This document shows, in pieces, positions 1 to 64,000 of a DNA stretch of 64,000 nucleotides. Below the pieces are notes generated by a model, which did not search any database, was not told the origin of the DNA, and saw only the letters and a list, made by a program, of their open reading frames with translations. Within the stretch, counting starts at the first letter, position 1. Each line of letters starts with the position of its first letter. The DNA comes from Pelagibius marinus. GTDB lineage: Bacteria; Pseudomonadota; Alphaproteobacteria; Kiloniellales; Kiloniellaceae. The stretch covers positions 186,001 to 250,000 of the forward strand of contig NZ_JACSDK010000013.1 in the NCBI RefSeq assembly GCF_014925385.1. The letters run 5' to 3'. Both the position numbers and the translations under genes were made by a program.

Positions 1-83
1 CATATTTTTAACAGGTGATATGACTTTTCTGGTATATAAATCCTCTGCGGCCCTTTGGCCGAAAAAACTGGGAGAACAAGGCC

Positions 84-1097
84 TTGTCGGACGCGGCCGA
101 CCGTATCGCCCGGCGCCTGAAGCTGCCGCATCTGCGGCTCACCCTGGCGCTGGCCAACACCGGCCAGATCTCCGCCGCGGCGCGGGCGCTCAACATGTCG
201 CAGCCGGCGGCCTCGCGCATGCTGGCGGAGATGGAGCGCATCCTCGGCGCCCCGGTCTGCCTGCGCGGCCCCAAGGGCGTGCACCTCAGCGAGACCGGCG
301 GCGCCCTGGCGGAGCGCGCCCGGCGCATCCTCACCGAGCTCTCGGAGGCCGGGCGCGACGTGGTGGAGATCAGCGCCGGCATGGCCGGGACGGTTTACAT
401 CGGCGCGGTCACGGCGCCCGCCATCAACCTGGTGGTGCCGGCCCTGCAGCGCCTCAAGGCGGAGCATCCGACCCTGGAAGCCAACGTGGAGGTCGGCACC
501 TCCGACGTCCTGGTGCCGCGCCTGCTGGAAGGCCAGCTCGACTTCGTCATCGGCCGCGTGCCGGGCCACATGGACCTTGCCTCCTTCGACGTGCGGCCGG
601 TGCAGGGCGAGATGGTGCGGCTGCTGGTGCGCCACGACCATCCCCTGGCCGGCGAGCGCCGGGTGGCGCTGGCGGCGCTCACCGACTTCGAGTGGGTCAT
701 GCAGCCGCCGGGCACGCCGCTGCGCCGGGCGATGGACTACAGCTTCGCCATCCACGGCCTGCCGCTGCCGCGCGTGTCCCTGGTCTCCACCTCGATCCTG
801 CTGTCGCTCAGCATGGTGCGGCGCTCCGACGCCGTGGTGCCGGTCTCCGATGAGACGGGGGCGCTGCTCGCCGGAACGCCGGGGCTCAGCCCGGCCGTCA
901 CCCTGCTGGACCTGGCCGAACGCATCGACGTCAGCCCCTACGCCATGATCACCCGCGCCGGCCGCCACCTCTCGCCGACGGCGAGCCTTTTCTATGAGGA
1001 GATCGGTCGCTTGATCGACGACCAGGCGGAAGGCCGCGTCGCCGCGCGCCAGGGCCTGGCAGGGCACAGCGGCTGGCAGGGCGGCTACCCGGAATAG
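84..1097 (+). CDS. LysR-family transcriptional regulator
   Basis: DNA-binding regulator of about 337 residues. The N-terminal winged HTH (about residues 12-72, with the recognition stretch MSQPAASRMLAEMERIL) is followed by a LysR substrate-binding domain (about 100-310). The start used is TTG, preceded by GGGAGAACAAGG; no better ATG precedes the HTH. The helix ALANTGQISAAARAL is typical of GbpR/CbbR-like LysR proteins of aromatic or sugar-acid pathways, but the effector cannot be told. The gene runs convergently into a second LysR gene, and its own target is probably to the left of the window or unlinked. Confidence 0.9.
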   Translation: MSDAADRIARRLKLPHLRLTLALANTGQISAAARALNMSQPAASRMLAEMERILGAPVCLRGPKGVHLSETGGALAERARRILTELSEAGRDVVEISAGMAGTVYIGAVTAPAINLVVPALQRLKAEHPTLEANVEVGTSDVLVPRLLEGQLDFVIGRVPGHMDLASFDVRPVQGEMVRLLVRHDHPLAGERRVALAALTDFEWVMQPPGTPLRRAMDYSFAIHGLPLPRVSLVSTSILLSLSMVRRSDAVVPVSDETGALLAGTPGLSPAVTLLDLAERIDVSPYAMITRAGRHLSPTASLFYEEIGRLIDDQAEGRVAARQGLAGHSGWQGGYPE

Positions 1098-1104
1098 CCC
1101 CCTT

Positions 1105-1127
1105 GCGGCGGACAATCCCACCGCCGC
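1105..1127. terminator. bidirectional hairpin between convergent LysR genes
   Basis: GCGGCGG at 1105-1111 pairs with CCGCCGC at 1121-1127 around a 9-nt loop. It fills the 30-bp gap between two convergent stop codons and could terminate either transcript. There is no clear T-run, so this is a position-based call. Confidence 0.5.
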
Positions 1128-1976
1128 TCAGCCTGCCCGCGCAAAATAGCGGCGCACGATAGCCAGCAGCCTGCGGTGGACGTGGCGGTGGCGCAGGTGG
1201 GTGGCCAGGTAGACCGTCTGCGGGATCGGCGCCACGTCCTCGACGTAGCGGCAGGTGCCGGCCGCCACCAGGTCGCGCGCCGATTCCTCCAGCACGAAGG
1301 CGCTGCCGCCCAGCGCGCTCAGGAGCCCGCAGACCGCGGCGCTCTGGCCGCTGGCCACGGGGGCGTCGGGGAAGTCCTGCACCACCTGGCGGTGGGCCCT
1401 GTCGAAGGCCGGCGAGTAGTTGGCGAAGATGTAGCGCTCGCGGTCGACCTCGGCGAGGCGCGCCGCCTGGGTGCTGACCATGCGGTAGGCGATCTCGCCG
1501 ACACTTTCGTAGTGCAGGTCGGGCAGGTGGCGCGGTGTGAAGAGGACCGCCAGGTCAAGCTCGCCGGCCAGCACGTCGGCGCTCATCTGGATGGAGTAGT
1601 CGAGCTCGATATAGAAGGATGTCTCCGGCAGCGCCTTGCGGAACTCGGAGACCCAGTCGCCGATGTGGCTGGCGGCGAGATCGTTCTGAATGCCGATGCG
1701 CAGCAGCTGGGCGAAGTCGCCGCTGCGCTTCACCGCGCGCCGGGCCTCGTTCCACTCTCGGCGCATGGCGCGGGCGTGGTCGACCAGCCGCTGGCCGGCG
1801 GCGGTCGGCTGCGTGCCCGCGCGGCTGCGGGTGAAGAGGCGCTTGCCGAGCGCGGTCTCCAGGGATTTCACCCGGCTGGACACCGTCGACTGGGTCAGGC
1901 CCAGGCGCTCCGCGGTGCGGTTGAAGCTGTTGGTCTCGATCAGGTCGAGGAAGGTGTCGAGAAGCTCGATCTGCAT
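1128..1976 (-). CDS. LysR-family regulator divergent from the DMGDH/MttB pair
   Basis: 282-residue LysR protein starting MQIELLDTFLDLIETNSF; the HTH covers about residues 1-62 (FNRTAERLGLTQSTVSSRVK) and the effector domain follows. A GTG/ATG four codons upstream (1988) is an alternative start. It is transcribed divergently from the flavin dehydrogenase at 2115, with a LysR-type T-N11-A palindrome between them, so it is the likely local activator of the dehydrogenase and MttB-family pair. The long opposite-strand open frame through 4412 is only a GC-rich shadow; family membership of this part is clear. Confidence 0.9.
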   Translation of the reverse strand: MQIELLDTFLDLIETNSFNRTAERLGLTQSTVSSRVKSLETALGKRLFTRSRAGTQPTAAGQRLVDHARAMRREWNEARRAVKRSGDFAQLLRIGIQNDLAASHIGDWVSEFRKALPETSFYIELDYSIQMSADVLAGELDLAVLFTPRHLPDLHYESVGEIAYRMVSTQAARLAEVDRERYIFANYSPAFDRAHRQVVQDFPDAPVASGQSAAVCGLLSALGGSAFVLEESARDLVAAGTCRYVEDVAPIPQTVYLATHLRHRHVHRRLLAIVRRYFARAG

Positions 1977-2011
1977 GGTCACCCCCATTGCCGGGATTAT
2001 CGGCCAGTCTA

Positions 2012-2026
2012 ATCGAATTTCTCGAT
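2012..2026. promoter_or_regulatory. LysR-type T-N11-A palindrome
   Basis: ATCGA-ATTTC-TCGAT, a perfect inverted repeat containing T-N11-A, lies in the 138-bp divergent gap between the LysR gene (start 1976) and the dehydrogenase (start 2115). This is the usual position and shape of a LysR recognition site. A second perfect inverted repeat, CTGCCGA-AA-TCGGCAG (2076-2091), sits closer to the dehydrogenase and could be a 5'-UTR hairpin or another operator. Confidence 0.55.
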
Positions 2027-2114
2027 CAATAAACCGTCGTCGAATCAATTGAAGCCGCCGCGAAGCCGCCGGATACTGCCGAAATCGGCAGGTCCCAAAG
2101 CGAGCGGGGGAAGC

Positions 2115-4568
2115 GTGAACGAGACCAAGAGCGGCCTTCCGGCCCAGGCCCGGGTGGTGATCATCGGCGGTGGGGTGGTCGGTGTGTCGGCGCTCTACCA
2201 TCTGGCGAGAGCCGGCTGGACCGACTGCATCCTCCTGGAGAAGAACGAGCTGACCGCCGGGTCGACCTGGCACGCGGCGGGCAACGTGCCGACCTTCTCG
2301 TCCTCCTGGTCGATCATGAACATGCAGCGCTATTCGGCCGAGCTCTACCGCAGCCTCGCCGAGGCCGTGGACTATCCGATGAACTACCACGTCACCGGCT
2401 CGCTCCGCCTCGGCCACACGCCTGAGCGCCTGCGGGAGTTCAAGCGGGTGGTCGGCATGGGCCGCTACCAGGGCATGGAGCTCGACATCCTGACGCCGGA
2501 GGAGATCCGCGGGCGCTATCCCTTCGCCGAGACCCACGAGTTGGCCGGCGCGCTCTACGATCCCTACGACGGCGACATCGACCCGGCGCAGTTGACGCAA
2601 GCACTTGCGAAAGGCGCCCGCGATCTGGGGGCCACCATCGCGCGCTTCTGCCCGGCGACCGGCGTGCGCCGCGACAAGGACGACTGGGTGGTCTCCACGC
2701 CCAAGGGCGAGATCCACTGCGAGATCGTGGTCAATGCCGCCGGCTACTACGCGCGCGAGGTCGGCAAGTGGTTCGGGCGCGACGTGCCGATGATGGTGAT
2801 GAGCCACCAGTACCTGCTGTTCGACGCTATCCCGGAGCTGGCGGCCTGGTCGGCGGAGACCGGCCGCAAACTCCCTCTTCTTCGCGACGTCGACAGCTCC
2901 TACTATCTGCGCCAGGAAAAGGACGGCATGAACCTCGGCCCCTACGAGCGCAACTGCCGGGCCCACTGGATCGCGCCCGACGACCCCATGCCGGAGGACT
3001 TCTCCTTCCAGCTCTTCCCCGACGACCTCGACCGCCTGGAGTGGTACGTCGCCGACGCCATGGAGCGGGTGCCGGTCCTTGCCGAGGCGGGCCTCTCCAA
3101 GATTATCAACGGCCCGATCCCCTATACGCCGGACGGCAATCCCCTGATCGGGCCCATGCCCGGCGTGCCCAACGCCTTCGAGGCCTGTGTCTTCACCTTC
3201 GGCATCTGCCAGGGCGGCGGCGCCGGCAAGGTGCTGGCCGAGTGGGTCACCGAGGGCGAGACCGAATGGGACATGTGGTCCTGCGACCCGCGCCGCTTCA
3301 CCGCCTTCTGCGACCGCGACTACTGCATCGCCAAGGGCATGGAGGTCTACGGCCACGAATACGCCATCCACTTCCCGCACCATGCCTGGCCGGCGGGGCG
3401 CGATAAGAAGCTCTCGCCGATCCACGAGCGCCTGAAGGCGGCGGGTGCCCAGTTCGGCGCCTACAACGGCTGGGAGCGCGCCGACTGGTTCGCGCGGCCC
3501 GGTGACGACACCAGCGAGGAAGCCACGCAGACTTTCCGGCGCGAGGGCGCCTGGTTCGCCGCGGTGCGCGAGGAATGCCTGGCGGTGCGCGACGGGGTGG
3601 GGCTGCTCGACCTGCCGGGCTTCTCCCGCTTCAATCTTGAAGGCGCCGGCGCGGCCGAGTGGCTGTCGCAGCAGATCACCGGCGCGGTGCCGCCGCCGTG
3701 CCGCATCGGTCTCGCCTACTTCGCCGACCGGGGCGGGCGTATCGTCACCGAGATGTCGGTGGCGCGGCATTCGGAGACCCTGATGACTCTCATCACCGCC
3801 GCCGCGGCCCAGGCACACGATTACGAGCTGCTGAAAGGTCGGTTGCCGGCGGGGCTCTCCCTGACCGACGAGACCGAAGGCACTTCGACGCTGATCCTCA
3901 GCGGACCGCAGTCCCGGGAAATCCTGGCAGCGGTCTGCGAGGCCGATCTCTCGCGTCCCTGGCTGACTCACCAGACGGCGCAGATCGCCGGGAAATCCGT
4001 GGACCTCATCCGCGTTTCCTTCGCCGGTGAACTGGGCTGGGAAGTGCATGCCGCCGTCGATGACCTGCCCGACGTCCACGCGGCGGTCACCGAAGCGGGG
4101 CAGCCGCTCGGTCTGAAGCCCTTCGGCATGTTCGCCCTCGACAGCCTGCGCATCGAGAAGGGCTACCGCGCCTGGAAGGGCGACCTCTCCACCGACTACA
4201 CGATGCTGCAGGCCGGGCTCGAGCGCTTCATCCGGTGGGACAAGCCGGACTTCGTCGGCAAGGCGGCCCTGCTGGCGGAGCGCGGGAAGGGGCCCACAAA
4301 GCGTTTCGTCACTCTCGTCGTCGAGGCGGGCGACTGCGACGCGCCCTACATGTCGACCCTGTGGCAGGGCGACAGCGTGGTCGGCGAGACCACTTCCGGC
4401 GCCTGGGGCCACCGCGTCGGCAGGTCCGTCGCCCTGGGAGTCCTGCGCAGCGACTTGGCGGCGGCGGGAACGCGTCTGGAAGTGGAGATCTTCGGCGAGC
4501 GCTGCGCCGCCGTCGTCCAGCCCGAGGGCCCGCTGTGGGACCCCCGCAACGAAAGGCTGAAGTCGTGA
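2115..4568 (+). CDS. FAD-dependent dimethylglycine/sarcosine dehydrogenase-type protein with GcvT domain
   Basis: 817-residue flavoprotein of the DMGDH/SARDH family, which oxidatively demethylates N-methyl amino acids and passes the one-carbon unit to tetrahydrofolate. An ADP-binding motif GGGVVG lies at residues 18-23. GSTWHAAG near residue 52 matches the segment carrying the covalently flavinylated His in DMGDH. The DAO domain fills about 10-380 and aminomethyltransferase GcvT N and C domains fill about 430-810. The start is set at GTG 2115 (preceded by GCGGGGGAA) because family length and the FAD motif fit; an in-frame upstream extension to 2049 is possible. Its stop overlaps the next gene's GTG by 4 bp, implying translational coupling. 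The exact substrate (dimethylglycine, sarcosine or another N-methyl compound) is not determined. Confidence 0.9.
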   Translation: MNETKSGLPAQARVVIIGGGVVGVSALYHLARAGWTDCILLEKNELTAGSTWHAAGNVPTFSSSWSIMNMQRYSAELYRSLAEAVDYPMNYHVTGSLRLGHTPERLREFKRVVGMGRYQGMELDILTPEEIRGRYPFAETHELAGALYDPYDGDIDPAQLTQALAKGARDLGATIARFCPATGVRRDKDDWVVSTPKGEIHCEIVVNAAGYYAREVGKWFGRDVPMMVMSHQYLLFDAIPELAAWSAETGRKLPLLRDVDSSYYLRQEKDGMNLGPYERNCRAHWIAPDDPMPEDFSFQLFPDDLDRLEWYVADAMERVPVLAEAGLSKIINGPIPYTPDGNPLIGPMPGVPNAFEACVFTFGICQGGGAGKVLAEWVTEGETEWDMWSCDPRRFTAFCDRDYCIAKGMEVYGHEYAIHFPHHAWPAGRDKKLSPIHERLKAAGAQFGAYNGWERADWFARPGDDTSEEATQTFRREGAWFAAVREECLAVRDGVGLLDLPGFSRFNLEGAGAAEWLSQQITGAVPPPCRIGLAYFADRGGRIVTEMSVARHSETLMTLITAAAAQAHDYELLKGRLPAGLSLTDETEGTSTLILSGPQSREILAAVCEADLSRPWLTHQTAQIAGKSVDLIRVSFAGELGWEVHAAVDDLPDVHAAVTEAGQPLGLKPFGMFALDSLRIEKGYRAWKGDLSTDYTMLQAGLERFIRWDKPDFVGKAALLAERGKGPTKRFVTLVVEAGDCDAPYMSTLWQGDSVVGETTSGAWGHRVGRSVALGVLRSDLAAAGTRLEVEIFGERCAAVVQPEGPLWDPRNERLKS

Positions 4569-6118
4569 CCGCTGCCGAACAGAGCTCCCCGGAAAAACGA
4601 AGCCGCCGGAGCGGCGGGCGGGCGGCGCGCCAGGCGCTGCGCGCCGCGCCCCTGGCGCAGGACCTGCGCCCGGTGCGCGCCGGCTTGACCGGCGGCCAGT
4701 ACAGGCCGCTGACAGAGGAGGGCGTGCAGCGCATCCACGCGGCGGCCCTGGATGCCCTGGAGACCATCGGGCTGGCCGATGCGCCGCGTTCCGGCGTCGA
4801 GGCCATGACCGCGGCGGGGGCCGTCGAAGGCGACGACGGGCGCCTGCGCTTTTCCCGCGCCCTCGTCGAGGACATGCTGGCCCTGGCCGCGCGCAACATC
4901 ACCCTGCACGGCCGCGACCCGGCCCACGACCTGGAGCTTTCCGGCAGCCGCGTGCACTTCGGCACCGCCGGGGCGGCGGTCCACGTGGTCGACGTGGAAC
5001 GGCGCGAGTACCGTGACTCCACGGTGCAGGACCTCTACGACGCCGCGCGCCTCACCCAGGCCCTCGACAACGTCCATTTCTTCCAGCGCGCGATGGTCTG
5101 CCGCGACATCGCCGACAACTTCGAGCTGGACATCAACACGCTCTATGCCTGCTGCGCCGGCACGGCGAAGCACGTGGGCACCAGCTTTTCCGATCCCACC
5201 CATGTCGCCGGCGGCTTCGACTTCCTGCACCTGCTCGCCGGCGGCGAGGCGGCCTGGCGGGCGCGGCCCTTCGTCTCCAACTCCAACTGCTTCGTGGTGC
5301 CGCCGATGAAGTTCGCCACGGAGAGCTGCATCGCCATGGAGGCCTGTATCCGCGGCGGCATGCCGGTGCTGCTGCTCTCGGCCGGGCAGGCGGGCGCCAC
5401 CGCCCCGGCGCCGCTGGCCACCGCCATCGTTCAGGCGGTGGCGGAGTGCCTGGCAGGCGTGGTCTACGTGAACGCCGTCGCGCCGGGGCATCCGGCGATC
5501 TTCGGCACCTGGCCTTTCGTCTCGGACCTGAGGACCGGCGCCATGTCCGGCGGCTCGGGCGAGCAGGCTCTGCTCACCGCCGGCTGCGCCCAGATGCACC
5601 ACTTCTACGGCCTGCCCGGCGGCGCCGCTGCCGGCATGGCGGATGCCAAGCTGCCGGACATGCAGGCCGGCTGGGAGCAGGCCATCTCCAACGTCATGGC
5701 GGGACTGAGTGGGCTCAACATGGTCTACGAGGCGGTCGGCATGCATGCCTCGCTGCTGGGCTTCTGCCTGGAGTCCCTGGTGCTGGGCGACGACATGCTG
5801 GGCCAGGTCCTGCGCTGCGTGCGCGGCATCGAGGTGAGCGAAGATGCCGTCAGCCTGGAGGCCATGCGCGAGGTCTGCCTGAGCGGGCCGGGCCACTACC
5901 TGGGCCACGCCCAGACCCTGGGCCTGATGCAGACGGAGTACGTCTATCCGGCGGTGGCAGACCGCAGCAGCCCCAAGGGCTGGGCCGAGGCCGGCAGGCC
6001 GGACCTGATTGAGCAGGCGACGGCACGCAAGAATCGTCTGCTCGCGGAATCCCAGGCGCCCTTCATCGACCCGGCGACCGACGCGGTGCTGCGGGCGGCC
6101 TTCAAGATCCATCTCTAG
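4565..6118 (+). CDS. MttB-family (trimethylamine methyltransferase-like) protein, non-pyrrolysine
   Basis: 517-residue member of the MttB superfamily (COG5598), whose characterised members transfer a methyl group from quaternary or tertiary amines to a corrinoid protein. The frame is open throughout with no internal amber codon, so it belongs to the non-pyrrolysine branch that includes glycine betaine methyltransferase MtgB. Features are the N-terminal LTGGQYRPLTEEGVQRIH, central glycine-rich strands and the C-terminal HYLGHAQTLGLMQTEYVYP. GTG at 4565 overlaps the stop of the DMGDH-like gene (GTGA), so the two are co-translated. No corrinoid protein or reactivase gene is nearby. A role in demethylating a betaine ahead of the dehydrogenase is inferred. 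Confidence 0.85.
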   Translation: MTAAEQSSPEKRSRRSGGRAARQALRAAPLAQDLRPVRAGLTGGQYRPLTEEGVQRIHAAALDALETIGLADAPRSGVEAMTAAGAVEGDDGRLRFSRALVEDMLALAARNITLHGRDPAHDLELSGSRVHFGTAGAAVHVVDVERREYRDSTVQDLYDAARLTQALDNVHFFQRAMVCRDIADNFELDINTLYACCAGTAKHVGTSFSDPTHVAGGFDFLHLLAGGEAAWRARPFVSNSNCFVVPPMKFATESCIAMEACIRGGMPVLLLSAGQAGATAPAPLATAIVQAVAECLAGVVYVNAVAPGHPAIFGTWPFVSDLRTGAMSGGSGEQALLTAGCAQMHHFYGLPGGAAAGMADAKLPDMQAGWEQAISNVMAGLSGLNMVYEAVGMHASLLGFCLESLVLGDDMLGQVLRCVRGIEVSEDAVSLEAMREVCLSGPGHYLGHAQTLGLMQTEYVYPAVADRSSPKGWAEAGRPDLIEQATARKNRLLAESQAPFIDPATDAVLRAAFKIHL

Positions 6119-6161
6119 GCGCGGTCGACAGCCACGGGCGGCTGCGCCTATCCTTCTGCCC

Positions 6162-6530
6162 ATGACCTACGAGGAGTTCAACGCCTTCTGCGCCGCCCTG
6201 CCGGCCACCACCCACGTGGTGCAGTGGGGCGGCTCGGACGTCTGGAAGGTGGGCGGCAAGGTCTTCGCCATCGGCGGTTGGGACGGCGAGGACGGCCAGC
6301 CGCGCTTCACCTTCAAGGTCTCGCCGCTGTCCTACGACGTCCTGAAGGAGCAGCCGGGCCTCCGCCCCGCGCCCTATCTCGCCTCGCGCGGCATGAAGTG
6401 GATCCAGCACTACGACACCCCGGGCCTCGATGACGAGGCCCTGCGGGACTACCTCAAGGAATCCCACCGCCTGGTTTCCCTGGGGCTCACCAAGAAGCTG
6501 CAGCGCGAACTGGGCCTTAACCAAGGCTGA
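6162..6530 (+). CDS. MmcQ/YjbR-family protein
   Basis: 122-residue small protein of the MmcQ/YjbR (CyaY-like fold) family, often annotated as DNA-binding but without an established function. Family hallmarks are visible: TYEEFNAFCAALPATT near the N-terminus, the strand WKVGGKVFAIGG, FTFKVSP, APYLASRGMKWIQ and the C-terminal helix with ESHRLVSLGLTKKLQRELGL. It starts 44 bp after the MttB-family gene in the same direction and may be the last gene of that transcript. Nothing links it to methylamine metabolism beyond position. Confidence 0.85.
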   Translation: MTYEEFNAFCAALPATTHVVQWGGSDVWKVGGKVFAIGGWDGEDGQPRFTFKVSPLSYDVLKEQPGLRPAPYLASRGMKWIQHYDTPGLDDEALRDYLKESHRLVSLGLTKKLQRELGLNQG

Positions 6531-6565
6531 GGGTGGCCCGGGCGCTTCGGCGGCCAAATGGAAGG

Positions 6566-7339
6566 CTAGAGCGCCAGTTGCCTGCGTTTGCGGGCCGAGA
6601 GCTCGCGCCTCTGCTGTTCTTCGCCCTTGCGGATCGATTTCTCCACGAAATCCAGATGAGCTCTGGCGGCCTGCGCGGCGCGCTGCGGATCGCCTTCGAT
6701 AATCGCCTTTGCGATGGCCTCGTGTTGATCCAGCAATGCCTTGCCAGAGCCGTCCATGGAGCGCAGCAGGTCGCGATTGTAGAAGAGGCCTTGCCGGGTC
6801 AAGTCATAGATCGATGCCATCATGTGAATAAGCGTGACGTTGTGGCTGGCATCGACGACTGCCGCATGAAGGCGGAAGTCGGCGTGACGCGCCCCTTCTT
6901 CGTCGCCTTTCTCCCAGCATTCCTTCATATCGCCGATGATCTCGGCGAGACGTTCCTTGTCCGACGTGGTTGCGCGCTCGGCGGCCAGGCGCGCCGCAAA
7001 GGCCTCCTGCTCGCTCCGGTACTCGAGGTAGTCGTAAAAGGCTTCGCCGTGCCGGGCATAGAGCGACAGCAGGGCGGGTGACATCGCCCGGCCCGTAAGC
7101 GGCGCGATGAAGGTGCCTTCGCCGTGCCGCACCACCACGAGATTGCGGTCTTCGAGTACTTGCAGCGCGTCACGCAGCTTCGGGCGTGACACCCCCATCA
7201 TCTCGGCCAATTCCCGTTCGGAAGGGAGCTTCCGCCCTTCCTTCAGGATGCCGTCGACGATCATTGATTCGAGCTGTTCGACGACCACTTCGGCGATCGT
7301 CTCGTGGCCAACGCGCTCGAAGGGGGTTGCTGGTTCCAT
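6566..7339 (-). CDS. GntR-family (FadR/LldR-type) regulator
   Basis: 257-residue regulator. The winged HTH spans about 10-75 (KLPSERELAEMMGVSRPKLRDALQVL) and the all-helical FCD effector domain about 95-235, with the metal-ligand pattern of FCD proteins (D/H around RHADFRLHAAVVDASHN). It is divergent from the TRAP and lactate-dehydrogenase genes and resembles LldR/PdhR-type repressors, so repression relieved by a 2-hydroxy or 2-oxo acid is the likely mode. Putative sites built on GGTAAAT are in both promoters (7377-7384 near its own start, 7598-7614 near the TRAP gene), suggesting autoregulation. Confidence 0.9.
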   Translation of the reverse strand: MEPATPFERVGHETIAEVVVEQLESMIVDGILKEGRKLPSERELAEMMGVSRPKLRDALQVLEDRNLVVVRHGEGTFIAPLTGRAMSPALLSLYARHGEAFYDYLEYRSEQEAFAARLAAERATTSDKERLAEIIGDMKECWEKGDEEGARHADFRLHAAVVDASHNVTLIHMMASIYDLTRQGLFYNRDLLRSMDGSGKALLDQHEAIAKAIIEGDPQRAAQAARAHLDFVEKSIRKGEEQQRRELSARKRRQLAL

Positions 7340-7597
7340 GCCTGGTCACCCTCATCAGGGAACTTGTTGTTCACAATATTTACCAGTCGGCTGCGGATTT
7401 CAAGGGCGCCGTCCGTCCACCTATCGCTCGATAGCGGTGAGGCTAATTCCCTGATTTTAACCGGAAATGCTTGACGCTCCACCGCTCGATCGCGTGCTCC
7501 TCCGCGCGGCTCCACTCACCACCCTCGTCTCTGCGTGCCGACTCGCGGCAAAGAACGAAATCATAAGAGGTAAATTAAATTGTTGACTGAGCATAGT

Positions 7598-7614
7598 GGT
7601 AAATAATATTTACC
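7598..7614. promoter_or_regulatory. perfect 17-bp palindrome, putative GntR operator of the lactate/TRAP unit
   Basis: GGTAAATAATATTTACC is a perfect palindrome 10 bp after a TTGACT -35-like hexamer (7583-7588), so a bound protein would cover the -10 area. Half-sites recur as GGTAAATT at 7569-7576 and TATTTACC at 7377-7384, the latter just ahead of the divergent GntR gene. The rest of the 335-bp divergent region (7340-7674) shows no other feature. Confidence 0.6.
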
Positions 7615-7674
7615 TATGCTCTGACGCCTAAGGCCGCCTGCAGATGGCCGATGTTCAAACAGAGGAGGAGTTCA

Positions 7675-8727
7675 ATGAAAAAAATTCTGATTTCCATAAC
7701 CGTCGCTGCGTCGGTACTTGCCGCGCCGGCGGCATCGGCGGCCGAGAAGCTGCTGCTGAAGACCCCGATCGCCTTTTCCACCGCGCTGCCTGGCCTCGGC
7801 TCGCCGATCCCCCGCGTGGCCGAGCAGCTGGATCTGATGTCCGGCGGCAAGCTGAAGATGAAGGTTTACGAACCCGGCAAGCTGGTTCCGCCCTTCGAGA
7901 TCCTGGACGCAGTCTCATCCGGCAAGATCAACTCGGGCTACACCACCGCCGGGTACTGGGCCGGCAAGATCCCGGCCGCATCGCTGTTCTCCGCCGTGCC
8001 TTTCGGGCCGGAGGCCGGCGAATACATGGCCTGGCTCTACTACGGCAACGGCCTGGACCTTTATCAGGAGATGTACGACCAGGCCGGCTTCAACGTGAAA
8101 GTCACTCCCTGCGCCATCATCGCGCCGGAGACCTCGGGCTGGTTTGCGAAGGAGATCAACGGCCCTGAAGACCTGAAGGGCCTGAAGATGCGGTTCTTCG
8201 GACTGGGCGGCAAGGTGATGCAGAAACTCGGCGTCGCCACGTCGCTTTTGCCCGGCGGCGAGATCTTCCCGGCGCTGGAAAAGGGCGCGATCGACGCGAC
8301 CGAGTTCTCGATGCCCGCGGTTGATGCGCGTCTCGGCTTCCACAAGCTGGTCAAGTTCAACTATTTTCCCGGCTGGCACCAGCAGGCGACCGTGTTCGAA
8401 CTGCTGATCAACAAGGATGTCTGGAAAGAAACCTCGGACCAGCACAAGGCGATCATCGAGAACGCCTGCAAAGCCTCGATGGCCGACAGCTATGCCGAGG
8501 GTGAAGCGGTTCAATATGCCGCCATGAACGACAACGTCGAAAACAACGGCGTGACGATCAAGACCTGGAGCAAGGAGATGCTCGACCTGTACCGGGCAGC
8601 CTGGCAGGAGGTCGCCAAGGAAGAAGCGGCGAATGACGCCTTCTTCGCCAAGGTTCTGGCGGACATGAACCAGTTCCGCGACGGCTACGCGATCTGGAAG
8701 GCCAACGCCTTCCTGCCGCGCCAGTAG
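7675..8727 (+). CDS. TRAP transporter substrate-binding protein (DctP, TakP/lactate type)
   Basis: 350-residue periplasmic binding protein with a Sec signal peptide (MKKILISITVAASVLAAPAASAA, cleavage after ASA). The mature part resembles TakP and the lactate-binding TRAP proteins: LKMRFFGLGGKVMQKLGV, LPGGEIFPALEKGAIDA and YFPGWHQQ, where the conserved Arg and the aromatic/acidic residues bind the carboxylate, usually with a metal ion. The start ATG at 7675 has a strong GAGGAGG site just upstream. It forms a unit with the fused DctQM and the lactate dehydrogenase, so lactate or another 2-hydroxy/2-oxo acid is the likely ligand. Ligand identity is inferred from context. Confidence 0.9.
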   Translation: MKKILISITVAASVLAAPAASAAEKLLLKTPIAFSTALPGLGSPIPRVAEQLDLMSGGKLKMKVYEPGKLVPPFEILDAVSSGKINSGYTTAGYWAGKIPAASLFSAVPFGPEAGEYMAWLYYGNGLDLYQEMYDQAGFNVKVTPCAIIAPETSGWFAKEINGPEDLKGLKMRFFGLGGKVMQKLGVATSLLPGGEIFPALEKGAIDATEFSMPAVDARLGFHKLVKFNYFPGWHQQATVFELLINKDVWKETSDQHKAIIENACKASMADSYAEGEAVQYAAMNDNVENNGVTIKTWSKEMLDLYRAAWQEVAKEEAANDAFFAKVLADMNQFRDGYAIWKANAFLPRQ

Positions 8728-8736
8728 GGGCCACCC

Positions 8737-8760
8737 GGCGCAGGCCGCCTGGCCTGCGCC
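8737..8760 (+). other. strong intercistronic stem-loop after the TRAP binding-protein gene
   Basis: GGCGCAGGCC (8737-8746) pairs perfectly with GGCCTGCGCC (8751-8760) around a 4-nt loop, 9 bp after the dctP stop. A second palindrome, GGCGGGGCCCCGCC, follows at 8773-8786. There is no T-run. Such hairpins commonly protect the binding-protein mRNA and lower expression of the downstream membrane gene; that role is inferred here. Confidence 0.65.
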
Positions 8761-8874
8761 GGTCCGACCCGAGGCGGGGCCCCGCCCGGCGCCCCTTCAC
8801 CTTAACGCGGACGAAAATGGGCGCATCGCGGCGGCGCCGATAGGTGCGTGAACGCTTGCGCCAAGGAGGATGCG

Positions 8875-10941
8875 ATGGCCGACGAGACTTTGCCGCCGCA
8901 GGACCCTGTCCAGACCTACGAGGAGATCCAGGAGCATCGCGACCGCGACAGGCAGCCGCTTGCCGTTGCGTTGGACCGCGGTGTGAAGGCCATAGGCAGT
9001 GCGGTCATGTGGGTCAACGTCCTGCTGATCGCGGCCATCGTCGCGCAGGTCGCCCTGCGGTACTTCCTGAACCAGAACTACCCGAAGCTCGACGAAATCC
9101 AGTGGCATTTCTACGGGCTGGTCACGATGGTGGGCATCTCCTATGCGCTGGTCAACGACAGCCATGTGCGGGTGGACCTGCTGCATATGCTGCTCAGCCG
9201 CCGCGCGCAGCGGATCGTCGAGGTGATCGGGATCCTGGCACTGCTCGCCCCGTTCATCTACCTGATGGTCGATCAGGGATACGACTATTTCGCCGAAAGC
9301 CTGCGGGTCAACGAACGCTCCGACAGTCCCACAGGTCTGCCGGCCCGCTGGATACTGAAAGGCGTCATTCCGGCCAGCTTCGTCCTGCTGGCCATTGCGG
9401 CCTCTGCCCGGTTGATCCACGACATCCATGCGCTCATCGCCAACCCCGAACAGGAGCGGGAAGGCAAAGGGCTCATGCCGGTGCTGCTGGCGGCTGCCGG
9501 TTTCGCCTGTGTCGCCGTCCTCCTGGCCCTGCTGGTCGAGACGACGGAGGAAAAGCTGGTCATCGCGATGTTCCTGACCTTCATCGCGACCCTGTTCACC
9601 GGCTTCCCGGTGGCCTGGGCGCTGGCCGGCACCGGCATCGCCTTTTGCGGCCTGGCCTACCTCTACGACAACGGTCTCATGAACTGGACCGGCCTGGAAG
9701 AGACACTGACCGGGCTCGACTATCTGACCTTGGGTGCGGTGGTGAACCGGATCTATGCCACCATGTCGAATGCCGTTCTGGTGGCGCTGCCCATGTTCAT
9801 CTTCATGGGTCTGATGCTGGACGAATCCGGTGTGGCCGAACGGTTGATGTCCTCGATGCAGCGTCTCTTCGGTACCGTGCGCGGGGGGCTCGCCATCACC
9901 GTGACCGTGATCGGGATCATTCTCGCCGCCTCAACGGGGATCATCGGCGCCTCGGTGGTGCTGCTGGGCGTCCTGTCGTTGCCGTCGATGATGAAACAGA
10001 ACTATGCCCCCAGCCTGGCGGCCGGCGTGGTCTCGGCCTCCGGCACCCTGGGCATCCTGATCCCGCCGTCGATCATGCTGGTCATCATGGCCGACCAGAT
10101 GGCCCTGTCGGTGGGCGATCTGTTCATGGCCGCCGTGTTCCCCGGGGTGATCATCGGCATGCTCTACATGCTGTTCATCTTTATCATCGCGCTGGTCAAG
10201 CGCGACGCGGCGCCGACGCCCGAGGGCGCCAGCGCTCCCGACTGGGCCGCCGTCCGCGACGTGCTGATCGCCGTGCTGCCGACGCTGGGGCTGATCCTCG
10301 CTGTTCTGGGCTCGATCTTCGCGGGCCTGACGACCCCCACCGAGGCTTCGGGCGTGGGCGCCTTCGGGGCGACGATGCTGGCACTGTTCTACAGGCGGCT
10401 GACTCTCGCCAAGCTGGTGAAGGTACTGAAGGCGACCTTCAACACGACCGCCTATATCTTCGCGATCTTCCTCGGCGCGACGGTCTTTTCCTATGTCTTG
10501 CGCGAACTGGGCGGCGATGAACTGATCGAAGAGATGATCCTCGGCACCAGCCTGGGCGCGACCGGGACGATCATGATGATCCTGTTCATCGTATTCCTCC
10601 TGGGCTTCGTGCTGGACTGGATCGAGATCACGCTGATCGTCCTGCCGCTCATGCGACCCATTGTCGACGGGTTGGGAGTCGCCGTGCCCGGCTTCGGCAC
10701 GCTGGACGAACCAACGCTGATCTGGTTCGTTATCCTCGTCGCGGTTACCCTGCAGACGTCCTTCCTGACACCGCCGGTCGGATTTGCGCTATTCTACCTC
10801 AAGGGCGTCTGCCCACCGGAGATCAGGCTGGCGGACATTTATCGCGGCATCGTTCCCTTTGTCCTTCTGCAGCTTCTGGGCCTTGCGCTGGTCTTTCTCT
10901 GGCCGGCGCTGGCAACCTGGTTGCCATCGGTCGCTTACTAG
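8875..10941 (+). CDS. TRAP transporter fused DctQ-DctM membrane protein
   Basis: 688-residue membrane protein joining the 4-TM DctQ subunit (about residues 35-190, with the typical RVDLLHMLLSRR helix) to the 12-TM DctM subunit (about 230-685). Conserved DctM segments are FTGFPVAWALAGTGI, GVVSASGTLGILIPPS and DWIEITLIVLPLM. The start ATG at 8875 is preceded by AAGGAGGA at the right distance; an upstream GTG at 8848 is less likely. It imports the ligand captured by the preceding binding protein using an ion gradient. Fused QM proteins are common in alphaproteobacterial TRAP systems. Confidence 0.92.
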   Translation: MADETLPPQDPVQTYEEIQEHRDRDRQPLAVALDRGVKAIGSAVMWVNVLLIAAIVAQVALRYFLNQNYPKLDEIQWHFYGLVTMVGISYALVNDSHVRVDLLHMLLSRRAQRIVEVIGILALLAPFIYLMVDQGYDYFAESLRVNERSDSPTGLPARWILKGVIPASFVLLAIAASARLIHDIHALIANPEQEREGKGLMPVLLAAAGFACVAVLLALLVETTEEKLVIAMFLTFIATLFTGFPVAWALAGTGIAFCGLAYLYDNGLMNWTGLEETLTGLDYLTLGAVVNRIYATMSNAVLVALPMFIFMGLMLDESGVAERLMSSMQRLFGTVRGGLAITVTVIGIILAASTGIIGASVVLLGVLSLPSMMKQNYAPSLAAGVVSASGTLGILIPPSIMLVIMADQMALSVGDLFMAAVFPGVIIGMLYMLFIFIIALVKRDAAPTPEGASAPDWAAVRDVLIAVLPTLGLILAVLGSIFAGLTTPTEASGVGAFGATMLALFYRRLTLAKLVKVLKATFNTTAYIFAIFLGATVFSYVLRELGGDELIEEMILGTSLGATGTIMMILFIVFLLGFVLDWIEITLIVLPLMRPIVDGLGVAVPGFGTLDEPTLIWFVILVAVTLQTSFLTPPVGFALFYLKGVCPPEIRLADIYRGIVPFVLLQLLGLALVFLWPALATWLPSVAY

Positions 10942-10953
10942 GGAGGCTTGGTC

Positions 10954-12099
10954 ATGCGCTTGAAGCAGTGTCACAACTACCATGACTTTCGCGAGCTGGC
11001 GCGCAAGCGACTGCCGGGGCCGATCTTCAACTACATCGACGGCGGCGCCGACGACGAGGTCACGCAACGCGAGAACACCCGCGCCTTCGAACGCTGTGAC
11101 CTGCTGCCTTCGGTGCTGAAAGGCGTTTCCGAGGTGGACATGTCGGTGACCGTCATGGGCCAGAAACTGGACATGCCGATCTACTGCTCGCCGACGGCGC
11201 TGCAGCGGCTGTTCCACCATCGCGGTGAGCGCGCCGTGGCGGCCGCGGCGGAGAAATACGGGACCCTGTTCGGTGTCTCGTCGCTCGGCACGGTCAGCCT
11301 GGAGGAGCTGCGGCAGAAGCACAAGAATCCGCAGGTCTATCAGTTCTATTTCCATCGCGACCGTGGGCTCAACCGGGCGATGATGCAGCGCGCCAAGGAG
11401 GCCGGAGTCGAGGTCATGATGCTGACAGTGGATTCGATCACCGGCGGCAACCGCGAGCGCGATCTGCGGACCGGTTTCTCGATCCCCTTCCGTCTGACGC
11501 TGGGCGGCATGATCCAGTTCGCGATCAAGCCGATGTGGGGGATCAACTACGTCACCCACGAACGCTTCCGCCTGCCGCAGCTCGAGGAGTTCGTCGATAT
11601 GAGCGGGGGTGCAAGTTCGATCGGCGGCTACTTCACCGAGATGCTCGACCCTGCGATGAACTGGGACGACGTCGCCGAAATGGTGGCCGAGTGGGGCGGC
11701 CAGTTCTGCCTCAAGGGCATCATGACGGTCGAGGACGCGAAGCGGGCGGCCGAGATCGGCTGCACCGGCATCGTGCTTTCCAACCACGGCGGCCGGCAGC
11801 TCGACGGATCGCGCGCGCCTTTCGACCAGCTGAAGGAGGTGGTGGATGGCGTGGGCGACAAGGTCGATGTGATCATGGACAGCGGCATTCAACGCGGCAC
11901 CCACGTTCTGAAGGCGCTTTCGCTGGGGGCAAAGGCCGTGGGTGGAGGCCGGTTTTACCTCTATCCGCTGGCGGCGGCCGGACAGGCGGGCGTGGAACGC
12001 GCGCTGGGCCTGATGCGGGCGGAGATCGAACGCGGCATGAAACTCATGGGCGTGACTTCCGTGGATCAGCTGGGACCGGCAAATCTCCGCTTCCGCTAA
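10954..12099 (+). CDS. lldD: FMN-dependent L-lactate dehydrogenase / alpha-hydroxy-acid oxidase
   Basis: 381-residue member of the FMN-dependent 2-hydroxy-acid dehydrogenase family, oxidising L-lactate (or a close homologue) to the 2-oxo acid with electrons to the quinone pool. The signature SNHGGRQLDGS contains the catalytic His at residue 278; the N-terminal FNYIDGGADDE and the phosphate-binding GAKAVGGGRF region are present. ATG 10954 has GGGAGG 7 bp upstream; the TTG at 10948 lies closer to that site. It is 12 bp downstream of the TRAP gene in one operon. A gluconate or mandelate-type substrate cannot be excluded. Confidence 0.85.
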   Translation: MRLKQCHNYHDFRELARKRLPGPIFNYIDGGADDEVTQRENTRAFERCDLLPSVLKGVSEVDMSVTVMGQKLDMPIYCSPTALQRLFHHRGERAVAAAAEKYGTLFGVSSLGTVSLEELRQKHKNPQVYQFYFHRDRGLNRAMMQRAKEAGVEVMMLTVDSITGGNRERDLRTGFSIPFRLTLGGMIQFAIKPMWGINYVTHERFRLPQLEEFVDMSGGASSIGGYFTEMLDPAMNWDDVAEMVAEWGGQFCLKGIMTVEDAKRAAEIGCTGIVLSNHGGRQLDGSRAPFDQLKEVVDGVGDKVDVIMDSGIQRGTHVLKALSLGAKAVGGGRFYLYPLAAAGQAGVERALGLMRAEIERGMKLMGVTSVDQLGPANLRFR

Positions 12100-12155
12100 G
12101 GGGCAACGACGGCGCCCATTCGCTGGAACGGGGAAAGCGGTGGGGTCGCGTCTGT

Positions 12156-12172
12156 CCCGGCCGCAAGCCGGG
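12156..12172 (+). terminator. hairpin after the lactate dehydrogenase gene
   Basis: CCCGGC (12156-12161) and GCCGGG (12167-12172) form a stem 57 bp after the lldD stop, followed by GGTATGGCC rather than a T-run. It separates the lactate operon from the dusA fragment and is probably a weak or factor-assisted terminator. Confidence 0.4.
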
Positions 12173-12211
12173 GGTATGGCCCCAGGCGGCCCGGCAGTGT
12201 AGATAGAGGGC

Positions 12212-12289
12212 ATGACCGGCCTTTCCCGCAAGCTCTCCGTCGCGCCGATGATGGACTTGCGGGGTATGCGCTACATTTCAGCCACTTAG
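12212..12289 (+). pseudogene. dusA: 5' fragment of dusA (tRNA-dihydrouridine synthase A), cut by island integration
   Basis: An ATG preceded by AGAGGG opens a 25-codon frame reading MTGLSRKLSVAPMMD and then unrelated residues to a TAG. SRKLSVAPMMDWTD is the conserved N-terminus of DusA, so the native start is present and the body is missing after MMD. The stretch lies downstream of the host-like lactate operon. dusA is an established integration hotspot for prophages and islands, which explains the cut. The frame is too short to make a working protein. Confidence 0.8.
12230..12257 (+). repeat. left attachment-site core in dusA (28-bp direct repeat, copy 1)
   Basis: 28 bp starting AAGCTCTCCGTCGCGCC and ending GATGGACT are identical to 62772-62799. 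The repeat lies inside the DusA N-terminal coding sequence (KLSVAPMMD). Copy 1 follows the native dusA start and marks the left boundary of a 50.5 kb island. Confidence 0.75.
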
Positions 12290-12296
12290 ACCATGC

Positions 12297-12327
12297 CGTG
12301 TGCACGGCGTGTGCAGCGACTTGTGCA
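12297..12327 (+). repeat. putative integrase arm-type repeats, left end of island
   Basis: CGTGTGCA occurs at 12297-12304 and 12308-12315, with CTTGTGCA at 12320-12327, so the spacing is 11 and 12 bp. They lie 40 bp inside the core repeat, and the same octamer recurs near the opposite end of the island (62512-62634). The layout matches arm-binding sites of tyrosine recombinases; the function is inferred. The 345-bp interval 12100-12445 otherwise holds only the terminator, the dusA fragment and these repeats. Confidence 0.45.
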
Positions 12328-12445
12328 ATGACAGCGGCTCGGCTGACGACACCGAGATGGTCGGAGTGCGACGTCGGGCGACCGTAAGGCGGGTTGGGAG
12401 GTCGCGAGGGCGCCGGTTCGCGCGCAGGCGAACGAGCGGACAGTT

Positions 12446-13771
12446 CTATTTGGCTGCGGCCTGCGGTAATGCCAGACTCGGCAACCTTGTGCGCAGGCCG
12501 GCGCTGACCGACTCGTGGATGTATTCGGGGAAGCCAGGCGGCAACGCCGCTTCCATTTGGGTGATGGCGTCGTCCGTCTGTGCCCGAACTTCTTCGATGG
12601 CCTCGCGGACGATGGCTTTGGGCAGGCCGGCACGCTCTGCGGTCTGGATGAAGTGGCGGCTGTGGATCTGGTCGATGCGGTAGCGGTTGTTGTCGCCGAC
12701 CGACATCGCAAGCTTCATCTGTTTGCGCTCGATCTGGCCGGCATCAAGGCTCGGCTGTGCGCTGAGGATGTCGTAGAGCGGTGTTAGAGAATAGCTACCG
12801 CCGGGGCGAAGAAAGATACTGAAGTTCTTGGCGTGGCCGTCCGTAGCTCCAATCAGCCAGAAGAGGATTTGTGTTTTCAGAACCAGCTTCTGATCTTCCG
12901 CCGGCGTGTCGCTGCCCTTGAGCAGGTTCAAGATGTCGACTATGCCGGGTCCCTCGTCGCTTTGATACTTGCGTGAAGGCGGGATGGAAAGCGCCTGACA
13001 GCAGTCTTCCTGCGGCACCCGCAGGAGGCGGCCGTCTCGGGTCCAGCGGCGGTCGAATCGTTCGATGACCAGCGCCGTCGTCTCGCCGAACGTTTGGATC
13101 TCGGCCTTGTTGACCGGAAGCTCGAACGCTTCGAAAAGCTTCAGACAGTAGTATTCGTTCTCGACACTGTTGGAGAGGTCGATCCCATTCGGCAGTTGGC
13201 CAATCTGAGTCTTGAAAAGATGCGTTGTCGGCGTCGTGCCGCGCGGCTTGAGCCACTGTCCCTCATAGCGGAGCAGCGCTGTCTTTTCCTGGGCGCCGGC
13301 GACCGAGATACGGAAGTCGTCGTCCCGGTCCAGACCGAGCGGCGCCTGGGCCAGATTGCGTAGCACCTTCTCGATGGCGACCTCATCGACGGGCTCGCCT
13401 TCAATCTCGGTGCTGTCGATTCCTTCGCCTGTTCCATCAGCGACGAACTGCAGAGCGCCCACGCAGTCGCGGCCGATCGCGGCAAGGAGGCTATACGCGT
13501 CAGTACCGCGGGAGCCGACTTTTTCGGCGACGCGTCGACGCAGGGGCTCGGAGTCCGGGAGCAGGTTCTCGAACACGGCCGCGACCGGCTCGCCCCGATA
13601 GGGATCTTCCCTCAGCGGCAGGGAGAGGGAGACCGGAATTGCCTGCTCCCAGTTCAGCCAGCTGGCGTTATAGCGAAAATCGATCGCGCCGCTCGGCTCC
13701 TTTGCCAGTTGACCGACGAGGCGGTTGTTCAGATAGAGGAGCAGCGGAGTGTGCTGGCGGCGGCGGGCCAT
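12446..13771 (-). CDS. hipA: HipA-type serine/threonine kinase toxin
   Basis: 441-residue HipA-family kinase. The N-terminal HipA_N region (about 1-110) has GAIDFRYNASWL and FENLLPDSE. The kinase core follows with the ATP-loop ISVAGAQEKTALL and the catalytic loop GATDGHAKNFSI, so the active-site residues are kept. E. coli HipA phosphorylates glutamyl-tRNA synthetase and causes growth arrest; the target here is unknown. The start overlaps the hipB stop by one base (TGATG on the minus strand), giving translational coupling. It is the first gene inside the left island boundary, fitting an island-maintenance role (inference). Confidence 0.93.
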   Translation of the reverse strand: MARRRQHTPLLLYLNNRLVGQLAKEPSGAIDFRYNASWLNWEQAIPVSLSLPLREDPYRGEPVAAVFENLLPDSEPLRRRVAEKVGSRGTDAYSLLAAIGRDCVGALQFVADGTGEGIDSTEIEGEPVDEVAIEKVLRNLAQAPLGLDRDDDFRISVAGAQEKTALLRYEGQWLKPRGTTPTTHLFKTQIGQLPNGIDLSNSVENEYYCLKLFEAFELPVNKAEIQTFGETTALVIERFDRRWTRDGRLLRVPQEDCCQALSIPPSRKYQSDEGPGIVDILNLLKGSDTPAEDQKLVLKTQILFWLIGATDGHAKNFSIFLRPGGSYSLTPLYDILSAQPSLDAGQIERKQMKLAMSVGDNNRYRIDQIHSRHFIQTAERAGLPKAIVREAIEEVRAQTDDAITQMEAALPPGFPEYIHESVSAGLRTRLPSLALPQAAAK

Positions 13772-14022
13772 CAGAACAGCGTCTCGATATCCGAGGGTTG
13801 GCCCTTCGATCGAGCGGCAAGCCGGAATTCAAGGTCCAACGCTGCCAGGACCGTGAGAATGGTATCCAGCCTGGTCGCTGGATTGCCTGTCTCGATGAGG
13901 GAAATCGTCTCTTGGCGCAGGCCGGTTTTTTCGCCGAGCTGCGTCTGGCTCCAGCCGCGCCGCTTGCGGGCGCGGCGCACCAGGTTGCCGATTTGTCGTG
14001 GTGTGCGGGCAAGCTCTGTCAT
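13771..14022 (-). CDS. hipB: HipB-type XRE antitoxin
   Basis: 83-residue antitoxin and autorepressor. The XRE HTH occupies about residues 8-65 (IGNLVRRARKRRGWSQTQLGEKTGLRQETISLIE), followed by a short tail that would contact HipA. ATG 14022 gives a normal HipB length; an upstream in-frame ATG (14085) would add a non-conserved stretch lying in the operator. No Shine-Dalgarno precedes 14022, and the best promoter places the transcript start at the ATG, so the mRNA may be leaderless. The gene is expected to bind the palindromes at 14044-14131 and repress hipBA. Confidence 0.9.
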   Translation of the reverse strand: MTELARTPRQIGNLVRRARKRRGWSQTQLGEKTGLRQETISLIETGNPATRLDTILTVLAALDLEFRLAARSKGQPSDIETLF

Positions 14023-14029
14023 GGAGCGG

Positions 14030-14131
14030 GTTATGACCCAGATCCGATAAATTGTCAATATCGGAATTGACGCATAAACAGACAATATGCGCTAGAGTCA
14101 ATAAATCTGGATTATCGGAATTAACGCATAA
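14030..14131 (-). promoter_or_regulatory. hipBA promoter and operator repeats
   Basis: On the minus strand, TTGACA (14058-14053) is separated by 17 bp from CATAAC (14035-14030), a good sigma70 match. CCGATA-N9-TATCGG (14044-14064) is an inverted repeat over the -35. An 18-bp near-identical direct repeat, ATCGGAATT(G/A)ACGCATAA, lies at 14060-14077 and 14114-14131, each with dyad symmetry of the TTAT-ATAA type seen in HipB operators. The rest of the upstream gap to 14260 is featureless. Confidence 0.6.
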
Positions 14132-14260
14132 TCCGTGCGCCGGAGACGCGGCTGCGACCGTAAACGAACAGGGCCGAGGCTCAAATTCGGCTGGTAGGCA
14201 GCGGTTGGTCCGCTTTCGGCCAACAAGCGGGCCACTCCTGCTCAAGTCCCGATTTCCGTG

Positions 14261-14403
14261 TTTGACCCGGTGCGGAAGTAGCGCCACACTCCATCGCAAA
14301 CGCTGCACCATTGCTTCGCACCGGCGCACTTGGCGATCTGGCCACTGCCGGCTTCAGCGTTGTCTTGTTTCCTGAGCAAAGGCCCCGATGTCCGTCGCAG
14401 ATA
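14261..14403. repeat. 143-bp dispersed repeat, copy 1
   Basis: This stretch, beginning TTTGACCCGGTGCGGAAGTA, is repeated at 31441-31583 in the same orientation with only three mismatches (14289, 14331, 14378). It lies in non-coding DNA and has no credible gene; GC-rich dyads are not obvious. It may be part of an unrecognised mobile or REP-like element. Confidence 0.8.
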
Positions 14404-14552
14404 CCGACTGCCAGCACCGCAAACGATGTCGCCTAGTGTGGTCGATCTGCCCTCCGAAGCCCAAGAACTCCGGCCAGATTGTCGCTTACGGCCAGGCCAC
14501 AGCAGTCTGAACTAACGAGTGGTATCAAACCCGGGGGCAAGTAACTATTGAC

Positions 14553-14574
14553 TTTGTCCGAACAATAGGACAAA
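14553..14574. promoter_or_regulatory. putative GntR operator upstream of the fumarase-like gene
   Basis: TTTGTCC-N8-GGACAAA is a perfect inverted repeat overlapping a TTGACT -35-like hexamer (14548-14553). Near-identical 22-bp copies lie at 17620-17641 and 27310-27331. The core GT-N4-AC fits the general HutC/FarR site shape, and a HutC-type regulator is encoded at 26487-27230. Confidence 0.6.
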
Positions 14575-14604
14575 ACGAGGTTGCGAATTCAACGGGTGCT
14601 TACG

Positions 14605-16017
14605 ATGGAAGTTCGGACCGAAACGGACGCATACGGCGAGATTGAGATTCCAGCCGGCTCCTACTGGGGGCCGCAGACTGAACGGTCGCGCGCATTGTTT
14701 GCTATCGGGGACGAGTATCTGCCGGTTGATGTAATTCATTGCTTTGGTGCCCAGAAAGCAGCAGCAGCGCGCGCCAACTGCGTGCTTGGCAAATTACCGG
14801 AGCATATCGCGACGGCGATAATCTCGGCTTCCGAAGAGGTGAGGGATGGGCGGTTCGACGACCAGTTTCCATTACCGATCTGGCAGACCGGTTCAGGTAC
14901 CCAGACGAATATGAACGCCAATGAGGTGATCGCCAATCGCGCGAACGAGTATCTCGGCCAGCCAATCGGGAAGCGCGCGCCTGTTCATCCAAACGATCAC
15001 GTCAACCTCGGACAGTCTTCCAACGATACCTTCCCAACAATCATGCATCTTTGCGCTCTCCGCGCTGTCTTCGGTATGCTCGCGCCAGCGACAAAGAGGC
15101 TCGTTTCAGCCCTCTCCACACGGTCGACGGAGTTTCGCGACCATATCAAGCTCGGCATGACACATCTCCAGGATGCGCTGCCGATCACACTTGGGAACGA
15201 GTTTCAGACATGGGAACTTCAGATCAAAGCGGCTTGGGACGCGATTGAGTTTCACGCCCTAAGCCTCCGCGAATTGCCGCAAGGGGGGACGGCCAGCGGA
15301 AGCGGCGTGAATGGATCGCCGCAGTTCGCTCAGATCGTTTGCGAAGACCTTTCCAGCTTTGCCGGAGTGCCGCTTTGTCCCAGCGCGGTTCCGTCGCAGC
15401 AAATGGCGGCACACGATGCGTTTGCAGGGTTGTGCGGCGCCCTGAACATGCTGGCCACCGCGATTCTGAAGACATGCAACGACATTCGGTTGCTGACCTC
15501 CAGTCTCGCTGGGCCTCCGTCGATCCTCCTGCCCGATGAGGGCTTGTCGTCCTCCGCCATGCCTTCAAAGCGGAATGCGACAGTATGCGAGGCTGTCATT
15601 CAGGCCTGTTTCCGGGTGATTGGTAACTCTGCGGCGGTTGTCGCGGCAAGTGGGGCCGGAACTTTGCAGCTCAATACATGCAAGCCGCTCATTCTGAACG
15701 AGACGATCAATTCCATTCGGCTTTTGGCTGATGCGCAATGTGTCCTCGCGACGGGGTGCATTGAAGGGCTGCAAGCCGATCGCGACCGACTCAGGCTGTC
15801 GCTCGAGACGTCCCCCGTTCTTGGAACTGTTTTGGCGCCGGTGCTCGGATACGACGTGGCGGCGAGGCTTATCCGTGATGCGACGGTGTCCGGCAGGCCT
15901 ATCCGAGAGGTGGTGGAGCAAAGCGGCCTGATGGACGCGGCCGCTTTCGACGAACACCTGGGCAAGGTGCTCGACCCGGACCGGCTCAATGGAAAGGCTT
16001 CCGCTCTAAGCGTCTGA
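14605..16017 (+). CDS. fumarase/aspartase-superfamily lyase (class II fumarase-like)
   Basis: 470-residue homotetrameric-type lyase of the fumarase/aspartase superfamily, which adds or removes water or an amine at a C-C bond alpha to a carboxylate. Conserved regions are YWGPQTERS, QTGSGTQTNMNANEV, VNLGQSSNDTFPT (catalytic-base neighbourhood THLQDALP) and the mobile signature loop. The loop reads SSAMPSKRN (about residues 316-324) instead of the usual GSSxMPxKxN, an unusual variant. The start ATG 14605 is chosen over an upstream TTG because fumarases begin about there. It is followed 50 bp later by an aldehyde dehydrogenase. It could be a housekeeping-type fumarase or a lyase for a related dicarboxylate; operon context favours a dedicated catabolic role. 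Confidence 0.82.
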   Translation: MEVRTETDAYGEIEIPAGSYWGPQTERSRALFAIGDEYLPVDVIHCFGAQKAAAARANCVLGKLPEHIATAIISASEEVRDGRFDDQFPLPIWQTGSGTQTNMNANEVIANRANEYLGQPIGKRAPVHPNDHVNLGQSSNDTFPTIMHLCALRAVFGMLAPATKRLVSALSTRSTEFRDHIKLGMTHLQDALPITLGNEFQTWELQIKAAWDAIEFHALSLRELPQGGTASGSGVNGSPQFAQIVCEDLSSFAGVPLCPSAVPSQQMAAHDAFAGLCGALNMLATAILKTCNDIRLLTSSLAGPPSILLPDEGLSSSAMPSKRNATVCEAVIQACFRVIGNSAAVVAASGAGTLQLNTCKPLILNETINSIRLLADAQCVLATGCIEGLQADRDRLRLSLETSPVLGTVLAPVLGYDVAARLIRDATVSGRPIREVVEQSGLMDAAAFDEHLGKVLDPDRLNGKASALSV

Positions 16018-16067
16018 TGCCGGCCGGTGAACGGCTGGTGAATTGCAGGACAAGGGAACGTACTACG

Positions 16068-17492
16068 ATGCAGGACTATAAGCTGCTGATCGACGGGGAA
16101 GAGCGAGTTGGTGGGGCCGGACATTGGCAAGATGTCCTGAATCCCGCGACTGGTGAGGCGATTGGGCGCGTCACCCATGCGACGACCGATGATCTGGACG
16201 ATGCAATGAATACAGCCTTGCGCGGCTTGACGGAGTGGCGCTCGGTCACCCCGTGGCAGCGAGGGGCGATCCTCAAGAAGTCAGCTGATATTCTTCGTTC
16301 GCGCAAGGAAGACCTCGGTCTTGCCATGACGCATGAGCAGGGCAAGCCCTTGCGGGAGGCAATTGCAGAAGTGGACCGCTCCGCCGACTTCATGGAATGG
16401 GGCGGTGAGCAGGCGCGTCGGATAACCGCGGACGGCCTGATCGGTCGCGATATAGGGAACCGCATCGTGATCGAACGGCATCCGATTGGTGTCGTTGCCG
16501 CATTCACACCCTGGAACTTTCCCATGGCCCTCGCTGCGAAGAAGTTCGCTGGTGCCTTGGGTGCCGGTTGTTCGATCATCTGCAAGCCCGCGGAGGAGAC
16601 GCCGGCCTCCGTTCTCGGATTGGTTCAGGCACTCCTTGAAGCCGGCGTCACTCCCGCCACTGTCGGTGTCGTCTTCGGCGTCCCGTCGGAAGTCTCGTCC
16701 TATATGATACCGTCGCCTCAGATTTCGAAGATCACCTTCACGGGCTCCATTCCCGTCGGGAAGCTCCTCGCCGCGGAAGCCGGAAAAGTCATGAAGCCGG
16801 TGACCATGGAACTCGGCGGACACGCGCCGGTGATCGTCTGCAAGGACACGGATCCGGAGGCTTTGGCCGACTATCTCGTCCCGAAAAAATTCTTCAACGC
16901 AGGACAGATTTGCATTTGCCCGACGCGCTTCTTTGTCGAAGACGAGGTTCACGATCGCTTCCTCGACCGGTTCGTCGCCAGGGCCAAGGAAATTCGCGTG
17001 GGCGACGGCGCGCTCGCGGAGACCCAAATGGGCCCGCTTGCCAGCGAGAAGCGGCTCCAGGCGATATCCGGACTCGTTGAGGATGCCCGCGCCAGGGGCG
17101 CCGACATTCTGACCGGTGGGCACCGTGTCGGGAACAGCGGGAACTTCTACGCGCCGACGGTTCTGGCAAACGTTCCGAACGACGCCAAGATCCTGAACGA
17201 GGAACCCTTTGGGCCGCTTGCGCCCGTCATCCGCTTCGATGACGAGGACGAGATGCTGCGCCAGGCAAACGGGCTCGAATACGGTCTGTCCGGTTATCTC
17301 TTCACGAATGACGCTTCCCGACAGCGCCGGCTGTCCGACGCGCTCCAGGTCGGAACCGTCGGCATCAACGATATTCCCACGCATATCCCGGAGGTGCCGC
17401 TCGGCGGCTGGAAGGAGAGCGGATATGGTACGGAGGGGGGGCAGTCGATCCTCGAGCCGTATCAGAAGACGAAGTTTGTGAGCCAGCGCTAA
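16068..17492 (+). CDS. NAD(P)-dependent aldehyde dehydrogenase (succinate-semialdehyde dehydrogenase-like)
   Basis: 474-residue ALDH. The catalytic Cys is C282 in GQICIC and the general-base Glu lies in TMELGGHAP; the cofactor loop FTGSIPVG and the PWNFP strand are intact. Overall similarity is to the GabD (semialdehyde dehydrogenase) branch. The ATG at 16068 is taken because the upstream extension has no conserved residues. It follows the fumarase-like gene at 50 bp and a hairpin terminator follows, so these two form a bicistron under the 14553 operator. The substrate is unknown; a C4 semialdehyde is plausible given the neighbouring lyase. Confidence 0.88.
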   Translation: MQDYKLLIDGEERVGGAGHWQDVLNPATGEAIGRVTHATTDDLDDAMNTALRGLTEWRSVTPWQRGAILKKSADILRSRKEDLGLAMTHEQGKPLREAIAEVDRSADFMEWGGEQARRITADGLIGRDIGNRIVIERHPIGVVAAFTPWNFPMALAAKKFAGALGAGCSIICKPAEETPASVLGLVQALLEAGVTPATVGVVFGVPSEVSSYMIPSPQISKITFTGSIPVGKLLAAEAGKVMKPVTMELGGHAPVIVCKDTDPEALADYLVPKKFFNAGQICICPTRFFVEDEVHDRFLDRFVARAKEIRVGDGALAETQMGPLASEKRLQAISGLVEDARARGADILTGGHRVGNSGNFYAPTVLANVPNDAKILNEEPFGPLAPVIRFDDEDEMLRQANGLEYGLSGYLFTNDASRQRRLSDALQVGTVGINDIPTHIPEVPLGGWKESGYGTEGGQSILEPYQKTKFVSQR

Positions 17493-17508
17493 GGGGGACG
17501 TTACTGGA

Positions 17509-17534
17509 GGGGAAGGAGTCAGGCAGCCTTCCCC
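17509..17534 (+). terminator. hairpin after the aldehyde dehydrogenase gene
   Basis: GGGGAAGG (17509-17516) pairs with CCTTCCCC (17527-17534) around a 10-nt loop, 16 bp after the stop. It separates the lyase/dehydrogenase pair from the ABC-transporter operon, which has its own operator at 17620. Confidence 0.6.
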
Positions 17535-17619
17535 TTAGGTCGCCGCCCTATCTCCCCAATCTGGTCTGACAAGCCGTGAAACACGGAACTAGCCAAAAAG
17601 GGAGTCGGTCAAATTTGAA

Positions 17620-17641
17620 TTTGTACGAACAAACGGACAAA
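17620..17641. promoter_or_regulatory. putative GntR operator upstream of the Liv-type operon
   Basis: TTTGTACGAACAAACGGACA plus AA matches 14553-14574 at 19 of 22 positions and again overlaps a -35-like TTGAAT (17615-17620) with the same offset. It lies 61 bp before livG. This is a strong hint that the lyase/dehydrogenase pair and the transporter operon are co-regulated. Confidence 0.6.
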
Positions 17642-17701
17642 AGGGGGCTCGGCGATGCGGGGCAAACCGGCGCGTAGATCGAAAAGGGAAGGAAAAGTGC
17701 C

Positions 17702-18439
17702 ATGTTGAAGGCCCGTGATGTGACGGTCCGGTTTGGCGGCGTTGTTGCTGTCGGCGGCATGAGCATCGACGTTCATGCCGGCGAGATCGTCGGGCTCATT
17801 GGCCCGAACGGTGCCGGAAAGACCACTTTCATAAACGCGGTCTCCGGCACGTATGTCCCGACGCAAGGGACAATCAGCTGGCGCGACGAGGATATCGTTG
17901 GTCACTCGCCGAGCCGCCTCGCGCGGATCGGGGTGGGCAGAACGTTTCAGAATGTCGCTTCCCTTAACGATCTGACTGTGCTGGATGTCGTAAAGGTCGG
18001 CCGGTCTGTGCACGGCCATTCGCGGGGCCTGCGTGAATTCCTTTGCGGGAGCCGCGCCGACGATGAGGCACTGACGGAACGATTGCTGGAGCCGCTGGGC
18101 CTGGCCGACCACCGTCACAGTCCCCTCCAGATGCTCTCCTATGGCCACCGAAAGGCGGTCGATATCGCGCGCGCACTCGCAAGCGAACCGGACCTTCTTC
18201 TCTTGGATGAACCCGTTGCCGGTGTTGCGCCTGCCGAGGCTTTCGCGCTCGCCGGCTTCGTCAAGCAGGTCCGGGATCTGCTCGGCTGCGCAGTCGTCAT
18301 GGTCGAGCACAAGATGGACGTGGTCATGAGCACCTGCGACCGCGTCGTCGTGATGGCGGAGGGCTGCAAGATCTTTGACGGCTCGGGTGAGGCAGCGCAA
18401 TCCGACGCCGAAGTCCGTCGGGTATATCTGGGAGATTAG
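17702..18439 (+). CDS. livG: branched-chain-type ABC transporter ATPase (LivG)
   Basis: 245-residue ATPase of the HAAT (branched-chain amino acid/amide) ABC family. Walker A GPNGAGKTT is at residues 34-42, the Q-loop in VGRTFQNV, the family-typical signature variant LSYGHRKAVDIARAL, Walker B LLLLDEP and the H-switch in MVEHKMD. An AGGGAAGGAAAAG site precedes the ATG. It starts an operon with two permeases, a binding protein, LivF, an SDR and a molybdenum hydroxylase with tight spacing, so the transporter supplies the substrate of those enzymes rather than leucine. Confidence 0.92.
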   Translation: MLKARDVTVRFGGVVAVGGMSIDVHAGEIVGLIGPNGAGKTTFINAVSGTYVPTQGTISWRDEDIVGHSPSRLARIGVGRTFQNVASLNDLTVLDVVKVGRSVHGHSRGLREFLCGSRADDEALTERLLEPLGLADHRHSPLQMLSYGHRKAVDIARALASEPDLLLLDEPVAGVAPAEAFALAGFVKQVRDLLGCAVVMVEHKMDVVMSTCDRVVVMAEGCKIFDGSGEAAQSDAEVRRVYLGD

Positions 18440-18441
18440 CG

Positions 18442-19356
18442 ATGTTCGTCTTGCAACTCGCTGTCGCCGGTATCGCTATCGGTAGTGTCTATGCACTCAT
18501 CGCTTTGGGCATCGTTCTGATCTACAAATGCTCCGGCGTAGTAAACTTCGCGCAAGGCGGCTACGCCATGCTCGGGGCTTTCATCACATATGGACTGACC
18601 TCTGTCGGGCTGCCGTCGGTGATTGCCTTGGTCCTCGCAATCGCCGTAATGGGCGGGCTCGGTGCGCTAACCCAGATCCTCGTTCTTCGCCCTATGCTGA
18701 AGGCGCCTGTCGTTGCCGTCATGATGGCGACACTCGGAATCCTGATCACGTTCCGCGCCGTCTGTCTCTTGATCTGGGGACCCGATCAGATCGGATTTCC
18801 CGCGTTGTTCCCGATCGGGGCGATCGAGCTCAGCGGGATCTTCATGACCTACAACTACATTGCCGCATTCTTGCTGTCAGCCATCCTCTGTGCGGGTTTC
18901 CTCGCCTTTTACCACTACACGCCGATTGGGCTGATGCAGCGCTGTACGGCAGACAATACGCGCGCCGCGCTCGCCGTCGGGATCCATGTCAGCAATCAGG
19001 TGACCATCGCGTGGACGGCGTCAGCCATGTTGGCCGGCCTCGGCGGTGCGCTGCTCGCCTCCCTGAACGGTCTTTCTCTCGGTCTGTCGAATATCGGTCT
19101 CGTCGCTTTCCCGGTCATCGTTTTGGGTGGAATGACAAGCCTGCCGGGCGCGGTCGTTGCGGGACTTGTTCTCGGCATTCTCCAAGCCGTGACGGACGGA
19201 GTGCTTACTCCCGCGATCGAGCGCTTTCTTCGCGAGCACACCGACATCTACTCGGTCGGGACCCTGCAACAGGTCATTCCATACGCCCTGTTGGTGCTCG
19301 TACTACTCGTACGGCCGCAGGGAATCTTCGGGACAAAGGAATCGGAGCGGGTATAG
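18442..19356 (+). CDS. livH: branched-chain-type ABC permease (LivH)
   Basis: 304-residue inner-membrane permease with about eight hydrophobic helices. The LivH signature NFAQGGYAMLGAFITY is near residue 35, and the cytoplasmic coupling segment AVGIHVSNQVTIAWTASA with LGGMTSLPGAVVAGLVLG is near 170-235. It begins 2 bp after livG. It pairs with the following LivM to form the channel. Confidence 0.92.
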   Translation: MFVLQLAVAGIAIGSVYALIALGIVLIYKCSGVVNFAQGGYAMLGAFITYGLTSVGLPSVIALVLAIAVMGGLGALTQILVLRPMLKAPVVAVMMATLGILITFRAVCLLIWGPDQIGFPALFPIGAIELSGIFMTYNYIAAFLLSAILCAGFLAFYHYTPIGLMQRCTADNTRAALAVGIHVSNQVTIAWTASAMLAGLGGALLASLNGLSLGLSNIGLVAFPVIVLGGMTSLPGAVVAGLVLGILQAVTDGVLTPAIERFLREHTDIYSVGTLQQVIPYALLVLVLLVRPQGIFGTKESERV

Positions 19357-19358
19357 AC

Positions 19359-20387
19359 ATGTCACTGCGTCAAATCATAATTCTCATCACTGTCGCGTTG
19401 GCGGTCATGGTGGTCCTGCCGGGGCTTGGGCGTTACGGCGCCTATATCGTATACGTTGTTGCCATCGCCTCGATCGGCGCGCTGGCCCTCAATCTCTTGA
19501 TCGGGTATTGCGGCCAGATTTCGTTCTGTCATGGCGGCTTGCTGGGCGTAGGCGCCTACGCCGCCGGTAACATCGGCAACGCCGGTCAGGACATGGTCGT
19601 CGCGCTTGTCGGTGCCGGGATCGTAACGGCATTCGTCAGTGTCATGATCGGGCTGCCCGCCCTGCGTCTTCGCGGTCTCTACTTCGCCATATCCACACTC
19701 GCCGCGCAGTTCATCCTGGAATATCTGTTCAGACTGATCGAACCTTGGACGCATGGCGTCTCCGGATTGCTCATCCAGCCTGCTCCCTTCTTCGGCTTGG
19801 ACCTGTCGAACGACCGTGGCTATGCCGCAATAGCGGTTGGCTTGCTGGTGATGTCCTTGATTGCGGTCTCGCGCCTGTTGCGGACCGATCTTGGCAGACG
19901 CTTCATCCTGATCAGGGATAGCGAGATCGTCGCGCGGGGGATGGGTGTCAATGTGGCGCGCACAAAGCTGTGGGCATTCGCCATATCCGGCTTCCTTGCC
20001 GGCATGTCAGGGGGGCTTCTGGCCTTTACGAGCCGGATCGCCGCGCCCGAAGCCTTCGAGATCGCTCTCTCCGTCGACTATGTCGCAATGATCATCGTCG
20101 GCGGGCTGGGTTCCCTGCCGGGTGCGGTAATCGGGGCGGGGTTTGTCGTCCTGCTCCCGGAGGTGGCGCAACGCATCGGCGAAACCTTCGGCGCGGCCAC
20201 TCAAACCGCGGCGCTTCGAGAAATGGTCTTCGGGCTCCTGATCATCCTGTTCCTGATCCATGAGCCGCGGGGCCTCAATTCCCTGGCAAGCCGCGCCGTT
20301 CGGCGGCTGCGCCGCACGTCCGGCCCGCTGTCCAACAACAAGAGATCCTCAGCCTCCGACTTGGAAATGACCCAAGCCCGGCTGTGA
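19359..20387 (+). CDS. livM: branched-chain-type ABC permease (LivM)
   Basis: 342-residue permease with about ten hydrophobic segments. The LivM hallmarks are LNLLIGYCGQISFCHGGLLGVGAYAA (shown in part: GQISFCHGG), LRLRGLYFAISTLA, the coupling region ARTKLWAFAISGFLAG and GGLGSLPGAVIG. ATG 19359 follows the livH stop by 2 bp; the longer upstream frame is a shadow of livH. The C-terminal 25 residues are hydrophilic and likely cytosolic. Confidence 0.9.
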   Translation: MSLRQIIILITVALAVMVVLPGLGRYGAYIVYVVAIASIGALALNLLIGYCGQISFCHGGLLGVGAYAAGNIGNAGQDMVVALVGAGIVTAFVSVMIGLPALRLRGLYFAISTLAAQFILEYLFRLIEPWTHGVSGLLIQPAPFFGLDLSNDRGYAAIAVGLLVMSLIAVSRLLRTDLGRRFILIRDSEIVARGMGVNVARTKLWAFAISGFLAGMSGGLLAFTSRIAAPEAFEIALSVDYVAMIIVGGLGSLPGAVIGAGFVVLLPEVAQRIGETFGAATQTAALREMVFGLLIILFLIHEPRGLNSLASRAVRRLRRTSGPLSNNKRSSASDLEMTQARL

Positions 20388-20430
20388 GAGGACGTATGAC
20401 AGCTGCACTACACAATAGGAGGAGAATGCC

Positions 20431-21597
20431 ATGAGAAAGTCACTTGTCATCGCCGCGTTCGGCGCGCTGCTCGCCAGCCCGTCAAATGCCGTATCGGCGG
20501 ATATCAACGTCTGCATCTGGGGGACGATCACCGGACCGGACGCGCTCGTGAACGGGATGTCCTACGGCGCCCGTGATTACTTCGAATACCTGAACGAGGC
20601 GGAAGGCGGTATCGAGGGCCACAAGGTCCACACGGTGCTTCTGGACGGCCGCTACAAGCTTGACGAGGAACAGAAGAACTATCGACGCTGCGTGTCGGAA
20701 GAAAACGCTGTCTTCATCAACGGGTGGTCGACTGGCGCAGTCAAATCGCTGCGGGATCAGATCCAGAGCGATGCCGTGCCGTTCATGACCGACTCGCATT
20801 CCAGCGAAGTCCTCGACCCCAAGAAGTTTCCGTACATCTTCATGGCGGGGCCGACCTACGAGCAACAGATCCTGATCGGCCTGCGGTCCGCGGCCAAGGC
20901 CGGCGGGAAGCGCGTGGTCATCATGCACGCGAATAACGAATACGGCCGTGCCCCGGTGGAAGTGGTCCGCAAGTCGGGTGCAATCGAGGAAATGGGCCTC
21001 GAACTGGTCGACCAGATCGAGTTTCCCTTCGATACCCAGGACCTCACCGGGCAGATCCTTCGCGTGAAGAACATCGATCCGGACTTAGTGTTCGTCCAGG
21101 CCTCGACGCCGCAGATGCTGGTGGTTCTTCGCGATGCGGCGAAGGTCGGCCTCCCGGCGAGCCTGTTCATGGGGAACATGTACAACATTTCTCCGGCGAT
21201 CCCGGAACAGCTCGGTGCTTCCGCCGAAGGCTTCAGGTCGATTCAGCTCTATGCCGATTTTGGATCGGACATTCCGGCGATGAAGGACATCAACAAGTAC
21301 GGGGAGAGCAACACCATCGAGAAGCGCGATACCTATTACATGAAGGGCTGGTACCAGGGCATCGCCATGTCGACAGCCATCCGCAACGCGGTGAAGAAGG
21401 CGGGCGGCGTTCCGGACGATCTGGTCGCCTTCCGCAATTCCGTTCGTGACGAGATGGAGAACCTCCCCTCGCTCGACACGGGGGGCATCACGCCGGTGGT
21501 CAATTACGCTAACCACCAGGGCCCGACCCAGGCACGGATCTCGGAAATCAAGGGCGGAAGCTATACCGCTGTCGGGGAATGGATTGACGCAGAGTAG
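20431..21597 (+). CDS. periplasmic ABC substrate-binding protein, HAAT type
   Basis: 388-residue type I periplasmic binding protein (LivJ/AmiC-like fold) with a signal peptide MRKSLVIAAFGALLASPSNAVSA. The mature domain begins with ADINVCIWGTITGP and has the paired Rossmann lobes typical of amide and amino-acid sensors (ANNEYGRAPVEVVRKSG, DPDLVFVQAST). An AGGAGGAGAA site (AATAGGAGGAGAATGCC) precedes the ATG. The gene sits between livM and livF. The ligand is not recognisable; an aromatic acid, amide or heterocycle would be compatible with the downstream oxidoreductases. Confidence 0.88.
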   Translation: MRKSLVIAAFGALLASPSNAVSADINVCIWGTITGPDALVNGMSYGARDYFEYLNEAEGGIEGHKVHTVLLDGRYKLDEEQKNYRRCVSEENAVFINGWSTGAVKSLRDQIQSDAVPFMTDSHSSEVLDPKKFPYIFMAGPTYEQQILIGLRSAAKAGGKRVVIMHANNEYGRAPVEVVRKSGAIEEMGLELVDQIEFPFDTQDLTGQILRVKNIDPDLVFVQASTPQMLVVLRDAAKVGLPASLFMGNMYNISPAIPEQLGASAEGFRSIQLYADFGSDIPAMKDINKYGESNTIEKRDTYYMKGWYQGIAMSTAIRNAVKKAGGVPDDLVAFRNSVRDEMENLPSLDTGGITPVVNYANHQGPTQARISEIKGGSYTAVGEWIDAE

Positions 21598-21622
21598 CAA
21601 ACAGGGAGGGGAGCATTCCGTC

Positions 21623-22336
21623 ATGCTCGATGTCAGTGGATTGAGCGTCCGATACGACTCGGTGATCGCCGCCCTGGAGGGTATCGATTTCGAGGTCGGG
21701 GAAGGTCGCATCGTCGCGTTGCTCGGCCCCAACGGTGCCGGCAAGTCGACGCTGCTGAAGGCGATTGCCGGAATGCTCCCCTTCGAACAGGGCGAGATCG
21801 CGAGCGGGAAGGCCGTCTTCGATGGCGTGCTGCTGAACGGCAAGCATCCCGCCGCGATCACGCGTTCCGGGATCGCCCTGGTTCAGGACGGGCGGCAGTG
21901 TTTCAGGAACCTGTCAGTCGGAGAGAACTTGAAGGCCGCATCGTTCCGTCATTCCAAAGGGGCGGAAGATAGGCTTCAACTCGTCCTCACCTATTTTCCG
22001 ATCTTGGAGGAATTCTACGCCAGGCCGGCTGGGGTACTTTCCGGCGGGCAACTGCAGATGCTGGTCATTGGGATGGCCCTGATGATCCAGCCCAGGCTTC
22101 TGATGCTGGACGAACCCAGTCTGGGGCTTTCCCCGGTCATGGTGCAGTCCGTGTTTGAGATCGTGGAACGCCTCCACCAGGACCTCGGAATGACAGTGGT
22201 CGTGGCGGAGCAGACCGTCCCTCGGCTGATGGAGATAGCAGACGACGTCTACGTCCTTTCCCGAGGGCATAGCGTCCTGCACGCGCCGCCCGACGAGATC
22301 GACGAGGATCGCCTTCAATCTCTCTATCTGAGCTAG
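21623..22336 (+). CDS. livF: branched-chain-type ABC transporter ATPase (LivF)
   Basis: 237-residue ATPase paired with LivG. Walker A GPNGAGKST lies near residue 35, the Q-loop in ALVQDGRQCF, the signature LSGGQLQMLVIGMAL and Walker B LLMLDEPSLGLSP. ATG 21623 follows an AGGGAGGGGAG site; the longer frame upstream overlaps the binding-protein gene and is not used. It completes a full five-gene Liv-type transporter. Confidence 0.92.
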   Translation: MLDVSGLSVRYDSVIAALEGIDFEVGEGRIVALLGPNGAGKSTLLKAIAGMLPFEQGEIASGKAVFDGVLLNGKHPAAITRSGIALVQDGRQCFRNLSVGENLKAASFRHSKGAEDRLQLVLTYFPILEEFYARPAGVLSGGQLQMLVIGMALMIQPRLLMLDEPSLGLSPVMVQSVFEIVERLHQDLGMTVVVAEQTVPRLMEIADDVYVLSRGHSVLHAPPDEIDEDRLQSLYLS

Positions 22337-22410
22337 TGGAACCGCGGGTCGACGAATCGATACGGATGGCTGAAGCGACCAACCTTTAACCTGAATTTTG
22401 GGAATAAGAC

Positions 22411-23199
22411 ATGTGTGCTCTGGAAACACCAACGGCCAAATCCACCGCTGGCCGCCTTGCGGGCAAGATCGCAATCGTCACCGGTGGCGGTAGCGGCTTC
22501 GGCGAGGCGACATCCCATCTTTTCGCCGTGCATGGCGCCAAAGTCGTCGTCGCGGATCTGCGCGGCGATGCGGCGGCGCGGGTCGCGACCGAGATCGGCG
22601 ATGCGGCCCACGCGGTCGAGGGGGACGTCGGCTCCGCCGCAGATGTCCGGAGGATCGTCGCCGAGACAGTGGAGACGTTCGGCGCGCCCACGGTTCTCGT
22701 GAACAACGCCGGCACCACGCATCTCAACCAGCCTCTGCTCGAAACCGATGAGGCCGCGTTCGACCGGGTGTTCCGGGTGAACGTCAAGTCCATCTACCTT
22801 TTCATTCAGGCGGCCGTTCCGGTGATGCGCGATGCCGGGGGTGGCGTGATCCTGAATGTCGGCTCGACGGCGGGTATTCGGCCCAGGCCGGGGCTCACCT
22901 GGTACAACGCGTCGAAGGGCGCCGTGAACCTGATGTCCAAGTCGCTCGCGGCCGAGCTGGCCCCTTGGAAGATCCGGGTCAACTCCCTCTGCCCCGTTGC
23001 CGGCGACACACCGCTCCTCGCGGAACTGATGGGCGTGCCCGATACGCCGGAGAACCGGCAGAAGTTCATTTCGACAATCCCGCTCGGGCGCCTGTGCAAG
23101 CCGTCCGACGTCGCGTCAGCGGCGCTCTACCTCGCATCCGACGAGGCGGAGTTTATCACGGGGGTCGAGTTTCCAATCGATGGGGGCAGGACGGTCTAG
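22411..23199 (+). CDS. short-chain dehydrogenase/reductase (glucose/3-hydroxyacyl type)
   Basis: 262-residue classical SDR. The NAD(P) motif TGGGSGFG is near residue 26, an acidic Asp after beta-2 (VVVADLRG) suggests NAD(H), then NNAG, the catalytic Ser in VGSTAG and YNASK. Members usually oxidise secondary alcohols. It lies in the operon between livF and the molybdenum hydroxylase subunits, implying a shared substrate pathway (alcohol to ketone, with hydroxylation or aldehyde oxidation by the Mo enzyme). The substrate is unknown. Confidence 0.88.
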   Translation: MCALETPTAKSTAGRLAGKIAIVTGGGSGFGEATSHLFAVHGAKVVVADLRGDAAARVATEIGDAAHAVEGDVGSAADVRRIVAETVETFGAPTVLVNNAGTTHLNQPLLETDEAAFDRVFRVNVKSIYLFIQAAVPVMRDAGGGVILNVGSTAGIRPRPGLTWYNASKGAVNLMSKSLAAELAPWKIRVNSLCPVAGDTPLLAELMGVPDTPENRQKFISTIPLGRLCKPSDVASAALYLASDEAEFITGVEFPIDGGRTV

Positions 23200-23253
23200 G
23201 GTCGCCTCGAAGAGCGACTGGCTTTTGGGCTTTGGCAAAAGGGAAGGAAAGTT

Positions 23254-23706
23254 ATGAGCGTGACGATCAAGGTGAATGGTGCCGAGCACAGGTTGGAGAT
23301 TGACGGCGACACGCCGCTGCTGTGGGCCATCCGGGACAATCTGGGTCTGACGGGAACGAAGTTTGGATGCGGGATCGCGGCCTGTGGGGCCTGCACCGTG
23401 CATGCCGACGGTGAAGCGATACGCTCCTGCTCCGTCTCGGTGGCGGATGCCGCCGGATGGGATATCCGCACGATCGAGACTTTGTCCGAAGAATCGCTCA
23501 ACCCGATTCAGCAAGCTTGGCTGGACCTTGATGTTCCACAATGCGGTTACTGTCAGTCCGGCATGATCATGGCGGCGACAGCCCTCATCAATGAGAGCCG
23601 TAGCCCGAGCGACGCCGATATAGACGAAGCGATGTCGAATATCTGTCGTTGTGGAACCTACAATCGGGTCCGTGCCGCGATACATGCGGCGGTCCGGTCG
23701 ATTTGA
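23254..23706 (+). CDS. [2Fe-2S] subunit of a molybdenum hydroxylase (IorA-like)
   Basis: 150-residue iron-sulfur subunit of the xanthine oxidase family. The plant-type cluster ligands are in FGCGIAACGACTVHADG and the second, helical cluster ligands in CGYCQSGM and CRCGTY. Size and order (small subunit followed by a large Tat-exported subunit without a separate FAD subunit) match isoquinoline 1-oxidoreductase-type enzymes. It transfers electrons from the Mo site of the next gene product to an external acceptor, perhaps a cytochrome c. It may be exported together with its partner. Confidence 0.92.
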   Translation: MSVTIKVNGAEHRLEIDGDTPLLWAIRDNLGLTGTKFGCGIAACGACTVHADGEAIRSCSVSVADAAGWDIRTIETLSEESLNPIQQAWLDLDVPQCGYCQSGMIMAATALINESRSPSDADIDEAMSNICRCGTYNRVRAAIHAAVRSI

Positions 23707-23720
23707 TCTGGGGGAAAGCG

Positions 23721-25898
23721 ATGATGTCGAATGCAAACACAGATCTTTCCCGTCGGATGGTGCTCAAGTCCGCTGCGGCATCAGCCGGCGCACTGGTTCT
23801 CGGATTTTCGCTGCCTGGTGCTGGTCGCGCCGCCTTGAATCGGTCATCGGTGACGCTCGGCGCGTGGCTGAGCGTCGAGGCGGACGGGCGCGTGCGGATC
23901 GCGCAACCGCAGTCGGAAATGGGGCAGGGCATTTGGACCTCCATGGCCCAGTTGATCGCGGAAGAGCTCGAAGTCGATTGGGAGCAGGTGGAAATCTACT
24001 CCCCGACCGCATCCGCGGCGTTCAAGCACCCCATCTACGGCTTCCAGACCACGGCGGAGAGCTTCTCGATCCGCGCTTTCTGGGAACCGGCCCGTCAGGT
24101 CGGCGCAAAGGCGCGGGAAATGCTGAAGGCGGCTGCGGGCGAGGCCTGGGGCGCGGATCCGGCAACCCTCACTGCACGCAAGGGCAAGGTCGTTAATCCA
24201 GCCAATGGTCAAACCCTTGCCTATTCGGAGTTGGTGGAGCGGGCCGCGCAACTCGACGAGCCGGCGCAGGTGTTGCTCAAGGATCCGTCGGAATGGCGTG
24301 TGATCGGAAAGTCCATTAAGCGGGCGGATACGCGCCTGAAGATCGATGGGTCCGCGGTCTATGGGATCGATGTCCGGATCGACGGGATGCTTACGGCTGT
24401 CCCGCTTTTCGCCCCGTCATTCACCGGCAAGGTGAAGGCCGTAGATGACAGTGCCGCCCTGGCTGTCAAGGGCGTGACGGATGTGGTGGCGCTCGACGAT
24501 GTCGTCTACGTGGTTGCCGAAGGCTATTGGCCGGCGCGCAAGGGCGTGGAAGCCCTGCGGGTAGATTGGGACACGGGGGACGGGGGCGCTTATTCGACGG
24601 CGCAAGCATTCGAGACGTTCCGACGCGCCGTCGCGGACGGGAAGGGTGTCTCCGTCGAATCGTCGGGTGACAGCGCAGCGGCATTCGAGACCGCGGCGAA
24701 GACCGTCGACCTGTCGCTAGAGGTGCCCTACCTGGCGCATGCGACGATGGAGCCGATGAACGCAACGGCCCATTTCACGCCGGACCTGTTGACTGTCTGG
24801 GCGCCTACCCAGGCCCAGGGCCTGATGGGTTTCGTCGCCCAGGCCGCCGGCCTCCCGCCGGAAAAGGTCGTCTGCCATACGACCTTCCTTGGCTGCGGCC
24901 TCGGACGCCGGTTCGAACTGGACCTGCCGATCCATGCCGCCCTCGTATCGAAAGCCGTCAGCCGTCCCGTAAGGGTGCTTTGGGGACGGGAAGAGGACAT
25001 GCGTCGGGACTTCTATCGACCGGGGTCGGTCGCGCGCTTGCAGGGGGCGCTCGACGCCGATGGTAACGTTAGCGGCTTCCGCGTGCATGTCGCAGGTTCC
25101 TCGATACTCGCGCGCTCGGTCCCGAACCTGGCCAAAGGCGATGTCGACCATACCAATGTCGAGGGATTGGCGGATGGCGCGTCGCCTGCAGGTTTGCCCT
25201 ATGCCCGTCAATACGACATGGGCGGAAATGTCGATGCGGTCTTCAGCATGTGCAATACGCCGATTCCCGTCGGCTTCTGGCGGTCGGTCGGCCATTCTGC
25301 AAATGGCTGGATGATGGAGACATTCGTCAATCGACTCGCCGCTGCGGGAGGAACCGATCCGGTCGACCTTCGGCTGCGGTTGATGAAGTCCGACCGGAAC
25401 CGCGCGGTGCTCAAGACCCTTGTGGAGAAGTCCGGTTGGGGGACGGCGCGGCCCGGCTGGTACCAAGGGGTCGCGGTTCACGAGTCCTTCAGCTCGATCG
25501 TCGGGCATGTGATCGAGATCTCGAAGGACGCGGACTCAAGATTTCGGATCGAGCGGATCACGACGGTTGCCGATATCGGGGTCGTGGTCAATCCGGACAA
25601 TGTTCGCGCACAGATGGAGTCTGCGATCGTCACCGGCTTGTCCGCGGCGATTTTCGGGGAGATCACGGTGGAGGACGGCGTCGTCGCGCAGGAGAATTTT
25701 CCGGACTACAGAATGCTGGAGTTGGCGCAGATGCCGCCCGTCGAGGTTACCATCATCGCGAACGGTGACCCGATCGGCGGAGTGGGGGAGGCGGCCATGC
25801 CGGCGACGGCCCCGGCCTTGACGCACGCCCTCGAAAGGGCAATGGGGATCGAGATCCACTCCCTCCCCATTTCAAAGCATGGGCTCACGCTCGCCTGA
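23721..25898 (+). CDS. molybdenum-cofactor large subunit (IorB-like), Tat-exported
   Basis: 725-residue catalytic subunit of the xanthine dehydrogenase family, IorB/aldehyde oxidase branch. A twin-arginine signal (LSRRMVLKSAAASAGALVLGF, about residues 9-30, SRRMVLK motif) directs folded export. Molybdopterin-binding regions include SEMGQGIWTSMAQL, LGCGLGRRFELD and the C-terminal GGVGEAAMP with the catalytic Glu. ATG 23721 follows a GGGGGAAAG site. It hydroxylates a carbon next to a ring nitrogen or oxidises an aldehyde; which one is not decidable here. No XdhC-type maturation factor or cytochrome gene is in the operon, so those must be supplied from elsewhere. Confidence 0.9.
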   Translation: MMSNANTDLSRRMVLKSAAASAGALVLGFSLPGAGRAALNRSSVTLGAWLSVEADGRVRIAQPQSEMGQGIWTSMAQLIAEELEVDWEQVEIYSPTASAAFKHPIYGFQTTAESFSIRAFWEPARQVGAKAREMLKAAAGEAWGADPATLTARKGKVVNPANGQTLAYSELVERAAQLDEPAQVLLKDPSEWRVIGKSIKRADTRLKIDGSAVYGIDVRIDGMLTAVPLFAPSFTGKVKAVDDSAALAVKGVTDVVALDDVVYVVAEGYWPARKGVEALRVDWDTGDGGAYSTAQAFETFRRAVADGKGVSVESSGDSAAAFETAAKTVDLSLEVPYLAHATMEPMNATAHFTPDLLTVWAPTQAQGLMGFVAQAAGLPPEKVVCHTTFLGCGLGRRFELDLPIHAALVSKAVSRPVRVLWGREEDMRRDFYRPGSVARLQGALDADGNVSGFRVHVAGSSILARSVPNLAKGDVDHTNVEGLADGASPAGLPYARQYDMGGNVDAVFSMCNTPIPVGFWRSVGHSANGWMMETFVNRLAAAGGTDPVDLRLRLMKSDRNRAVLKTLVEKSGWGTARPGWYQGVAVHESFSSIVGHVIEISKDADSRFRIERITTVADIGVVVNPDNVRAQMESAIVTGLSAAIFGEITVEDGVVAQENFPDYRMLELAQMPPVEVTIIANGDPIGGVGEAAMPATAPALTHALERAMGIEIHSLPISKHGLTLA

Positions 25899-25910
25899 TT
25901 ATTTTGGCAA

Positions 25911-25941
25911 GCAGGCCCGTGCTGGCTCGGCGCGGGCCTGC
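25911..25941. terminator. hairpin terminator after the Mo-hydroxylase operon
   Basis: GCAGGCCCG (25911-25919) and CGGGCCTGC (25933-25941) form a 9-bp stem just past the large-subunit stop and just before the converging SDR remnant, so it could stop transcription from both sides. Confidence 0.6.
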
Positions 25942-25955
25942 GCTCTCCGGTCGTA

Positions 25956-26252
25956 TCAGATGGCCTGGCCGCCCGAGACTTCGATGCGCTGTGCATTGTC
26001 CCAGCGGTTCTCCTCGGATAACAGGCTTGCGATAATTGGTCCGATATCGTCCGGAAGGCCGACACGGCCGAGTGCGGTCATCTCCGCGAAGGCCTTGCGG
26101 CCAAGCTTCTCGATCTCCTTGACCACCTCGTCGGCATTGTCGGAACCTTTGAGGCAGGTGAGGACCACATCGCTGCCGTGCCGCGCGATGCTGAGGGCCG
26201 TGTTGCGCCCTAGGCCCCGGCTGCCGCCGGTGACGAGGGAAATCTTACACAT
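25956..26252 (-). pseudogene. SDR gene with in-frame internal deletion
   Basis: 98-codon frame whose first half (MCKISLVTGGSRGLGRNTALSIARHG, shown in part: TGGSRGLGRNT) and second half (MTALGRVGLPDDIGP, QRIEVSGGQAI) both match the intact SDR at 30515-31267. About 150 central residues, including the catalytic Ser-Tyr-Lys, are missing. The join lies at codons for GRKA-FAEMT around 26086-26094, where the intact protein has GRKAVA and NEAFAAMT, so a short shared sequence probably drove the deletion. It keeps the frame and could still make a small protein, but not an active SDR. Confidence 0.8.
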
Positions 26253-26486
26253 GGCCGGTCTCCTGTATTTGAGCGTCCCGGAACCGGGCCGTCCGGATTG
26301 CATGTGACCGTCCGTATATGAGGCAGGCGGATAGAGGAGAGTTGCAGGAATTTTGACAATGCTTGCCTATTCCTCCAAAATTTGTTGAGCAACCTCACTC
26401 GCTGACGAAGGCCAATTGGGGCCGATGGCGCGATTTGCGGCGGTGGAGCGGAGGCTCGGCGACAGAGGCCCTGGAAAGAATTCTGG

Positions 26487-27230
26487 CTAGACGGAATGGG
26501 CCCGACCGAACTCCACGACATACCGAAACCGGTCGGCCGGGTAGAGCGTTCGTGTCATCTGGAACATCCTGCTGTTTGCGTCCGAATACCATCGTTCGAT
26601 GACCAGAGCGGGACTGTCTTCGACGGCTCTCAAGGTTTCCGCCGCATCTTTCGGAATGACGGTCGCCGAGATTTCCTGTCGGATCGTTTCGATACGGACG
26701 TGATAGCGGTCTTCTATCAGGTCTGCGATGGGGACGCTCTTCGATCCGATCTGGTCGACGATGCCGTTGTAGAGGGCGTCGAAGAAGATCTCGACGAGAC
26801 AGATCGGTGCGGCGGTCTCGCTCTGATTCCAGCGGACGCCCCCAACCCTGACGACGCTGCGGCCGGGTCCGAACCCAATTTTCGTTGCGGTTTCTTCGTC
26901 CAGAACGATTTCCTCGATCGATTTCACATGGAGTCGCACCGCCTTCGTGTGTTGCAGCAGATCCTCGACCGATTTCCAGCCGGCTTGAAACGCTTTGTGT
27001 TCGTCGGCGGAGACAACGCGGGAACCGATTGACGGGCTTCGGACGATGAGGCCGTCGGATTGGATGTTCGCCAGCGCAGTCCGCACCGTCGCACGGCTGA
27101 CACCGAACCTTGTGCAGAGCATCTCTTCGGTCGGCAGTAGACCATTGACGGGAAACTCCCCAGACTTGATCCGGGAGCGCAAATAGTCCTCCACGATCCG
27201 ATATTTGGGCTGACTTTGGTTGCGTGCCAA
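26487..27230 (-). CDS. GntR-family (HutC/UTRA) regulator
   Basis: 247-residue repressor-type regulator. The GntR winged HTH covers about residues 8-75 (LLPTEEMLCTRFGVSRATVRTALANI) and the UTRA ligand domain about 90-240 (SVVRVGGVRWNQSETAAPICLVEIFF; ALVIERWYSDANSR). It closes the fumarase/transporter/Mo-hydroxylase region, and the only three copies of a 22-bp operator-like sequence lie upstream of the lyase, upstream of livG and just upstream of this gene, making it the best candidate for their regulator. The UTRA ligand is probably the imported substrate or a product. Confidence 0.9.
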   Translation of the reverse strand: MARNQSQPKYRIVEDYLRSRIKSGEFPVNGLLPTEEMLCTRFGVSRATVRTALANIQSDGLIVRSPSIGSRVVSADEHKAFQAGWKSVEDLLQHTKAVRLHVKSIEEIVLDEETATKIGFGPGRSVVRVGGVRWNQSETAAPICLVEIFFDALYNGIVDQIGSKSVPIADLIEDRYHVRIETIRQEISATVIPKDAAETLRAVEDSPALVIERWYSDANSRMFQMTRTLYPADRFRYVVEFGRAHSV

Positions 27231-27309
27231 AGGTTTGGTCTTCCTGTGTTGATTTTAGCCGCTGAAATTATGCGTCATCGTAGCTTGGAACCACTACCTT
27301 TGACCAGAT

Positions 27310-27331
27310 TTTGTACGAACAATAGAATAAT
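27310..27331 (+). promoter_or_regulatory. third operator-like copy within a promoter pointing away from gntR
   Basis: TTTGTACGAACAATAGAATA plus AT keeps the left half of the 14553 and 17620 elements but has a degraded right half. TTGACC (27300-27305), 17 bp and TAGAAT (27323-27328) form a good rightward promoter, yet the DNA to its right is an istB/recombinase remnant. The site may also serve autoregulation of the divergent gntR gene, whose start is 80 bp away. Confidence 0.55.
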
Positions 27332-27439
27332 ACGGAATTCCAATTCGTTTTGCACCGGTTTTAGCTGGGAAAGGCGACATGCGGTGTTGATTCCCGCTGG
27401 GAACAAACCTGCCTCACATGTGTCTTTCGGTTCTGGTGC

Positions 27440-27712
27440 GACGGTCAAGTTGCTGTTTTTCGCCTTCCCGGTTTTAGCCTGATGGGCTGAGCTGTTCTTG
27501 AACCGGAAGCTGTCGTTTCCGGTCTCAATGATATGGCAATGATGGGTCAGGCGGTTGAGCAATGCGGTCGTCATCTTGGCATCGCCGAAGACGCTCGCCC
27601 ATTCACTGAAGCTCAAGTTGGTGGTGATGATGACGCTGGTGCACTCGTAGAGCCTGCTCAAGAGATGGAAGAGCAGCGCGCCGCCGCATGCACTGAACGG
27701 CAGGTAGCCGCG
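27440..27712 (-). pseudogene. C-terminal fragment of IstB (IS21-family ATPase)
   Basis: The minus strand encodes [20 protein letters not shown], then [20 protein letters not shown] and [20 protein letters not shown], the conserved C-terminal half of the IS21 transposition helper ATPase IstB. The Walker A half and istA are absent. It is joined directly, at about 27712, to a tyrosine-recombinase fragment in the same frame, producing a chimeric open frame. The left part down to about 27340 may include the IS end. Confidence 0.75.
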
Positions 27713-28012
27713 GCGGCCGGGGAACAGCCAAAGCCCGGGCTTCCTCTTGGTCGCCGCCAGATAGGCATCCACCGCGTCTCGGGTCTGCTCTGTGATCTCA
27801 AACCGAACCGGTCGGCCGGTCTTCCTCTGCTGGACGGTAGCTCGTTGGGCGGCGTATCCGTGGGAAGCTACATCCTCGGCGAGGAGCCGGACCAGGTCGC
27901 AGGCGCGGAGCTTGCTGCCTACAGCGAGGTTGAAGAGAGCCAGATCACGGAGGCGGCCGTCCAGCTGCAGACGCGTGTGGATCGACCAGACGTGCTTCGG
28001 CTGAAACGGTGG
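27713..28012 (-). pseudogene. tyrosine recombinase (phage integrase family) fragment
   Basis: Minus-strand reading gives [20 protein letters not shown], then [19 protein letters not shown] and [19 protein letters not shown] and [12 protein letters not shown], typical of a small integrase-family protein that carries RxxDL-type core residues ([10 protein letters not shown]) in its middle. It lacks the C-terminal HxLR and Tyr part, which is replaced by the IstB fragment. This is the only recombinase-like coding sequence in the window and is not functional. Confidence 0.75.
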
Positions 28013-28218
28013 TCTCGGGCGGCGCCCTGGGCGGAGTGCGTGCCCAGGCGCACCTGAAGTATTCGCTGCAAGGGATGCTGGCGGAGGTCTTCGTCTGCAG
28101 GGAGATCGTGGTCACGGATGCGAATTCCAAGGTGGTGGATGATGTCCGGGTCGACGACGTGATCCTGGATTTCGCCGAAGCCAACCTGCGGCGCTTCCTG
28201 GACCGGCTTAAAGACTGA
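28013..28218 (+). pseudogene. C-terminal fragment of an NADPH-dependent FMN reductase
   Basis: The plus frame reads [18 protein letters not shown] and ends RRFLDRLKD, matching the C-terminal third of NADPH-dependent FMN reductases (ChrR/YieF type), where GALGGVRAQ is conserved. The N-terminal flavin-binding part is missing, and the fragment abuts the recombinase remnant at about 28012. A weak start (GTG) is available but no functional enzyme can result. Confidence 0.6.
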
Positions 28219-28787
28219 TCGCCGTGGCCAGTCAGGCCGAACCCGGTCCTACTGCAAACGCGTTTCTCCTCCTGACACTTAGCTGCTCTCTTCAGGATCG
28301 GTACACTCGTCCGCCCTGCATCTGGCAGGCGACGTAGACCAGATGTATTGCCGAGTGTGTCAGCTAAGGGGCGCTTACCGGAAATCCATTCAGGGCTGGC
28401 TGAAGGTCAGTTCGTGACTCGGTGCGGACTCAAGTGACCTTGAGCCGGGCGCCGGTACTTCTGGAGGGGATCTGGCAGAAAGGGCGCGAGGTAGCCGGTG
28501 TCGTCGCCGCTACGGGTCGATCACGAGACCAACTGGACGGGATCGTGGCCGAACTCTTAGCCATTCGCCGCAAATTAGATAATGCGGAAATCGACTTGTC
28601 AGCTTGCCCCGCGACCAATAGGGGGCGCCAGCCCGGCGGCTGGCTCCGCGACGCCCCATGGAGGTAGCTTTAGAAAGCGCTCTTTGCTTCCAACGGCCGA
28701 ATCACAACTAGCCTTGTGACGTGCCGAACTGCGGTAGGACAAGACATGAAAGTCGTCCTGCCCCTCCGCTGCTTCTGAGAAGTCCCG
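28219..28787. other. gene-free stretch
   Basis: No frame in these 569 bp has recognisable motifs. The 81-codon plus frame at 28422-28667 (with RDQLDGIVAELLAIRRKLD) has no known relatives that I recognise and no good ribosome site. It looks like eroded DNA. Confidence 0.4.
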
Positions 28788-29681
28788 TCACGCTACCGTC
28801 CGAAGGCGCATCTTGGCGGCCTTCATGTCGCGCGCCGGGGGCAATCCGAACATCCGGCCGTATTCGCGGGTGAATTGCGGGATGCTCTCATATCCCACCG
28901 CATAGGCGGCATTGCTAATCATCTGGCCGTCCGCAAGCATGAGCCGCCGTGCCTCTATCAGCCTGAGTTGCTTCTGAAACTGGAGGGGCGAGAGCGAAGT
29001 CACCGCACGGAAGTGCTCGTGGAACGACGACTGGCTCATCCCGGCCGCCGCTGCCAACTGTTCCACTCTGAGCGGCTTAGCCAAGTTATCACGGATGAGC
29101 GCGACGGCCCGACCCACGCGCTGAACATGGCTTTCCGGAACGCCCAACTTTCGGATTGCCCCTCCATGGCGGCCCAACAACAGCCAGAAATGCAGCTCCC
29201 GGATGAGTTGCTTCTCCAGGATCAGCAAGGATGCGGGCCGGTCGAGAAGGCGGAGAAGGCGCAAGGCAGCATCGGCAACTTCCATCTCGGTCGGGTCGAC
29301 GCGAACCGGAGCGCCAGCGAGGAACGGGGTTGGCCCCATTTCCACCACCAAGCTCTCGATCACAGCGGAATCGAGATCAAACACGAGCGAGAGATAGGGC
29401 TCACGGACGCTCGCCCGAGTAATTTGGCTCACGGTGGGCACATCAGCCGTGATCAGGAGCGACTCGCCCGCGCCAAAATCAAACGTGTCGCTTCCCACCG
29501 TCACTCGCTTGGCGCCTTGCAGCACAAGAGCGACAAGCGGCTTTGATACCGCGTATTGTAGGGCGCTGGGGGAAGTTTGCCGGACAACTGTCACGCCCGA
29601 GATTGGCGTGACGGCGACACCGTCGGCATCCGCATGTGCCTGCGCGTAGCGCTTGGCAGCCTCGAGCAATGTGTGTGTCAT
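28788..29681 (-). CDS. AraC-family regulator
   Basis: 297-residue regulator with an AraC N-terminal cupin-like domain (about 20-185, family AraC_N, SKPLVALVLQGAKRVTVG) and two C-terminal HTH motifs (about 200-290; VEQLAAAAGMSQSSFHEHFR and NAAYAVGYESIPQFTREYGR). This type often controls adjacent SDR or NADPH-dependent reductases. It stands between the FMN reductase and Old Yellow Enzyme remnants and 0.8 kb from the intact SDR at 30515, which may be what is left of its regulon. Confidence 0.9.
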   Translation of the reverse strand: MTHTLLEAAKRYAQAHADADGVAVTPISGVTVVRQTSPSALQYAVSKPLVALVLQGAKRVTVGSDTFDFGAGESLLITADVPTVSQITRASVREPYLSLVFDLDSAVIESLVVEMGPTPFLAGAPVRVDPTEMEVADAALRLLRLLDRPASLLILEKQLIRELHFWLLLGRHGGAIRKLGVPESHVQRVGRAVALIRDNLAKPLRVEQLAAAAGMSQSSFHEHFRAVTSLSPLQFQKQLRLIEARRLMLADGQMISNAAYAVGYESIPQFTREYGRMFGLPPARDMKAAKMRLRTVA

Positions 29682-29855
29682 AAGCTCAGGATAGATCCCG
29701 CCACCCTGGCAAGCAATGCCTCAGGAGGGATAGGCAAGAATACCGGAGGTATGAGCAAGCCGCCATCTCCGCTCCGTGATGCGGTCACGTGCCTTTCAGC
29801 CTAAGCGAACTCGCCTGCTGGTAATATCGCCGTCGTCAATCTAGGAAGGCAAGTT

Positions 29856-30371
29856 CTAGCCGCCGAAAGCGCCAAGGATTTCGCCCACGCTGATCGTCGT
29901 TGCGCCGGTCAGCTTCTTCGCCCAGCCGGCCAAGTTGCGTCCGGTCTCGCCGTCGACTTCAGGGAATTCCGGCCCCCGGAAGCGGCGCTGCGAGCAATGG
30001 GGGATGCCGGCGCCGGCGCTGACCAGAGGCTCGAGCCATTGGGCCATCTCGTTAGGAGTAGTGGCAAGGCGCGCGCCAAAGCTCTGCGGCTTCCACTGGC
30101 TGAGCCGAAGAATGGCCGGGAACGCCGGCCCTACCGCGGCACGCACCGCAGCGACGACCTCGGCCGCGAACCGCGACCTTTCGGCGATCGTCGCTCCGCC
30201 ATAGCGGTCATCGCGACGATTGGTGCCCGACCAGAAGAACTGGTCGATCACATAGCCATGGGCGCCATGGAGTTCGACCACATCGAAGCCGAGCCTCTTG
30301 GCATCGGCGGCTGCGCGCGCGAACGCAGCGATCGTGTCTGCGATGTCATCAACTATCTCGGCTCAGCCGGC
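29856..30371 (-). pseudogene. Old Yellow Enzyme (NADH:flavin oxidoreductase) fragment
   Basis: About 170 codons from the middle of an OYE-family barrel: TIAAFARAAADAKRLGFD, VVELHGAHGYVIDQFFW, RYGGATIAERSRFAAEVV, HCSQRRF and LTGATTISVG. The N-terminal half with the FMN-binding start is missing (stop TGA just before 30371) and the C-terminus is cut, ending EILGAFGG where family members continue after ISVG. Both ends are lost, so it is a relic. Confidence 0.8.
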
Positions 30372-30514
30372 GCGGCGGTCGATCGCGTCCTGCACGCGGT
30401 CAGGCCCTGTCTTAATAGGAATAGGCAAGAATGGCCGAGGATTCGACAACACGGCTCCGGATCGGTCGACCATAGTGCGGATAGCCCAAACACCAGCCAA
30501 CCATGGAGCCTTCG

Positions 30515-31267
30515 ATGACCACCATTTCGATCGTTACCGGCGCCAACCGCGGTCTCGGCCGCAACACCGCCATCAGCATCGCCCGCCACGGCGGCGACGT
30601 GATCTTCACCTATCGCAACGGCGCCGACCAAGCCCGTGAAGTCGTCGCCGAGATCGAGGCGCTGGGCCGCAAAGCGGTCGCCATCCAGCTCGACGTCTCC
30701 AACATCTCGGCCTTTGCCGGTTACGCCTACAAGGTCCGAGCGACGCTGCAGTCGTGGGGCCGCGATACGTTCGACCACCTGGTCAACAATGCCGGCCATG
30801 GCGAGATGGCCGGTATCGCCGAGACCACCGAAGCGCAGTTCGACCAGCTGTTCAACGTCCATGTGAAGGGCGTCTTCTTCCTGACCCAGACGCTGCTCCC
30901 GCTGATGGCCGATGGTGGCCGCATCGTGAACTTTTCGTCGGGCCTGACCCGCGTGTCCTATCCGGGCTTCTCGGCCTATTCGGCAGCCAAGGGCGCCGTC
31001 GAGATCCTGACGCTCTACATGGCAAAGGAATTCGGCAGCCGTGGCATCACCGCCAACACCATCGCGCCGGGCGCGATCGAGACCGACTTCCTGGGCGGCG
31101 CCGTTCGCGACACGCCGGCCTATAACGAGGCTTTCGCCGCGATGACCGCGCTCGGCCGCGTCGGCCTGCCGGAGGACATCGGTCCAGCGGTCGCCAGCCT
31201 GCTCGGCCCGGACAATCGCTGGGTCACCGCGCAGCGCATCGAAGTGTCGGGCGGCCAGAACATCTGA
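30515..31267 (+). CDS. short-chain dehydrogenase/reductase
   Basis: 250-residue classical SDR. Cofactor motif TGANRGLGRN is near residue 8, then NNAG, catalytic Ser in NFSSGLTRV, YSAAK, and the C-terminal QRIEVSGGQNI. ATG 30515 is preferred over 30503 because GGAG lies 6 bp upstream and the deleted paralogue at 25956-26252 begins at the same point. Such SDRs are often found beside AraC or LysR regulators in proteobacteria. The substrate is unknown. It is followed by a strong terminator. Confidence 0.9.
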   Translation: MTTISIVTGANRGLGRNTAISIARHGGDVIFTYRNGADQAREVVAEIEALGRKAVAIQLDVSNISAFAGYAYKVRATLQSWGRDTFDHLVNNAGHGEMAGIAETTEAQFDQLFNVHVKGVFFLTQTLLPLMADGGRIVNFSSGLTRVSYPGFSAYSAAKGAVEILTLYMAKEFGSRGITANTIAPGAIETDFLGGAVRDTPAYNEAFAAMTALGRVGLPEDIGPAVASLLGPDNRWVTAQRIEVSGGQNI

Positions 31268-31314
31268 CCCTCGACGAACCGATCCGGGCATTCCCCCGAA
31301 CCCGAGTCGGACAC

Positions 31315-31351
31315 GAGGCCGCCGCGCAGCTGCGCACGACGCGGCGGCCTC
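31315..31351 (+). terminator. strong hairpin after the SDR gene
   Basis: GAGGCCGCCGCG (31315-31326) pairs with CGCGGCGGCCTC (31340-31351), a 12-bp stem 47 bp after the SDR stop, followed by CGCCTTCTT. Likely an intrinsic terminator. Confidence 0.75.
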
Positions 31352-31440
31352 CGCCTTCTTAAGTGGGATTAAGGCGCTTTCGGGGACTTCCGCTGCTGGC
31401 ACGAAGCGGACTTCGGCCGGTTGGGGTTTGGATGTCTGCT

Positions 31441-31583
31441 TTTGACCCGGTGCGGAAGTAGCGCCACATTCCATCGCAAACGCTGCACCATTGCTTCGCA
31501 CCGGCGCACTCGGCGATCTGGCCACTGCCGGCTTCAGCGTTGTCTTGTTTCCTGAGCTAAGGCCCCGATGTCCGTCGCAGATA
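31441..31583. repeat. 143-bp dispersed repeat, copy 2
   Basis: Same orientation as 14261-14403 with three mismatches. From here to 31904 (about 320 bp) no gene or clear site was seen. Confidence 0.8.
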
Positions 31584-31904
31584 GAGCCAGGAGTTCGTTG
31601 AACGCTGCAGCCGTGAGTCCTCGATTTTCCATTGCGGCGGCTTCGCCGGACGGCATGCAGCTATCACGCTGAGCTCTCGGCCCGCGGCTGCGCGTTCATT
31701 CCTTGCTCAAAACTAGCTGGAAGGGGGATACAGCGATCAAGGGTCCGAATGGTCGATTGGCTCAGGGCGCGCCAAATCAGGTCCCTGCCACGAGCCAAAG
31801 GAACGTGGGGCATCGCGCTCTATTCTTGGCGCGTTGGCGGGATCCTGCCTTTGCGATCAAGATGAGCCACACCAGTGTCTCCAGGGGAGGTCGCAGATCT
31901 TCAC

Positions 31905-32474
31905 CTATCCGCGTGGTGAGCCTGCAGCTTCTGCTTCGCCTTTATTTTTAGCCAGAAACAGACTGCGCTTTGTCAGATCGAGTGGCGCCCTGCTATACGC
32001 GTTGTTGACGTGAACGAGCTTGGACAGAAGACCGAGAAATATTGCCTGTTCATCTTCGTCGAGCGGTTCAAGAAGCCTGCGTTGAACTGCCGCGATAGAT
32101 TCCGTTGTCTCCAGCAGGAGTTTTTCACCGGCCTCGCTGATCGTCGCGGTCTTAATTCTCTGATTGCTTGTCGGAACGGTGCGGTGAATCAGGGACTTGT
32201 TCTCCAGCGTCTTCAGGACGGTCCCCACGGTCGAACGGTCAATCGCGATGATCTTGCTCAAGCTCCGTTGGTCGATTCCAGGCTGATCTCGAATCGCCAG
32301 CAGCGACGCGTATTGGATTGGGGTCAAACCGAATTCCCCTAGTTCTTCGGCGAAAAAAGATACCGAAATCTGCTGACAACGCCTGACGAGATGCCCCGGC
32401 GATTCATATATGTCGTCGATCTTGGGCGGCGTCTTGTTGGCCGCATCTCCGCTCCAAAAGCTCATTTCTCTCAT
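31905..32474 (-). CDS. MarR-family regulator of the aromatic-acid cluster
   Basis: 189-residue MarR protein with the winged HTH at about 60-125 (LTPIQYASLLAIRDQPGIDQ; SKIIAIDRSTVGTVLKTLE) flanked by dimerisation helices. ATG 32474 is used; MSFW at 32465 is an alternative. It is divergent from the FAH-family hydrolase gene with two 14-bp palindromes in the shared promoter, so it most likely represses the cluster and is released by an aromatic acid. Confidence 0.9.
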   Translation of the reverse strand: MREMSFWSGDAANKTPPKIDDIYESPGHLVRRCQQISVSFFAEELGEFGLTPIQYASLLAIRDQPGIDQRSLSKIIAIDRSTVGTVLKTLENKSLIHRTVPTSNQRIKTATISEAGEKLLLETTESIAAVQRRLLEPLDEDEQAIFLGLLSKLVHVNNAYSRAPLDLTKRSLFLAKNKGEAEAAGSPRG

Positions 32475-32533
32475 ACCTTTGTTGCGCCGCGACCCTGCAT
32501 TTCTCGGCCCATCACGTCCCCATAATCACCTGA

Positions 32534-32575
32534 TTGACAGTATCCTGTCGATAAAATATAGCTGTCAACCGACAG
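32534..32575 (+). promoter_or_regulatory. promoter with two putative MarR operators
   Basis: TTGACA (32534-32539), 17 bp and TATAGC (32557-32562) form the promoter of the catabolic operon. GACAG-TATC-CTGTC (32536-32549) covers the -35 edge and CTGTC-AACC-GACAG (32562-32575) covers the -10 and start, both perfect inverted repeats built from the same pentamer in opposite arrangement. Confidence 0.65.
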
Positions 32576-32609
32576 TGCTCTGACGGTTTGAGGCGAAGGG
32601 AGGGTGCAG

Positions 32610-33470
32610 ATGAAGATCTGTCGATTCGATGGGGGCCGCATCGGATGTGTGGACGGCGACGAAGTGGCAGACGTGACCGACTGCTTCGCAAAGCTGCCAT
32701 CCTTTTCGTACCCGTTCCCCCAGCACGACCTGATGGTTGCCGAGTTGCCGAATCTTCTGGCTGCGGTTCGCAGCGCGGTTCCGTCGGCACCGCGTCGTCG
32801 CGTATCCGAGGTAAAGCTCGAAGTGCCGGTCGCCAATCCTGGCAAGATCATCGCGGCGCCGGTGAATTATAAGAAGCACCTCGATGAGGTGCGCGAGCAG
32901 GCCGATCTCCATCACGGCAATGAGGCGCACATGCGCCAAATTCGCGAGATCGGGCTGTTTCTTAAGGCGAACTCCTCTCTAATCGGCCCCGCCGAGGCGG
33001 TGCGGATCGGCATGCCGGACCGACGCAACGATCATGAAATCGAATTGGCGGTCGTCATCGGAAAGACGGCCAAGAACGTATCGGCTTCCGACGCGCTCAA
33101 CTACGTGGCGGGGTACTCCATCGCCTTCGACATGACTGTCCGCGGTCCGGAGGACCGCAGCTTCCGTAAATCGCTGGATACCTATTCGGTCCTTGGGCCA
33201 TGGCTCGTGACGGCCGACGAGATTCCCGACCCGAGCAATCTCGGGTTCGAGCTCAAGGTGAACGGCGAGACTCGCCAGAAGGCCAACACCAGGGACCTCG
33301 TTCTGGGGGTCGGTGAACTCATCGAATTCGCCTCGAGCTTCTACACGCTCCACCCCGGCGATCTGATCTTTACCGGCACACCCGAAGGCGTGGCGCCGGT
33401 CGTGGCGGGCGACCGAATGGACGCGACTTTCGACGGTATTGGCGCAATGTCCATCGAAGTGCTCGCCTGA
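32610..33470 (+). CDS. FAH-family hydrolase (fumarylpyruvate or maleylpyruvate hydrolase candidate)
   Basis: 286-residue member of the fumarylacetoacetate hydrolase family. The metal-binding core is present: NDHEIELAVVIGKTAKNVS with acidic ligands and YVAGYSIAFDMTVR, with the C-terminal GDLIFTGTPEGVAPV. ATG 32610 follows AAGGGAGGG; the GTG at 32604 is an alternative. With the gentisate dioxygenase at 39709 it is the likely C-C hydrolase of the ring-cleavage product, giving pyruvate plus fumarate or maleate. No isomerase gene is present, so direct maleylpyruvate hydrolysis is possible. Confidence 0.85.
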   Translation: MKICRFDGGRIGCVDGDEVADVTDCFAKLPSFSYPFPQHDLMVAELPNLLAAVRSAVPSAPRRRVSEVKLEVPVANPGKIIAAPVNYKKHLDEVREQADLHHGNEAHMRQIREIGLFLKANSSLIGPAEAVRIGMPDRRNDHEIELAVVIGKTAKNVSASDALNYVAGYSIAFDMTVRGPEDRSFRKSLDTYSVLGPWLVTADEIPDPSNLGFELKVNGETRQKANTRDLVLGVGELIEFASSFYTLHPGDLIFTGTPEGVAPVVAGDRMDATFDGIGAMSIEVLA

Positions 33471-33481
33471 AGGGAGGAAGC

Positions 33482-34717
33482 ATGCCGAAACTTGATCGGA
33501 ATGTGATCGTCATCGGAGGTGGCATTGGCGGGCTCTCCGCTGCCTATGCCCTGTCCCTTATCGGTAAATCGGTGACCGTTCTTGAGCAGGCTGAGGAATT
33601 CGCCGAGATCGGCGCCGGCATCCAGCTCGGACCCAACAGCTACAAGATGTTCGGGCGCCTCGGCATCGTAGACGACGTTAACGCCGTCTCCGCGTTTCCC
33701 GACCACCTCATGATGCGCGACAGCATCACAGCCGAGGTAGTGACAAAGATCAGGGCGGCGGAGGAATTTCGCAAGCGATTTGGCTATCCCTATGCGGTGA
33801 TCCACCGGGCAGACCTGCACTCTGTGTTGCTGCGCCGCTGCCAGGCATCCGACAACGTGCAGCTCCGCGTGAATTCCAGGGTAACAGATATCCAGGAAGC
33901 AGGGCACGGCGTCGAGGTGACAACCGAAGGCGGCCGCGTATTTTCGGCGGAGAGCCTGATTGGAGCGGATGGCATCCGCTCGATGACGCGCGAGCTGATT
34001 GCCGGAGACCGTGTGCGTCCGGCGGACCATATCGCCTACCGCGCAGTCCTCCCCGCTGCGGAGATTCCCGACGAACTTCGCACCAACACTATGACGCTCT
34101 GGGCCGGCGAGAAAACCCACCTGGTCCAGTATCCGCTGCGTGGTGGCGATCTTTTCAATCTGGTTGCCGTATTCCATTCCGACAGGTTCGTCGAGGGGTG
34201 GAACGCAGAGGGCGATCCGGAGGAACTCCACGCCAAGTTCGCCGACAAGTGCGACGAGGTGCAGACGCTGCTCGGCAAGATCGATAGCTGGCGGATGTGG
34301 GTTCTGAACGACCGCGAGCCCATCCGTGACTGGGTGAAAGGACGCATCGCACTTCTCGGCGATGCGGCACATCCCATGCTCCAGTATCTGGCGCAAGGCG
34401 CCAACATGGCCGTCGAAGATGCGGTCTGTCTCGCGGACATGCTCGTCAATGAATGCGGCGATTACGAAAAGGCGTTCCTCCGCTATCGGGATGCGCGGTA
34501 CCTGCGCACGACACGCGTGCAAATGACCGCGCGCCTCTACGGAGAAATCTATCACGCCAGCGGTGCCGCGCGCGATTTCAGGAATGCGGAGCTGAGTTCG
34601 TGGCCCGAAGAACGGCACTACCAGGGCATGTCCTGGCTCTACGGGATATCACCGACATGGCGGGATGATGGGGGCACCGAGCCCTTGGAGGAAAGGGCGG
34701 TGGGCACCACAGCTTGA
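33482..34717 (+). CDS. FAD-dependent aromatic hydroxylase (3-hydroxybenzoate 6-hydroxylase-like)
   Basis: 411-residue class A flavoprotein monooxygenase. It has the FAD GXGXXG motif (VIVIGGGIGGLSAAYAL, about 8-24), the DG motif GADGIRS (about 160) and the GD motif LLGDAAHPMLQYLAQG (about 290-305). The family includes salicylate and 3-hydroxybenzoate 6-hydroxylases. As gentisate dioxygenase is in the same operon, conversion of 3-hydroxybenzoate to gentisate is the best-supported role; salicylate 5-hydroxylation or another para-hydroxylation is an alternative. It is 11 bp after the hydrolase gene. Confidence 0.85.
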   Translation: MPKLDRNVIVIGGGIGGLSAAYALSLIGKSVTVLEQAEEFAEIGAGIQLGPNSYKMFGRLGIVDDVNAVSAFPDHLMMRDSITAEVVTKIRAAEEFRKRFGYPYAVIHRADLHSVLLRRCQASDNVQLRVNSRVTDIQEAGHGVEVTTEGGRVFSAESLIGADGIRSMTRELIAGDRVRPADHIAYRAVLPAAEIPDELRTNTMTLWAGEKTHLVQYPLRGGDLFNLVAVFHSDRFVEGWNAEGDPEELHAKFADKCDEVQTLLGKIDSWRMWVLNDREPIRDWVKGRIALLGDAAHPMLQYLAQGANMAVEDAVCLADMLVNECGDYEKAFLRYRDARYLRTTRVQMTARLYGEIYHASGAARDFRNAELSSWPEERHYQGMSWLYGISPTWRDDGGTEPLEERAVGTTA

Positions 34718-34744
34718 ACTAATAGAACAACTGGGGAGGAAAGT

Positions 34745-35761
34745 ATGAAACGAATTGCATTTGGCGCTATGGCCGCCGCCGTGACGCTTGCTGCGAACGG
34801 CGTGCACGCCCAAGAGGTGACGTTGCGCTACAGTGAGTGGTTGCCGCCGACTTACTTCATGAACGAGCGGGGACTTTACCCCTATTTCGAAGAGATCGAG
34901 CGCGTTACCGAAGGGCGCGTGGTCGTCGAGAAGTCGGCCGCACCGCTTGGGCCACCGCCGCGCAACTATCAGCTCGCGCTCGACGGTATCGCGGACATCA
35001 CCTGGGGGCTTCATGGCTATACGCCTGGCACATTCCCTCTGAGCGAAATGGTCGAGCTGCCGTTTCACTCGACTGATGCCGAGAAAAACTCGGTGGCTTA
35101 CTGGAGAGTTTTCAAGGAGTTTCTCGAACCTGCGGGCATGCATCCGGGCGTCCACACGCTAACGGTGCACACCCAGCCGCCGGGACAACTCTTCAACAGG
35201 GTCCGGCCGATCGGAGCGCCCGGAGATTTCCAGGGGCTTAAGATCCGGTCCACCAACAGTGGTGTTGCAAACGCGATTGCGCGGCTTGGCGCCACCCCGG
35301 TCGGAATACCGGTGACTGAAATGCGCGAAGCGCTCGAGAAGGGAATCGTTGACGGTGTGTCCCTCACCGATGAGGCGCTCTTCAACTTCCATATCCAGGA
35401 ATTCGTGTCCTACGAGATGGCAGTGCCTGGGGGACTCTACAACGCATCCATGTTCCTCGTGGTCAACGAGGCGAAATGGAACCAGATCTCGCCCGAGGAT
35501 CGCGAGGCGATCATGTCGATCTCTGGTGAGACCCTTGCGCGCAAGCTGGGCAGGGTCTGGCAGGATGAACAGGATGCAGCGGTGCAGAAGGCACGTGACG
35601 CGGGGATCGATATCTCGGTGCCAGAGGGCGAACTGCTCGACTATTTGCACGAACAGCTCGACAGCCTCGAAACCGAATTGGTTGAGAAAGTCGATGCCAA
35701 GGGCGTCGACGGCGCGGCGGTGCTGAAAGCCTATCGTGACCTTTCCGGCAGTGATGGCTGA
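34745..35761 (+). CDS. TRAP transporter substrate-binding protein (DctP) of the aromatic cluster
   Basis: 338-residue periplasmic DctP with signal peptide ending VHAQ. The conserved TRAP helix segment FQGLKIRSTNSGVANAIARLG carries the carboxylate-binding Arg, followed by PVTEMREALEKGIVDGVS. A GGGGAGGAAAG site precedes the ATG. It sits between the flavin hydroxylase and the Q and M subunits. The likely ligand is a benzoate-type acid funnelled to gentisate (inferred from the operon). Confidence 0.9.
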   Translation: MKRIAFGAMAAAVTLAANGVHAQEVTLRYSEWLPPTYFMNERGLYPYFEEIERVTEGRVVVEKSAAPLGPPPRNYQLALDGIADITWGLHGYTPGTFPLSEMVELPFHSTDAEKNSVAYWRVFKEFLEPAGMHPGVHTLTVHTQPPGQLFNRVRPIGAPGDFQGLKIRSTNSGVANAIARLGATPVGIPVTEMREALEKGIVDGVSLTDEALFNFHIQEFVSYEMAVPGGLYNASMFLVVNEAKWNQISPEDREAIMSISGETLARKLGRVWQDEQDAAVQKARDAGIDISVPEGELLDYLHEQLDSLETELVEKVDAKGVDGAAVLKAYRDLSGSDG

Positions 35762-35764
35762 GCC

Positions 35765-36268
35765 ATGTATCCACAGCTCGTCACTCAAATTGAGGTGGCG
35801 TTCAAGATCGCGGCGAGCGCGCTGATGGCCGGACTGGTGGCGATCACGTTCGTGGACGTGATCGGCCGCCAGTTCGGGGCACCGATTTCGGCAGCATTCG
35901 AACTCACGCAGATCGCTGTCGGCACCATGTTCTACATTGCGCTGCCCTTCGTCACGCTGCGCCGGGAGCATATCACGGTCGATCTGGTTCCCTTCATGGA
36001 AGATGGACCGACCGGGAAGGCAATCGGTGTCGCGATTGACCTTCTGTCCACCGTCCTTGTTGGCGTGGCGGCGTGGCAGCTCTGGGTGCAGGCCGACACG
36101 CTGGAAATGTTCACCTCGGTCATGATGTTCCTCGGTTGGCCCCTAGCGCCCATCGTACGCGTGATGGCGATCCTCACGGGGCTGACCGCGGCCGTCTGTT
36201 TGGCGCTGGCGATCACACGCGCGACATCGGCCACGTTGCACCCATCAGAAGATGAGCAGAACACATGA
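35765..36268 (+). CDS. TRAP transporter small membrane subunit (DctQ)
   Basis: 167-residue membrane protein with four hydrophobic helices and the DctQ pattern TLRREHITVDLVPFM after helix 2. It starts 3 bp after the dctP stop and overlaps dctM by 4 bp (ATGA). It forms the membrane complex with the next product. Confidence 0.9.
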   Translation: MYPQLVTQIEVAFKIAASALMAGLVAITFVDVIGRQFGAPISAAFELTQIAVGTMFYIALPFVTLRREHITVDLVPFMEDGPTGKAIGVAIDLLSTVLVGVAAWQLWVQADTLEMFTSVMMFLGWPLAPIVRVMAILTGLTAAVCLALAITRATSATLHPSEDEQNT

Positions 36269-37554
36269 TCGTTTTGATCGGATTCACGCTGCTCTTCGCC
36301 CTTCTTTTGCTGCGCATGCCGATAGGTTTCGCGTTGGGACTGGTGGGCACCCTCGGCTTCGGCTGGATCGTGGGGATGACCCCGGCACTCAAGAGCGTCG
36401 GAACCACCGCATCGGACGCAGTGATGAGCTACAATTTCGCCGTCATCCCGATGTTCATCCTGATGGGAAACCTCGTCGCGCGCTCCGGGATTTCCGACGA
36501 CCTGTATGAGGCGTCGCACACCTGGTTCGGCGGTATGAAAGGCGGCCTGGCGCTCGCGACCATCGCCTCCTGCGGCGGGTTCAGTGCCGTATGCGGATCA
36601 AGCCTGGCGACAGCCGCGACGATGTCGCGGGTCGCGGTCCCCCCGATGCGCAAATGCGGATACTCACAGGCATTGTCGGCCGGTGCCGTTGCCGCAGGTG
36701 GAACGCTCGGCATCCTGATTCCGCCGAGCATTGCCCTCGTGCTCTACGGTATCATGACCGAAACCGATATCGGCGCGCTGTTCGCCGCCGGGATCGTCCC
36801 AGGACTGCTCGGTATCGTGCTCTACATGGGTGCGGTCAGCGTCTGGGTACATATTGATCCCGCCGCCGCGGCACCGGCCGGCCGCACCACCTGGCGCCAC
36901 AAGGCCGTCGCACTGCGTGGTGTCGCGGGAATGCTACTCCTTTTCATCATTGTTATGGGAGGGCTCTATGTTGGCTACTTTACGCCGACGGAAGCAGCGG
37001 GCATCGGGGCAGGAGGTGCTTTCCTGATTGCGCTCGGTCGCGGTCGGCTGACCTTCCGGTCCATTTTCGACACACTCTATGACTCCGCACGCACGTCGGT
37101 TGCACTGCTGGCGATACTGATCGGTGCGTTGCTGTTCGCCAATTTCATGAATGTCGCCCGTGTTCCCCAGGATCTCGGTGCCTGGGTGGAGGAGCTCGAG
37201 GTTGCGCCCCTCATGGTAGTGCTCGCAATTGTCGCGCTCTACGTCGTCATGGGCTGTTTCCTCGAGTCCATCTCGATGATGCTGCTGACAGTTCCAATTT
37301 TCTATCCGATCGTCCAAGGCCTCGGTTTTGATCTCATCTGGTTCGGGATCGTCGTGATCGTCGTGATCGAAATCTCGCTGATCACGCCCCCCGTCGGCAT
37401 GAACATCTTCGTTATTCGCAGCGTTCTGCCTGACATCCCGATATTCACCGTCTTCAAGGGTGTGCTCCCATTCGTCGCAGCCGATCTGGTGCGCGCCGCG
37501 CTGTTGATCGGTATTCCCGGGCTCTCGCTGTGGCTGCCCGGTCTCATGCGCTGA
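36265..37554 (+). CDS. TRAP transporter large membrane subunit (DctM)
   Basis: 429-residue permease with about twelve hydrophobic segments. Conserved DctM features are LRMPIGFALGLVG, AVAAGGTLGILIPPS, GLYVGYFTPTEAAGIGA and FLESISMMLLTVPIFYP. Together with the preceding Q and binding protein it makes a complete three-gene TRAP importer, separate in type from the fused QM system at 8875. Confidence 0.92.
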   Translation: MIVLIGFTLLFALLLLRMPIGFALGLVGTLGFGWIVGMTPALKSVGTTASDAVMSYNFAVIPMFILMGNLVARSGISDDLYEASHTWFGGMKGGLALATIASCGGFSAVCGSSLATAATMSRVAVPPMRKCGYSQALSAGAVAAGGTLGILIPPSIALVLYGIMTETDIGALFAAGIVPGLLGIVLYMGAVSVWVHIDPAAAAPAGRTTWRHKAVALRGVAGMLLLFIIVMGGLYVGYFTPTEAAGIGAGGAFLIALGRGRLTFRSIFDTLYDSARTSVALLAILIGALLFANFMNVARVPQDLGAWVEELEVAPLMVVLAIVALYVVMGCFLESISMMLLTVPIFYPIVQGLGFDLIWFGIVVIVVIEISLITPPVGMNIFVIRSVLPDIPIFTVFKGVLPFVAADLVRAALLIGIPGLSLWLPGLMR

Positions 37555-37586
37555 GTCCGTACACCATTCAGGAAGGAGGGCCGGAG

Positions 37587-38636
37587 ATGGCTGAGAGAAC
37601 CTATCCTTTCAATACATGGTACGCTGTTGCGTGGGATTACGAGATCGCCGAGGGACGCCTGTTGCCGCGGCGCATATGTAACAAGCCATTGGTCTTCTAC
37701 CGCAAGAAGGACGGCACCGCGGTTGCCATGGACGATGCCTGTTGGCACCGTCTTGCCCCCCTGTCCAAGGGCAAGGTGGTGAATGACAACGTGGTGTGCC
37801 CTTACCATGGTCTGGTCTTTGAACCTGGCGGGCGTTGCGTCCACATGCCCTCGCAAGAGACCATCAATCCGTCCGCCTGCGTCCGCACATATCCGTTGGT
37901 CGACCGGCACAGGCTATGTTGGGTCTGGATGGGCGATCCTGCGTTGGCGGATCCGAACCTAATCCCCGACCTGCACTGGAACGACGATCCAGAATGGGCG
38001 GGAGATGGCACGACGCTGCACCTCAAGGCCAACTACCTGCTCGCCGTGGACAACCTGATGGACCTCACGCATGAGACCTTCGTCCACCAGGGCTCCATCG
38101 GCAACGACGCGGTGGCCGAAGCGCCATTCCGGACGACCCACGGTCCGGGCACGGCGACAGTCACGAGGTGGATCCTGAACCAGGAGCCGCCGGCATTCTG
38201 GGGCGAGCAACTCGGCAAACCTGGACCCGTCGATCGCTGGCAGATCATCCACTTCACCGCACCATCGACCATTGCGCTCGACGTGGGAGTCGCGCCGGCA
38301 GGCACAGGAGCGCCCGAAGGGGACCGCTCGCAGGGCGTGAATGGCTACATCACCTTCGCGATCACCCCCGAAACCGAAACGACCACCCACTATTTCTGGG
38401 CGGCCAATCGCAATTTCGACATCGACAACCAAAGCCGGACCACCATCTGGCGCGAGGGCGTCCGCAAGATTTTTGCTCAGGACGAAGCCATCCTCGAATC
38501 TCAGCAGCAGGCCATTGAGGCCAACCCCGACAAGACCTTCTACGATCTCAACATCGATGCTGGAGGGGCGTGGGCCCGGCGGAAAGTGGCAGAAATGATT
38601 GAGGCGGAGCAGGCTACCATGCGGCGGGCGGTCTGA
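37587..38636 (+). CDS. Rieske oxygenase, vanillate O-demethylase (VanA) type
   Basis: 349-residue terminal oxygenase. The Rieske cluster ligands lie in CWHRLAPLSKG (C-x-H) and CPYHGLVF (C-x2-H), about residues 48-74; the mononuclear iron site has the NLMDLTHETFVH motif around residue 150-165, with a distal Asp/Glu. Length and motifs match VanA-type O-demethylases and phenoxybenzoate oxygenases. The partner reductase is adjacent. With the hydroxylase and gentisate dioxygenase, O-demethylation of a methoxybenzoate to hydroxybenzoate is the likely step (inference). Confidence 0.88.
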   Translation: MAERTYPFNTWYAVAWDYEIAEGRLLPRRICNKPLVFYRKKDGTAVAMDDACWHRLAPLSKGKVVNDNVVCPYHGLVFEPGGRCVHMPSQETINPSACVRTYPLVDRHRLCWVWMGDPALADPNLIPDLHWNDDPEWAGDGTTLHLKANYLLAVDNLMDLTHETFVHQGSIGNDAVAEAPFRTTHGPGTATVTRWILNQEPPAFWGEQLGKPGPVDRWQIIHFTAPSTIALDVGVAPAGTGAPEGDRSQGVNGYITFAITPETETTTHYFWAANRNFDIDNQSRTTIWREGVRKIFAQDEAILESQQQAIEANPDKTFYDLNIDAGGAWARRKVAEMIEAEQATMRRAV

Positions 38637-38694
38637 CGTCAAGCGCCGGCACCGCGGAGGCAAGGTTCCGTCGTGCCGCTCAAGGGAGGATACC

Positions 38695-39684
38695 ATGAAA
38701 GCCGACAGTTTGGACGTAACCGGGCAAGTGGCAGAGATTCGGGACGTCGCGTCCAGCATCCGTATGATCCGGTTCGACGTCCCGTCGGGCATCCTGAACC
38801 TCGAAGCGGGTGCGCACGTGACATTCGACGTGCCCAAGGGTGATCGGATCATGACACGGTCCTATTCGGTGGTCGATGACGGAAGGCATCCGGACAAACT
38901 CACAATCGCGGTGAAGTCGGAAGAGCAGAGCAAGGGCGGATCGAGATACATGTGGTCGCTGGAGCCGGGTGACAGCTTGCACATTTCGGCGAACGGCAAT
39001 GCGATGCCTCCAACCTACCTGGCTTCCGACTTCGTCGTACTTGCCGGTGGGATCGGCGTCACTCCGATGACCGGTATGGCCCGGACGCTAAAGCGGACCG
39101 GCAAGCCGGTACGGATGATCTACTGCGCGCGCTCGGCCGAGGAAGCCGCCTTCGTGTCCGAGCTTCGAGAGGTGCTCGGCGACAACCTCGACATGCGCTA
39201 CGATTCCGACAAACGGTTTCTCGACATCCCTGAGCTGCTCGAAACGGTATCGATGGACACCGTCGTCTTCATGTGCGGGCCGCAGGGGCTGATGGAGGCG
39301 ATGAAGTCGGCGTGGGCGGAGCGTGAGCTTCCTGTTCAGAACCTGCGCTACGAGACTTTCGCGAATTCCGGCATTCATCCGACCCGTCCGTTTCAGGTCA
39401 CCGTTGCCGAGACCGGCCGGACGATTGGGGTGAGCGAAGACGAGACCCTGCTCGATGCATTGCTGGCCAGTGGTCACGATGTTCTCAGCGATTGCCGCCG
39501 GGGCGAATGCGGACTGTGCAAGGTACATGTCGTCGAGGCGACCGCGGATATCGATCATCGTGACGTTTTCCTGAGCCCGATGGAGCGCGCGCGGAATGAC
39601 TGCTTGTGCGCTTGCGTTTCCCGCCTGAACGGAGGGCACATGACCGTGAACATCGATGACATCTTGCATGGGCGGACGGGCTAA
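38695..39684 (+). CDS. Rieske oxygenase reductase, VanB type
   Basis: 329-residue reductase in the order FNR-type FMN/NAD domains followed by a C-terminal plant-type [2Fe-2S] ferredoxin (CRRGECGLCKV and the later CLCAC). FMN-domain motif RSYSVV and NAD-domain GGIGVTPM and FMCGPQGLM are present. The start ATG 38695 is preceded by AAGGGAGGA; a longer frame is not supported. It passes electrons from NAD(P)H to the Rieske oxygenase encoded 58 bp upstream. Confidence 0.9.
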   Translation: MKADSLDVTGQVAEIRDVASSIRMIRFDVPSGILNLEAGAHVTFDVPKGDRIMTRSYSVVDDGRHPDKLTIAVKSEEQSKGGSRYMWSLEPGDSLHISANGNAMPPTYLASDFVVLAGGIGVTPMTGMARTLKRTGKPVRMIYCARSAEEAAFVSELREVLGDNLDMRYDSDKRFLDIPELLETVSMDTVVFMCGPQGLMEAMKSAWAERELPVQNLRYETFANSGIHPTRPFQVTVAETGRTIGVSEDETLLDALLASGHDVLSDCRRGECGLCKVHVVEATADIDHRDVFLSPMERARNDCLCACVSRLNGGHMTVNIDDILHGRTG

Positions 39685-39708
39685 CATCCCAAGTCACGGA
39701 GCTAATTC

Positions 39709-40761
39709 ATGTCAAACACGACCAAAACACGCCGGGACTTTTATGCGAGGCTCGATCCAGGCTCGCTTGTCCCGCTTTGGGAGCGAATGAAGGGGCTCGT
39801 TCCACCCGAGCCCAAGAACAAGACGCAGGCCTACGTCTGGCGGTTCGATGAGGTACGCCCTCTTCTCCTTGAAGCCGGCGACCTTTTGACTGCGAAGGAG
39901 GCCGAGCGGCGGGTCCTGGTCTTCGAAAATCCGGCGCTTCAAGGTACGTCACGTATTAATTCGACGCTCTATGCGGGGATGCAGCTCATTCTGCCGGGCG
40001 AGACCGCTCCGGCGCACCGTCATGTTGCTGGTGCACTCCGGTTCATCCTCGAAAGTGATGGTGGCTACACGGCCGTGGCCGGGGAACGGGCGGACATGAA
40101 GCGGGGAGACCTCGTCATCACGCCCGGCGGAGCCTGGCACGACCACGGCCATGATGGTGAGGGCCCCTGCATTTGGATTGACGTGCTTGACGTGCCGCTT
40201 GTGAATGTCTTCGAATGTGGGTTCTCGGAGGAGTTGGGCGAGGACCAACAGGCGATCACGAAATCCGACGGTCACTCGCTGGCGGAATTCGGATCCGGCA
40301 TGCTGCCGATGACGCCGTATTCGCCTTTTGCAGAAACCTCTCCAATCTTCTCCTATCCTTACGAACGCGCTCGCGACAGCCTGCTGTCGTTGAAGAAGTC
40401 AAACGAGCCCGATCCGTATCTGGGCTACGCGCTGCGCTATGCGAACCCGCTCGACGGCGGCTGGGTCATGCCCATGATCAGTGCGTGGCTCTCCCATTTG
40501 CCAAAAGGGATGGCTACCCAACCGTATCGCGCGACGGACAATCAGGGGCTGGTTGTCTCGGAAGGATCTGTGAAGGTTGACCTGGACGGACAGACCTTCG
40601 AATTGCACCGGAACGACGTCATGGCTCTGCCTGGATGGAAATGGCGAACGCTGAAGGCATCCGAGGACGCCATCCTGTTCCATTTCTCGGACCGCTCCGC
40701 CCAGGAGAAGCTGGGCATTTGGAAGGAACAACGCGGCAATTCGGGCGCTGCCATATGGTAG
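39709..40761 (+). CDS. gentisate 1,2-dioxygenase
   Basis: 350-residue bicupin ring-cleavage dioxygenase. The first cupin holds the iron ligands in APAHRHVAGALRFILES and the later HDHGHDG; the second cupin (VVSEGSVKVDLDGQTFELHR) lacks metal ligands, as in this family. It opens gentisate to maleylpyruvate. It ends the operon starting at 32610, giving its pathway identity to the hydroxylase, hydrolase and Rieske genes. A salicylate 1,2-dioxygenase of the same family is an alternative. Confidence 0.88.
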   Translation: MSNTTKTRRDFYARLDPGSLVPLWERMKGLVPPEPKNKTQAYVWRFDEVRPLLLEAGDLLTAKEAERRVLVFENPALQGTSRINSTLYAGMQLILPGETAPAHRHVAGALRFILESDGGYTAVAGERADMKRGDLVITPGGAWHDHGHDGEGPCIWIDVLDVPLVNVFECGFSEELGEDQQAITKSDGHSLAEFGSGMLPMTPYSPFAETSPIFSYPYERARDSLLSLKKSNEPDPYLGYALRYANPLDGGWVMPMISAWLSHLPKGMATQPYRATDNQGLVVSEGSVKVDLDGQTFELHRNDVMALPGWKWRTLKASEDAILFHFSDRSAQEKLGIWKEQRGNSGAAIW

Positions 40762-40778
40762 CGTCGGTTGCCTGTAGG

Positions 40779-40907
40779 GACTTCTGAACTCCAGGCTGTC
40801 ATCGGGGAGTTCGACCTGATGGCTCGCCAGCAGGTCCTTCAGGTAATCGCTGGCCTTGTCGTAGCGACCGGTCTCGATGCGCTCGCGGATGGCCAGATTT
40901 TTAATGA
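40779..40907 (-). pseudogene. possible ParD-like antitoxin remnant
   Basis: Minus-strand reading gives LAIRERIETGRYDKASDYLK then DLLASHQ, resembling the helix region of ParD-type ribbon-helix-helix antitoxins. No start, ribosome site or partner toxin is visible, so it would be a fragment. The rest of 40762-41277 is featureless. Confidence 0.3.
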
Positions 40908-41277
40908 AATCAAGGGTTTGGCTGGGAGCCTGGATTCCAAGTCGCCAGATTTATCCAGCTGAATCAGATGCTTGCAAAGCACGTGGACAGGAATGTGCCA
41001 CGCTCGCCTCAGATTTGGCGAGCCTTCGCGCCTCGCCAATCCGAGCCCTGCCTTATCGGATTTCGGGTCGCCACGTTGCCGTGAGTTCCGCTCGCCCATT
41101 GGAAGCTGACGTTCTCACGGTGGCCACAAATCTCGGCTCGTGACCCCAAGGGGACAATCTCCATCGACCTTTGATTACTGACAGCGGTGCGCACTGCCGT
41201 CGCTTGAGAACCACAGCATGAAGACCTGTGAATTGGAGGTGACCACCGCCCTGGCCGCGAGGAATTTTGACGTCCCC

Positions 41278-42177
41278 CTACTGCGATGCCATCACGACCT
41301 CGAAGCGGTCTCGCTCCTCCTTGAAACGCCGCACCAAGTGCTGACGGCAAAGCGCGATGCGCGCCAGGTTGTGGGTCTCCGGGTGGCTCAGGAGATAGTA
41401 GGCACGGCGAAATGAAATGGCCGGCAGGATGCGCACGAGATCCGGCGCGCCGCGAACGGCGAAGTCGTGCAGGATGCCGATACCGACGCCAGCGCGCACC
41501 GCCTCGACCTGTCCGACCGCGCTCGCGCAGCGGAACTCCCGGCGCGCCCACTTCGACAGAGCGCCCGCGTAGTCCAAAGCAGAGGCATAGGCATAATCTT
41601 CGACACCAGTCACGACGACATGGTCGGCCAGGTCCTCTTCCGTTTCGGGCGTGCCATGGGCGTCGAGGTAGCGGCGTGAGGCGTAGACCCCGAGGGTGTA
41701 GTCCGTCAGGCGCGACACCAGCAGCTTTCCCTCCTTGGGCGGATCCAGGCAGATGGCCAGGTCAGCCTCCCGCTTGGACAAAGAAAAAACCCGCGGCAGG
41801 GGCACGAGTTCGATCACCAGATCCGGGTGTGCTTCCTGAAGCGCGCCGAGCTCAGCGGCGAGAAAGAAGGTGCCGAGTCCGTCGGGCGCCCCCACCCGGA
41901 CCACCCCTGACAGGCTGGCGCTCTGGCCCCGGGCGTCCTCGGCGATGGCGAGGATCTCCGTCTCGATGCGCTCTGCCACCTGGAGCAGACGCTCTCCGGC
42001 CTCGGTGAGGGTGGAGCCCGAGGGCCGCCGCTCGAACAGCGGCAACCCCAGGGACTCCTCCAAGGCGTTCAGGCGGCGCGCCACGGTGGCGTGATTGAGA
42101 CCGAGGCCACGGGCCGCTGCCAGGATCTGGCTCCGGCGGGCGACGGCCAGAAAGACGCGCAGGTGGTTCCAGTCCAT
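41278..42177 (-). CDS. LysR-family regulator divergent from mmsA
   Basis: 299-residue LysR protein starting MDWNHLRVFLAVARRSQIL; HTH at about 1-60 (LGLNHATVARRLNALEESLG), effector domain 85-290. The longer upstream in-frame extension to 42237 has no family similarity. It is divergent from the semialdehyde dehydrogenase at 42308 with an inverted repeat between, the standard LysR arrangement, so it probably controls that gene. Confidence 0.9.
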   Translation of the reverse strand: MDWNHLRVFLAVARRSQILAAARGLGLNHATVARRLNALEESLGLPLFERRPSGSTLTEAGERLLQVAERIETEILAIAEDARGQSASLSGVVRVGAPDGLGTFFLAAELGALQEAHPDLVIELVPLPRVFSLSKREADLAICLDPPKEGKLLVSRLTDYTLGVYASRRYLDAHGTPETEEDLADHVVVTGVEDYAYASALDYAGALSKWARREFRCASAVGQVEAVRAGVGIGILHDFAVRGAPDLVRILPAISFRRAYYLLSHPETHNLARIALCRQHLVRRFKEERDRFEVVMASQ

Positions 42178-42222
42178 GACTTTAATTTCCGCACAATGGT
42201 TGTTCCAAGTGTGATCTTTTTG

Positions 42223-42236
42223 TGCGCCCCTTCGCA
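42223..42236. promoter_or_regulatory. putative LysR box between LysR and mmsA
   Basis: TGCG-CCCCTT-CGCA inverted repeat within TTGTGCG...CGCAAGCAA, in the 130-bp divergent gap. Its position fits a LysR site; no other evidence. Confidence 0.4.
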
Positions 42237-42307
42237 AGCAATAGTGCCCCGGTTCGTCAATGCGAGGGGCCGCGCGGCGGTCCTGAGCTGCTCAGCGGAG
42301 ATCGGAA

Positions 42308-43807
<1,500 letters not shown>

Positions 43808-43835
43808 GAAGCCCGCCGAAGAGCCGGTGCTGCTC

Positions 43836-43860
43836 GCGGCTGGAGAGAGGTTCCAGCCGC
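43836..43860. terminator. bidirectional hairpin between mmsA and gntR
   Basis: GCGGCTGG (43836-43843) and CCAGCCGC (43853-43860), extendable on both sides, form a stem in the 71-bp gap between convergent genes. Confidence 0.65.
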
Positions 43861-43878
43861 GTGAGCCGCCACCACTGT

Positions 43879-44649
43879 CTAACTCAGCTTTGACAGCTCC
43901 CTGTCATTCTGCACGGCGTCCTTCGTGGCGGAGAACACCTCGAAGCTGAAGTCGTCGTGATACTGCGCCTGCAGAAAGTTCATGAAGCGGTCATGGAACT
44001 GGCGCGTGTGATCATGGGCGAGGCGGTCGGCTTCGGAGACGTCCTGGCGTCGGATGGCCTCGATCATGTCGAAATGCTCGGACGTCAGGATGTGGTCCGT
44101 GGTCGAAGACCGCAGGTAGTCGAAGTGCATGTGCAGGATCCGGCGCCCCTCATCGAGCAGCTGCCCATAGGCCCGCGTCAGGTAGGGGTTCTTACCCGCT
44201 TCCGCCACGGACATGTGGAAGTCCCGGTTGGTCGCTGACATTTGCAGGTAGTCGTTGGCGGCGCAGGCTTTGTCAAAGGCCTCGGCGCGGACCTGCATGC
44301 GCTCCAGGTCTTCGGCGCTGCGAAACTTGGCAGCCAGGCGCGTATTGATGCGCTGGAGAAAGTCCAGCGCTTCCACGTAGCGCGGGAAATTCGCCATGTC
44401 GACCGGGGCAACCAGCGACGAGCGGTTGGAGAGCATCTCGATCAGGCCGTCCGCGGACAGGCGCACCAGAGCCTCTCGAATGGGCGAGCGGGACATGGCG
44501 AACCTTCGCGCAAGTGTGGTCTCGTCCAGCGGGAAGCCCGGAGCCAGCTTGAGCGTCAGAATCTCGTGGCGCAACTGCTCGTAGACGAACTTCGCGCCAC
44601 GGCCTTTTGCTTGTCTTTGCGCAGGTGTCTGTTTTTCAAACATTTTCAT
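43879..44649 (-). CDS. GntR-family (FCD) regulator of the hydroxyproline/amino-acid cluster
   Basis: 256-residue regulator with HTH at about 20-85 (DETTLARRFAMSRSPIREALVRL) and an FCD effector domain (about 100-235; NRDFHMSVAEAGKNP; TSEHFDMIEAIRRQD) that carries the usual metal-binding His/Asp residues. It is divergent from the Aap-type operon; TGTCGACA boxes in the shared promoter are likely targets. Release by proline or hydroxyproline-type compounds is plausible but inferred. Confidence 0.9.
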   Translation of the reverse strand: MKMFEKQTPAQRQAKGRGAKFVYEQLRHEILTLKLAPGFPLDETTLARRFAMSRSPIREALVRLSADGLIEMLSNRSSLVAPVDMANFPRYVEALDFLQRINTRLAAKFRSAEDLERMQVRAEAFDKACAANDYLQMSATNRDFHMSVAEAGKNPYLTRAYGQLLDEGRRILHMHFDYLRSSTTDHILTSEHFDMIEAIRRQDVSEADRLAHDHTRQFHDRFMNFLQAQYHDDFSFEVFSATKDAVQNDRELSKLS

Positions 44650-44743
44650 CTCTTTTCCCCGGTTGTGCGCGGTTCCGTTGATCCACGCCTGACCGGTCCC
44701 TGGTCCTACACCAGATTATCATCCCACAACAAAGGTATTGACG

Positions 44744-44788
44744 TGTCGGCAAAATGTCGACAACAATCTTGCATGCTATGTGTCGACA
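44744..44788. promoter_or_regulatory. TGTCGACA palindromes in the aap/gntR promoter
   Basis: Perfect octamer palindromes TGTCGACA at 44755-44762 and 44781-44788, plus TGTCGGCA at 44744-44751, follow a TTGACG -35-like hexamer (44738-44743). The right site extends to GTGTC-GACAA-GACAC. Suggested operators for the divergent GntR. Confidence 0.55.
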
Positions 44789-44822
44789 AGACACAGCAAA
44801 CAAGCAAGAACGGGAGTGTTTC

Positions 44823-45866
44823 ATGGGGAATCTGATCAAGGGCTTGGTTGCCGCTGCCGCCATAACGCTGGCAACGCAAGCCGCTCACGCGCAGGTCGCT
44901 AACGACAGCCGCCTGACCACGGTGCTCGAACGGGGATCGCTCCTTTGCAGCGGCCACAACGGGTCGTTCCTGGGTTTTGCAGAGGTGGACGACAAGGGTA
45001 ACTGGAAGGGAGTCGACATCGACCTCTGCCGCGCTTTGGCTGCCGGCCTGTTCGGCAAGTCCGAAGGCCACCTGGAGATTGTTCCGATCAGCTGGGCTCA
45101 GCGTTGGCCGGCGCTGCAGTCGGGGGACATTGATGTGGTGATCAAGGTCTCTGGCTGGACCCAGAGCCGCGACACCGAATTGAACCTGGCTTACAGCCGC
45201 CCGTACTTCATCGGCGCCTTCCAGGTGATGGCGCATGCCAAGCTGGGCGCGAAGACAGTGGCCGATCTCGACGGCGGCACTCTCTGCGTGGGGGCCGGCA
45301 CCTCGACCGAGCGCGCCGCCGCGACCTACCTCGAGTCCCATGACATCGAGGCAGAGCTGCTGACCTTCGAGAACGGTGATGAACTGCGCAATTCTTACTA
45401 CGAGGGCCGCTGCGACGGCCAGGTGGAATGGGCGCCGAGCCTTGCCGCCGGTCGCGTCGATGCGCCCGATGGTGCCGAAAGCCATGTGATCCTGCCCGAC
45501 GTCATCGCGCTGGAAGCTGAAGGCATCATCGTGCCCGAGGGCGACCCGGATTGGCTCGATGTTCAGAACTGGATGCTCTCATCGCTGTGGTTCGCCGAAA
45601 TGGAAGGCATCACGAGCGAGAACGTGGACGATATCCGTGCCAACCCGCCGTCCGAGACTGTGGCCAAGTTCCTCGGTGTTTCGCCGGGCTATGGCGATCG
45701 CCTCGGTCTGCCGAACGACTGGGCCTACAACATGATCAAAGAGGTCGGTAACTTCGCCGAGATCTACGACCGCAACATCGGTGCCGGGTCTCCCTACAAC
45801 CTGCCGCGCGGCATTAATGCGCTCTACAACGCCGGAGGCGTCTTCTACCCGATGATCGTCGACTGA
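44823..45866 (+). CDS. aapJ: polar amino-acid ABC binding protein (AapJ-like)
   Basis: 347-residue periplasmic binding protein with signal peptide ending AHAQ. Mature part follows AapJ: LLCSGHNGSFLGFAEVDDKG, VDIDLCRALAAG, the ligand-clamp PISWAQRWPALQSGDIDVV and LCVGAGTSTERAAATY. ATG 44823 is used; the preceding frame overlaps the operator. First gene of the transport operon. Ligand likely proline- or hydroxyproline-type given the downstream enzymes, but AapJ proteins are broad-range. Confidence 0.88.
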   Translation: MGNLIKGLVAAAAITLATQAAHAQVANDSRLTTVLERGSLLCSGHNGSFLGFAEVDDKGNWKGVDIDLCRALAAGLFGKSEGHLEIVPISWAQRWPALQSGDIDVVIKVSGWTQSRDTELNLAYSRPYFIGAFQVMAHAKLGAKTVADLDGGTLCVGAGTSTERAAATYLESHDIEAELLTFENGDELRNSYYEGRCDGQVEWAPSLAAGRVDAPDGAESHVILPDVIALEAEGIIVPEGDPDWLDVQNWMLSSLWFAEMEGITSENVDDIRANPPSETVAKFLGVSPGYGDRLGLPNDWAYNMIKEVGNFAEIYDRNIGAGSPYNLPRGINALYNAGGVFYPMIVD

Positions 45867-45883
45867 CGTTGAGCAAGTAGTTC

Positions 45884-45911
45884 GGCCCGGGCGCCATCGG
45901 GAGCCCGGGCC
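45884..45911 (+). other. intercistronic stem-loop after the binding-protein gene
   Basis: GGCCCGGGC (45884-45892) pairs with GCCCGGGCC (45903-45911), flanked by GTTGAGC and GCTCAAC that can extend the stem. It lies in the 90-bp gap between binding protein and permease genes and lacks a T-run; likely a stabiliser/attenuator as at 8737. Confidence 0.6.
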
Positions 45912-45956
45912 AGCTCAACCCAGCACTTCCGTAGTGCCGACCAAGAGGATCACGTC

Positions 45957-47123
45957 ATGACTGCCATCCTGAAGGACAGGCGTGTCCGCGACAGTATTCT
46001 TCAGATTGCGTTCGTCGGGTCGATCGTCTTAGTGGTCGTGGTCTTCGCACTGACCGCGCGGGTCAATCTCGAAGCGCAGGGACTGACGTCCGGCTTCGGC
46101 TTTCTCGAGCGTTCCACCGGCTGGCGGATCAGCTTCTCCCTGATCGAATACTCGACCTCGTCCCCTTACTGGAAAGCGATCGTGGTCGGGATCCTGAATT
46201 CGCTCTTCCTCGGCGCGATCGCCTTGCCGCTGGCCACCCTGATCGGCGTGGCCATCGGCGTCATGCGCACGTCCGGCAACGGAATGGCCGAGCTGGTCGG
46301 CACTTTCTATGTCGAGACCTTCCGCAACATCCCCCTGATCCTGCAACTTCTCTTTTGGTACACACTGTTGCTTTCCCTGCCGTCGGCCAGGGAAGCGACG
46401 CCGATTCTCGGCGGCATCGCCTTCACCGGCCGCGGCATCTACATCCCCGGCCTCAATGTGACCGGCGAATCAGTCTTTGTGGCCGCGGTCATCACAATGA
46501 CCGCGATGGCGCTGGCGCTCCGGTTCCGCGCGAAGCGCTGGCCGGACCTTGACCTGAAGCAAGCCGGCCGCGAGCGGCGCCTATTGTGGGGTGCTGCAGT
46601 CGTATTGGCCATAGTAATCCTGTGGATCGGGCGGATACCGGAGACATCGCTTCTCAGCATTCCTGAGCAGCGCGGCCTCAATTTCCGCGAAGGCATCCGC
46701 ATTTCGCCGGAGTTGATGGCCTGTATCATCGCAATCGGTGTCTACGGCGGCGCCTATATTGCAGAGATCATTCGCGCGGGGTTCAACGCCGTGCCCAAGG
46801 GGCAAGGCGAAGCCGGACATGCGCTCGGTCTCACGAGCTGGCAGATCTTCAGTCGAATCCGTCTGCCACTGGCCATTCGAATCGTGATGCCGACGCTCAT
46901 CAATCAATATGTGTGGCTATTCAAGGCCACGACGATCGGCATCGCCATCAGCTTCACCGACTTCTTCATGGTGGCCTCGACCGCGATCAACCAGAGCGGT
47001 CAGACGCTGGAACTCATCGCGATCTTGATGGGAGGCTTCCTGATCATCAACTATACGATTGCCTGGGTGCTGAACCGCGTGAATGACGCGATCAAGCTCA
47101 GAGGCACGCAGTTGAGGATCTGA
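45957..47123 (+). CDS. aapQ: polar amino-acid ABC permease (AapQ-like)
   Basis: 388-residue permease with about eight hydrophobic helices. The EAA-type coupling loop is GFNAVPKGQGEAGHALGLTSWQ near residues 275-296 (shown in part: KGQGEAGHALGLTSWQ). Long first periplasmic loop and FLERSTGWRISFSLIEYS are typical of AapQ. It pairs with AapM. Confidence 0.92.
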   Translation: MTAILKDRRVRDSILQIAFVGSIVLVVVVFALTARVNLEAQGLTSGFGFLERSTGWRISFSLIEYSTSSPYWKAIVVGILNSLFLGAIALPLATLIGVAIGVMRTSGNGMAELVGTFYVETFRNIPLILQLLFWYTLLLSLPSAREATPILGGIAFTGRGIYIPGLNVTGESVFVAAVITMTAMALALRFRAKRWPDLDLKQAGRERRLLWGAAVVLAIVILWIGRIPETSLLSIPEQRGLNFREGIRISPELMACIIAIGVYGGAYIAEIIRAGFNAVPKGQGEAGHALGLTSWQIFSRIRLPLAIRIVMPTLINQYVWLFKATTIGIAISFTDFFMVASTAINQSGQTLELIAILMGGFLIINYTIAWVLNRVNDAIKLRGTQLRI

Positions 47124-47127
47124 GATC

Positions 47128-48216
47128 ATGACCGCTTCTGTCATGCCTGCGGCACTTTCACGTCAGCCCGTGCTGGGTGTCTTGAAGAAAAAATACTTCG
47201 CCACCCGCCTCGATGCCGCGGTGACTGTCCTTTTCGCGGCGTTCATCGCTTGGATCGTGTGGTCACTGGTCAACTGGGGAGTCCTCGACGCGGTCTTCGG
47301 CCCGAACCAGGGAGATGTCTGTCGCGAAGACTTGGAGGGTGGAGCGTGCTGGTCAGTCGTCTCGACGCGCTGGCGGATCGTCCTGTTCGGCCTCTATCCC
47401 TTTGAGGAGCAGTGGCGCTCGGGCATCGCCTGCATCGCAATGGTCGTCGTGGCGATCCTGTCCTGCATCCCCTGGTTCTGGTCGGCCAGGCGGCTGCCGG
47501 TCCTGTGGGTTGTCGGCTTTGCCACCTTCTACGTGCTGATGCGCGGCGGATTCCTCGGCCTGGCCGAGGTGACCGAACAGAATTGGGGCGGCCTGTCCCT
47601 GACGATATTCATCTTTGCCGCGGTCAGCCTGCTCGGCATGCCGCTTGCAATCATCTTCGCGCTTCTGCGCCGCTCGAAGCTGCCGTGGATCGCCAGGACG
47701 ATGGCGCTCGTCATCGACACGATCCGGTCCCTGCCGCTTTTGACGATCATGTTCACCTTCGCCATCGTCATGCCTTTCGTGCTGCCCGACTGGGCCATCG
47801 GCGATAAGCTCTACCGCGTGATCGTCGGCTATGCGCTCTTCTTTGCCTGCTATCAGGCCGAGATCATCCGCGGGGGCATGCAAGCACTGCCGAACGGTCA
47901 GGAAGAGGCCGCGAAAGCGCTCGGGCTCGGCTACTGGCACCGCATCGGTTACATCATACTGCCGCAGGCCTTCCGCAATGCGCTGCCGCCGACGATCAAC
48001 CAGTTTGTCATTACCTTCAAGGAAACGTCGCTGGTCACGATCATCGGCTTCTTCGACGTGATGGCGTCGGGGCGTGCAGCCTCCGGTACCGCTGAATGGA
48101 ATTTCGCGGTGGTCGAGATGTACGTCTTCGTCGCGCTGATCTTCTATGTCTTCGTATTCTCTCTGTCGCGCTACGGCGCCTATCTGGAACGCCGCCTCGG
48201 CGTCGGTCGCCGATAA
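47128..48216 (+). CDS. aapM: polar amino-acid ABC permease (AapM-like)
   Basis: 362-residue permease with about eight hydrophobic helices and the coupling loop GMQALPNGQEEAAKALGLG (about 250-268). FIKEAP-type region VITFKETSLVTIIGFFDV is present. Starts 4 bp after aapQ. Confidence 0.92.
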   Translation: MTASVMPAALSRQPVLGVLKKKYFATRLDAAVTVLFAAFIAWIVWSLVNWGVLDAVFGPNQGDVCREDLEGGACWSVVSTRWRIVLFGLYPFEEQWRSGIACIAMVVVAILSCIPWFWSARRLPVLWVVGFATFYVLMRGGFLGLAEVTEQNWGGLSLTIFIFAAVSLLGMPLAIIFALLRRSKLPWIARTMALVIDTIRSLPLLTIMFTFAIVMPFVLPDWAIGDKLYRVIVGYALFFACYQAEIIRGGMQALPNGQEEAAKALGLGYWHRIGYIILPQAFRNALPPTINQFVITFKETSLVTIIGFFDVMASGRAASGTAEWNFAVVEMYVFVALIFYVFVFSLSRYGAYLERRLGVGRR

Positions 48217-48228
48217 AGGAGCTTTCCC

Positions 48229-48966
48229 ATGTCTGCACCCGCCATCCGTATCGCGTCCATGAATAAATACTACGGTCACTTTCATGCGCTGAAGGGAATC
48301 GACCTTGAGGTCGCGCGAGGCGAGAAGATCGTGATCTGCGGCCCGTCGGGCTCCGGAAAGTCGACCTTGATCCGCTGCATCAACAGGCTGGAGGAACATC
48401 AGTCCGGCGTCATCGAGGTCAACGGAATCGAGTTGAACGACAACGTGGACAACATCGAAGAAATCCGCCGAGAGGCCGGAATGGTCTTTCAGAATTTCAA
48501 TCTGTTCCCGCATATGACGGTTCTGGAGAACTGCACACTCGCGCCGATCCTGGCGCGGAAGATCGGGCGTGCGGAGGCCGAGAAGACCGCGATGGAGTAC
48601 CTTACGCGAGTCAAGATCCCCGAGCAGGCACATAAGTATCCCGGCGAGCTTTCCGGCGGCCAGCAACAGCGCGTCGCGATTGCCCGTGCGCTCTGCATGG
48701 CGCCCGAGATTATGCTCTTCGACGAGCCGACTTCCGCGCTCGACCCGGAGATGATCTCGGAAGTCCTGGACGTGATGGTCGGGCTCGCCAAGGACGGCAT
48801 GACCATGGTCTGCGTCACCCACGAGATGGGCTTTGCGCGGCAGGTGGCCGACCGGGTGATCTTCATGGCCGACGGCGAGATCGTCGAGCAGGGTCCGCCC
48901 GAAGAGTTCTTTGTGAATCCGAAAAGCGATCGAACCAAGACATTCCTCAGCCAGATATTGGCGTAG
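48229..48966 (+). CDS. aapP: polar amino-acid ABC ATPase (AapP-like)
   Basis: 245-residue ATPase with Walker [10 protein letters not shown] near residue 41, Q-loop [12 protein letters not shown], signature [15 protein letters not shown], Walker [15 protein letters not shown] and H-switch CVTHEMGF. It has a GGAG site 7 bp ahead of the ATG and completes the AapJQMP set. Confidence 0.94.
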
Positions 48967-49039
48967 CGACCATGGGCACAGTGAAGGGCCGAAGGCGCAG
49001 ATGCCTCACCTACATCCCTAACCAACAAGGATATGCGAA

Positions 49040-49918
49040 ATGAAACTGAGCGGAGTCATGCCGGCGCTCGTTACCCCCTTCGATGCGAACGACAAGATTG
49101 ACTTCACGGCTTTTGAGGCGCTGCTGGTGCATCTGCGCGAGGCCGGTTGTTCCGGCTGGGTGCCGAACGGTTCGACCGGGGAGTACAACGCCATGACCGC
49201 AGACGAGCGTGCCGAGGTGTTGAAGTTCGTCGCTGACTTCGCCAACGACGACGAACTCCTGATTGCAGGCACCAATGCCGGGTCCACCCGCGAGGTGATC
49301 GAGCATACGCAGCGCGCCTACGACCTGGGCTATCGCGCGGTCCTGTTGTCGGCGCCCTATTACGCCATGCCGGCGGAAGATGAGCTCATCAAGCACTATC
49401 AGGCTGTGCTGGATGCCGTCGACGTGAACCTGGTGATGTACAACTACCCGCCGAAGGTCGGTGTCGAAGTGACCTTTGATGTGATCGACGCCCTTGCGGA
49501 CAATCCTCGGGTGATCGGCATCAAGGAAAGCTCCGGCGTGCTGCAGCGCGCCGTGGACATCTACAGCCGCTACAACGGCCGTGTGCAGCTGGTTTCGGGG
49601 TCGGACGACATCGCGCTCGACTTCATGTTGTGGGGCGCCGACAGCTGGATCTGTGGTCCGGGCAATTGCATGGCCAAGGCCTGTGTCGACCTCGACAACA
49701 CCTTCAAGGCCGGTGACCTTGAGGCGGCGCGCGACAAGATGGCCAAGCTCTACAAGGCGATGAACAGCCTTGAGACCGGCAAGTTCGTGCAGAAGGTCAA
49801 GTATGGCTGCGAATTGCAGGGCGTACCGGTGGGCAATTGCCGTGGGCCGCTGCAACCCCTGTCGGATGCGGAAAAGGCCGAATTCCGCGCGGCAATGGAG
49901 CCAATCCTGAATTGGTAA
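49040..49918 (+). CDS. DapA-family lyase/deaminase (pyrroline-4-hydroxy-2-carboxylate deaminase candidate)
   Basis: 292-residue class I aldolase-fold protein of the dihydrodipicolinate synthase family. Schiff-base Lys is K162 in GIKESSG, with the Tyr in MYNYPPKVG and the NGSTGEY phosphate/carboxylate motif. In hydroxyproline catabolism a DapA-family enzyme deaminates pyrroline-4-hydroxy-2-carboxylate to 2-oxoglutarate semialdehyde. The adjacent D-amino-acid oxidase-like, ALDH and racemase genes support that role; a keto-acid aldolase is an alternative. Confidence 0.8.
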   Translation: MKLSGVMPALVTPFDANDKIDFTAFEALLVHLREAGCSGWVPNGSTGEYNAMTADERAEVLKFVADFANDDELLIAGTNAGSTREVIEHTQRAYDLGYRAVLLSAPYYAMPAEDELIKHYQAVLDAVDVNLVMYNYPPKVGVEVTFDVIDALADNPRVIGIKESSGVLQRAVDIYSRYNGRVQLVSGSDDIALDFMLWGADSWICGPGNCMAKACVDLDNTFKAGDLEAARDKMAKLYKAMNSLETGKFVQKVKYGCELQGVPVGNCRGPLQPLSDAEKAEFRAAMEPILNW

Positions 49919-49976
49919 CCCGCTTTGCGGAGCCACCTTTGGTGGCCCCTGGCAGAGCCTTTTTGGACACTGCGAA

Positions 49977-51215
49977 ATGAGCCATGTCGTCGTTGTCGGC
50001 GGCGGAATCGTGGGGATCTGCTGCGCGCTGGAACTGCAGCATGACGGTCACCAGGTAACGGTGCTGGAGCCGGGGGGCGTGGGCGAGGGGGCCAGCTGGG
50101 CCTCCTGCGGCTCGATCGCCGTGAGCGAGGTCATCCCGCTTTCGAAGCCCGGCACCCTGAAACGTGTGCCGAAATGGCTGCTGGATCCTCTGGGCCCGCT
50201 GACCTTGCGGGCCTCGTCGATTCCCGGTGTGCTGCCCTGGTTTCTGAGGTTTCTGAGCAACTCCCGCATGTCGCGCATCAAGGCCATCAGCGAGGATATC
50301 TCGGCCCTGAGCCTGCGGGCGCTGTCGGACCTGCAGAATTTGCTGGCGCGCTATGACCTGTCGGACCTGCTGCGCCAAACCCCGGTGATTGAACTCTATG
50401 ACGATCGCGAAGAGCTGGCGCGGGAGGGTCTGTATCATGACATGCGCCGGGACCTCGGCTTCCAGATCGATGAGATTTCGGGGGCAGAGGCGAAGGAGAT
50501 AGAACCTGCGATCGCCGGGAATTTCGCCTGCGCCGCGGTGTTCCGGGACTGGCGCTCGGTGACGGAGCCAAAGCGCCTCGTGGTCGAGTTGCATAAGGCC
50601 TTCACGGCGCGAGGCGGCGTGGTAGAACCGGTGGGGGCGGTGGGCTTTCTGCGCGATGGCTATCAGGTCAAGGCGGTCCGTACCGCTTCGGGCGGAACCG
50701 TGACGGGCGACGAGTTCGTGATCGCAGCGGGCGCCTGGTCCAAGAAGCTGGCGAAAGCACTGGGGGTGAAGATCCAGATGGAAGGCGTCATCGGCTACCA
50801 GACCCTCCTCAGGGAGCCGGGCGTCGATGTGACCCACGCATTGATTTATGCCAAGGGCGGCTTCGGCATCACGCCCTATGAAAACGGTCTTGCGGTCGCG
50901 GGCGGCATCGAATTCGCCAATCTCCATGCCAGGCCCAATTGGAATCGGGCCGACATCCTGGTGGCAAAGGCCAGGCGCGTATTGCCGGACCTGCAGTCTC
51001 ATTCGGCTGAGCGGCGCATGGGCCGTCGCCCTCTGACGCCCGATACCAAGCCGATCATCGGCCGGGCGCCGGGCACTCCCAACGTGATTTTCGCAACCGG
51101 TCATGGACAGCTCGGCGTGACGCTCGGGGCCACGACGGCAAGGTATGTGAAGGACATCGCCGGGGGTCGGGCGCCCAACATAAACCTGGCCACTTACCGG
51201 CCCGACCGTTTCTGA
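49977..51215 (+). CDS. FAD-dependent D-amino-acid dehydrogenase-like (DadA family)
   Basis: 412-residue flavoprotein with N-terminal HVVVVGGGIVGICCALEL (FAD motif, residues 3-20), WASCGSIAVSEVIPLSKPG as in DadA, and C-terminal RPLTPDTKPIIGRAPGTPN then GHGQLGVTLGATTA. The family oxidises D-amino acids with a quinone acceptor. In the hydroxyproline route, cis-4-hydroxy-D-proline is oxidised to pyrroline-4-hydroxy-2-carboxylate. Neighbours fit, but general DadA activity cannot be excluded. Confidence 0.85.
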   Translation: MSHVVVVGGGIVGICCALELQHDGHQVTVLEPGGVGEGASWASCGSIAVSEVIPLSKPGTLKRVPKWLLDPLGPLTLRASSIPGVLPWFLRFLSNSRMSRIKAISEDISALSLRALSDLQNLLARYDLSDLLRQTPVIELYDDREELAREGLYHDMRRDLGFQIDEISGAEAKEIEPAIAGNFACAAVFRDWRSVTEPKRLVVELHKAFTARGGVVEPVGAVGFLRDGYQVKAVRTASGGTVTGDEFVIAAGAWSKKLAKALGVKIQMEGVIGYQTLLREPGVDVTHALIYAKGGFGITPYENGLAVAGGIEFANLHARPNWNRADILVAKARRVLPDLQSHSAERRMGRRPLTPDTKPIIGRAPGTPNVIFATGHGQLGVTLGATTARYVKDIAGGRAPNINLATYRPDRF

Positions 51216-51226
51216 AGGAGAGCGCT

Positions 51227-51928
51227 ATGACCGACAAAGTCTGTCTGATCACCGGCGGCGGCCGCGGTATGGGCGCTGCTATCGCCCGCGAGATGCACGC
51301 GCGCGGCTACATACTCGCATTAATGTCGCCCTCGCAGAGCTGCGAGAAGCTGGCCGCGGAGCTGGGCGGCGTGGCCCGCCGTGGCGTGGCCGAAAGCGCC
51401 GAGGACCTGCAGGCGATTTTCAACCTGACAATGGAAACCTATGGCCGCATCGATGCGGTGCTGATCCATGTCGGCGGTCCGCCCAAGGGGGACCTTCTGG
51501 AGATCTCGGAGGAAGACTGGGACAAGGCCAACGCGATGGTCCTCAAGCCAGTCATTCGGATGGCGAAGCTGGTCACCCCGATCATGGAGAAGCAGGGTGG
51601 CGGGTCGATCGTCAACATCACGACCTTTTCGGCCTTTGAGCCCAGCCTGGTCTTCCCGACCTCCAGCGTTTACCGCGTCGGTGTGTCGTCTTTCACCAAG
51701 CTCTACTCGGACCGCTACGGGCCTGCGAATATCCGCATGAACTGCCTGCTGCCGGGCTTTACCGACAGCCTGGACCTGCCACAGAAGTTCTCCGACATGT
51801 CCGCGCTCGGGCGCCTGGCCCGGGCCGAAGAGCAGGCCAAGGCGGCCGCCTTCCTGCTGACCGACGATTCCAGCTACATCACGGGTCAGAGCCTGCGCGT
51901 CGACGGCGGCGTGACCCGCCACATGTGA
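51227..51928 (+). CDS. SDR-family protein lacking the catalytic lysine
   Basis: 233-residue SDR with cofactor motif TGGGRGMGA (about 8-16) and C-terminal TGQSLRVDGGVTRHM. Where classical SDRs have Y-x3-K, this protein reads YRVGVSSFTK, so the Lys is Val; the usual NNAG is replaced by IHVGGPPKG. It resembles divergent SDRs (SSVLRASLSAFTK type) that often sit in amino-acid or sugar-acid operons. It may bind a cofactor without standard catalysis or use a different mechanism. Confidence 0.85.
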   Translation: MTDKVCLITGGGRGMGAAIAREMHARGYILALMSPSQSCEKLAAELGGVARRGVAESAEDLQAIFNLTMETYGRIDAVLIHVGGPPKGDLLEISEEDWDKANAMVLKPVIRMAKLVTPIMEKQGGGSIVNITTFSAFEPSLVFPTSSVYRVGVSSFTKLYSDRYGPANIRMNCLLPGFTDSLDLPQKFSDMSALGRLARAEEQAKAAAFLLTDDSSYITGQSLRVDGGVTRHM

Positions 51929-51936
51929 GGTTTTCC

Positions 51937-53415
<1,479 letters not shown>

Positions 53416-53418
53416 GCG

Positions 53419-54441
53419 ATGCGCTGGACACGGATGCTCCAGACAGTCGACGTGCATTGCGCTGGGGAGATCGGCCGCGTCGTGACCGGCGGTGTGCTGG
53501 ACCTCCCCGGGGCGACCATGGCCGACAAGCTCGCCCATATCAACGAGGTGGACGACAGCCTGCGCCGGCTGCTGTGCTCGGAGCCGAGAAGCGGCCCGGC
53601 GGGGTCTTTCGTGCTGCTCACGCCGGCGACAACGCCCGAGGCCGATACCGGTTTCATCGTGCTGCAGCCGGACCAGGCTCATGCCATGTCGGGCTCCAAC
53701 GCCATGTGCGCGGTCACGGCGCTGCTGGAGACCGGCATGAAGCAGATGATCGAGCCGGAGACCGTGGTGGTGCTCGACACGGCCGCGGGGCTCGTGCGCG
53801 CTGTGGCTCAATGCGAGGACGCGAAGGTCCTGCGGGTCACCCTCGATATGCCGCCCTCCTTCGTGGCGCAAAAAGCCGCCAGGATCGACACAGACCTGTG
53901 GGGATCGGTCGCCTACGATCTTTGCTTCGGCGGAGTTTTCTACGCCCTGGTCGACGTGGACCAGCTGGGCCTTACCATCGCGCCGGAGAACGCCCGCGCC
54001 CTGGCGACCAGTGGCGTGGCATTGCGCGACAGGATCGCCGCGACGACAGCGATCCTGCACCCCACCACGCCGGCCCTCAACGGACTTGCCTATGTCATGT
54101 TCCGCAGCGATGAGCCTGACGGGGCCATCCGCACTTGTACCACCCTGCGCCCCGGGCGTGTCGACCGCTCGCCCTGCGGCACGGGGTCGAACGCCAATGT
54201 CGCCGTGCGGTACGCCGAAGGAAGGATGAAGCCGGGCGATGTGGTGGTTTCCCGCTCGATCATCGGCGGCGAGTTCATCACCGAATTCATCGGCGAGGCC
54301 CGGGTTGGTCCCTATGCCGCCACCCGCAACCGGGTGTCGGGGCAGTGCTGGATCTACACGATGAGCCAGATCGGTCTGGACCCGAGCGACCCCTTCCAGA
54401 CCGGCTTCATGCTCTCCGACACCTGGGGCGGGACCGCCTGA
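53419..54441 (+). CDS. proline racemase-family enzyme (4-hydroxyproline 2-epimerase / trans-3-hydroxyproline dehydratase)
   Basis: 340-residue proline racemase-family protein. The first active-site motif is AMSGSN with Ser91 in place of Cys; the second, DRSPCGTGSN, keeps Cys253. Ser/Cys members are reported to act as hydroxyproline epimerases and/or trans-3-hydroxy-L-proline dehydratases, whereas true proline racemases have Cys/Cys. It begins 4 bp after the ALDH. Together with the DapA-like, DadA-like and ALDH genes it supplies the epimerase step of 4-hydroxyproline breakdown or a 3-hydroxyproline branch. Confidence 0.85.
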   Translation: MRWTRMLQTVDVHCAGEIGRVVTGGVLDLPGATMADKLAHINEVDDSLRRLLCSEPRSGPAGSFVLLTPATTPEADTGFIVLQPDQAHAMSGSNAMCAVTALLETGMKQMIEPETVVVLDTAAGLVRAVAQCEDAKVLRVTLDMPPSFVAQKAARIDTDLWGSVAYDLCFGGVFYALVDVDQLGLTIAPENARALATSGVALRDRIAATTAILHPTTPALNGLAYVMFRSDEPDGAIRTCTTLRPGRVDRSPCGTGSNANVAVRYAEGRMKPGDVVVSRSIIGGEFITEFIGEARVGPYAATRNRVSGQCWIYTMSQIGLDPSDPFQTGFMLSDTWGGTA

Positions 54442-54464
54442 CAATACTCATTGAGGACCCAACC

Positions 54465-55784
54465 ATGTCCGTCATGTCACCCAACGATCTGAACGCCTTC
54501 TGGATGCCGTTCACGGCAAACCGGCAGTTCAAGAAGAACCCGCGCATGTTCGTCGCCGCCGACGGCATGTACTACACCACCTCTGACGGCCGGCAGGTGC
54601 TGGACGGGACCGCCGGCCTTTGGTGCTGCAATGCGGGGCACAAGCGCCCGAAGATCGTCGAGGCCGTGCAGGCCCAGGTGGCCGAGCTGGACTACGCCCC
54701 GGCCTTCCAGATGGGGCATCCCAAGGCCTTCGAGCTGTCGAACCGGCTCATCGGCATCGCGCCGGAGAATATGGCGCATGTGTTCTATACGAACTCGGGC
54801 TCGGAGTCGGTAGAGACGGCGCTGAAGATCGCGCTCGCCTATCACCGCGCGAAGGGCGACTCTTCCCGCACGCGGCTGATCGGGCGCGAGCGCGGTTATC
54901 ACGGCGTGAACTTCGGCGGCATCTCGGTGGGCGGCATCGTCAACAACCGCCGATTCTTCGGCAGCCTGCTCACCGGCGTCGACCACCTGCCGCACACACA
55001 CCTCCCCGAGCAGAACGCCTTCACCCGCGGCCAGCCCGAGCACGGCGCCCATCTCGCCGACGATCTGGAGCGGCTGGTTGCCCTGCATGGGGCGGAGACC
55101 ATCGCCGCAGTCATCGTCGAGCCCATGGCGGGCTCGACCGGTGTCCTTCTGCCGCCCAGGGGCTACCTGGAGCGCCTGCGCGAGATCACGCGCAGGCACG
55201 GCATCCTCCTGATCTTCGACGAGGTCATCACCGGATTCGGGCGCCTCGGCGCGGCCTTCGGAGCCGACTTCTTCGGCGTGCAGCCTGACCTGATCACCAC
55301 CGCCAAGGGTCTCACCAACGGGGTCATCCCCATGGGCGCTGTGCTGACCACGGCGGAGATCTACGAGGCCTTCATGCAGGGGCCGGAAAACGCCATCGAG
55401 CTGTTCCACGGCTACACCTATTCCGGCAACCCGATCGCGGCCGCGGCCGGGCTCGCCACGCTCGACACCTATCGTGAGGACGCGCTCTTCGAAAGGGCGG
55501 CCGAGTTGGCCCCTTACTGGCAGGAGATGCTTCACGGCTTGAAGAGCCTGCCGCATGTCATCGACATTCGAAACCTGGGCCTGATCGGCGCCATCGAGCT
55601 GGAGCCGGTTCCGGGCGCGCCGACGAAACGGGCCTTCGAGGCCTTCCTTGCCGCCTATAAGGAAGGGGTGCTCATCCGCACGACCGGCGACATCATCGCG
55701 CTCTCGCCGCCGCTGATCATCGAGAAGCACGAAATCGACCGGATCGGCGAGACGCTTGCCGCGGTCCTGAAGGCGGCAGCGTGA
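54465..55784 (+). CDS. class III aminotransferase (omega-amino acid:pyruvate type)
   Basis: 439-residue PLP enzyme. PLP-binding Lys is K281 in TTAKGLTNG; the preceding FDEVITGFGR and the GSESVETALKIA and YHGVNFGG motifs are intact. The N-terminal FWMPFTANRQFKKNPRM is typical of beta-alanine or omega-amino acid:pyruvate transaminases. It starts 24 bp after the racemase gene and its stop overlaps the next SDR by 4 bp. Its amino donor is unknown and it is not a step of the standard hydroxyproline route. Confidence 0.9.
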   Translation: MSVMSPNDLNAFWMPFTANRQFKKNPRMFVAADGMYYTTSDGRQVLDGTAGLWCCNAGHKRPKIVEAVQAQVAELDYAPAFQMGHPKAFELSNRLIGIAPENMAHVFYTNSGSESVETALKIALAYHRAKGDSSRTRLIGRERGYHGVNFGGISVGGIVNNRRFFGSLLTGVDHLPHTHLPEQNAFTRGQPEHGAHLADDLERLVALHGAETIAAVIVEPMAGSTGVLLPPRGYLERLREITRRHGILLIFDEVITGFGRLGAAFGADFFGVQPDLITTAKGLTNGVIPMGAVLTTAEIYEAFMQGPENAIELFHGYTYSGNPIAAAAGLATLDTYREDALFERAAELAPYWQEMLHGLKSLPHVIDIRNLGLIGAIELEPVPGAPTKRAFEAFLAAYKEGVLIRTTGDIIALSPPLIIEKHEIDRIGETLAAVLKAAA

Positions 55785-56527
55785 CGGGTAGGTTCTCTGG
55801 CAAAACCGCTCTCGTGACCGGCGGCGCCGGCGGCATTGGCGCGGCGATCTGCCGGCGGTTGGCCGCCGAAGGGGCGCAGGTGGTGATCTGCGACTTGAAT
55901 GCCAAAGCCGCGGCGGCCTTGGCTGGGGAGATCTGCAGCGCCAGCGTGGAGAGAGTGGACATCGCAGACGGCGCGGCGGCGCGGGCGATGATCGAGCGCG
56001 TGGTGGCCGCGCATGGGCGGCTGGATGTCCTCTGCAACAACGCCGGGGTAAACCGACGGGGTGACCTGCTGAGCCTCACCGAGGTGGACTGGATGGCGTC
56101 CTTCGCCATCAATCTCCATGGCATGTTCCATCTCTGCCGGGCGGTGCTGCCGCACATGATCGAGGCCGGCGGTGGCGCGATCGTGAACACCGCCTCGCAG
56201 TGGGGGCTTTACCCGGCACCGGGCCATATCGCCTACAACACCTCCAAGGCGGCGGTGGCGGCCTTCACCCGGAACCTGGCGCGGGACTACGCACCGCAGA
56301 AGATCCGCGTCAATGCGGTATGTCCCGGTGAAGTGCGCACACCGATGCTCGAATCGAACCTCGCGCGCACCGGTCGCAGCCTTGACGACTTGAACGCTCT
56401 CGTCCCCTACGGCCGCATCGGCGAACCGGAGGAGATCGCCGCCCTGGTCGCCTTCCTCGCCTCCGATGAGGCGCCCTACCTGTGCGGCGCGCTGGTGGAG
56501 ATCACGGGCGCACAGGCGGTAGCGTAG
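55781..56527 (+). CDS. short-chain dehydrogenase/reductase
   Basis: 248-residue classical SDR with TGGAGGIGAA, CDLNAKAA (Asp after beta-2, NAD preference), NNAG, Ser in NTASQWG and YNTSKAAV. The GTG start overlaps the aminotransferase stop (GTGA), implying translational coupling. Substrate unknown; a hydroxy-acid or the keto product of the aminotransferase is possible. Confidence 0.9.
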   Translation: MTGRFSGKTALVTGGAGGIGAAICRRLAAEGAQVVICDLNAKAAAALAGEICSASVERVDIADGAAARAMIERVVAAHGRLDVLCNNAGVNRRGDLLSLTEVDWMASFAINLHGMFHLCRAVLPHMIEAGGGAIVNTASQWGLYPAPGHIAYNTSKAAVAAFTRNLARDYAPQKIRVNAVCPGEVRTPMLESNLARTGRSLDDLNALVPYGRIGEPEEIAALVAFLASDEAPYLCGALVEITGAQAVA

Positions 56528-56539
56528 AGGAAAGCCCAC

Positions 56540-57292
56540 ATGTTCGATCTGAAAGGCAAGACCATTCTCGTGACCGGCGCCACGCGCGGCATCGGCGCGG
56601 CCGTCGTGGCTGAGATCCATGTGGGGGGCGCCAATGTCATCGGGCATTTCGGCCGCAATGCCGGGTATGCCGAGGCGATGCAGAAGCAATATCCCGAGCG
56701 CCTACATCTTGTGCGGGCCGATCTGAAAGATCCGGCCGGTGCCGACAGGCTCTGGCACGAGGCACTAGCGGTCCACGGCAGGATAGACGTGCTGGTCAAC
56801 AACGCGGGCATTTACCTGGCCTCGCCGCTGGATGATGCGACGGCATGGGTGCGGAGCTGGGCCGAGAATATCCAGGTGAACCTTCAGGCGCCAGCCGACC
56901 TCTGCCGCCATGCGATCCGGCACTTCCAGGCCATCGGTGGCGGGATCATCGTCAACATGGCGAGCCGGTCGTCCCATCGCGGCGACGGGCCGGAACACCT
57001 TGCCTACGGCGCGGCCAAGGGCGGCCTTCTGGCACTGACCAAGGGGATCGCCCGGGGCTATGCCCACGAGAACATCCTCGCCTATGCCATTGCGCCGGGG
57101 TGGGTGCGGACTGCCATGGCCGAGGAGCATATCGCCACGGTCGGCGAAGAGGCAGTGACTGCCGCTCTGCCTCTGCGGGAAGTGACACCGCCCGAGGATG
57201 TGGCTGCGATGGTCGCTTTCCTGGCCTCGGGCCGCTGCCGCCACGCAACCGGTTGCACAGTGGACATCACCGGTGCTGAATACGTGAGGTAG
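56540..57292 (+). CDS. short-chain dehydrogenase/reductase
   Basis: 250-residue classical SDR with TGATRGIGAA, NNAG, Ser in NMASRSSH and YGAAKGGL. It is 12 bp after the preceding SDR with an AGAGGAAAG site. Last gene of the amino-acid cluster. The two adjacent SDRs are clearly different sequences rather than a fresh duplication. Confidence 0.9.
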   Translation: MFDLKGKTILVTGATRGIGAAVVAEIHVGGANVIGHFGRNAGYAEAMQKQYPERLHLVRADLKDPAGADRLWHEALAVHGRIDVLVNNAGIYLASPLDDATAWVRSWAENIQVNLQAPADLCRHAIRHFQAIGGGIIVNMASRSSHRGDGPEHLAYGAAKGGLLALTKGIARGYAHENILAYAIAPGWVRTAMAEEHIATVGEEAVTAALPLREVTPPEDVAAMVAFLASGRCRHATGCTVDITGAEYVR

Positions 57293-57387
57293 CCCGATGG
57301 CCTCCTTGGCGGCGAGGGCCTAATCTTTCTGATCGAGAGTTCCACAAAGCGCCCAATCCCGATTGTCTGCTATCCCCTGATGGAGAC

Positions 57388-57588
57388 TTACTTCCCCTCA
57401 GTCGAATCGCCTCCACCCTCGGCTCGCAGAGAGAGTCCGAGAGATGTCGGCTCATAATCGACCCTTGGCGGAACGACGGGGTAGACGGTGCGCTTTTCAA
57501 GGCAATCTTGCTCAAGACCTCGCAGGCGCAATGTGAGCATTCTCCCGGAGATGCCGTCGACATCCCGCTTCAGGTCAGAGAATCGACG
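57388..57588 (-). pseudogene. HxlR-family regulator fragment, N-terminus missing
   Basis: Minus-strand frame reads RRFSDLKRDVDGISGRMLT, then LRLRGLEQDCLEKRTVYPVV and PPRVDYEPTSLGLSL, the wing and C-terminal part of HxlR-type regulators. The first HTH helices are missing at about 57588, where an NmrA fragment begins on the other strand. The open frame runs further but into unrelated codons. Confidence 0.7.
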
Positions 57589-57705
57589 CGGACCGGCATC
57601 GCCGCCGCTAATGCCGCCTTTGCTGCGGGCGTCGAACACTTCATCTATGCGTCCGTGGGCGGCGCAGAACCGGCGTGCAAGTCTCCTACTGGCAGTTTTT
57701 GTTGA
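57589..57705 (+). pseudogene. NmrA-type NAD(P)-binding protein fragment
   Basis: The frame reads RTGIAAANAAFAAGVEHFIY then ASVGGAE, the conserved second helix and strand of NmrA/NAD(P)-binding Rossmann proteins. The N-terminal cofactor motif is missing on the left and an IS1182-type element starts at about 57697. About 300 bp of intact promoter and 5' sequence between this and the HxlR gene appear to be lost. Confidence 0.65.
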
Positions 57706-59280
57706 TTTAGTCCCTCGGTGACGCGGTTTTGGTGTCCGCTTCTGACAGTAGCGGACATCCGGTGCCGGCCTTCTGGCCGGTTTTCTTGGGACGGGGGTGT
57801 TCCGGTACTTTGCTGGTGAATCAGATCCTCATGTCATTCATGCTGGCTTAGCACATGGCGGCGGCTCTGGTCTGAGCTTGGCGAGCTTTCTCAGGTTCTG
57901 GGCCGTTGCGGCGAGCAGGAACTCGTCGTGCGCGCCACAAGGTCCTCGCAGCCGCAACCGGCCCAGCTTTAAGATGCGCTTGAGATGGGCGAACAGCATC
58001 TCGACGCGCTTGCGCTCACGGCGCGACTGGTCAAAGGCGGGCGTGTCGTAGAGGGCTCTGGCGACGTCGCGGGCGTCCTCATGGATATCGCGTGGGATCT
58101 TGCGATGTGGGGCCTTGGGACAGCATCTCTGTTTGAGAGAACAGGATTCGCAGTCGTACTTGCTGGACCTGTAGAGCAGGGTGCGGCCGTCGTGCACCTT
58201 ACCCGTGGTCTTGAGCGTCTTGCCGGTGGGGCAGACATAGAGGTTGCGCACGTCATCCCAAGTGAAGTCGGCTCTGGAGAGGGTGCCGTCCTCGCGCTTT
58301 GATTTGTCAAAGACGGGGATGTGCGGAGCGATGCCCCGTTCCTTGACCAGCCAGGCCAGCATCGGCGCGGCGCCATAGGCGCTGTCACCGGCAAGCCGCT
58401 TGGGATGCAGACCGAAGCGCTCGCGCGTCCGGTCGATCATGGTGCGCGCGGCTCCCACCTCGGCCTGGCGGATCGCCCGCGTCGCCTCGACGTCGACGAT
58501 CACTGCGTCCTGCGTGTCGATCAGGTAATTCGTCGCATAGGCAAAGAAGGCCGGGCCGCGCTGGGCGCCAGTCCACTGGGCGGCCGGATCGGAGGGTGAG
58601 ACGAACTTCGGTGTCACCGTGGTGGCCGCCCCGAAGGCGGCGTCATCAAGGTGGGCCAGGTAGTCCCTGACTGCCTGGCCGGCATCGGCCGGGATCTCCT
58701 CGAGGCGCCACTTATCCCCGCGCACCGAGCGCTGCTTGTTGGCGTCGGCCTGGATGAGGCTGGCATCGACCGCGAAACCCTCACCGCCAACCAGACCCTC
58801 CATCATGCAGCGCTGCACGACGCTCTCGAAGAGGTGGCGCAGGATGTTGCTCTGCCGGAAGCGGCCGTGGCGGTTGCGCGAGAAAGTCGAGTGATCAGGC
58901 ACCTTGCCATCCAGACCCAGGCCGCAGAACCACCTGTAGGCCAGGTTCAGGTGAACTTCCTCGCACAGCCGACGCTCCGAGCGAATGGCAAAGCAGTAGC
59001 CCACGATCAGCATGCGGATCATCAACTCGGGATCGACCGAGGGCCTGCCGATGGTGCTGTAGTGCCCGGCCAGTTCCCGCCGCACGCTGCCAAGATCGAG
59101 GAAATGATCGATCTGGCGCAACAGGTGGTCAGCCGGAACGTGATCATCCAAGCAGAAGTCGTAGAACAGCCGATCCGGCGCCGCATGTGTTCCCATCATC
59201 GCTCAGTCCTCCTCGCCAACACCCTAGGAAGACGGAATCACGGCTCCGGACCGCATTCAAGGCCGACTAAATCAACAGAA
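57697..59280. mobile_element. complete IS1182-family insertion sequence
   Basis: Terminal inverted repeats TTTTGTTGATTTAGTC (57697-57712) and its complement GACTAAATCAACAGAA (59265-59280) match at 15 of 16 positions and enclose one transposase gene. The element is about 1.58 kb. No clear target duplication was found. It interrupts the NmrA relic. Confidence 0.75.
57838..59199 (-). CDS. IS1182-family DDE transposase
   Basis: 453-residue transposase with the N-terminal DUF772 domain (SVDPELMIRMLIVGYCFAIR, RWFCGLGLDGKVPDHSTFSR) and the DDE catalytic core (VDASLIQADANKQ; LAGDSAYG; RKRVEMLFAHLKRI). A zinc-ribbon-like CESCSLKQRCC lies before the last helix, as usual. The frame is intact, so the element may be active. 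Confidence 0.93.
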   Translation of the reverse strand: MMGTHAAPDRLFYDFCLDDHVPADHLLRQIDHFLDLGSVRRELAGHYSTIGRPSVDPELMIRMLIVGYCFAIRSERRLCEEVHLNLAYRWFCGLGLDGKVPDHSTFSRNRHGRFRQSNILRHLFESVVQRCMMEGLVGGEGFAVDASLIQADANKQRSVRGDKWRLEEIPADAGQAVRDYLAHLDDAAFGAATTVTPKFVSPSDPAAQWTGAQRGPAFFAYATNYLIDTQDAVIVDVEATRAIRQAEVGAARTMIDRTRERFGLHPKRLAGDSAYGAAPMLAWLVKERGIAPHIPVFDKSKREDGTLSRADFTWDDVRNLYVCPTGKTLKTTGKVHDGRTLLYRSSKYDCESCSLKQRCCPKAPHRKIPRDIHEDARDVARALYDTPAFDQSRRERKRVEMLFAHLKRILKLGRLRLRGPCGAHDEFLLAATAQNLRKLAKLRPEPPPCAKPA

Positions 59281-59554
59281 TCGGCACGAAGGTGAAGTGC
59301 GCGAACAACAACTCTTGGTCCGCTTTGCGTCACGCAGCGGACGCGACCTGCGGGAGCTTAGGACGTCAGCGGCTGCCGAAGGATGACGCCGGTAGGCTGC
59401 TGGGCGCTGGGGGTAGGACGAGGAGCGCGCGTTCGAAGTGACCGCGACTCTCGTGCCGTGCCACGCCGGGAGACGTCTACTTCCCGGCAGCAGCGACTGG
59501 GGCTTGCGGGCAACGGCTTAAGCCACGCCGTGCACGACCCTGTGCACAAAGGGT

Positions 59555-59576
59555 GGCGGAGCAGATCTGCTCCGCC
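59555..59576. terminator. 22-bp perfect palindrome downstream of the XRE gene
   Basis: GGCGGAGCAGA followed directly by its complement TCTGCTCCGCC. It lies 48 bp after the XRE gene stop and is followed (minus strand) by CACCCTTTG, so it may be its terminator. The remaining part of 59281-59623 has no gene. Confidence 0.5.
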
Positions 59577-59623
59577 GCCGTTGAACCCTGAGCCCGCTGT
59601 TCGTCGGGGCTCAATGCCGTGAT

Positions 59624-59947
59624 CTAGCTCGCATAGACAACGTTGATTTTTCCAGGCGTCTTGCGCCGCCGGATCGGCTTCACCCGGATCTCGACGTCAT
59701 TGCCGAGCGCCGTCAGGCAGTCGAGCATCTTGGCTTCGCTGATGCCCCGGAACCGGCCGCGCAGCATGTCGGCAACCTTGCCTTGGCTCAGGCCCATCAT
59801 CGCCGCGGCTTCCTTCTGAGTCAGCTTCCGCCGCTTAATGATCCGGCCGATGTTCACGGCAAGCTGGGCCTTGACCAGCATTGCTTCGGCATCGAGAAAC
59901 CCAAGGTCGACGTAGACGTTACCGGAGCTTTCTCCGATCTTGGTCAT
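59624..59947 (-). CDS. XRE-family antitoxin-like regulator (HigA2-like)
   Basis: 107-residue protein with a central XRE HTH (IKRRKLTQKEAAAMMGLSQG, then ADMLRGRFRGISEAKMLDCL) and a beta-rich C-terminus ending INVVYAS. The layout is typical of HigA/XRE antitoxins encoded with RelE/HigB toxins; none is visible upstream, and the only adjoining intact gene is fic. It has a GGAGGGCAAGAAAG site. Whether it controls fic is unknown. Confidence 0.85.
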   Translation of the reverse strand: MTKIGESSGNVYVDLGFLDAEAMLVKAQLAVNIGRIIKRRKLTQKEAAAMMGLSQGKVADMLRGRFRGISEAKMLDCLTALGNDVEIRVKPIRRRKTPGKINVVYAS

Positions 59948-60126
59948 CTTTCTTGCCCTCCTTGGCGTGTGCTTCTGCTTCCTTCAACCGGCTGCCGGTC
60001 CGGTAAGGTCGCTCTCTGCCAGTCGAAGGATTGACAGATTGTGCACCTGCGGATCCTGCGGGGATCGAGTCCAGCATTCTTTCGGCACCTGGTCTAGACT
60101 GGGTGATTACTTTGGTCCCGCTCGCG

Positions 60127-61686
60127 TCAGCCGCCGCCATCACTGAAGACCTCTTCACAGATCGCCTCAATGTGTGCCGCTTCCTCATCGGTCAAGGCAG
60201 CGAACTCCTTCTCGCGGCGTCTCTTCGGCAGCTTGCCGTTGTTCTGCCGGATAAACATGATCAGGTCCTGGGCCAGGCGGTCCGGCATCTCGACCGCCTC
60301 CATGATGCGCCGCTGCGCTTCGTCGTGACGGCGCAGATAGTCGATCTCTTCCGGCAGGTCGTGTTCGACCGTGCGCGCGACGCAGGAGTAGAGGAATTCG
60401 GCTTCGTCCGTGCAATCAAAGTATCGGTAAAGATCGGTCGTCTCGTTCAGGACCTCGACATTGCGGTCTGCGGTCGGACGCCAGTCGATGAAAGGCATCA
60501 GCGGACCAGAGTGCCCCTGCAACGTATGCCGGTAGTCGTCGATCCGGTCGAGCATGACCGACGAGACCGGAAACACCATGCCTTGCGGCGTGAAGTCCCG
60601 CTCGGCCAGCACGTGATGGATCAGGCAGCGGTGCAGGCGTCCGTTCCCGTCCTGATACGGGTGGACGTAGACGAAGCCGAACGCCGTGGCGGTCGCCTGG
60701 AGCACTGGATCGATGCCGCTCGCGCTCATCCGATCATTGGCGGCGAGCAAGCCGTCCAGCAGGTCCGGCAGGTCGTCCGGCCGCGCACCAATGAATTCCG
60801 GCAGGGGATCGCCGTTTTCATCGCGTTCGCCGAGGAAGGCTCCGTCGGGGCGCAGACCGGCCCGGATGAAACGTGTGTCCTCGATCAGAACACCGTGCAG
60901 TCGGTTCAGCTCGTCGAGTGTCAGAGGATTTTTGCCGGCCTGGAGGACTGCACGACCCCATCGTTCCAGCCGGTTGTGTGGCGGGCGCTCGCCTTCGATC
61001 GCGAAGCTGGCGCGGCTGTCCGCCAGCAGCAGGAAGCTCGCGGCGCGAGCGACGAGTTGTCCGCTGGTGCGCCCCAATGTTTCGGCGGCCTTCGTGGAGA
61101 GCGCACGTGCGCCATATTCCTCGAGCGCCGAGGTACGCCGGATGACTGGGCAGTAGCTGCCCGCCCCGAGCAGGTTATCCCGTACCCGGTGCCGCTTCGA
61201 GACCACCGGCTTCGCTGTCACATAAGTCTTCGGGTCGAGCGCTTCGGTGGCCGTCACCGTTGGCGCGTCGTCGATCGGCAGCCGCTTGCCGGTCATGCTC
61301 TCGTAGAAGAACCAGAGCCGGCGCGCGACCGTCCCGGTCGGTGCTTTTCTGACGAACTCCGCGATGACGTCCGGATCCACGGCATCGAACACCCGTTTGA
61401 GAACGAGAGGGTCGAACTGCTCATGGCGAAGGGCGAAGCTGATATGGTCGGCGACGCTGTCGCCCGGCCAGTAGCGCTTGTCGAAGATGGTCCAGTCGCC
61501 TTCTGCGCGGTGACTGCCCTTGATATGGCCACCGGCAACGGTGCTCACCGCCCGGACCGGCGCGGCAATGCCGAGGCCGTAAACCAGTGCCGCCCAGCCG
61601 GCCAGCCTCTTGCCCTTCGGGACAAGCCGGTCCTGGAACGTCGTTGGCGTGGCGAAATTGAGCTCCATCGGTCGAAATTCTTTCAT
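60127..61686 (-). CDS. Fic-family AMP-transferase
   Basis: 519-residue Fic protein with a conserved catalytic motif HPYQDGNGRLHR (about residues 341-352; His, Asp, Arg all present) and an N-terminal inhibitory helix motif SFAIEGE (about residue 226) of the S/T-x3-E-G/N type, placing it in the class with an intramolecular inhibitor. An N-terminal extension (about 1-190) and a C-terminal winged-helix-like region (LPKRRREKEFAALTDEE) flank the Fic core. ATG 61686 with GGAGG 14 bp upstream is the likely start. It probably transfers AMP to a target protein; the target is not known. No separate FicA-type antitoxin is needed if the inhibitory helix works. Confidence 0.92.
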   Translation of the reverse strand: MKEFRPMELNFATPTTFQDRLVPKGKRLAGWAALVYGLGIAAPVRAVSTVAGGHIKGSHRAEGDWTIFDKRYWPGDSVADHISFALRHEQFDPLVLKRVFDAVDPDVIAEFVRKAPTGTVARRLWFFYESMTGKRLPIDDAPTVTATEALDPKTYVTAKPVVSKRHRVRDNLLGAGSYCPVIRRTSALEEYGARALSTKAAETLGRTSGQLVARAASFLLLADSRASFAIEGERPPHNRLERWGRAVLQAGKNPLTLDELNRLHGVLIEDTRFIRAGLRPDGAFLGERDENGDPLPEFIGARPDDLPDLLDGLLAANDRMSASGIDPVLQATATAFGFVYVHPYQDGNGRLHRCLIHHVLAERDFTPQGMVFPVSSVMLDRIDDYRHTLQGHSGPLMPFIDWRPTADRNVEVLNETTDLYRYFDCTDEAEFLYSCVARTVEHDLPEEIDYLRRHDEAQRRIMEAVEMPDRLAQDLIMFIRQNNGKLPKRRREKEFAALTDEEAAHIEAICEEVFSDGGG

Positions 61687-61803
61687 CAAGGTCGAAGAGA
61701 CCTCCAAGGAGGCCCGCCTAGTCGATATTTACCATACCACGGAATGGTCGAATTTCTTTCATTGAAATCGAAATATGCCACAAAATACATACATGGGTCG
61801 AAA
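61670..61803 (-). repeat. GGTCGAA repeats over the fic promoter
   Basis: GGTCGAA occurs at 61670, 61690, 61746 and 61796. Two copies are part of a 17-bp near-repeat GGTCGAA(A/T)TTCTTTCAT at 61670-61686 and 61746-61762, the first covering the fic start codon. The arrangement suggests a multi-site operator for fic; no cognate protein is identified. Confidence 0.5.
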
Positions 61804-61911
61804 ATAACTACATATCTTGTGGCTACGCCACATTGGCAATAGGTCGATCCGTCGCCTGCGGTTTGCTATTTTGCCCGTCCCGCCCCACAGGAGTTACGCG
61901 TCGAGGTCGCC

Positions 61912-62331
61912 ATGAGCCCCGCACTCGAGCGAGACTTGATCGAGAGGTATCCGAAGCTGTTTGCCGATTACGGCGCGGCGCCCGACAAGTCCGCGATGGC
62001 ATTCGGTTTCGAGTGTGGCAACGGCTGGTTCGATCTGCTGGATGCGCTCTGCGCGCAGCTCTCCAAACTGAAGCCGGCCGGCGAGTCCGACGATCCGCTG
62101 CCGCTCACCGCACTCCAGGTGAAAGAGAAGTACGGAACCCTGCGGTTCTATCTTGGTGCCTGCAGCGACGAGGTGCTTGCTCTCGTAGAACTCGCCGAGG
62201 CGATGAGCGCGGGGATCTGCGAGACTTGTGGGAACAGGGGGCGGACCCGCGGGATGACCTGGCTCAAGACGCTCTGCAGTTCCTGCGCTCGCGAGCAGGG
62301 CTACGCGGAGACGGAAACTGAAGCCCCATAA
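61912..62331 (+). CDS. hypothetical protein with C-terminal zinc-ribbon
   Basis: 139-residue acidic protein with no family I can name. The N-terminal half is helical (RDLIERYPKLFADYGAAPDK; MAFGFECGNGWFDLLDALCA; KEKYGTLRFYLGACSD). The C-terminus has a treble-cysteine pattern CETCGNRGRTRG...LCSSC consistent with a zinc ribbon. Similar proteins of this shape are common in mobile elements. It is the last intact gene before the right attachment repeat. Confidence 0.8.
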   Translation: MSPALERDLIERYPKLFADYGAAPDKSAMAFGFECGNGWFDLLDALCAQLSKLKPAGESDDPLPLTALQVKEKYGTLRFYLGACSDEVLALVELAEAMSAGICETCGNRGRTRGMTWLKTLCSSCAREQGYAETETEAP

Positions 62332-62511
62332 GAGTTTACGCCTCCACCAACACTCTGCCATCACCGTGCTCAAGCAGCTCTGCGAACTCTACGGATGTTC
62401 TGAGACGGTAATCACCTGACAGTCGGCCGGCGCCGGACCGCGGCCCCGTTCGCGATGGGGCCGAGATCACCTCAACACCAGCGGTTTGGGTCCCGCCATG
62501 CACGACCTCTT

Positions 62512-62634
62512 CGTGTGCACAAGGACGTGTGCCGCCACCTGGCCGCGTCGCGTTCTAGACCGTCTGGACCGATAATCCAGCAAGGCCAAGAGTTTGAGCT
62601 ACCCCACATACGTCTCGTGTGCACTATGTGTGCA
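62512..62634 (+). repeat. putative integrase arm-type repeats, right end of island
   Basis: CGTGTGCA at 62512-62519 and 62616-62623, TGTGTGCA at 62627-62634 and CGTGTGCC at 62526-62533. The pair at 62616/62627 has the same 11-bp spacing as the pair at 12297/12308. The 62332-62753 interval has no gene; it includes these repeats. Confidence 0.45.
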
Positions 62635-62753
62635 TCCGCACCACGAGCTTTGCGAAGTTGCCGTCGAAGCGCCGCGCAGACAAGGTCTTGATATCAGAGG
62701 GAAAAGCGGGATAACGTGGCGCTGCTAGCGTCGAACTAAAATTATCAAATGAA

Positions 62754-62799
62754 ATGAATAACTTAAGTCGGAAGCTCTCCGTCGCGCCGATGATGGACT
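62754..62799 (+). repeat. dusA: right attachment core with replacement dusA start (28-bp repeat copy 2 at 62772-62799)
   Basis: The frame from ATG 62754 reads MNNLSRKLSVAPMMDWTG, an alternative DusA N-terminus that the island would give back to the host gene. 62772-62799 is identical to 12230-12257. After WTG the DusA sequence does not continue (SKNAVKLNTKG), so the rest of the host gene is further right, beyond another insert. No strong ribosome site precedes ATG 62754. Confidence 0.75.
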
Positions 62800-62858
62800 G
62801 GACGGGCGTTTCGAAAAACGCCGTAAAATTAAATACTAAGGGTTCTCGTGTTTTCGAT

Positions 62859-62876
62859 GTTGTACCCTCGTTGTAC
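62859..62876 (+). repeat. arm-like repeats of a second element
   Basis: GTTGTAC at 62859-62865 and 62870-62876, again 11 bp apart and 60 bp inside the core repeat, as at the left end of the first island but with a different sequence. Suggests the start of another dusA-integrating element. From 62877 to 63071 no gene was found. Confidence 0.45.
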
Positions 62877-63071
62877 TTGTCGCTGCATCCGATTTTCCCA
62901 AGGCACCGATATTCCTAACTGCAAGCCGTGGCTCTAATTCGGGGCCGGAACAAGAAAACCTTCCTGGTCACCAATTCAACGGGGTGAACCGCTTAACTGA
63001 GGCTGGTGATTGTCTGTTGGCCACCTCGCAACTCTCCGCGATCTTCCCCAACTCAAAACCTCTGCCTAGCC

Positions 63072-63884
63072 TCAGGGTTCTGCCACATCCAGGACGAAGG
63101 ACGAGGGGTCTATGGTGTTTTCGATCAATGACAGAATTTCTGGTCGTAGCGATCCATCGCCGGGTTCGAACAACCCGGTGCGCTTCATAGCCTGGCGAAC
63201 ATCGATGTCGCGGCCCAGATATTCTAGCGCAACCTTCGAGGCACCGGGTTTGCGCCCCCGCCGAGTAGGGCCTCCGGTTTGGATGCCAAACAAGAGCCCA
63301 ATCCGACTACGGTGGCTGGGATAAAACGTTGCTTGCGTAACCGAATTCACTTCGATCGCTTCGTATTCGAGAATATAAAGGCGGTCGGCAAGGTAGAACA
63401 ATACTCCCTCATATTTGTTCAAGCCATTCGAAAGCCCGGTTTCAGGGTCGCGCAAAATCTCGATGTTTTTCCAGTAGAATCTGCCGCCCTCTCTGTAGAT
63501 GAGCGCGAGCGAACGAATTATCTTTCCCGGATTTCCAAAGGAAAAGAAATAGCGGAAATAATAGCCTGTGTATTTCTCCAGGTCCTGGCTGCGTTGATAA
63601 AGCCTGTCGAGGTGGCGCAGCGGCTTGCTGAGCGCTTCCCTCTGGAGCGGCTTGCGCTTAAGGGCGACGATATCCTCGAACTGCTGTGGCTCCATCAATA
63701 ACTCGGACTCCGACACTCCGAAGAAATCGCAGATGCGTCGCATATTGCCGCGCGAGGGGTGTGAGTTGCCCGCGAGGTACTTGTTAAATTGCTGGCGGTT
63801 CATGCCGAGCTTGCGGCACACCTCGGCAATCGAGGAGTGGTAGCTGCATAGCAGGGAGAGGTTGTGACGGAGCTCATCAGACAT
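63072..63884 (-). CDS. XRE-like HTH regulator with large C-terminal domain
   Basis: 270-residue protein. The N-terminal HTH (about residues 10-65) reads IAEVCRKLGMNRQQFNKYLA then PSRGNMRRICDFFGV, followed by a roughly 200-residue domain with no family I recognise (YTGYYFRYFFSFGNPGKIIR; EGGRFYWKNIEILRD; GLLFGIQTGGPTRRGRK). This size resembles XRE regulators of phage or mobile islands. It is the only gene of the second element in the window. An upstream promoter is not obvious. Confidence 0.8.
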   Translation of the reverse strand: MSDELRHNLSLLCSYHSSIAEVCRKLGMNRQQFNKYLAGNSHPSRGNMRRICDFFGVSESELLMEPQQFEDIVALKRKPLQREALSKPLRHLDRLYQRSQDLEKYTGYYFRYFFSFGNPGKIIRSLALIYREGGRFYWKNIEILRDPETGLSNGLNKYEGVLFYLADRLYILEYEAIEVNSVTQATFYPSHRSRIGLLFGIQTGGPTRRGRKPGASKVALEYLGRDIDVRQAMKRTGLFEPGDGSLRPEILSLIENTIDPSSFVLDVAEP

Positions 63885-64000
63885 GCTTTATTGTTAAAGT
63901 GAAGCAATATCCGCGTCAATTCGCGAATGATTGCGAAATTGTTCGCTCCAAATCCAGCCGTAAGGATTCAAGCCACGGGGACACCCCGAGTTGTGCGGTA

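What the first reader, a model, noticed from the sequence alone, without database searches (positions are those of the whole stretch)
12212..62876. A 50.5 kb catabolic island bounded by duplicated dusA 5' ends, with a second element directly behind it
The sequence shows 28 identical bp at 12230-12257 and 62772-62799, both inside codons for the DusA N-terminus (KLSVAPMMD). The left copy has the native-looking start MTGLSR, the right copy a replacement start MNNLSR, as expected when an element inserts into the 5' end of a gene and restores it. dusA is a known integration hotspot. After the right copy the DusA frame breaks again, so a second element appears to be inserted at the same site. Cargo is unusual for this class: transporters with three or more full catabolic pathways rather than phage genes.
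Basis: partly seen in the sequence, partly recalled or inferred. Interest (0 to 1): 0.75.

Follow-up and report, generated by a model that had tools for sequence, protein, structure and literature searches.

The report
Two stranded gene islands in dusA
Two foreign DNA blocks (50.5 kb and 9.7 kb) carrying nutrient-breakdown and uptake genes sit end to end in the start of a tRNA-modifying gene, each giving it a new start, but neither still carries the integrase that put it there; this is a clear but decayed example of a known kind of island.

Summary
The 28-bp repeat at 12230-12257 and 62772-62799 is exact and codes for the DusA N-terminus. The order is native dusA start, element 1 (50.5 kb), replacement start, element 2 (9.75 kb), replacement start, intact dusA. 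Genus-mate G007 has the empty site: one uninterrupted dusA joining the window's left flank to the distant dusA body.

The two right ends are 87% identical over 130 bp. Element 1 has paired GTGTGCA boxes 11 bp apart at both ends, placed much as in relatives with a dusA-associated integrase; I read these as integrase arm sites.

Neither element carries a tyrosine recombinase, and no dusA-type integrase was found in this genome. Several relatives keep only an integrase N-terminal stub, whereas G040, G015 and G058 keep full-length copies. These are therefore dusA-specific genomic islands decayed into att-flanked elements without integrase, accreted in tandem (CIME-like). Catabolic cargo and tandem dusA insertion are both already reported. 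New member of a known kind; interest modest.

The parts
12177..12257 (+). native dusA leader, start codon (ATG 12212) and first codons, cut off from the gene (left att copy, core 12230-12257)
   Evidence: aligns to the uninterrupted dusA of G007 with one mismatch and one 1-base gap
12258..62771 (.). element 1 (E1), 50.5 kb, GC 0.620 against 0.70 in native flank
   Evidence: absent from G007 and not seen in the fetched dusA upstream regions of the other six genus-mates
12298..12315 (+). E1 left arm-type boxes: GTGTGCA x2, 11 bp apart (a third TGTGCA at about 12322)
   Evidence: same +56/+67 offset in G040
12446..13771 (-). HipA-like toxin kinase; HipB-like HTH antitoxin directly upstream (about 13770-14020)
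14261..14403 (.). 143-bp repeat, 98% identical to 31441-31583; the pair brackets a 17-kb sub-module
14581..26307 (+). cargo module A: fumarase/aspartase-type lyase, ALDH, branched-chain amino-acid-type ABC transporter, SDR, 2Fe-2S and Mo-cofactor hydroxylase subunits
26487..32474 (-). regulators (GntR/UTRA, AraC, MarR) with an IS21 IstB fragment (27275-27772) and an old-yellow-enzyme fragment (29856-30281): eroded zone
32604..40761 (+). cargo module B: FAA hydrolase, 3-hydroxybenzoate 6-monooxygenase, TRAP transporter DctPQM, VanA-type Rieske oxygenase and reductase, gentisate dioxygenase
41278..57292 (+). cargo module C: LysR (-), ALDH, GntR (-), polar amino-acid ABC transporter, DapA-like, D-amino-acid dehydrogenase-like, ALDH, proline racemase family, class III aminotransferase, SDRs
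57838..59199 (-). IS transposase (DUF772/DDE)
   Evidence: part of it 81% like a stub at window coordinate 72022-72229 in E2
60127..61707 (-). Fic-domain protein, PADLOC candidate family PDC-S24
62617..62634 (+). E1 right arm-type boxes GTGTGCA x2, 11 bp apart
62672..62799 (+). E1 right end: replacement leader and dusA start (ATG 62757) with att core 62772-62799
   Evidence: 87% identical over 130 bp to the E2 right end at 72418-72547
62800..64000 (.). E2 (9.7 kb) left part; continues to window coordinate 72517 (G000:C13:258517); left boxes TTGTAC x2, 11 bp apart, at about 62859 and 62870; HTH gene 63072-63884 (-)
   Evidence: Beyond the window: peptidase S15, solute-binding protein, two permeases, fused double ABC ATPase; IS debris; third core 72518-72545; intact dusA 72500-73495

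Best explanation
Two dusA-specific genomic islands integrated one after the other at the same att site in the 5' end of dusA. A dusA-associated tyrosine integrase recombined the element's att with the chromosomal core, leaving the native dusA start stranded on the left and giving the remaining gene an element-borne leader and start codon. A second event at an att site left behind placed E1 and E2 in tandem, with the outermost replacement start now heading the intact dusA. Both islands then lost their integrase, which should lie divergent from and directly upstream of each replacement start; in E2 that spot now holds IS debris. What remains is an att-flanked, integrase-less pair carrying catabolic and transport operons. 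Shown: three att cores, the empty site, the replacement starts, paired terminal boxes, absence of a recognisable integrase. Inferred: the enzyme used, the order of insertion, the function of the boxes, and that dusA is expressed from the new leader.
For: Third core and intact dusA. Empty site in G007: its dusA start matches the window's left flank and its body matches the gene at 72.5 kb at 92%. In silico joining of the native start to the distant dusA body gives an open frame with the same N-terminus as G007. GC 0.62 in both elements against 0.69-0.72 in native flanks. Two right ends 87% alike over 130 bp. Five of the eight GTGTGCA in the window lie within 300 bp inside the E1 ends, and the 11-bp-spaced pair occurs only at the two ends. 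The left pair sits at the same offset as in G040, and dusA-integrase-bearing relatives have 11-bp-spaced boxes of this type near -141/-130. Full-length integrases lie divergent to dusA in G040, G015 and G058, N-terminal stubs in G001, G002 and G047. No integrase in the window plus 17 kb.
Against: No integrase, excisionase or mobilisation gene was found in either element, so the enzyme is inferred from the sites alone. E2's right end lacks recognisable arm boxes. The arm-box function is not proven, and its statistics were computed after the motif was seen. No sigma-70-like promoter was called in either replacement leader. The genome is a draft (35 contigs), so an integrase in a gap cannot be excluded.
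Confidence: 0.88

Rival explanations
1. One 60-kb island acquired as a unit (already composite) rather than two separate integrations in this lineage; the middle core is a relic inside it.
For: Both elements have nearly the same GC (0.620 and 0.624); the literature notes that composite tandems can transfer whole (PMC5704250).
Against: The two elements carry different putative left arm boxes (TGTGCA against TTGTAC), suggesting separate integrase lineages at some point. No genome with either element alone was found, so the history stays open.
Confidence: 0.3
2. The islands are not dead: an integrase supplied in trans by another element can still excise E1, E2 or both.
For: The cores are intact and E1 keeps boxes at both ends.
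Against: No dusA-type integrase in this genome; its eight tyrosine recombinases show only weak similarity to dusA integrases (for example 37% over 62 aa); no PrtN/RdfN-like gene found, although that search also rang in none of the control genomes and so is uninformative.
Confidence: 0.3
3. Homologous recombination or IS-mediated capture duplicated the dusA start, without site-specific integration.
For: IS sequences exist inside E1 and E2.
Against: The breakpoints fall at the known dusA att position in all three copies, with replacement starts and no IS at the junctions.
Confidence: 0.03

Closest known systems
dusA-specific genomic islands (Farrugia et al. 2015, PMC4482086)
   Same: Target at the dusA 5' end, direct-repeat att sites, replacement dusA start, size (known 4.8-185 kb), mosaic cargo including metabolic genes
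   Different: The integrase, the one universal feature of that set, is missing from both elements
CIME, cis-mobilizable element, in a tandem accretion (reviewed in PMC5704250)
   Different: CIMEs are described there as decayed ICEs or IMEs; here the parental class is dusA islands of unknown transfer mode, both partners lack the integrase, and mobilisation was not tested
Tandem dusA elements IEVpaBan1a/b in Vibrio (PMC8409611)
   Same: Two distinct elements side by side at one dusA
   Different: IEVpaBan1b codes for two integrases and an RdfN homolog and IEVpaBan1a has an IntdusA; here both elements lack an integrase and carry catabolic cargo

Membership tests
dusA-specific genomic island | Inserted at the conserved 5' position of dusA with direct-repeat att sites | tested here: met
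   Three cores; empty site in G007
dusA-specific genomic island | Element supplies a new dusA 5' end that restores the frame | tested here: met
   MNNLSR/MNSLSR starts; intact 331-aa ORF
dusA-specific genomic island | dusA-associated integrase, 5' end adjoining dusA 5' end (universal in the 94 known) | tested here: not met
   No PF00589 hit on contig C13, no integrase remnant by tblastn, no N-terminal match in the genome. So it is a derivative of the family, not a complete member
dusA-specific genomic island | Excises as a circle | not testable with these tools
   Needs PCR
CIME in tandem accretion | attL and attR kept, integration genes lost | tested here: met
   Cores kept at both ends of each element; integrase absent
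CIME in tandem accretion | Conjugation/mobilisation genes lost | tested here: inconclusive
   No relaxase or transfer domain in the ORFs scanned with Pfam; not every short ORF was scanned, and whether such genes were ever present is unknown
CIME in tandem accretion | Can be mobilised in cis by an incoming related element | not testable with these tools
   Needs an experiment

The most novel reading that the evidence does not exclude
dusA in this lineage works as a layered trap: successive islands insert with different integrases at one core, lose the integrase soon after, and the stranded att-flanked cargo becomes permanent catabolic content, with dusA headed each time by the newest leader. 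Four low-GC blocks within 71 kb (6540-12176, E1, E2, 73501-77541) and integrase stubs in several relatives would fit such repeated capture and decay.
Probability: 0.25. Interest if true: 0.45.

Novelty: new member of a known kind. Interest (0 to 1): 0.3.

Why it matters
It shows how catabolic gene clusters can become fixed in a chromosome through a tRNA-modification gene: the island rebuilds the gene's start, loses its integrase, and stays. A precise empty site in a close relative makes the acquired 60 kb unambiguous. Island finders that rely on an integrase would miss both elements, so dusA-type islands may be undercounted where only att copies or integrase stubs remain.

Tried and rejected
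Searched for integrase relics with dusA integrases from four relatives: only chance hits, plus an artefact in which the over-extended L163 frame matched dusA antisense. Reading the reverse frames upstream of E1's right end as an integrase stub was too weak to claim. Promoter scan of the replacement leaders found nothing. PrtN/RdfN search gave nothing, but also nothing in the controls. The HipA end of E1 has an 85% relative in G003:C42, but with no dusA core in the DNA read there, so it is not evidence of the same island end. Plasmid searches found only partial cargo similarity, best 25% of the right half in Mameliella alba. A scan of dusA loci for a second upstream copy found one other genome (G047) with two broken copies 6.7 kb apart; 39 sequences had no hit to the strict pattern, so no frequency is claimed.

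Full report
Observation. The 28-bp repeat is exact and in frame in both places; about 3e-7 such repeats are expected by chance in 64 kb. The window is G000:C13:186001-250000. Beyond its right edge the contig carries a third copy (27/28, one change) at window coordinate 72518, beginning a complete 331-aa dusA.

Empty site. Of seven genus-mates examined, G007 has the closest DusA (92%). Its dusA is uninterrupted: the leader and start codons match window 12177-12257, and from the core onward it matches the gene at 72.5 kb. Joining the native start to the distant dusA body in silico gives an open frame with the same N-terminus as G007. E1 and E2 have GC 0.620 and 0.624, the native flanks 0.70, 0.72 and 0.69. 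Two further low-GC blocks nearby are also absent from G007: 6540-12176 (0.628; GntR regulator, TRAP transporter, FMN-dependent dehydrogenase) and 73501-77541 (0.608; response-regulator protein and histidine kinase).

Ends. The right ends of E1 and E2 are 87% identical over 130 bp, covering the replacement leader and start. E1 has GTGTGCA pairs 11 bp apart at both ends (12298/12309 and 62617/62628), the only two such pairs in the window. The left pair has the same offset from the core as in G040, and relatives with a dusA integrase have 11-bp-spaced boxes of this type upstream of dusA. E2's left end has TTGTAC twice, 11 bp apart, closer to the TGTAC-type boxes of G058. I infer arm-type integrase sites of two specificities; this is post hoc and untested.

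Integrase. Farrugia et al. 2015 (PMC4482086) give the integrase as the only universal feature of dusA islands, its 5' end adjoining dusA. In G040, G015 and G058 a full-length integrase is in that position; G001, G002 and G047 keep an N-terminal stub. In our genome there is none: no PF00589 hit on the contig, no tblastn relic in 81 kb, no match to the integrase N-terminus in the genome. E2's right end instead holds IS debris, 81% like part of the IS at 57838-59199.

Cargo. Module A: lyase, ALDH, branched-chain-type ABC transporter, SDR, Mo-hydroxylase subunits. Module B: 3-hydroxybenzoate 6-monooxygenase (above the NCBIfam cut-off), gentisate dioxygenase (441 bits, cut-off 442.1), FAA hydrolase, TRAP transporter, Rieske oxygenase with reductase; no maleylpyruvate isomerase was recognised. 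Module C: polar amino-acid ABC transporter, proline racemase family, DapA-like, D-amino-acid dehydrogenase-like, ALDH, aminotransferase. E2 carries a peptidase S15 and an oligopeptide-type ABC transporter. HipBA lies at E1's left end and a Fic protein of a candidate defence family near its right end. A 143-bp repeat brackets a 17-kb sub-module, so E1 itself looks assembled.

Mechanism. Most likely two integrase-mediated insertions at one core, in an order the anatomy cannot tell (insertion at the attL of E2 and at the attR of E1 give the same structure), followed by loss of both integrases. Shown: cores, empty site, replacement starts, absence of integrase. Inferred: the enzyme, the order, the role of the boxes, expression of dusA from the new leader.

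Known context. Metabolic cargo at dusA, replacement of the dusA start, and tandem elements at dusA (IEVpaBan1a/b) are published (PMC4482086, PMC8409611). Decay of an island to an att-flanked CIME and tandem accretion is a described route (PMC5704250). The present case combines these. I file it as a derivative of the dusA-island family that fails one defining feature, the integrase, and works like a CIME tandem.

Noticed in passing
window 6540-12176: A further low-GC block (0.628) directly left of the dusA leader, with GntR regulator, TRAP transporter and FMN-dependent dehydrogenase, absent from G007 and not bounded by a dusA copy.
   Followed up: partly
G000:C13 window coordinates 73501-77541: A 4-kb low-GC block (0.608) directly right of dusA, absent from G007; it covers a response-regulator protein and a histidine kinase.
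   Followed up: partly
window 14261-14403 and 31441-31583: 143-bp direct repeat, 98% identical, bracketing a 17-kb part of E1; could be a recombination or IS-related scar.
   Followed up: no
window 60127-61707: Fic-domain protein matching PADLOC candidate defence family PDC-S24 at E=1.9e-182, near E1's right end, with an HTH_37 gene at about 59.7 kb.
   Followed up: partly
G047:C112:61981 and 68669 (L064:4981 and 11669): Two broken dusA starts 6.7 kb apart, with an integrase stub beside the second; the DusA search found only a 33% paralogue in that draft genome.
   Followed up: partly
G001, G002 and G047 upstream of dusA (L167, L166, L160): Integrase N-terminal stubs without a catalytic domain beside the dusA start, suggesting that integrase loss at dusA is common in this order.
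   Followed up: partly
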